Of a DNA stretch of 37,218 nt, positions 1 through 37,218 are shown piece by piece. The notes below the pieces were generated by a model. The model was not told where the DNA came from and ran no database searches. It worked only from the letters and a program-made list of their open reading frames with translations. The stretch lies in contig NW_003146125.1 in NCBI RefSeq assembly GCF_000003605.2, forward strand, positions 1-37,218. Direction: 5' to 3'. The stretch is from Saccoglossus kowalevskii. Its lineage: Eukaryota > Hemichordata > Enteropneusta > Harrimaniidae. Every line of letters begins with the position of its first letter. Position 1 is the first letter of the stretch. The position numbers and the translations under genes were made by a program.

Positions 1-589
1 TGTAGCCTTACCTGATGTAATACCAACCAACTGTAGCCTTATCTGATGCAATACCAACCAATTGTGGCCTTACCTGATGTAATACCAACCAATTGTAGCC
101 TTACCTAATGTAATACCAACCATTTGTGGCCTTACCTGATGTAATATCAACCAATTGTGGCCTTACCTGATGTAATACCAACCAATTGTAGCCTTACCTG
201 ATGTAATACCAATCAATTGTGGCCTTACCTGATGTAATACCAACCAATTGTGGCCTTACCTGATGTAATACCAACCAATTGTAGCCTTACCTGATGTAAT
301 ACCAACCAATTGTGGCCTTACCTGATGTAATACCAACCAATTGTGGCCTTACCTGATGTAATACCAACCACTTGTGGCCTTACCTGATGTAATACCAACC
401 AATTGTGGCCTTACCTGATGTAATATCAACCAATTGTGGCCTTACCTGATGTAATATCAACCAATTGTGGCCTTACCTGATGTAATACCAACCAATTGTA
501 GCCTTACCTGATGTAATACCAACCAATTGTAGCCTTACCTGATGTAATACCAACCAACTGTAGCCTTACCTGATGCAATACCAACCAAT
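1..589. repeat. Higher-order module K, copy 1 (19 units)
   Basis: The 19 units from 1 to 589 carry an ordered set of marks: an A unit ending in AAC, an A unit with TGATGCAAT, G, A ending in CATT, G with ATATC, G, A with CCAATC, G, G, A, G, then a G unit ending in the very rare CAC form (near 370), followed by three G units (two with ATATC), G, A, A ending in AAC, and A with TGATGCAAT. The same order recurs at 29143-29731, including the CAC mark. I counted about four differing bases over the 589 bp. Shorter versions of the opening ten units occur at 776, 10447, 16262, 22100 and 25082, so this is the commonest module start in the window. Confidence 0.9.
558..588. other. TGATGCAAT element (example unit)
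   Basis: Units with C at site 18 contain TGATGCAAT, the reverse complement of ATTGCATCA, which is the amino-acid response element core bound by ATF4 with C/EBP partners at the mammalian CHOP gene. I count roughly 60 such units in the window. The other units have TGATGTAAT, one base away. They occur mainly after AAC units and in the alternating blocks near 3660-4030, 6090-6420, 23390-24330 and 34740-35110. The match may be chance, repeated by amplification. Confidence 0.45.
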
Positions 590-775
590 TGTGGCCTTAC
601 CTGATGTAATACCAACCAATTGTAGCCTTACCTGATGTAATACCAACCATTTGTGGCCTTACCTGATGTAATATCAACCAATTGTGGCCTTACCTGATGT
701 AATACCAACCAATTGTAGCCTTACCTGATGTAATACCAATCAATTGTAGCCTTACCTGATGTAATACCAACCAAT

Positions 776-1240
776 TGTAGCCTTACCTGATGTAATACCA
801 ACCAACTGTAGCCTTACCTGATGCAATACCAACCAATTGTGGCCTTACCTGATGTAATACCAACCAATTGTAGCCTTACCTGATGTAATACCAACCATTT
901 GTGGCCTTACCTGATGTAATATCAACCAATTGTGGCCTTACCTGATGTAATACCAACCATTTGTGGCCTTACCTGATGTAATATCAACCAATTGTGGCCT
1001 TACCTGATGTAATACCAACCAATTGTAGCCTTACCTGATGTAATACCAACCAATTGTGGCCTTACCTGATGTAATACCAACCAATTATAGCCTTACCTGA
1101 TGTAATACCAACCAATTGTGGCCTTACCTGATGTAATACCAACCAATTGTGGCCTTACCTGATGTAATACCAACCAATTGTGGCCTTACCTGATGTAATA
1201 CCAACCAATTGTGGCCTTACCTGATGTAATACCAACCAAT
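776..1240. repeat. Module with TTATAGCC mark, copy 1 (15 units)
   Basis: Fifteen units in the order A-AAC, A-TGATGCAAT, G, A-CATT, G-ATATC, G-CATT, G-ATATC, G, A, G, then a unit with the rare TATAGCC start (site 2 G>A, at 1086), then G, G, G, G. The same string occurs at 16262-16727, and its second half occurs again at 1892-2232. The TATAGCC mark is seen only four times in the window (1086, 2078, 16572 and near 17936), which makes it a good tag for tracing copying. Confidence 0.88.
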
Positions 1241-1457
1241 TGTAGCCTTACCTGATGTAATACCAACCAATTGTGGCCTTACCTGATGTAATACCAACCA
1301 ATTGTGGCCTTACCTGATGTAATATCAACCAATTGTGGCCTTACCTGATGTAATACCAACCAATTGTAGCCTTACCTGATGTAATACCAACCAATTGTGG
1401 CCTTACCTGATGTAATACCAACCAATTGTGGCCTTACCTGATGTAATACCAACCAAT
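900..1457. repeat. Left half of a 992-bp tandem duplication
   Basis: The units at 900-1457 (G-ATATC, G-CATT, G-ATATC, G, A, G, TATAGCC, four G, A, G, G-ATATC, G, A, G, G) recur in the same order at 1892-2449, an offset of exactly 992 bp or 32 units. Both copies carry the rare TATAGCC unit (1086 and 2078). One visible base difference is TGTGACC at 1985. This is a local block duplication, as expected from unequal exchange. Confidence 0.9.
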
Positions 1458-1891
1458 TGTGGCCTTACCTGATGTAATACCAACCAATTGTGGCCTTACC
1501 TGATGTAATACCAACCAATTGTGGCCTTACCTGATGTAATACCAACCAATTGTAGCCTTACCTGATGTAATACCAACCAATTGTGGCCTTACCTGATGTA
1601 ATATCAACCAATTGTAGCCTTACCTGATGTAATACCAACCATTTGTGGCCTTACCTGATGTAATACCAACCAATTGTGGCCTTACCTGATGTAATACCAA
1701 CCAATTGTGGTCTTTCCTGATGTAATACGAATTAATTGTGGCCTTACCTGATGTAATACCAACCAATTGTAGCCTTACCTGATGTAATACCAACCATTTG
1801 TGGCCTTACCTGATGTAATATCAACCAATTGTGGCCTTACCTGATGTAATACCAACCATTTGTGGCCTTACCTGATGTAATACCAACCATT

Positions 1892-2449
1892 TGTGGCCTT
1901 ACCTGATGTAATATCAACCAATTGTGGCCTTACCTGATGTAATACCAACCATTTGTGGCCTTACCTGATGTAATATCAACCAATTGTGACCTTACCTGAT
2001 GTAATACCAACCAATTGTAGCCTTACCTGATGTAATACCAACCAATTGTGGCCTTACCTGATGTAATACCAACCAATTATAGCCTTACCTGATGTAATAC
2101 CAACCAATTGTGGCCTTACCTGATGTAATACCAACCAATTGTGGCCTTACCTGATGTAATACCAACCAATTGTGGCCTTACCTGATGTAATACCAACCAA
2201 TTGTGGCCTTACCTGATGTAATACCAACCAATTGTAGCCTTACCTGATGTAATACCAACCAATTGTGGCCTTACCTGATGTAATACCAACCAATTGTGGC
2301 CTTACCTGATGTAATATCAACCAATTGTGGCCTTACCTGATGTAATACCAACCAATTGTAGCCTTACCTGATGTAATACCAACCAATTGTGGCCTTACCT
2401 GATGTAATACCAACCAATTGTGGCCTTACCTGATGTAATACCAACCAAT
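1892..2449. repeat. Right half of the 992-bp tandem duplication
   Basis: Eighteen units matching 900-1457 at +32 units. The TTCCCTG module follows directly at 2450, whereas the left copy runs on into further G units and then a TCTTTCCTG / CGAATTA unit near 1706-1735. The second copy is therefore the one that keeps the flank also seen at 16572-17500. Confidence 0.9.
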
Positions 2450-2945
2450 TGTGGCCTTCCCTGATGTAATACCAACCAATTGTGGCCTTACCTGATGTAA
2501 TATCAACCAATTGTGGCCTTACCTGATGTAATATCTACCAATTGTGGCCTTACCTGATGTAATACCAACCAATTGTAGCCTTACCTGATGCAATACCAAC
2601 CAATTGTGGCCTTACCTGATGTAATACCAACCAATTGTAGCCTTACCTGATGTAATATCAACCAATTGTGGCCTTACCTGATGTAATACCAACCAATTGT
2701 AGCCTTACCTGATATAATACCAATCAATTGTGGCCTTACCTGATGTAATACCAACCAATTGTGGCCTTACCTGATGTAATACCAACCAATTGTAGCCTTA
2801 CCTGATGTAATACCAACCAATTGTGGCCTTACCTGATGTAATACCAACCAATTGTGGCCTTACCTGATGTAATACCAACCAATTGTGGCCTTACCTGATG
2901 TAATACCAACCAATTGTGGCCTTACCTGATGTAATACCAACCAAT
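2450..2945. repeat. TTCCCTG / GATATAAT module, copy 1
   Basis: Opens with a G unit carrying TTCCCTG (site 10 A>C). Then come G-ATATC, G with ATATCTACC, G, A-TGATGCAAT, G, A-ATATC, G, and an A unit with GATATAAT plus CCAATC (near 2714), followed by G, G, A and a run of G units. Three marks that are each rare in the window occur in the same order at 17007-17500, and the TTCCCTG to ATATCTACC part also occurs at 18371-18500. Position 17 G>A (GATATAAT) is seen only at 2714 and 17271. Confidence 0.87.
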
Positions 2946-3131
2946 TGTGGCCTTACCTGATGTAATACCAACCAATTGTAGTCTTACCTGATGTAATATC
3001 AACCAATTGTGGCCTTACCTGATGTAATACCAACCAATTGTAGCCTTACCTGATGTAATATCAACCAATTGTGGCCTTACCTGATGTAATACCAATCAAT
3101 TGTAGCCTTACCTGATGTAATACCAACCAAT

Positions 3132-3317
3132 TGTAGTCTTACCTGATGTAATATCAACCAATTGTGGCCTTACCTGATGTAATACCAACCAATTGTAGTC
3201 TTTCCTGATGTAATACCAACCAATTGTGGCCTTACCTGATGTAATACCAACCATTTGTAGCCTTACCTGATGTAATACCAACCAACTGTAGTCTTACCTG
3301 ATGTAATACCAACCAAT
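3132..3317. repeat. Module S (TAGTCTTTCCTG core), copy 1
   Basis: Six units: TAGTC with ATATC, G, TAGTCTTTCCTG (sites 6 and 10 both T), G ending in CATT, A ending in AAC, and TAGTC. The double mark TCTTTCC and its fixed neighbours recur at 6449, 22850 and 32492 in the same six-unit order, and in modified form at about 15190, 28525, 31624, 36039 and 37063. In all four strict copies the units that follow run G, A, G, A, G, G. Confidence 0.9.
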
Positions 3318-3844
3318 TGTGGCCTTACCTGATGTAATACCAACCAATTGTAGCCTTACCTGATGTAATACCAACCAATTGTGGCCTTACCTGATGTAAT
3401 ACCAACCAATTGTAGCCTTACCTGATGTAATACCAACCAATTGTGGCCTTACCTGATGTAATACCAACCAATTGTGGCCTTACCTGATGTAATACCAACC
3501 AATTGTGGCCTTACCTGATGTAATACCAACCAATTGTAGCCTTACCTGATGTAATACCAACCAATTGTGGCCTTACCTGATGTAATACCAACCAATTGTA
3601 GTCTTACCTGATGTAATATCAACCAATTGTGGCCTTACCTGATGTAATACCAACCAATTGTGGCCTTACCTGATGCAATACCAACCAATTGTGGCCTTAC
3701 CTGATGTAATATCAACCAATTGTGGCCTTACCTGATGCAATACCAACCAATTGTAGCCTTACCTGATGTAATATCAACCAATTGTGGCCTTACCTGATGT
3801 AATATCAACCAATTGTGGCCTTACCTGATGTAATACCAACCAAT

Positions 3845-4619
3845 TGTAGCCTTACCTGATGTAATATCAACCAATTGTGGCCTTACCTGATGCAATACCA
3901 ACCAATTGTGGCCTTACCTGATGTAATATCAACCAATTGTGGCCTTACCTGATGCAATACCAACCAATTGTAGCCTTACCTGATGTAATATCAACCAATT
4001 GTGGCCTTACCTGATGCAATACCAACCAATTGTGGCCTTACCTGATGTAATACCAACCAATTGTAGCCTTACCTGATGTAATACCAACCAATTGTGGCCT
4101 TACCTGATGTAATATCAACCAATTGTGGCCTTACCTGATGTAATACCAACCAATTGTGGCCTTACCTGATGTAATACGAATTAATTGTGGCCTTACCTGA
4201 TGTAATACCAACCAATTGTAGCCTTACCTGATGTAATACCAACCAATTGTAGCCTTACCTGATGTAATATCAACCAATTGTGGCCTTACCTGATGTAATA
4301 CCAACCAATTGTAGCCTTACCTGATGTAATACCAACCAATTGTGGCCTTACCTGATGTAATACCAACCAATTGTGGCCTTACCTGATGTAATACCAACCA
4401 ATTGTAGCCTTACCTGATGTAATACCAACCAATTGTGGCCTTACCTGATGTAATACCAACCAATTGTAGCCTTACCTGATGTAATACCAACCAATTGTGG
4501 CCTTACCTGATGTAATACCAACCAATTGTAGCCTTACCTGATGTAATACCAACCAATTGTGGCCTTACCTGATGTAATACCAACCAATTGTAGCCATACC
4601 TGATGTAATACCAACCAAT
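3845..4619. repeat. 25-unit module with CGAATTA and CCATACC marks, copy 1
   Basis: The string starts with alternating ATATC and TGATGCAAT units (A-ATATC, G-GCAAT, G-ATATC, G-GCAAT, A-ATATC, G-GCAAT), then G, A, G-ATATC, G, a unit ending in the rare CGAATTA (4177), G, A, A-ATATC, and an alternating G/A run that ends with an A unit carrying GCCATACC (4596). The same 25 unit types occur at 34923-35697. The distance from the CGAATTA mark to the CCATACC mark is 419 bp in both copies. Confidence 0.9.
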
Positions 4620-4681
4620 TGTGGCCTTACCTGATGTAATACCAACCAATTGTGGCCTTACCTGATGTAATATCAACCAAT

Positions 4682-4867
4682 TGTAGCCTTACTTGATGTA
4701 ATACCAACCATTTGTGGCTTTACTTGATGTAATATCAACCAATTGTGGCCTTACCTGATGTAATACCAACCATTTGTGGCCTTACTTGATGTAATATCAA
4801 CCAATTGTGGCCTTACCTGATGTAATACCAACCAATTGTAGCCTTACTTGATGTAATACCAACCAAT
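4682..4867. repeat. Local cluster of TTACTTG units
   Basis: Four of six consecutive units carry T at site 12 (TTACTTG, near 4693, 4724, 4786 and 4848). Elsewhere I saw this change only as single units near 11270 and 14727. The marked units alternate with plain ones, and one of them also has GGCTTTAC. This looks like a young change spread over a few neighbouring units by local copying. Confidence 0.85.
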
Positions 4868-5160
4868 TGTGGCCTTACCTGATGTAATACCAACCAACTG
4901 TAGCCTTACCTGATGTAATACCAACCAACTGTAGCCTTACCTGATGTAATATCAACCAATTGTAGCCTTACCTGATGTAATACCAACCATTTGTGGCCTT
5001 ACCTGATGTAATATCAACCAACTGTAGCCTTACCTGATGTAATACCAACCAACTGTAGCCTTACCTGATGTAATACCAATCATTTGTGGCCTTACCTGAT
5101 GTAATACCAACCAATTGTGGCCTTACCTGATGTAATACCAACCAATTGTAGCCTTACCTG
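4868..5160. repeat. AAC-rich module with CCAATCATT mark, copy 1
   Basis: A G unit is followed by two units starting after AAC, then A ending in CATT, G-ATATC ending in AAC, a unit ending in AAC, and an A unit with CCAATCATT (near 5080), where sites 27 and 30 are both T. That double mark is shared with 26846 and I found it nowhere else. The order of the surrounding units agrees at 26631-26920. Confidence 0.85.
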
Positions 5161-5320
5161 ATGTAATACCAACCATTTGTGGCCTTACCTGATGTAATAC
5201 CAACCAATTGTGGCCTTACCTGATGTAATACCAACCAATTGTAGCCTTACCTGATGTAATACCAACCAATTGTGGCCTTACCTGATGTAATACCAACCAA
5301 TTGTGGCCTTACCTGATGTA

Positions 5321-5670
5321 ACACCAACCAACTGTAACCTTGCCTGATGTAATACCAACCAATTGTGGCCTTACCGGATGTAATATCCACCATTTGAACC
5401 CTTACCTGATGTAATACCAACCAATTGTAGCCTTACCTGATGTAATATCAACCAATTGTGGCCTTACCTGATGTAATACCAACCAATTGAAACCTTACCT
5501 GATGTAATACCAACCAATTGTGGCCTTACCTGATGTAATACCAACCAATTGTGGCGTTGCGGGATGTAATACCAGCCAATTGTAGCCTTACCTGATGTAA
5601 TACCAACCAATTGTGGCCTTACATGATGTAATACCAACCAATTGTAGCGTTACTGGAAGTAATTCCAATC
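5321..5670. repeat. Diverged patch, in register
   Basis: About eleven units here carry many private substitutions: GTAACACC, CTGTAACCTTGCC, TTACCGGATG, ATATCCACC, TTTGAACCC, TTGAAACC, GCGTTGCGGGATG, CCAGCC, TTACATGATG and GCGTTACTGGAAGTAATTCC. They lie between units that are close to consensus. There is no net length change, since marks at 806 and 7192 on either side are exactly 206 units apart. Substitution without slippage suggests real, older units that escaped homogenisation. The left flank of the patch is the diverging end of the 4868-5160 module. Confidence 0.85.
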
Positions 5671-6448
5671 AATTGTGGCCTTACCTGATGTAATACCAAC
5701 CAATTGTGGCCTTACCTGATGTAATACCAACCAATTGTAGCCTTACCTGATGTAATATCAACCATTTGTGGCCTTACCTGATGTAATACCAACCAATTGT
5801 GGCCTTACCTGATGTAATATCAACCAATTGTAGCCTTACCTGATGTAATACCAACCAATTGTGGCCTTACCTGATGTAATACCAACCAATTGTAGCCTTA
5901 CCTGATGTAATACCAACCAATTGTAGCCTTACCTGATGTAATACCAACCAATTGTGGCCTTACCTGATGTAATACGAATTAATTGTGGCCTTACCTGATG
6001 TAATACCAACCAATTGTAGCCTTACCTGATGTAATATCAACCAATTGTGGCCTTACCTGATGTAATATCAACCAATTGTGGCCTTACCTGATGCAATACC
6101 AACCAATTGTAGCCTTACCTGATGTAATATCAACCAATTGTGGCCTTACCTGATGCAATACCAACCAATTGTGGCCTTACCTGATGTAATATCAACCAAT
6201 TGTGGCCTTACCTGATGCAATACCAACCAATTGTAGCCTTACCTGATGTAATATCAACCAATTGTGGCCTTACCTGATGCAATACCAACCAATTGTGGCC
6301 TTACCTGATGTAATACCAACCAATTGTAGCCTTACCTGATGTAATACCAACCAATTGTGGCCTTACCTGATGTAATATCAACCAATTGTGGCCTTACCTG
6401 ATGCAATACCAACCAATTGTGGCCTTACCTGATGTAATACCAACCAAT

Positions 6449-6634
6449 TGTAGTCTTACCTGATGTAATATCAACCAATTGTGGCCTTACCTGATGTAAT
6501 ACCAACCAATTGTAGTCTTTCCTGATGTAATACCAACCAATTGTGGCCTTACCTGATGTAATACCAACCATTTGTAGCCTTACCTGATGTAATACCAACC
6601 AACTGTAGTCTTACCTGATGTAATACCAACCAAT
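6449..6634. repeat. Module S, copy 2
   Basis: Same six-unit order as 3132-3317 and exactly 107 units (3,317 bp) to its right, measured on the TCTTTCC mark (3199 and 6516). No net indel separates the two, even though the diverged patch at 5321-5670 lies between them. Confidence 0.9.
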
Positions 6635-7191
6635 TGTGGCCTTACCTGATGTAATACCAACCAATTGTAGCCTTACCTGATGTAATACCAACCAATTGTG
6701 GCCTTACCTGATGTAATACCAACCAATTGTAGCCTTACCTGATGTAATACCAACCAATTGTGGCCTTACCTGATGTAATACCAACCAATTGTGGCCTTAC
6801 CTGATGTAATACCAACCAATTGTAGCCTTACCTGATGTAATACCAACCATTTGTAACCTTACCTGATGTAATACCAACCAATTGTAGCCTTACCTGATGT
6901 AATACCAACCAATTGTGGCCTTACCTGATGTAATACCAACCAATTGTGGCCTTACCTGATGTAATACCAACCAATTGTAGCCTTACCTGATGTAATACCA
7001 ACCAATTGTAGCCTTACCTGATGTAATACCAACCAATTGTAGCCTTACCTGATGTAATACCAACCAATTGTAGCCTTACCTGATGTAATACCAATCAATT
7101 GTGGCCTTACCTGATGTAATACCAACCAATTGTGGCCTTACCTGATGTAATACCAACCAATTGTAGCCTTACCTGATGTAATACCAACCAA

Positions 7192-7564
7192 CTGTAGCCT
7201 TACCTGATGCAATACCAACCAATTGTGGCCTTACCTGATGTAATACCAACCATTTGTGGCCTTACCTGATGTAATACCAACCAATTGTGGCCTTACCTGA
7301 TGTAATACCAACCAATTGTAGCCTTACCTGATGTAATACCAACCAATTGTGGCCTTACCTGATGTAATACCAACCAATTGTAGCCTTACCTGATGTAATA
7401 CCAACCAATTGTAGCCTTACCTGATGTAATACCAACCAATTGTAGCCTTACCTGATGTAATACCAACCAACTGTAGCCTTACCTGATGCAATACCAACCA
7501 ATTGTGGCCTTACCTGATGTAATACCAACCAATTGTAGCCTTACCTGATGTAATACCAACCAAC
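7192..7564. repeat. 9-unit spaced AAC/GCAAT module, copy 1
   Basis: Two AAC/TGATGCAAT junctions at 7192 and 7471 are 279 bp (9 units) apart, with the order A-GCAAT, G, unit after CATT, G, A, G, A, A, A-AAC between them, then A-GCAAT, G, A-AAC. The same spacing and order recur at 30817-31189. The second half is also shared with the block that leads into 33711. Confidence 0.83.
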
Positions 7565-9981
7565 TGTAGCCTTACCTGATGTAATACCAACCAATTGTGG
7601 CCTTACCTGATGTAATACCAACCAATTGTGGCCTTACCTGATGTAATACCAACCAATTGTGGCCTTACCTGATGTAATACCAACCAATTGTAGCCTTACC
7701 TGATGTAATACCAACCAATTGTGGCCTTACCTGATGTAATACCAACCAATTGTGGCCTTACCTGATGTAATACCAACCAATTGTGGCCTTACCTGATGTA
7801 ATACCAACCAATTGTAGCCTTACCTGATGTAATACCAACCAATTGTAGCCTTACCTGATGTAATACCAACCAATTGTAGCCTTACCTGATGTAATACCAA
7901 CCAATTGTGGCCTTACCTGATGTAATACCAACCAATTGTGGCCTTACCTGATGTAATACCAACCAATTGTAGCCTTACCTGATGTAATACCAACCAATTG
8001 TAGCCTTACCTGATGTAATACCAACCAATTGTAGCCTTTCCTGATGTAATACCAACCAATTGTAGCCTTACCTGATGTAATATCAACCAATTGTGGCCTT
8101 ACCTGATGTAATATCAACCAACTGTAGCCTTACCTGATGTAATACCAACCATTTGTAGCCTTACCTGATGTAATACCAACCATTTGTAGCCTTACCTGAT
8201 GTAATACCAACCAATTGTGGCCTTACCTGATGTAATACCAACCAATTGTAGCCTTACCTGATGTAATACCAACCAATTGTGGCCTTACCTGATGTAATAC
8301 CAACCAATTGTGGCCTTACCTGATGTAATCCCAACCAATTGTAGCTTACCTGATGTAATACCAACCAATTGTAGCTTTACATGATGTAATACCAACCAAT
8401 TGTAGCCTTACCTGATGTAATACCAACCAATTGTAGCCTTACCTGATGTAATACCAACCATTTGTGGCCTTACCTGATGTAATACCAACCAATTGTGGCC
8501 TTACCTGATGTAATACCAACCAATTGTAGCCTTACCTGATGTAATACCAACCAATTGTAGCCTTACCTGATGTAATACCAACCAATTGTGGCCTTACCTG
8601 ATGTAATACCAACCAATTGTAGCCTTACCTGATGTAATACCAACCAATTGTGGCCTTACCTGATGTAATACCAACCAATTGTAGCCTTACCTGATGTAAT
8701 ACCAACCAATTGTGGCCTTACCTGATGTAATACCAACCAATTGTAGTCTTACCTGATGTAATATCAACCAATTGTGGCCTTACCTGATGTAATACCAACC
8801 AATTGTGGCCTTACCTGATGTAATACCAACCAATTGTGGCCTTACCTGATGTAATACCAACCAATTGTAGCCTTACCTGATGTAATACCAACCATTTGTG
8901 GCCTTACCTGATGTAATATCAACCAATTGTGGCCTTACCTGATGTAATACCAACCAATTGTAGCCTTACCTGATGTAATACAAATCAATTGTGGCCTTAC
9001 CTGATGTAATACCAACCAATTGTGGCCTTACCTGATGTAATACCAACCAATTGTAGCCTTACCTGATGTAATACCAACCAATTGTGGCCTTACCTGATGT
9101 AATACCAACCAATTGTGGCCTTACCTGATGTAATACCAACCAATTGTGGCCTTACCTGATGTAATACCAACCAATTGTGGCCTTACCTGATGTAATATCA
9201 ACCAATTGTGGCCTTACCTGATGTAATATCAACCAATTGTGGCCTTACCTGATGTAATACCAACCAATTGTAGCCTTACCTGATGTAATACCAACCAATT
9301 GTAGCCTTACCTGATGTAATACCAACCAATTGTAGCCTTACCTGATGCAATACCAACCAATTGTGGCCTTACCTGATGTAATACCAACCAATTGTAGCCT
9401 TACCTGATGTAATACCAACCATTTGTGGCCTTACCTGATGTAATATCAACCAATTGTGGCCTTACCTGATGTAATACCAACCAATTGTAGCCTTACCTGA
9501 TGTAATACCAATCAATTGTGGCCTTACCTGATGTAATACCAACCAATTGTGGCCTTACCTGATGTAATACCAACCAATTGTAGCCTTACCTGATGTAATA
9601 CCAACCAATTGTGGCCTTACCTGATGTAATACCAACCAATTGTGGCCTTACCTGATGTAATACCAACCAATTGTGGCCTTACCTGATGTAATACCAACCA
9701 ATTGTGGCCTTACCTGATGTAATACCAACCAATTGTAGCCTTACCTGATGTAATACCAACCAATTGTAGCCTTACCTGATGCAATACCAACCAATTGTGG
9801 CCTTACCTGATGTAATACCAACCAATTGTAGCCTTACCTGATGTAATACCAACCATTTGTGGCCTTACCTGATGTAATATCAACCAATTGTGGCCTTACC
9901 TGATGTAATACCAACCAATTGTAGCCTTACCTGATGTAATACCAATCAATTGTGGCCTTACCTGATGTAATACCAACCAAT

Positions 9982-10632
9982 TGTGGCCTTACCTGATGTA
10001 ATATCTACCAATTGTGGCCTTACCTGATGTAATACCAACCAATTGTAGCCTTACCTGATGCAATACCAACCAATTGTGGCCTTACCTGATGTAATACCAA
10101 CCAATTGTAGCCTTACCTGATGTAATACCAATCAATTGTGGCCTTACCTGATGTAATACCAACCAATTGTGGCCTTACCTGATGTAATACCAACCAATTG
10201 TAGCCTTACCTGATGTAATACCAACCAATTGTGGCCTTACCTGATGTAATACCAACCAATTGTGGCCTTACCTGATGTAATACCAACCAATTGTGGCCTT
10301 ACCTGATGTAATACCAACCAATTGTGGCCTTACCTGATGTAATATCAACCAATTGTGGCCTTACCTGATGTAATATCAACCAATTGTGGCCTTACCTGAT
10401 GTAATACCAACCAATTGTAGCCTTACCTGATGTAATACCAACCAATTGTAGCCTTACCTGATGTAATACCAACCAACTGTAGCCTTACCTGATGCAATAC
10501 CAACCAATTGTGGCCTTACCTGATGTAATACCAACCAATTGTAGCCTTACCTGATGTAATACCAACCATTTGTGGCCTTACCTGATGTAATATCAACCAA
10601 TTGTGGCCTTACCTGATGTAATACCAACCAAT
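9982..10632. repeat. 21-unit module with ATATCTACC mark, copy 1
   Basis: Starts with a G unit bearing ATATCTACC (10005), then G, A-GCAAT, G, A-CCAATC, G, G, A, G, G, G, G-ATATC, G-ATATC, G, A, A-AAC, A-GCAAT, G, A-CATT, G-ATATC, G. The next unit (10633) has the rare ACTAATC. The same string, including ACTAATC, is found from 21635, where it runs into the scrambled patch. Offset 11,653 bp equals 376 units less the net 3 bp of intervening indels. Confidence 0.9.
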
Positions 10633-10823
10633 TGTAGCCTTACCTGATGTAATACTAATCAATTGTGGCCTTACCTGATGTAATACCAACCAATTGTGGC
10701 CTTACCTGATGTAATACCAACCAATTGTAGCCTTACCTGATGTAATACCAACCAATTGTGGCCTTACCTGATGTAATACCAACCAATTGTAGCCTTACCT
10801 GATGTAATACCAACCATTTGTGG

Positions 10824-10832
10824 CCTTACCTG
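10824..10832 (-). other. 5' splice-site-like motif in a reference unit (CAGGTAAGG)
   Basis: The reverse complement of unit sites 6-14 reads CAGGTAAGG, eight of nine bases of the metazoan donor consensus CAG/GTAAGT. It is present in nearly every unit, given here for the reference monomer. It is lost in the TTATCTG units (no GT) and changed in TCTTTCC, TTCCCTG, TTACTTG and CCATACC units. Units with TAGTC read CAGGTAAGA. Whether the minus strand is transcribed is unknown, so this is a motif call, not a splice-site call. Confidence 0.6.
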
Positions 10833-10844
10833 ATGTAATACCAA

Positions 10845-10851
10845 CCAATTG
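10845..10851. other. CCAATTG element at the unit junction (reference unit)
   Basis: Across each junction (sites 27-31 and 1-2 of the next unit) the consensus reads CCAATTG. It contains a CCAAT box core and the palindrome CAATTG, which fits the general E-box form CANNTG. The common variants at sites 27, 30 and 31 (CCAATC, CATT, AAC) all change this element, so units with and without it are interspersed. Protein binding is not shown by the sequence. Confidence 0.5.
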
Positions 10852-13800
10852 TGGCCTTACCTGATGTAATACCAACCAATTGTGGCCTTACCTGATGTAA
10901 TACCAACCAATTGTGGCCTTACCTGATGTAATACCAACCAATTGTGGCCTTACCTGATGTAATACCAACCAATTGTGGCCTTACCTGATGTAATACCAAC
11001 CAATTGTGGCCTTACCTGATGTAATACCAACCAATTGTGGCCTTACCTGATGTAATACCAACCAATTGTGGCCTTACCTGATGTAATACCAACCAATTGT
11101 GGCCTTACCTGATGTAATACCAACCAATTGTGGCCTTACCTGATGTAATACCAACCAATTGTGGCCTTACCTGATGTAATACCAACCAATTGTGGCCTTA
11201 CCTGATGTAATACCAACCAATTGTGGCCTTACCTGATGTAATACCAATCAATTGTGGCCTTACTTGATGTAATACCAACCAATTGTAGCCTTACCTGATG
11301 TAATACCAACCAATTGTGGCCTTACCTGATGTAATACCAACCAATTGTGGCCTTACCTGATGTAATATCAACCAATTGTGGCCTTACCTGATGTAATATC
11401 AACCAATTGTGGCCTTACCTGATGTAATACCAACCAATTGTAGCCTTACCTGATGTAATACCAACCAATTGTAGCCTTACCTGATGTAATACCAACCAAC
11501 TGTAGCCTTACCTGATGCAATACCAACCAATTGTGGCCTTACCTGATGTAATACCAACCAATTGTAGCCTTACCTGATGTAATATCAACCAATTGTAGCC
11601 TTACCTGATGTAATACCAACCAATTGTAGCCTTACCTGATGTAATACCAATCAATTGTGGCCTTACCTGATGTAATACCAACCAATTGTAGCCTTACCTG
11701 ATGTAATACCAACCAATTGTGGCCTTACCTGATGTAATACCAACCAATTGTGGCCTTACCTGATGTAATACCAACCAATTGTGGCCTTACCTGATGTAAT
11801 ATCAACCAATTGTGGCCTTACCTGATGTAATATCAACCAATTGTGGCCTTACCTGATGTAATACCAACCAATTGTAGCCTTACCTGATGTAATACCAACC
11901 AATTGTAGCCTTACCTGATGTAATACCAACCAATTGTAGCCTTACCTGATGTAATACCAACCAATTGTAGCCTTACCTGATGTAATACCAACCAATTGTG
12001 GCCTTACCTGATGTAATACCAACCAATTGTGGCCTTACCTGATGTAATACCAACCAATTGTGGCCTTACCTGATGTAATACCAACCAATTGTGGCCTTAC
12101 CTGATGTAATACCAACCAATTGTGGCCTTACCTGGTGTAATACCAACCAATTGTGGCCTTACCTGATGTAATATCAACCAATTGTGGCCTTACCTGATGT
12201 AATATCAACCAATTGTGGCCTTACCTGATGTAATACCAACCAATTGTAGCCTTACCTGATGTAATACCAACCAATTGTAGCCTTACCTGATGTAATACCA
12301 ACCAACTGTAGCCTTACCTGATGCAATACCAACCAATTGTGGCCTTACCTGATGTAATACCAACCAATTGTAGCCTTACCTGATGTAATACCAACCATTT
12401 GTGGCCTTACCTGATGTAATATCAACCAATTGTGGCCTTACCTGATGTAATACCAACCAATTGTAGCCTTACCTGATGTAATACCAATCAATTGTGGCCT
12501 TACCTGATGTAATACCAACCAATTGTAGCCTTACCTGATGTAATACCAACCATTTGTGGCCTTACCTGATGTAATATCAACCAATTGTGGCCTTACCTGA
12601 TGTAATACCAACCAATTGTAGCCTTACCTGATGTAATACCAATCAATTGTGGCCTTACCTGATGTAATACCAACCAATTGTGGCCTTACCTGATGTAATA
12701 CCAACCAATTGTGGCCTTACCTGATGTAATATCAACCAACTGTAGCCTTACCTGATGTAATACCAACCAATTGTAGCCTTACCTGATGTAATATCAACCA
12801 ACTGTAGCCTTACCTGATGTAATACCAACCATTTGTGGCCTTACCTGATGTAATATCAACCAATTGTGGCCTTACCTGATGTAATACCAACCAATTGTGG
12901 CCTTACCTGATGTAATACCAACCAATTGTGGCCTTACCTGATGTAATATCAACCAACTGTAGCCTTACCTGATGTAATACCAACCATTTGTGGCCTTACC
13001 TGATGTAATATCAACCAATTGTGGCCTTACCTGATGTAATACCAACCAATTGTAGCCTTACCTGATGTAATATCAACCAATTGTGGCCTTACCTGATGTA
13101 ATACCAACCAATTGTAGCCTTACCTGATGTAATACCAACCAATTGTAGCCTTACCTGATGTAATACCAACCAACTGTAGCCTTACCTGATGTAATACCAA
13201 CCAATTGTGGCCTTACCTGATGTAATACCAACCAATTGTGGCCTTACCTGATGTAATACCAACCAATTGTGGCCTTACCTGATGTAATACCAACCAATTG
13301 TAGCCTTACCTGATGTAATACCAACCAATTGTGGCCTTACCTGATGTAATACCAACCAATTGTAGCCTTACCTGATGTAATACCAACCAATTGTAGCCTT
13401 ACCTGATGTAATACCAACCAATTGTGGCCTTACCTGATGTAATACCAACCAATTGTGGCCTTACCTGATGTAATATCAACCAACTGTAGCCTTACCTGAT
13501 GTAATACCAACCATTTGTGGCCTTACCTGATGTAATATCAACCAATTGTGGCCTTACCTGATGTAATACCAACCAATTGTAGCCTTACCTGATGTAATAT
13601 CAACCAATTGTGGCCTTACCTGATGTAATACCAACCAATTGTAGCCTTACCTGATGTAATACCAACCAATTGTAGCCTTACCTGATGTAATACCAACCAA
13701 CTGTAGCCTTACCTGATGTAATACCAACCAATTGTGGCCTTACCTGATGTAATACCAACCAATTGTGGCCTTACCTGATGTAATACCAACCAATTGTGGC

Positions 13801-14259
13801 CTTACCTGATGTAATACCAACCAATTGTAGCCTTACCTGATGTAATACCAACCAATTGTGGCCTTACCTGATGTAATACCAACCAATTGTAGCCTTACCT
13901 GATGTAATACCAACCAATTGTAGCCTTACCTGATGTAATACCAACCAATTGTGGCCTTACCTGATGTAATACCAACCAATTGTAGCCTTACCTGATGTAA
14001 TACCAACCAATTGTGGCCTTACCTGATGTAATACCAACCAATTGTAGCCTTACCTGATGTAATACCAACCAACTGTAGCCTTACCTGATGCAATACCAAC
14101 CAATTGTGGCCTTACCTGATGTAATACCAACCAATTGTAGCCTTATCTGATGTAATACCAACCATTTGTGGCCTTACCTGATGTAATATCAACCAATTGT
14201 GGCCTTACCTGATGTAATACCAACCAATTGTAGCCTTATCTGATGTAATACCAACCAAT

Positions 14260-14662
14260 TGTGGCCTTACCTGATGTAATATCAACCAACTGTAGCCTTA
14301 CCTGATGTAATACCAACCAATTGTAGCCTTACCTGATGTAATACCAACCAATTGTGGCCTTACCTGATGTAATATCAACCAACTGTAGCCTTACCTGATG
14401 TAATACCAACCAATTGTAGCCTTACCTGATGTAATACCAACCAATTGTAGCCTTATCTGATGTAATACCAACCAATTGTGGCCTTACCTGATGTAATATC
14501 AACCAACTGTAGCCTTACCTGATGTAATACCAACCAATTGTAGCCTTACCTGATGTAATACCAACCAATTGTGGCCTTACCTGATGTAATATCAACCATT
14601 TGTAGCCTTACCTGATGTAATACCAACCAATTGTAGCCTTACCTGATGTAATATCAACCAAC
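14260..14662. repeat. Local 3-4 unit super-repeat (G-ATATC-AAC, A, A)
   Basis: G-ATATC units ending in AAC, followed by two or three A units, repeat at 14260, 14353 and 14477, with a variant ending in CATT at 14570. The spacings are 93, 124 and 93 bp. One A unit in the middle (14446) has TTATCTG, as has the unit at 14229 just before the block. This is the shortest super-period that I could see clearly. Confidence 0.82.
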
Positions 14663-15561
14663 TGTAGCCTTACCTGATGTAATACCAACCATTTGTGGCC
14701 TTACCTGATGTAATATCAACCAATTGTGGCCTTACTTGATGTAATACCAACCAATTGTAGCCTTACCTGATGTAATACCAACCAATTGTGGCCTTACCTG
14801 ATGTAATACCAACCAATTGTGGCCTTACCTGATGTAATACCAACCAATTGTGGCCTTACCTGATGTAATACCAACCAATTGTGGCCTTACCTGATGTAAT
14901 ACCAACCAATTGTGGCCTTACCTGATGTAATATCAACCAATTGTGGCCTTACCTGATGTAATACCAACCAATTGTGGCCTTACCTGATGTAATACCAACC
15001 AATTGTGGCCTTACCTGATGTAATACCAACCAATTGTGGCCTTACCTGATGTAATATCAACCAATTGTGGCCTTACCTGATGTAATACCAACCAATTGTA
15101 GCCTTACCTGATGTAATATCAACCAATTGTAGCCTTACCTGATGTAATACCAATCAATTGTAGCCTTACCTGATGTAATACCAACCAATTGTAGTCTTAC
15201 CTGATGTAATATCAACCAATTGTGGCCTTACCTGATGTAATACCAACCAATTGTGGCCTTTCCTGATGTAATACCAACCAATTGTGGCCTTACCTGATGT
15301 AATACCAACCATTTGTAGCCTTACCTGATGTAATACCAACCAATTGTGGCCTTACCTGATGTAATACCAACCAATTGTGGCCTTACCTGATGTAATACCA
15401 ACCAATTGTAGCCTTACCTGATGTAATACCAACCAATTGTGGCCTTACCTGATGTAATACCAACCAATTGTGGCCTTACCTGATGTAATACCAACCAATT
15501 GTGGCCTTACCTGATGTAATACCAACCAATTGTAGCCTTACCTGATGTAATACCAACCAAT

Positions 15562-15578
15562 TGTGGCCTTACCTGAAT
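15562..15578. repeat. Truncated 17-bp unit
   Basis: The unit starting at 15562 is cut after TGTGGCCTTACCTGA and joins directly to AT and the next TGTGG at 15579, a loss of 14 bp (sites 16-29). The junction offers at most a one-base (A) overlap. It is the only large internal deletion in the window. It shifts the register of everything to its right by 14 bp, which the later distances confirm. Confidence 0.93.
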
Positions 15579-16261
15579 TGTGGCCTTACCTGATGTAATA
15601 TCAACCAATTGTGGCCTTACCTGATGTAATATCAACCAATTGTGGCCTTACCTGATGTAATACCAACCAATTGTAGCCTTACCTGATGTAATACCAACCA
15701 ATTGTAGCCTTACCTGATGTAATACCAACCAATTGTGGCCTTACCTGATGTAATACCAACCATTTGTGGCCTTACCTGATGTAATACCAACCAATTGTGG
15801 CCTTACCTGATGTAATACCAACCAATTGTAGCCTTACCTGATGTAATACCAACCAATTGTGGCCTTACCTGATGTAATACCAACCAATTGTAGCCTTACC
15901 TGATGTAATACCAACCAATTGTAGCCTTACCTGATGTAATACCAACCAATTGTGGCCTTACCTGATGTAATACCAACCATTTGTGGCCTTACCTGATGTA
16001 ATACCAACCAATTGTGGCCTTTACCTGATGTAATACCAACCAATTGTAGCCTTACCTGATGTAATACCAACCAATTGTGGCCTTACCTGATGTAATACCA
16101 ACCAATTGTAGCCTTACCTGATGTAATACCAACCAATTGTAGCCTTACCTGATGTAATACCAACCAATTGTAGCCTTACCTGATGTAATACCAACCAACT
16201 GTAGCCTTACCTGATGCAATACCAACCAATTGTAGCCTTACCTGATGTAATACCAACCAAT

Positions 16262-16727
16262 TGTAGCCTTACCTGATGTAATACCAACCAACTGTAGCCT
16301 TACCTGATGCAATACCAACCAATTGTGGCCTTACCTGATGTAATACCAACCAATTGTAGCCTTACCTGATGTAATACCAACCATTTGTGGCCTTACCTGA
16401 TGTAATATCAACCAATTGTGGCCTTACCTGATGTAATACCAACCATTTGTGGCCTTACCTGATGTAATATCAACCAATTGTGGCCTTACCTGATGTAATA
16501 CCAACCAATTGTAGCCTTACCTGATGTAATACCAACCAATTGTGGCCTTACCTGATGTAATACCAACCAATTATAGCCTTACCTGATGTAATACCAACCA
16601 ATTGTGGCCTTACCTGATGTAATACCAACCAATTGTGGCCTTACCTGATGTAATACCAACCAATTGTGGCCTTACCTGATGTAATACCCAACCAATTGTG
16701 GCCTTACCTGATGTAATACCAACCAAT
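16262..16727. repeat. Module with TTATAGCC mark, copy 500 units away
   Basis: This repeats the 15-unit order of 776-1240 with the TATAGCC unit at 16572. The offset is 15,486 bp. After allowing for the net 14 bp lost in indels between the two copies (1 bp near 8341, 14 bp at 15562-15578, 1 bp gained near 16021), it is exactly 500 x 31. One private change is an extra C near 16687 (TACCCAACC). Downstream, at 17007, follows the TTCCCTG module, the same order of modules as on the left (776, then 2450). Confidence 0.87.
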
Positions 16728-17006
16728 TGTGGCCTTACCTGATGTAATACCAACCAATTGTAGCCTTACCTGATGTAATACCAACCAATTGTAGCCTTAC
16801 CTGATGTAATACCAACCAATTGTAGCCTTACCTGATGTAATACCAACCAATTGTGGCCTTACCTGATGTAATACCAACCAATTGTAGCCTTACCTGATGT
16901 AATACCAACCAATTGTGGCCTTACCTGATGTAATACCAACCAATTGTGGCCTTACCTGATGTAATACCAACCAATTGTGGCCTTACCTGATGTAATACCA
17001 ACCAAT

Positions 17007-17502
17007 TGTGGCCTTCCCTGATGTAATACCAACCAATTGTGGCCTTACCTGATGTAATATCAACCAATTGTGGCCTTACCTGATGTAATACCAACCAATT
17101 GTGGCCTTACCTGATGTAATACCAACCAATTGTAGCCTTACCTGATGCAATACCAACCAATTGTGGCCTTACCTGATGTAATACCAACCAATTGTAGCCT
17201 TACCTGATGTAATATCAACCAATTGTGGCCTTACCTGATGTAATACCAACCAATTGTAGCCTTACCTGATATAATACCAATCAATTGTGGCCTTACCTGA
17301 TGTAATACCAACCAATTGTGGCCTTACCTGATGTAATACCAACCAATTGTAGCCTTACCTGATGTAATACCAACCAATTGTGGCCTTACCTGATGTAATA
17401 CCAACCAATTGTGGCCTTACCTGATGTAATACCAACCAATTGTGGCCTTACCTGATGTAATACCAACCAATTGTGGCCTTACCTGATGTAATACCAACCA
17501 AT
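17007..17502. repeat. TTCCCTG / GATATAAT module, distant copy
   Basis: Same order as 2450-2945: TTCCCTG unit, G-ATATC, G, G, A-TGATGCAAT, G, A-ATATC, G, A with GATATAAT and CCAATC (17271), then G, G, A and a run of G units. The only clear unit-level difference is that the ATATCTACC unit of the left copy is here a plain G unit. The offset from 2714 to 17271, corrected for the intervening indels, is 470 whole units. Confidence 0.87.
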
Positions 17503-18370
17503 TGTGGCCTTACCTGATGTAATACCAACCAATTGTGGCCTTACCTGATGTAATACCAACCAATTGTGGCCTTACCTGATGTAATACCAACCAATTGTAG
17601 CCTTACCTGATGTAATACCAACCAATTGTGGCCTTACCTGATGTAATACCAACCAATTGTAGCCTTACCTGATGTAATACCAACCAATTGTGGCCTTACC
17701 TGATGTAATACCAACCAATTGTAGCCTTACCTGATGTAATACCAACCAATTGTAGCCTTACCTGATGTAATACCAACCATTTGTAGCCTTACCTGATGTA
17801 ATACCAACCAATTGTAGTCTTACCTGATGTAATACCAACCAATTGTGGCCTTACCTGATGTAATACCAACCAATTGTAGTCTTACCTGATGTAATACCAA
17901 CCAATTGTGGCCTTACCTGATGTAATACCAACCAATTATAGCCTTACCTGATGTAATACCAACCAATTGTGGCCTTACCTGATGTAATACCAACCAATTG
18001 TGGCCTTACCTGATGTAATACCAACCAATTGTGGCCTTACCTGATGTAATACCAACCAATTGTGGCCTTACCTGATGTAATACCAACCAATTGTGGCCTT
18101 ACCTGATGTAATACCAACCAATTGTAGCCTTACCTGATGTAATACCAACCAATTGTAGCCTTACCTGATGTAATACCAACCAATTGTAGCCTTACCTGAT
18201 GTAATACCAACCAATTGTGGCCTTACCTGATGTAATACCAACCAATTGTAGCCTTACCTGATGTAATACCAACCAATTGTGGCCTTACCTGATGTAATAC
18301 CAACCAATTGTGGCCTTACCTGATGTAATACCAACCAATTGTGGCCTTACCTGATGTAATACCAACCAAT

Positions 18371-18530
18371 TGTGGCCTTCCCTGATGTAATACCAACCAA
18401 TTGTGGCCTTACCTGATGTAATATCAACCAATTGTGGCCTTACCTGATGTAATATCTACCAATTGTGGCCTTACCTGATGTAATACCAACCAATTGTAGC
18501 CTTACCTGATGTAATACCAACCAATTGTGG
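18371..18530. repeat. TTCCCTG module, short third copy
   Basis: A G unit with TTCCCTG is followed by G-ATATC, G with ATATCTACC, G and A, as at 2450. The TGATGCAAT mark of the other copies is absent here. The preceding context (TATAGCC near 17936, then G and A units) also echoes the order TATAGCC then TTCCCTG of the two larger copies. Confidence 0.8.
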
Positions 18531-18928
18531 CCTTACCTGATGTAATACCAACCAATTGTGGCCTTACCTGATGTAATACCAACCAATTGTGGCCTTACCT
18601 GATGTAATACCAACCAATTGTAGCCTTACCTGATGTAATACCAATCAATTGTGGCCTTACCTGATGTAATACCAACCAATTGTGGCCTTACCTGATGTAA
18701 TACCAACCAATTGTAGCCTTACCTGATGTAATACCAACCAATTGTAGCCTTACCTGATGTAATACCAACCAATTGTGGCCTTACCTGATGTAATACCAAC
18801 CATTTGTGGCCTTACCTGATGTAATACCAACCAATTGTGGCCTTACCTGATGTAATACCAACCAATTGTGGCCTTACCTGATGTAATACCAACCAATTGT
18901 AGCCTTACCTGATGTAATACCAACCAAT

Positions 18929-19300
18929 TGTAGCCTTACCTGATGTAATACCAACCAATTGTAGCCTTACCTGATGTAATACCAACCAACTGTAGCCTTA
19001 CCTGATGCAATACCAACCAATTGTGGCCTTACCTGATGTAATACCAACCAATTGTAGCCTTACCTGATGTAATACCAACCAACTGTAGCCTTACCTGATG
19101 TAATACCAACCAACTGTAGCCTTACCTGATGCAATACCAACCAATTGTGGCCTTACCTGATGTAATACCAACCAATTGTGGCCTTATCTGATGTAATACC
19201 AACCATTTGTGGCCTTACCTGATGTAATATCAACCAATTGTGGCCTTACCTGATGTAATACCAACCAATTGTAGCCTTACCTGATGTAATACCAACCAAT
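18929..19300. repeat. 12-unit module with double AAC and TTATCTG, copy 1
   Basis: Order: A, A-AAC, A-GCAAT, G, A-AAC, A-AAC, A-GCAAT, G, G with TTATCTG ending in CATT, G-ATATC, G, A. The two AAC/GCAAT pairs are 4 units apart (18990, 19114). The same order is found at 33650-34021. The TTATCTG mark (site 11 C>T) is rare, and in a G unit it is seen only in these two copies. Confidence 0.87.
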
Positions 19301-19630
19301 TGTGGCCTTACCTGATGTAATATCAACCAACTGTAGCCTTACCTGATGTAATACCAACCAATTGTAGCCTTACCTGATGTAATACCAACCAATTGTGGCC
19401 TTACCTGATGTAATACCAACCAATTGTGGCCTTACCTGATGTAATACCAACCAATTGTAGCCTTACCTGATGTAATACCAACCAATTGTAGCCTTACCTG
19501 ATGTAATACCAATCAATTGTGGCCTTACCTGATGTAATACCAACCAATTGTGGCCTTACCTGATGTAATACCAACCAATTGTAGCCTTACCTGATGTAAT
19601 ACCAACCAACTGTAGCCTTACCTGATGTAA

Positions 19631-19639
19631 TTGATGAAC
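19631..19639. repeat. 9-bp insertion in a unit (TTGATGAAC)
   Basis: Between GATGTAA and TACCAACC the unit carries nine extra bases, TTGATGAAC. The insert resembles the adjacent CTGATGTAA (TGATG kept), so it may be an imperfect local duplication. The 9-bp gain is confirmed by the distance between AAC/GCAAT marks at 19114 and 20797 (54 units plus 9 bp). Confidence 0.9.
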
Positions 19640-21634
19640 TACCAACCAATTGTGGCCTTACCTGATGTAATACCAACCAATTGTAGCCTTACCTGATGTA
19701 ATACCAACCAATTGTGGCCTTACCTGATGTAATACCAACCAATTGTGGCCTTACCTGATGTAATACCAACCAATTGTAGCCTTACCTGATGTAATACCAA
19801 CCAATTGTGGCCTTACCTGATGTAATACCAACCAATTGTAGCCTTACCTGATGTAATACCAACCAATTGTAGCCTTACCTGATGTAATACCAACCAATTG
19901 TGGCCTTACCTGATGTAATATCAACCAATTGTAGCCTTACCTGATGTAATACCAACCAATTGTAGCCTTACCTGATGTAATACCAACCAATTGTGGCCTT
20001 ACCTGATGTAATACCAACCAATTGTAGCCTTACCTGATGTAATACCAACCAATTGTGGCCTTACCTGATGTAATACCAACCAATTGTAGCCTTACCTGAT
20101 GTAATACCAACCAATTGTGGCCTTACCTGATGTAATACCAACCAATTGTGGCCTTACCTGATGTAATACCAACCAATTGTGGCCTTACCTGATGTAATAT
20201 CAACCAATTGTGGCCTTACCTGATGTAATACCAACCAATTGTAGCCTTACCTGATGTAATACCAACCAATTGTAGCCTTACCTGATGTAATACCAACCAT
20301 TTGTAGCCTTACCTGATGTAATACCAACCATTTGTAGCCTTACCTGATGTAATACCAACCAATTGTGGCCTTACCTGATGTAATACCAACCAATTGTAGC
20401 CTTACCTGATGTAATACCAACCAATTGTGGCCTTACCTGATGTAATACCAACCAATTGTGGCCTTACCTGATGTAATACCAACCAATTGTAGCCTTACCT
20501 GATGTAATACCAACCAATTGTGGCCTTACCTGATGTAATACCAACCAATTGTAGCCTTACCTGATGTAATACCAACCAATTGTGGCCTTACCTGATGTAA
20601 TACCAACCAATTGTAGCCTTACCTGATGTAATACCAACCAATTGTGGCCTTACCTGATGTAATATCAACCAATTGTGGCCTTACCTGATGTAATATCAAC
20701 CAATTGTGGCCTTACCTGATGTAATACCAACCAATTGTAGCCTTACCTGATGTAATACCAACCAATTGTAGCCTTACCTGATGTAATACCAACCAACTGT
20801 AGCCTTACCTGATGCAATACCAACCAATTGTGGCCTTACCTGATGTAATACCAACCAATTGTAGCCTTACCTGATGTAATACCAACCAATTGTGGCCTTA
20901 CCTGATGTAATACCAACCAATTGTGGCCTTACCTGATGTAATACCAACCATTTGTGGCCTTACCTGATGTAATATCAACCAATTGTGGCCTTACCTGATG
21001 TAATACCAACCAATTGTAGCCTTACCTGATGTAATACCAATCAATTGTGGCCTTACCTGATGTAATACCAACCAATTGTGGCCTTACCTGATGTAATACC
21101 AACCAATTGTAGCCTTACCTGATGTAATACCAACCAATTGTGGCCTTACCTGATGTAATACCAACCAATTGTAGCCTTACCTGATGTAATACCAACCAAT
21201 TGTAGCCTTATCTGATGTAATACTAACCAATTGTAGCCTTACCTGATGTAATACCAACCAATTGTAGCCTTACCTGATGCAATACCAACCAATTGTGGCC
21301 TTACCTGATGTAATACCAACCAATTGTAGCCTTACCTGATGTAATACCAACCATTTGTGGCCTTACCTGATGTAATATCAACCAATTGTGGCCTTACCTG
21401 ATGTAATACCAACCAATTGTGGCCTTACCTGATGTAATACCAATCACTTGTGGCCTTACCTGATGTAATACCAACCAATTGTGGCCTTACCTGATGTAAT
21501 ACCAACCAATTGTAGCCTTACCTGATGTAATACCAACCAATTGTGGCCTTACCTGATGTAATACCAACCAATTGTGGCCTTACCTGATGTAATACCAACC
21601 AATTGTGGCCTTACCTGATGTAATACCAACCAAT

Positions 21635-22285
21635 TGTGGCCTTACCTGATGTAATATCTACCAATTGTGGCCTTACCTGATGTAATACCAACCAATTGTA
21701 GCCTTACCTGATGCAATACCAACCAATTGTGGCCTTACCTGATGTAATACCAACCAATTGTAGCCTTACCTGATGTAATACCAATCAATTGTGGCCTTAC
21801 CTGATGTAATACCAACCAATTGTGGCCTTACCTGATGTAATACCAACCAATTGTAGCCTTACCTGATGTAATACCAACCAATTGTGGCCTTACCTGATGT
21901 AATACCAACCAATTGTGGCCTTACCTGATGTAATACCAACCAATTGTGGCCTTACCTGGTGTAATACCAACCAATTGTGGCCTTACCTGATGTAATATCA
22001 ACCAATTGTGGCCTTACCTGATGTAATATCAACCAATTGTGGCCTTACCTGATGTAATACCAACCAATTGTAGCCTTACCTGATGTAATACCAACCAATT
22101 GTAGCCTTACCTGATGTAATACCAACCAACTGTAGCCTTACCTGATGCAATACCAACCAATTGTGGCCTTACCTGATGTAATACCAACCAATTGTAGCCT
22201 TACCTGATGTAATATCAACCATTTGTGGCCTTACCTGATGTAATATCAACCAATTGTGGCCTTACCTGATGTAATACCCGACCAA
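21635..22285. repeat. 21-unit module with ATATCTACC mark, copy 2
   Basis: Type-for-type match to 9982-10632, with small differences: ACCTGGTG in the unit at 21945, and ATATC added in the unit at 22193. The last unit of the match (22255) already shows the first disturbance (TACCCGACC) of the scrambled patch that follows, and the shared ACTAATC mark lies inside that patch near 22310. Confidence 0.88.
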
Positions 22286-22424
22286 TTGTATCCTTACCTG
22301 ATGTAATACTAATCAATTGTGGTCTTACCTGATGAAAAAACCAAACAAATGTGGCCTTACCTGAGGTATTACCAACCAATTGTACTCCTTACCCTGATGT
22401 AGTACCAACCCACTCGGGGCCCTT
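22277..22424. repeat. Scrambled patch, out of register
   Basis: Four to five units with mixed indels and homopolymer-like changes: TACCCGACC, TGTATCC, ATGAAAAAACC, CCAAACAAAT, GAGGTATTACC, TGTACTCC, TTACCCTG, GTAGTACC, CCCACTCGGGGCCC. Net gain is about 6 bp. The partner copy at 9982-10725 is clean and has the same unit order, including ACTAATC. The kind of change (gained bases, runs of A, C and G) resembles uncorrected long-read error more than ageing. I cannot exclude a real rearrangement. Confidence 0.8.
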
Positions 22425-22849
22425 ACCTGATGTAATACCAACCAATTGTAGCCTTACCTGATGTAATACCAACCAATTGTGGCCTTACCTGATGTAATCC
22501 CAACCAACTGTAGTCTTACCTGATGTAATATCAACCAATTGTAGCCTTACCTGATGTAATACCAACCAATTGTGGCCTTACCTGATGTAATACCAACCAA
22601 TTGTGGCCTTACCTGATGTAATACCAACCAATTGTAGCCTTACCTGATGTAATACCAACCAATTGTGGCCTTACCTGATGTAATACCAACCAATTGTAGC
22701 CATACCTGATGTAATACCAACCAATTGTGGCCTTACCTGATGTAATACCAACCAATTGTAGCCTTACCTGATGTAATATCAACCAATTGTAGCCTTACCT
22801 GATGTAATACCAATCAATTGTAGCCTTACCTGATGTAATACCAACCAAT

Positions 22850-23035
22850 TGTAGTCTTACCTGATGTAATATCAACCAATTGTGGCCTTACCTGATGTAA
22901 TACCAACCAATTGTAGTCTTTCCTGATGTAATACCAACCAATTGTGGCCTTACCTGATGTAATACCAACCATTTGTAGCCTTACCTGATGTAATACCAAC
23001 CAACTGTAGTCTTACCTGATGTAATACCAACCAAT
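22850..23035. repeat. Module S, copy 3, with upstream CCATACC unit
   Basis: Strict six-unit copy with TCTTTCC at 22917. A unit with GCCATACC lies 215 bp upstream (22702). The same 215-bp interval joins GCCATACC and TCTTTCC at 28377/28592 and 36915/37130, so here the module extends to at least about nine units. Downstream the order agrees with 3287-3720 as far as the TGATGCAAT unit near 23392. Confidence 0.9.
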
Positions 23036-26000
23036 TGTGGCCTTACCTGATGTAATACCAACCAATTGTAGCCTTACCTGATGTAATACCAACCAATTGT
23101 GGCCTTACCTGATGTAATACCAACCAATTGTAGCCTTACCTGATGTAATACCAACCAATTGTGGCCTTACCTGATGTAATACCAACCAATTGTGGCCTTA
23201 CCTGATGTAATACCAACCAATTGTGGCCTTACCTGATGTAATACCAACCAATTGTAGCCTTACCTGATGTAATACCAACCAATTGTGGCCTTACCTGATG
23301 TAATACCAACCAATTGTAGTCTTACCTGATGTAATATCAACCAATTGTGGCCTTACCTGATGTAATACCAACCAATTGTGGCCTTACCTGATGCAATACC
23401 AACCAATTGTGGCCTTACCTGATGTAATACCAACCAATTGTGGTCTTACCTGATGCAATACCAACCAATTGTGGCCTTACCTGATGTAATACCAACCAAT
23501 TGTGGCCTTACCTGATGCAATACCAACCAATTGTGGCCTTACCTGATGTAATATCAACCAATTGTGGCCTTACCTGATGCAATACCAACCAATTGTAGCC
23601 TTACCTGATGTAATATCAACCAATTGTGGCCTTACCTGATGTAATATCAACCAATTGTGGCCTTACCTGATGTAATACCAACCAATTGTAGCCTTACCTG
23701 ATGTAATACCAACCAATTGTGGCCTTACCTGATGTAATACCAACCAATTGTGGCCTTACCTGATGTAATACCAACCAATTGTGGCCTTACCTGATGTAAT
23801 ACCAACCAATTGTGGCCTTACCTGATGTAATACCAACCAATTGTGGCCTTACCTGATGTAATACCAACCAATTGTAGCCTTACCTGATGTAATACCAACC
23901 AATTGTGGCCTTACCTGATGTAATACCAACCAATTGTGGCCTTACCTGATGTAATATCAACCAATTGTGGCCTTACCTGATGTAATACCAACCAATTGTG
24001 GCCTTACCTGATGCAATACCAACCAATTGTGGCCTTACCTGATGTAATATCAACCAATTGTGGCCTTACCTGATGTAATACCAACCAATTGTGGCCTTAC
24101 CTGATGCAATACCAACCAATTGTGGCCTTACCTGATGTAATATCAACCAATTGTGGCCTTACCTGATGTAATATCAACCAATTGTGGCCTTACCTGATGT
24201 AATACCAACCAATTGTAGCCTTACCTGATGTAATATCAACCAATTGTGGCCTTACCTGATGCAATACCAACCAATTGTGGCCTTACCTGATGTAATATCA
24301 ACCAATTGTGGCCTTACCTGATGCAATACCAACCAATTGTAGCCTTACCTGATGTAATATCAACCAATTGTGGCCTTACCTGATGTAATACCAACCAATT
24401 GTGGCCTTACCTGATGTAATACCAACCAATTGTAGCCTTACCTGATGTAATACCAACCAATTGTGGCCTTACCTGATGTAATACCAACCAATTGTGGCCT
24501 TACCTGATGTAATACCAACCAATTGTGGCCTTACCTGATGTAATACCAACCAATTGTGGCCTTACCTGATGTAATACCAACCAATTGTAGCCTTACCTGA
24601 TGTAATACCAACCAATTGTGGCCTTACCTGATGTAATACCAACCAATTGTAGTCTTACCTGATGTAATATCAACCAATTGTGGCCTTACCTGATGTAATA
24701 CCAACCAATTGTGGCCTTACCTGATGCAATACCAACCAATTGTGGCCTTACCTGATGTAATATCAACCAATTGTGGCCTTACCTGATGCAATACCAACCA
24801 ATTGTAGCCTTACCTGATGTAATATCAACCAATTGTGGCCTTACCTGATGTAATATCAACCAATTGTGGCCTTACCTGATGTAATACCAAACAATTGTGG
24901 CCTTACCTGATGCAATACCAACCAATTGTGGCCTTACCTGATGTAATATCAACCAATTGTGGCCTTACCTGATGTAATATCAACCAATTGTGGCCTTACC
25001 TGATGTAATATCAACCAATTGTAGCCTTACCTGATGTAATACCAACCAATTGTAGCCTTACCTGATGTAATACCAACCAATTGTAGCCTTACCTGATGTA
25101 ATACCAACCAACTGTAGCCTTACCTGATGCAATACCAACCAATTGTGGCCTTACCTGATGTAATACCAACCAATTGTAGCCTTACCTGATGTAATACCAA
25201 CCATTTGTGGCCTTACCTGATGTAATATCAACCAATTGTGGCCTTACCTGATGTAATACCAACCAATTGTAGCCTTACCTGATGTAATACCAATCAATTG
25301 TGGCCTTACCTGATGTAATACCAACCAATTGTGGCCTTACCTGATGTAATACCAACCAATTGTAGCCTTACCTGATGTAATACCAACCAATTGTGGCCTT
25401 ACCTGATGTAATATCAACCAATTGTGGCCTTACCTGATGTAATATCAACCAATTGTGGCCTTACCTGATGTAATACCAACCAATTGTAGCCTTACCTGAT
25501 GTAATACCAACCAATTGTAGCCTTACCTGATGTAATACCAACCAATTGTAGCCTTACCTGATGCAATACCAACCAATTGTGGCCTTACCTGATGTAATAC
25601 CAACCAATTGTAGCCTTACCTGATGTAATACCAACCATTTGTGGCCTTACCTGATGTAATATCAACCAATTGTGGCCTTACCTGATGTAATACCAACCAA
25701 TTGTAGCCTTACCTGATGTAATACCAACCAATTGTGGCCTTACCTGATGTAATACCAACCAATTGTGGCCTTACCTGATGTAATACCAACCAATTGTAGC
25801 CTTACCTGATGTAATACCAACCAATTGTGGCCTTACCTGATGTAATACCAACCAATTGTGGCCTTACCTGATGTAATACCAACCAATTGTGGCCTTACCT
25901 GATGTAATATCAACCAATTGTGGCCTTACCTGATGTAATACCAACCAATTGTAGCCTTACCTGATGTAATACCAACCAATTGTGGCCTTACCTGATGTAA

Positions 26001-26383
26001 TATCAACCAATTGTAGCCTTACCTGATGTAATACCAACCAATTGTAGCCTTACCTGATGTAATACCAACCAATTGTGGCCTTACCTGATGTAATATCAAC
26101 CAATTGTAGCCTTACCTGATGTAATACCAACCAATTGTAGCCTTACCTGATGTAATATCAACCAACTGTAGCCTTACCTGATGTAATACCAACCATTTGT
26201 GGCCTTACCTGATGTAATATCAACCAATTGTGGCCTTACCTGATGTAATACCAACCAATTGTAGCCTTACCTGATGTAATACCAACCATTTGTGGCCTTA
26301 CCTGATGTAATATCAACCAATTGTGGCCTTACCTGATGTAATACCAACCAATTGTAGCCTTACCTGATGTAATACCAACCAAT

Positions 26384-26390
26384 TGTGTGG
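26384..26390. repeat. 2-bp GT duplication
   Basis: The unit start reads TGTGTGG instead of TGTGG, a simple dinucleotide slip. It explains the 2-bp surplus in the distance between TCTTTCC marks at 22917 and 27569 (150 units plus 2 bp). Confidence 0.9.
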
Positions 26391-26630
26391 CCTTACCTGA
26401 TGTAATACCAACCAATTGTAGCCTTACCTGATGTAATACCAACCAATTGTAGCCTTACCTGATGTAATACCAACCAATTGTGGCCTTACCTGATGTAATA
26501 CCAACCAATTGTGGCCTTACCTGATGTAATACCAACCAATTGTGGCCTTACCTGATGTAATACCAACCAATTGTAGCCTTACCTGATGTAATACCAACCA
26601 TTTGTAGCCTTACCTGATGTAATACCAACC

Positions 26631-26920
26631 AATTGTGGCCTTACCTGATGTAATACCAACCAACTGTAGCCTTACCTGATGTAATACCAACCAACTGTAG
26701 CCTTACCTGATGTAATATCAACCAATTGTAGCCTTACCTGATGTAATACCAACCATTTGTGGCCTTACCTGATGTAATATCAACCAACTGTAGCCTTACC
26801 TGATGTAATACCAACCAACTGTAGCCTTACCTGATGTAATACCAATCATTTGTGGCCTTACCTGATGTAATACCAACCAATTGTGGCCTTACCTGATGTA
26901 ATACCAACCAATTGTAGCCT
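26631..26920. repeat. AAC-rich module with CCAATCATT mark, copy 2
   Basis: Repeats the order of 4868-5160, with the double mark CCAATCATT at about 26846. The offset is 21,766 bp, 702 units plus 4 bp of indels. A few units further on the copies diverge: the left one enters the diverged patch at 5321, while this one continues as ordinary array. Confidence 0.85.
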
Positions 26921-28524
26921 TACCTGATGTAATACCAACCAATTGTGGCCTTACCTGATGTAATACCAACCAATTGTAGCCTTACCTGATGTAATACCAA
27001 CCAATTGTAGCCTTACCTGATGTAATACCAACCAATTGTGGCCTTACCTGATGTAATACCAACCAATTGTGGCCTTACCTGATGTAATATCAACCAACTG
27101 TAGCCTTACCTGATGTAATACCAACCATTTGTGGCCTTACCTGATGTAATATCAACCAATTGTGGCCTTACCTGATGTAATACCAACCAATTGTAGCCTT
27201 ACCTGATGTAATATCAACCAATTGTGGCCTTACCTGATGTAATACCAACCAATTGTAGCCTTACCTGATGTAATACCAATCAATTGTGGCCTTACCTGAT
27301 GTAATACCAACCAATTGTGGCCTTACCTGATGTAATACCAACCAATTGTAGCCTTACCTGATGTAATACCAACCAACTGTAGCCTTACCTGATGTAATAC
27401 CAACCAATTGTGGCCTTACCTGATGTAATACCAACCAATTGTGGCCTTACCTGATGTAATACCAACCAATTGTGGCCTTACCTGATGTAATACCAACCAA
27501 TTGTAGCCTTACCTGATGTAATACCAATCAATTGTAGCCTTACCTGATGTAATACCAACCAATTGTAGTCTTTCCTGATGTAATACCAACCAATTGTGGC
27601 CTTACCTGATGTAATACCAACCAATTGTGGCCTTACCTGATGTAATATCAACCAACTGTAGCCTTACCTGATGTAATACCAACCATTTGTAGCCTTACCT
27701 GATGTAATACCAACCATTTGTAGCCTTACCTGATGTAATACCAACCAATTGTGGCCTTACCTGATGTAATACCAACCAATTGTAGCCTTACCTGATGTAA
27801 TACCAACCAATTGTGGCCTTACCTGATGTAATACCAACCAATTGTGGCCTTACCTGATGTAATACCAACCAATTGTAGCCTTACCTGATGTAATACCAAC
27901 CAATTGTGGCCTTACCTGATGTAATACCAACCAATTGTAGCCTTACCTGATGTAATACCAACCAATTGTGGCCTTACCTGATGTAATACCAACCAATTGT
28001 AGCCTTACCTGATGTAATACCAACCAATTGTGGCCTTACCTGATGTAATACCAACCAATTGTAGCCTTACCTGATGTAATACCAACCAATTGTGGCCTTA
28101 CCTGATGTAATACCAACCAATTGTAGCCATACCTGATGTAATACCAACCAATTGTGGCCTTACCTGATGTAATACCAACCAACTGTAGTCTTACCTGATG
28201 TAATATCAACCAATTGTAGCCTTACCTGATGTAATACCAACCAATTGTGGCCTTACCTGATGTAATACCAACCAATTGTGGCCTTACCTGATGTAATACC
28301 AACCAATTGTAGCCTTACCTGATGTAATACCAACCAATTGTGGCCTTACCTGATGTAATACCAACCAATTGTAGCCATACCTGATGTAATACCAACCAAT
28401 TGTGGCCTTACCTGATGTAATACCAACCAATTGTAGCCTTACCTGATGTAATATCAACCAATTGTAGCCTTACCTGATGTAATACCAATCAATTGTAGCC
28501 TTACCTGATGTAATACCAACCAAT

Positions 28525-28710
28525 TGTAGTCTTACCTGATGTAATATCAACCAATTGTGGCCTTACCTGATGTAATACCAACCAATTGTAGTCTTTCCTG
28601 ATGTAATACCAACCAATTGGGGCCTTACCTGATGTAATACCAACCATTTGTAGCCTTACCTGATGTAATACCAACCAATTGTAGTCTTACCTGATGTAAT
28701 ACCAACCAAT
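28525..28710. repeat. Module S, modified copy
   Basis: TCTTTCC at 28592, flanked by the usual TAGTC-ATATC and G units. The following unit has AATTGGGGCC, seen only here, and the last unit lacks the AAC junction. GCCATACC units lie upstream at 28129 and 28377. Another TCTTTCC unit sits exactly 33 units to the left at 27569. Confidence 0.85.
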
Positions 28711-29142
28711 TGTGGCCTTACCTGATGTAATACCAACCAATTGTAGCTTACCTGATGTAATACCAACCAATTGTGGCCTTACCTGATGTAATACCAACCA
28801 ATTGTGGCTTTACTGATGTAATACCAACCAATTGTGGCCTTACCTGATGTAATACCAACCAATTGTGGCCTTACCTGATGTAATATCAACCAATTGTGGC
28901 CTTACCTGATGTAATATCAACCAATTGTGGCCTTACCTGATGTAATACCAACCAATTGTGACCTTACCTGATGCAATACCAACCAATTGTGGCCTTACCT
29001 GATGTAATATCAACCAATTGTGGCCTTACCTGATGTAATATCAACCAATTGTGGCCTTACCTGATGTAATATCAACCAATTGTAGCCTTACCTGATGTAA
29101 TACCAACCAATTGTAGCCTTACCTGATGTAATACCAACCAAT

Positions 29143-29731
29143 TGTAGCCTTACCTGATGTAATACCAACCAACTGTAGCCTTACCTGATGCAATACCAAC
29201 CAATTGTGGCCTTACCTGATGTAATACCAACCAATTGTAGCCTTACCTGATGTAATACCAACCATTTGTGGCCTTACCTGATGTAATATCAACCAATTGT
29301 GGCCTTACCTGATGTAATACCAACCAATTGTAGCCTTACCTGATGTAATACCAATCAATTGTGGCCTTACCTGATGTAATACCAACCAATTGTGGCCTTA
29401 CATGATGTAATACCAACCAATTGTAGCCTTACCTGATGTAATACCAACCAATTGTGGCCTTACCTGATGTAATACCAACCAATTGTGGCCTTACCTGATG
29501 TAATACCAACCACTTGTGGCCTTACCTGATGTAATACCAACCAATTGTGGCCTTACCTGATGTAATATCAACCAATTGTGGCCTTACCTGATGTAATATC
29601 AACCAATTGTGGCCTTACCTGATGTAATACCAACCAATTGTGGCCTTACCTGATGTAATACCAACCAATTGTAGCCTTACCTGATGTAATACCAACCAAC
29701 TGTAGCCTTACCTGATGCAATACCAACCAAT
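29143..29731. repeat. Higher-order module K, distant copy (19 units)
   Basis: Unit for unit, this segment repeats 1-589, about 940 units (29,142 bp) away. Shared marks include the AAC/TGATGCAAT pair at both ends, which are 17 units apart in each copy (31 to 558; 29173 to 29700), the CCAATC unit and the rare unit ending in CAC near 29510. Differences seen: the first copy has ACCTAATG and TTATCTG units that here are consensus, this copy has TTACATG in the unit at 29391, and one A/G switch at site 4 (unit 29639). The similarity is far above that of neighbouring unrelated blocks, so a shared block ancestor is the simplest reading. Confidence 0.9.
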
Positions 29732-30370
29732 TGTGGCCTTACCTGATGTAATACCAACCATTTGTGGCCTTACCTGATGTAATACCAACCAATTGTGGCC
29801 TTACCTGATGTAATACCAACCAATTGTGGCCTTACCTGATGTAATACCAACCAATTGTAGCCTTACCTGATGTAATACCAACCAATTGTGGCCTTACCTG
29901 ATGTAATACCAACCAATTGTGGCCTTACCTGATGTAATACCAACCAATTGTGGCCTTACCTGATGTAATACCAACCAATTGTGGCCTTACCTGATGTAAT
30001 ATCAACCAATTGTGGCCTTACCTGATGTAATATCAACCAATTGTGGCCTTACCTGATGTAATACCAACCAATTGTAGCCTTACCTGATGTAATACCAACC
30101 AATTGTAGCCTTACCTGATGTAATACCAACCAATTGTGGCCTTACCTGATGTAATACCAACCATTTGTGGCCTTACCTGATGTAATACCAACCAATTGTG
30201 GCCTTACCTGATGTAATACCAACCAATTGTAGCCTTACCTGATGTAATACCAACCAATTGTGGCCTTACCTGATGTAATACCAACCAATTGTAGCCTTAC
30301 CTGATGTAATACCAACCAATTGTAGCCTTACCTGATGTAATATCAACCAATTGTGGCCTTACCTGATGTA

Positions 30371-30570
30371 ATACCAAACCAATTGTAGCCTTACCTGATG
30401 TAATACCAACCAATTGTGGCCTTACCTGATGTAATAACAACCAATTGTAGCCTTACCTGATGTAATACCAACCAATTGTAGCTTTACCTGATGTAATATC
30501 AACCAACTGTAGCTTTACCAGATGTAATACCAACCATTTGTGGCCTTACCTGATGTCATATCAATCAATT
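30371..30570. repeat. Mildly disturbed patch
   Basis: Within 200 bp there are CCAAACC (1-bp gain near 30377), GTAATAACAACC (near 30436), two GCTTTACC units (near 30483 and 30513), TTTACCAGATG (near 30518) and GATGTCATATCAATC (near 30555). The flanking units are ordinary. The changes are fewer than in the other patches. Confidence 0.75.
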
Positions 30571-30816
30571 GTGGCCTTACCTGATGTAATACCAACCAAT
30601 TGTAGCCTTACCTGATGTAATACCAACCATTTGTGGCCTTACCTGATGTAATATCAACCAATTGTGGCCTTACCTGATGTAATACCAACCAATTGTAGCC
30701 TTACCTGATGTAATACCAACCAATTGTGGCCTTACCTGATGTAATACCAACCAATTGTAGCCTTACCTGATGTAATACCAACCAATTGTAGCCTTACCTG
30801 ATGTAATACCAACCAA

Positions 30817-31189
30817 CTGTAGCCTTACCTGATGCAATACCAACCAATTGTGGCCTTACCTGATGTAATACCAACCATTTGTGGCCTTACCTGATGTAAT
30901 ACCAACCAATTGTGGCCTTACCTGATGTAATACCAACCAATTGTAGCCTTACCTGATGTAATACCAACCAATTGTGGCCTTACCTGATGTAATACCAACC
31001 AATTGTAGCCTTACCTGATGTAATACCAACCAATTGTAGCCTTACCTGATGTAATACCAACCAATTGTAGCCTTACCTGATGTAATACCAACCAACTGTA
31101 GCCTTACCTGATGCAATACCAACCAATTGTGGCCTTACCTGATGTAATACCAACCAATTGTAGCCTTACCTGATGTAATACCCACCAAC
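30817..31189. repeat. 9-unit spaced AAC/GCAAT module, copy 2
   Basis: AAC/TGATGCAAT junctions at 30817 and 31096, again 279 bp apart, with the same nine unit types as 7192-7470. It ends with a unit carrying TACCCACC (near 31180), not seen in copy 1. Confidence 0.83.
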
Positions 31190-31623
31190 TGTAGCCTTAC
31201 CTGATGTAATACCAACCAACTGTGGCCTTACCTGATGCAATATCAACCAATTGTGGCCTTACCTGATGTAATACCAACCAATTGTAGCCTTACCTGATGT
31301 AATACCAACCAATTGTGGCCTTACCTGATGTAATATCAACCAACTGTAGCCTTACCTGATGTAATACCAACCAATTGTAGCCTTACCTGATGTAATATCA
31401 ACCAACTGTAGCCTTACCTGATGTAATACCAACCATTTGTGGCCTTACCTGATGTAATATCAACCAATTGTGGCCTTACCTGATGTAATACCAACCAATT
31501 GTGGCCTTACCTGATGTAATACCAACCAATTGTGGCCTTACCTGATGTAATATCAACCAATTGTAGCCTTACCTGATGTAATACCAATCAATTGTAGCCT
31601 TACCTGATGTAATACCAACCAAT

Positions 31624-31809
31624 TGTAGTCTTACCTGATGTAATATCAACCAATTGTGGCCTTACCTGATGTAATACCAACCAATTGTGGCCTTTCCTGA
31701 TGTAATACCAACCAATTGTGGCCTTACCTGATGTAATACCAACCATTTGTAGCCTTACCTGATGTAATACCAACCAACTGTAGCCTTACCTGATGTAATA
31801 CCAACCAAT
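31624..31809. repeat. Module S, weakened copy
   Basis: Order TAGTC-ATATC, G, G with GCCTTTCC, G ending in CATT, A ending in AAC, A. The double mark TAGTCTTTCC is here GGCCTTTCC, so only the site-10 change is kept, and the last unit is TAGCC rather than TAGTC. The copy near 15190-15375 shows the same weakened form. Confidence 0.8.
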
Positions 31810-32491
31810 TGTGGCCTTACCTGATGTAATACCAACCAATTGTAGCCTTACCTGATGTAATACCAACCAATTGTGGCCTTACCTGATGTAATACCAACCA
31901 ATTGTAGCCTTACCTGATGTAATACCAACCAATTGTGGCCTTACCTGATGTAATACCAACCAATTGTGGCCTTACCTGATGTAATACCAACCAATTGTAG
32001 CCTTACCTGATGTAATACCAACCAATTGTGGCCTTACCTGATGTAATATCAACCAATTGTGGCCTTACCTGATGTAATACCAACCAATTGTGGCCTTACC
32101 TGATGTAATACCAACCAATTGTAGCCTTACCTGATGTAATACCAACCAATTGTGGCCTTACCTGATGTAATACCAACCAATTGTAGCCTTACCTGATGTA
32201 ATACCAACCAATTGTGGCCTTACCTGATGTAATACCAACCAATTGTAGCCTTACCTGATGTAATACCAACCAATTGTGGCCTTACCTGATGTAATACCAA
32301 CCAATTGTGGCCTTACCTGATGTAATACCAACCAATTGTAGCCTTACCTGATGTAATACCAACCAATTGTGGCCTTACCTGATGTAATACCAACCAATTG
32401 TAGCCTTACCTGATGTAATACCAATCAATTGTAGCCTTACCTGATGTAATACCAATCAATTGTAGCCTTACCTGATGTAATACCAACCAGT

Positions 32492-32677
32492 TGTAGTCTT
32501 ACCTGATGTAATATCAACCAATTGTGGCCTTACCTGATGTAATACCAACCAATTGTAGTCTTTCCTGATGTAATACCAACCAATTGTGGCCTTACCTGAT
32601 GTAATACCAACCATTTGTAGCCTTACCTGATGTAATACCAACCAACTGTAGTCTTACCTGATGTAATACCAACCAAT
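32492..32677. repeat. Module S, copy 4
   Basis: Strict six-unit copy with TCTTTCC at 32559, preceded by two A-CCAATC units and a unique CCAGTTG junction near 32489. The downstream order, TAGTC, G, A, G, A, G, G, A, G, TAGTC-ATATC, G, G-GCAAT, follows copies 1 and 3 closely and leads into the private-variant patch at 33121. Confidence 0.9.
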
Positions 32678-33120
32678 TGTGGCCTTACCTGATGTAATAC
32701 CAACCAATTGTAGCCTTACCTGATGTAATACCAACCAATTGTGGCCTTACCTGATGTAATACCAACCAATTGTAGCCTTACCTGATGTAATACCAACCAA
32801 TTGTGGCCTTACCTGATGTAATACCAACCAATTGTGGCCTTACCTGATGTAATACCAACCAATTGTAGCCTTACCTGATGTAATACCAACCAATTGTGGC
32901 CTTACCTGATGTAATACCAACCAATTGTAGTCTTACCTGATGTAATATCAACCAATTGTGGCCTTACCTGATGTAATACCAACCAATTGTGGCCTTACCT
33001 GATGCAATACCAACCAATTGTGGCCTTACCTGATGTAATATCAACCAATTGTGGCCTTACCTGATGCAATACCAACCAATTGTAGCCTTACCTGATGTAA
33101 TATCAACCAATTGTGGCCTT

Positions 33121-33300
33121 ACGATGATGTAATATCAACCAATTGTGGCCTTACGTGATGCAATACCAACCAATTGTAGCCTTACCTGATGTAATATCAA
33201 CCAATTGTGGCAATACGTGATGCAATACCAACCAATTGTGGCCTTACCTGATGTAATACCAATCAAATTGTGGCCTTACGTGATGTAATACCAATCAATT
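33121..33300. repeat. Patch with private TTACGTG units
   Basis: Units with TTACGATGATG (near 33121), TTACGTGATG (near 33154 and 33279), GGCAATACGTGATG (near 33210) and CCAATCAAATTG (near 33263). Site 12 C>G creates an ACGTG core, with the only clustered CpGs in the window apart from 5321-5670. Two 1-bp insertions lie in the patch. The repeated private change argues for local copying and the slips argue for error, so both remain possible. Confidence 0.75.
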
Positions 33301-33445
33301 GTGGCCTTACCTGATGTAATATCAACCAATTGTGGCCTTACCTGATGTAATATCAACCAATTGTGGCCTTACCTGATGTAATACCAACCAATTGTAGCCT
33401 TACCTGATGTAATACCAACCAATTGTAGCCTTACCTGATGTAATA

Positions 33446-33454
33446 CATTTTGTA
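33446..33454. repeat. 9-bp insertion in a unit (CATTTTGTA)
   Basis: Between TAATA and CCAACC lie nine extra bases, CATTTTGTA. Part of it resembles the CCATTTGTA junction found in many CATT units, so it may be a short templated copy of one. It follows the disturbed stretch at 33121-33300 by only about 150 bp. Confidence 0.88.
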
Positions 33455-33649
33455 CCAACCAATTGTGGCCTTACCTGATGTAATACCAACCATTTGTGGC
33501 CTTACCTGATGTAATACCAACCAATTGTGGCCTTACCTGATGTAATACCAACCAATTGTAGCCTTACCTGATGTAATACCAACCAATTGTGGCCTTACCT
33601 GATGTAATACCAACCAATTGTAGCCTTACCTGATGTAATACCAACCAAT

Positions 33650-34021
33650 TGTAGCCTTACCTGATGTAATACCAACCAATTGTAGCCTTACCTGATGTAA
33701 TACCAACCAACTGTAGCCTTACCTGATGCAATACCAACCAATTGTGGCCTTACCTGATGTAATACCAACCAATTGTAGCCTTACCTGATGTAATACCAAC
33801 CAACTGTAGCCTTACCTGATGTAATACCAACCAACTGTAGCCTTACCTGATGCAATACCAACCAATTGTGGCCTTACCTGATGTAATACCAACCAATTGT
33901 GGCCTTATCTGATGTAATACCAACCATTTGTGGCCTTACCTGATGTAATATCAACCAATTGTGGCCTTACCTGATGTAATACCAACCAATTGTAGCCTTA
34001 CCTGATGTAATACCAACCAAT
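33650..34021. repeat. 12-unit module with double AAC and TTATCTG, copy 2
   Basis: Same 12 unit types as 18929-19300, with the AAC/GCAAT pairs at 33711 and 33835 (124 bp apart, as in copy 1) and the TTATCTG G unit at 33898. The block just before it (unit following CATT, G, A, G, A, A) resembles 7254-7470 and 30879-31095 rather than the left flank of copy 1, so it joins two modules. Confidence 0.87.
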
Positions 34022-34922
34022 TGTAGTCTTACCTGATGTAATATCAACCAATTGTAGCCTTACCTGATGTAATACCAACCATTTGTAGCCTTACCTGATG
34101 TAATACCAACCAATTGTGGCCTTACCTGATGTAATACCAACCAATTGTAGCCTTACCTGATGTAATACCAACCAATTGTGGCCTTACCTGATGCAATACC
34201 AACCAATTGTAGCCTTACCTGATGTAATACCAACCAATTGTGGCCTTACCTGATGTAATACCAACCAATTGTAGCCTTACCTGATGTAATACCAACCAAT
34301 TGTGGCCTTACCTGATGTAATACCAACCAATTGTGGCCTTACCTGATGTAATACCAACCAATTGTGGCCTTACCTGATGTAATACCAACCAATTGTGGCC
34401 TTACCTGATGTAATACCAACCAATTGTGGCCTTACCTGATGTAATACCAACCAATTGTAGCCTTACCTGATGTAATACCAACCAATTGTGGCCTTACCTG
34501 ATGTAATACCAACCAATTGTAGTCTTACCTGATGTAATATCAACCAATTGTGGCCTTACCTGATGTAATACCAACCAATTGTGGCCTTACCTGATGTAAT
34601 ACCAACCAATTGTGGCCTTACCTGATGTAATATCAACCAATTGTGGCCTTACCTGATGTAATACCAACCAATTGTAGCCTTACCTGATGTAATATCAACC
34701 AATTGTGGCCTTACACTGATGTAATATCAACCAATTGTGGCCTTACCTGATGCAATACCAAACCAATTGTGGCCTTACCTGATGTAATATCAACCAATTG
34801 TGGCCTTACCTGATGCAATATCAACCAATTGTAGCCTTACCTGATGTAATATCAACCAATTGTGGCCTTACCTGATGTAATATCAACCAATTGTGGCCTT
34901 ACCTGATGCAATACCAACCAAT

Positions 34923-35697
34923 TGTAGCCTTACCTGATGTAATATCAACCAATTGTGGCCTTACCTGATGCAATACCAACCAATTGTGGCCTTACCTGAT
35001 GTAATATCAACCAATTGTGGCCTTACCTGATGCAATACCAACCAATTGTAGCCTTACCTGATGTAATATCAACCAATTGTGGCCTTACCTGATGCAATAC
35101 CAACCAATTGTGGCCTTACCTGATGTAATACCAACCAATTGTAGCCTTACCTGATGTAATACCAACCAATTGTGGCCTTACCTGATGTAATATCAACCAA
35201 TTGTGGCCTTACCTGATGTAATACCAACCAATTGTGGCCTTACCTGATGTAATACGAATTAATTGTGGCCTTACCTGATGTAATACCAACCAATTGTAGC
35301 CTTACCTGATGTAATACCAACCAATTGTAGCCTTACCTGATGTAATATCAACCAATTGTGGCCTTACCTGATGTAATACCAACCAATTGTAGCCTTACCT
35401 GATGTAATACCAACCAATTGTGGCCTTACCTGATGTAATACCAACCAATTGTGGCCTTACCTGATGTAATACCAACCAATTGTAGCCTTACCTGATGTAA
35501 TACCAACCAATTGTGGCCTTACCTGATGTAATACCAACCAATTGTAGCCTTACCTGATGTAATACCAACCAATTGTGGCCTTACCTGATGTAATACCAAC
35601 CAATTGTAGCCTTACCTGATGTAATACCAACCAATTGTGGCCTTACCTGATGTAATACCAACCAATTGTAGCCATACCTGATGTAATACCAACCAAT
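34923..35697. repeat. 25-unit module with CGAATTA and CCATACC marks, distant copy
   Basis: Matches 3845-4619 type for type over 25 units at an offset of 31,078 bp, close to 1,000 units. I saw no difference in the unit types. Upstream, the two copies share the alternating ATATC / TGATGCAAT character, but this copy has extra units and slips (TTACACTG near 34715, CCAAACC near 34761). Downstream they part: the right copy goes on into a CTGTAGTC unit near 35725. Confidence 0.9.
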
Positions 35698-36038
35698 TGT
35701 GGCCTTACCTGATGTAATACCAACCAACTGTAGTCTTACCTGATGTAATATCAACCAATTGTAGCCTTACCTGATGTAATACCAACCAATTGTGGCCTTA
35801 CCTGATGTAATACCAACCAATTGTAGCCTTACCTGATGTAATACCAACCAATTGTGGCCTTACCTGATGTAATACCAACCAATTGTAGCCTTACCTGATG
35901 TAATACCAACCAATTGTGGTCTTACCTGATGTAATACCAACCAATTGTAGCCTTACCTGATGTAATACCAATCAATTGTAGCCTTACCTGATGTAATACC
36001 AATCAATTGTAGCCTTACCTGATGTAATACCAACCAAT

Positions 36039-36224
36039 TGTAGTCTTACCTGATGTAATATCAACCAATTGTGGCCTTACCTGATGTAATACCAACCAAT
36101 TGTAGTCTTTCCTGATGTAATACCAACCAATTGTGGCCTTACCTGATGTAATACCAACCATTTGTAGCCTTACCTGATGTAATACCAATCAATTGTGGCC
36201 TTACCTGATGTAATACCAACCAAT
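36039..36224. repeat. Module S, modified copy near right end
   Basis: TCTTTCC at 36106 after A-CCAATC, A-CCAATC, TAGTC-ATATC and G, the same lead-in as at 32492. The fifth unit carries CCAATC and the AAC/TAGTC unit is missing. The next copy is 33 units plus 1 bp to the right. Confidence 0.85.
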
Positions 36225-37062
36225 TGTGGCCTTACCTGATGTAATACCAACCAATTGTAGCCTTACCTGATGTAATACCAACCAATTGTGGCCTTACCTG
36301 ATGTAATACCAACCAATTGTGGCCTTACCTGATGTAATACCAACCAATTGTGGCCTTACCTGATGTAATACCAACCAATTGTGGCCTTACCTGATGTAAT
36401 ATCAACCAATTGTGGCCTTACCTGATGTAATATCAACCAATTGTGGCCTTACCTGATGTAATACCAACCAATTGTAGCCTTACCTGATGTAATACCAACC
36501 AATTGTAGCCTTACCTGATGTAATACCAACCAATTGTGGCCTTACCTGATGTAATACCAACCATTTGTGGCCTTACCTGATGTAATACCAAACCAATTGT
36601 GGCCTTACCTGATGTAATACCAACCAATTGTAGCCTTACCTGATGTAATACCAACCAATTGTGGCCTTACCTGATGTAATACCAACCAATTGTAGCCTTA
36701 CCTGATGTAATACCAACCAATTGTGGCCTTACCTTATGTAATACCAACCAATTGTAGCCATACCTGATGTAATACCAACCAATTGTGGCCTTACCTGATG
36801 TAATACCAACCAATTGTAGCCTTACCTGATGTAATACCAACCAATTGTGGCCTTACCTGATGTAATACCAACCAATTGTGGCCTTACCTGATGTAATACC
36901 AACCAATTGTAGCCATACCTGATGTAATACCAACCAATTGTGGCCTTACCTGATGTAATACCAACCAATTGTAGCCTTACCTGATGTAATACCAATCAAT
37001 TGTAGCCTTACCTGATGTAATACCAATCAATTGTAACCTTACCTGATGTAATACCAACCAAA

Positions 37063-37218
37063 TGTAATCTTACCTGATGTAATATCAACCAATTGTGGCC
37101 TTACCTGATGTAATACCAACCAATTGTAGTCTTTCCTGATGTAATACCAACCAATTGTGGCCTTACATGATGTAATACCAACCATTTGTAGCCTTACCTG
37201 ATGTATACCAACCAACTG
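37063..37218. repeat. Module S, last copy, cut by window end
   Basis: TCTTTCC at 37130 in the usual order, with small private changes: AAATGTAATC at the start (near 37061), TTACATG near 37166, and a 1-bp loss (GATGTATACC near 37204). The window ends inside the following AAC unit, so the array continues to the right. Confidence 0.85.

What the first reader, a model, noticed from the sequence alone, without database searches (positions are those of the whole stretch)
1..37218. Mosaic higher-order organisation without one fixed super-period
Unit types form named modules that recur in the same internal order but in different combinations and at very different distances (32, 107, 376, 470, 500, 702, about 940 and about 1,000 units). 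Classical higher-order arrays have one fixed period. Here blocks of 6 to 25 units have been copied and re-joined, so segments far apart can be more alike than neighbours.
Basis: partly seen in the sequence, partly recalled or inferred. Interest (0 to 1): 0.7.

Follow-up and report, generated by a model that had tools for sequence, protein, structure and literature searches.

The report
Scrambled 31-base repeat array
A whole 37-kilobase piece of an animal genome, probably a fish, is one 31-base unit repeated about 1,200 times, in which short runs of variant units have been copied to places all along the array; this looks like repair-type copying rather than neat side-by-side duplication, and is a clear example of an ordinary kind of repeat evolution.

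Summary
The window is one entire contig: about 1,200 head-to-tail copies of a 31-bp unit. Encoded by variant bases, it holds 41 strong copied segment pairs (>=30 bits) against none in 100 unit-order permutations. The longest exact run is 25 units, against 13. An 818-bp stretch recurs exactly 31 kb away. All eight distances in the finding are present. There is no fixed super-period. Pair distances look like those of random pairs, and length does not depend on distance.

Simulations favour non-tandem copying of patches of roughly 10-60 units from near-random donors, plus a little local duplication. Coverage and length tail were matched by 35 of 204 dispersed-copying runs and 0 of 179 tandem-duplication runs, with cut-offs set afterwards. 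The likeliest mechanism is out-of-register repair synthesis (gene conversion, SDSA or BIR), as proposed for minisatellites. It is inferred, not shown.

Beyond chance, the unit was found nowhere else in the 572-Mb assembly. I saw no coding or RNA-gene signal. Fixed-period order is not universal among satellites, so this is a new member of a known kind, of moderate interest.

The parts
1..37218 (+). The 31-bp tandem array (consensus TGTGGCCTTACCTGATGTAATACCAACCAAT), about 1,200 units, one orientation, filling the whole contig; no flank is seen at either end
   Evidence: TRF; unit segmentation; window = contig G000:C3677 entire; no reverse-strand match to the 22-mer core at up to 3 mismatches
3752..4619 (+). 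Copied block, first copy of the strongest pair (units 121-148); partner 31,078 bp away
   Evidence: Unit-level alignment, 82.7 bits, 27 of 28 units identical; an 818-bp exact DNA repeat starts at 3832
34830..35697 (+). Copied block, second copy of the strongest pair (units 1123-1150)
   Evidence: the exact 818-bp repeat starts at 34910
3132..3503 (+). 12-unit module 'KAMJDN...' (units 101-112), copy 1 of 4
   Evidence: Identical 12-unit strings at units 101, 208, 737, 1048
6449..6820 (+). Same module, copy 2 (units 208-219)
22850..23221 (+). Same module, copy 3 (units 737-748)
32492..32863 (+). Same module, copy 4 (units 1048-1059); the copies have different left and right neighbours
3008..3689 (+). 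Block (units 97-118) copied at 22726-23407, 636 units away
   Evidence: 63.8 bits, 21 of 22 units
12896..13980 (+). A clear fresh tandem duplication: an 18-unit match at an offset of 17 units (units 416-433 / 433-450)
   Evidence: 47.6 bits, 18 of 18; one of 4 of 97 pairs with distance under 1.5 times length
9951..10539 (+). Block (units 321-339) copied at 21604-22192, 376 units away
   Evidence: 46.9 bits, 18 of 19 units
745..1271 (+). Block (units 24-40) copied at 16231-16789, 500 units away
   Evidence: 46.4 bits
4868..5146 (+). Block 'RDFELDYAA' (units 157-165) copied at 26634-26912, 702 units away
   Evidence: 43.3 bits, 9 of 9 units of mostly rare types

Best explanation
This is a noncoding 31-bp minisatellite-like array whose order of variant units is a mosaic. 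Shown: blocks of about 6-35 units recur in the same internal order at distances that look random over the 37 kb, with no fixed super-period, and the copies share rare private variants. Inferred: breaks or stalled forks in the array are repaired by copying from an out-of-register template in the same array, sister or homologue (gene conversion by synthesis-dependent strand annealing, or short break-induced replication with template switching). Each event pastes a patch of roughly 10-60 units (about 0.3-2 kb; up to about 3 kb if the array is much longer) from a donor chosen almost regardless of distance. Occasional short local duplications or slippage add a small excess of similarity at 2-5 units. 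No function is indicated.
For: Shared rare variants travel with the blocks: a unit with three changes at units 134, 192, 1136 (and 55 with extra changes), 17A at 87/557, 10C at 79/549/593, 2A at 35/67/535/579, 15G at 391/708. Among 97 pairs >=22 bits, distances fit random pairs (KS D 0.12, p 0.13), length against distance rho 0.02, and clustering of pairs is no more than after re-pairing partners (p 0.43, 0.20, 0.81). Order information reaches about 8 units. Copies of one core carry reassorted flanks. Variants at position 4 occur in all four combinations with each of the other seven common variants, as exchange inside units or recurrent mutation would give. Simulations: (667 runs, 235 with matching type diversity), best 25 all dispersed copying, best tandem-duplication run ranked 73rd; (367 runs, 169 kept), none of 45 tandem runs in the best 30, best ranked 40th; heavy-tailed tandem duplication (321 runs, 48 kept) best misfit 2.19 against 0.77 and 1.04 for the best dispersed runs. 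Coverage <=0.72 with 95th-percentile length <=26 units: 35 of 204 dispersed runs, 0 of 179 tandem runs. Conversion limited to about 60 units fits badly (best 2.38, 28 runs). Precedent: SDSA is proposed for MSY1, MS32, MS205 and CEB1 (PMC2599865 Discussion).
Against: The cut-offs and misfit weights were set by me, the former after seeing results; adding >=60 segments leaves only 5 of 204 dispersed runs (0 of 179 tandem). Pure dispersed copying does not give the observed excess at lags 2-5 (1.15 against about 0.9-1.1), so some tandem duplication is needed. Left and right extensions of shared cores correlate (rho 0.30, p 3e-4, 141 non-independent pairs), so copies are partly tree-like. Replacement and insertion of copied blocks are not told apart. 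MSY1 conversion tracts are described as one repeat (<=25 bp), far shorter than here. One assembled contig gives no view of alleles, and base-level accuracy is unknown.
Confidence: 0.6

Rival explanations
1. Unequal sister-chromatid exchange alone (tandem duplication and deletion of blocks, Smith's model), with many large events later broken up so that fragments look dispersed.
For: It is the textbook model (passages of PMC8997354). One clear 17-unit tandem duplication exists. Small excess similarity at lags 2-5. Tandem duplication of large blocks also gives flat autocorrelation in simulation. Shared cores are partly tree-like.
Against: Only 4 of 97 pairs have distance under 1.5 times length. 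No collinear clustering of pairs beyond re-paired partners. 0 of 179 tandem runs match coverage and length tail: small blocks give too much local similarity, large blocks cover more than about 0.8-0.9 of the array with tails of about 44-84 units against 23 seen. Only simple size distributions and arrays up to 9,600 units were tried, few of the latter (9 kept runs).
Confidence: 0.2
2. Re-insertion of array-derived circles or copied fragments at distant sites (extrachromosomal circular DNA, rolling-circle copies), rather than in-place conversion.
For: The insertion model fits about as well as replacement. eccDNA re-integration is discussed for short-unit satellites (passages of PMC10264360).
Against: Rolling-circle copies would give local tandem runs of one block; few are seen. 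Nearly all junctions keep the 31-bp register: 1,180 of 1,201 segments are exactly 31 bp, so homology must guide insertion anyway.
Confidence: 0.12
3. Assembly artefact: the mosaic comes from mis-joined reads of a collapsed longer array.
For: The contig has no flank and is all repeat. A patch of odd units at 22255-22509 has homopolymer-like insertions resembling read errors.
Against: Mis-joins predict few, long, near-identical duplications, probably near contig ends. Seen are 41 strong pairs with median length about 12 units (median over the 97 pairs >=22 bits) spread along the array, longest exact repeat 818 bp. Reads were not available, so local mis-joins stay possible.
Confidence: 0.08

Closest known systems
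Hypervariable minisatellites with variant-repeat maps (MSY1, MS32, MS205, CEB1)
   Same: Short unit (31 bp here), interspersed variant units, modular codes; conversion by SDSA proposed for them (PMC2599865, abstract and Discussion read); one locus as far as the assembly shows
   Different: At least 37.2 kb and 1,200 units, against 0.5-30 kb typical of minisatellites (passages of PMC8122249) and 77 repeats in the MSY1 donor allele; inferred patches of tens of units against single repeats at MSY1; no allele data
Satellites with dispersed block duplications ('HORs' in the TRASH sense, for example Arabidopsis CEN178)
   Same: Runs of 3 or more units repeated in order at any distance, found off the diagonal of a unit-by-unit matrix (TRASH passages)
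   Different: 31-bp unit, single contig, no centromere evidence; TRASH itself was not run and no Arabidopsis data were compared here
Human alpha-satellite higher-order arrays
   Same: Variant units amplified in blocks
   Different: Here there is no dominant super-period; alpha arrays have chromosome-specific fixed periods (passages)
Short-unit centromeric satellites such as Chio1/2 (23 and 28 bp) of Chionographis japonica
   Same: Similar unit length and long arrays (passages of PMC10264360)
   Different: Chio makes megabase arrays at about 100 sites in both orientations and 16% of the genome; here one contig and one orientation

Membership tests
Fixed-period higher-order-repeat satellite (alpha-satellite type) | One dominant super-period of n units | tested here: not met
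   Autocorrelation near chance at short lags; highest values at lag 2 (0.258) and, with z 4.8, lag 544 (0.271), against chance 0.206
Block-duplication HOR (TRASH definition) | Runs of at least 3 consecutive units matching another run, at any distance | tested here: met
   355 exact runs >=6 units against a mean of 44 in 60 permutations; 41 against 0 at >=30 bits. TRASH itself was not run
Minisatellite | Tandem unit of about 10-100 bp (range recalled) | tested here: met
   31 bp
Minisatellite | Array of 0.5-30 kb | tested here: not met
   At least 37.2 kb, ends not seen; range from passages of PMC8122249. Size alone is a soft criterion
Minisatellite | Allele length and structure hypervariable between individuals | not testable with these tools
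   One assembled contig only
Minisatellite evolving by gene conversion (SDSA) | Length-neutral patch replacements in new mutants | not testable with these tools
   Only indirect: simulations favour dispersed patch copying but do not separate replacement from insertion
Centromeric satellite | Arrays on many or all chromosomes | tested here: not met
   718 of 718 exact 26-mers in the genome lie in this contig; 22-mer core at up to 3 mismatches 1,188 of 1,190, with 2 elsewhere against 2.8 expected by chance. Unassembled or collapsed copies cannot be excluded
Centromeric satellite | CENP-A/CENH3 occupancy | not testable with these tools
   No chromatin data

The most novel reading that the evidence does not exclude
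A single-locus giant minisatellite in which patch copying from near-random donors over at least 37 kb, not unequal exchange, is the dominant force: block similarity shows no decay with distance. If so, the array is a natural record of repair-template choice inside a tandem repeat, and the locus may be a break or fork-stalling hotspot.
Probability: 0.3. Interest if true: 0.55.

Novelty: new member of a known kind. Interest (0 to 1): 0.35.

Why it matters
How tandem arrays homogenise (unequal exchange, conversion or break-induced replication) is debated, and most data come from long units with fixed periods. This array has about 1,200 short, well-typed units and block copies spread over its whole length. 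It therefore lets patch size and donor distance be estimated directly from one contig, and it argues against tandem duplication as the only process. It does not reveal a new kind of element.

Tried and rejected
Coding: no frame >=80 aa, ends open. RNA genes: no Rfam match at gathering thresholds and no tRNA. Relatives: no exact match to the core pattern in viral contigs or in genome contigs, which is bacterial and archaeal; no match of window 1-1000 in plasmids. These collections say little about a vertebrate. Secondary structure: a minus-strand dimer folds only mildly better than shuffles (z -2.3, 6 of 200 shuffles as good), the plus strand no better (z -0.9). A hidden long period was rejected. 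Excess mutual information at lags 400-500 (z 5-7) was set aside as small-sample bias, because the null was made at full length. Clustering of rare variants was not significant with my test (22 in 10 units; permutations mean 16, max 29). Variant frequencies per 100 units are mildly uneven: 3 of 7 variants at p<0.03. Markov resampling as a null was rejected as circular. Papers not held: two looked up by DOI. Literature searches for a 31-bp satellite or minisatellite gave nothing that I recognised as this unit (listings; one search found 0 papers); none of the papers listed was opened for this.
Full report
WHAT IS THERE. The window is the whole of contig C3677 (37,218 bases) of a 572-Mb assembly of 4,830 contigs. 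It is one tandem array from end to end with a 31-bp unit (TRF 1-37215, 1,199 copies, 94% matches). Segmenting against the consensus gives 1,200 units plus a 2-base remnant; 1,180 of the 1,201 segments are exactly 31 bp, with 34 inserted and 18 deleted bases in all. There are 97 unit types counting insertions. Most variation is at eight positions (4, 6, 10, 18, 23, 27, 30, 31). All units lie on one strand. There is no open frame of 80 aa, no Rfam match at gathering thresholds and no tRNA.

IS THE MOSAIC REAL? Each unit was coded by its exact sequence and the string compared with itself. The longest exact run is 25 units (units 124 and 1126), and 43 runs reach 10 units. In 100 permutations of unit order the longest was 13 and the mean number of runs >=10 was 0.06. 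With mismatches and gaps allowed, 41 pairs score >=30 bits and 97 score >=22 bits. Permutations gave 0 and a mean of 0.02. Shuffles keeping exact adjacent pairs gave means of 0.08 and 2.7, and permuting 5-unit blocks gave 0.3 and 7.1. Units in at least one pair make up 58% at >=30 bits and 69% at >=22 bits. At DNA level an 818-bp stretch at 3832 recurs exactly at 34910. Markov resamplings of order 2-3 do reach long runs, because they reproduce rare strings of the array; I do not count them as a null, but report them.

Private variants give independent confirmation. A unit with three changes occurs at units 134, 192 and 1136 (and at 55 with additions). The change 17A occurs only at units 87 and 557, 10C at 79, 549 and 593, 2A at 35, 67, 535 and 579, and 15G at 391 and 708. 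Most of these sit at the distances of the block pairs, for example 470, 1002 and 317.

NO PERIOD, NO DISTANCE EFFECT. The chance of identity between units k apart is close to the overall 0.206 at the short lags printed, except lag 2 (0.258) and lag 5 (0.245); banded means stay between 0.187 and 0.237. Base differences per unit are 1.34-1.49 for lags 1-800 and 1.56 for lags 801-1099, so the two ends differ slightly more. The 97 pairs have distances like random pairs (KS p 0.13; 11 pairs under 50 units against 7.9 expected). Length is unrelated to distance (rho 0.02). Pairs cluster no more than after re-pairing partners (p 0.43, 0.20, 0.81). Order information between units is strong at lags 1-5, weak to lag 8, and close to nothing beyond. 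Copies of a core such as KAMJ (5 copies) or BDGAEC (7 copies) have differing, reassorted neighbours. However, left and right extensions of shared cores correlate (rho 0.30), so some copies descend together.

HOW IT WORKS. I simulated arrays of abstract labels under tandem duplication with balancing deletion (TD), patch replacement (GC) and patch insertion (INS), keeping runs with similar type diversity. One search was a five-run trial. In one search, 235 of 667 runs were kept (TD 86, INS 78, GC 71); the best 25 are all GC or INS and the best TD run is 73rd. In one search, with 4% added noise, arrays up to 9,600 units and distance-limited conversion, 169 of 367 were kept. The best 30 hold no TD run (45 kept, best 40th). 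Conversion limited to about 60 units fits badly (best misfit 2.38), about 200 units moderately (1.61), and unlimited best (1.04). In one search, TD with log-uniform block sizes (48 of 321 kept) reached 2.19. Coverage <=0.72 with a 95th-percentile length <=26 units was met by 35 of 204 unlimited GC/INS runs and 0 of 179 TD runs; adding >=60 pairs (coverage <=0.75, length <=28) leaves 5 of 204 and 0 of 179. These cut-offs and the misfit weights are mine, and the cut-offs were set after seeing results. Best-fitting patches average about 10-60 units (0.3-2 kb), up to about 100 in a longer array. The excess at lags 2-5 (1.15 times chance) needs some local duplication as well. I therefore favour repair synthesis on out-of-register templates (SDSA, gene conversion or BIR), with minor tandem duplication. 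Inference ends there: no alleles, reads or experiments were seen.

GENOMIC SETTING. The exact 26-mer CCTTACCTGATGTAATACCAACCAAT occurs 718 times in the assembly and 718 times in the window. The 22-base core at up to 3 mismatches occurs 1,190 times, 1,188 of them in the window, with 2.8 expected elsewhere by chance. So the assembly shows one locus and no junction to unique DNA. Copies missing or collapsed in the assembly cannot be excluded. A 17,037-base mitochondrial contig has a COX1 frame of 529 codons open under the vertebrate code, hence without AGA or AGG, and its COX2 is closest to a group of solved COX2 chains of similar length that I recall to be mammalian (the tool names no species). 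I take the host to be a vertebrate and, from genome size, probably a ray-finned fish. No tree was made, and an exact search for a conserved 18S motif found nothing.

COMPARISON. Minisatellites show modular variant maps, with SDSA proposed as the cause (PMC2599865, abstract and Discussion). Passages of PMC8997354 set unequal exchange against BIR for satellite arrays. Passages of PMC10199239 define HORs as block duplications at any distance, which this array meets under my own test. Passages of PMC10027222 show pea satellite arrays with patchy homogenisation and large segmental duplications. Passages of PMC8122249 give 0.5-30 kb as usual for minisatellite arrays, which this one exceeds. So it is a large, clean member of a known kind, and the fixed-period contrast is not general.

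Noticed in passing
window 22255-22509 (units 718-725): A run of odd units with extra bases in short homopolymers and private changes; either an unhomogenised island or poor base calling.
   Followed up: partly
window 15562, 19611, 26353, 33424: Units of 17, 40, 33 and 40 bp: rare junctions out of the 31-bp register, possible scars of non-homologous joins.
   Followed up: no
L025 (4.3 kb of the 17,037-base mitochondrial contig C4830): Mitochondrial gene order looks rearranged: COX1 is on the opposite strand to ND1 and COX2, with tRNA-Gln and tRNA-Ala between COX1 and COX2. Flatfishes and some other fishes are known for such changes (abstract starts in the listing).
   Followed up: partly
whole array, minus strand: Each standard unit contains CAGGTAAG on the minus strand, which resembles a strong 5' splice-site consensus (recalled, not tested).
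   Followed up: no
whole array: Slight alternation of the two commonest units (lag 2 identity 0.258 against 0.206 by chance), a weak 62-bp dimer tendency.
   Followed up: partly
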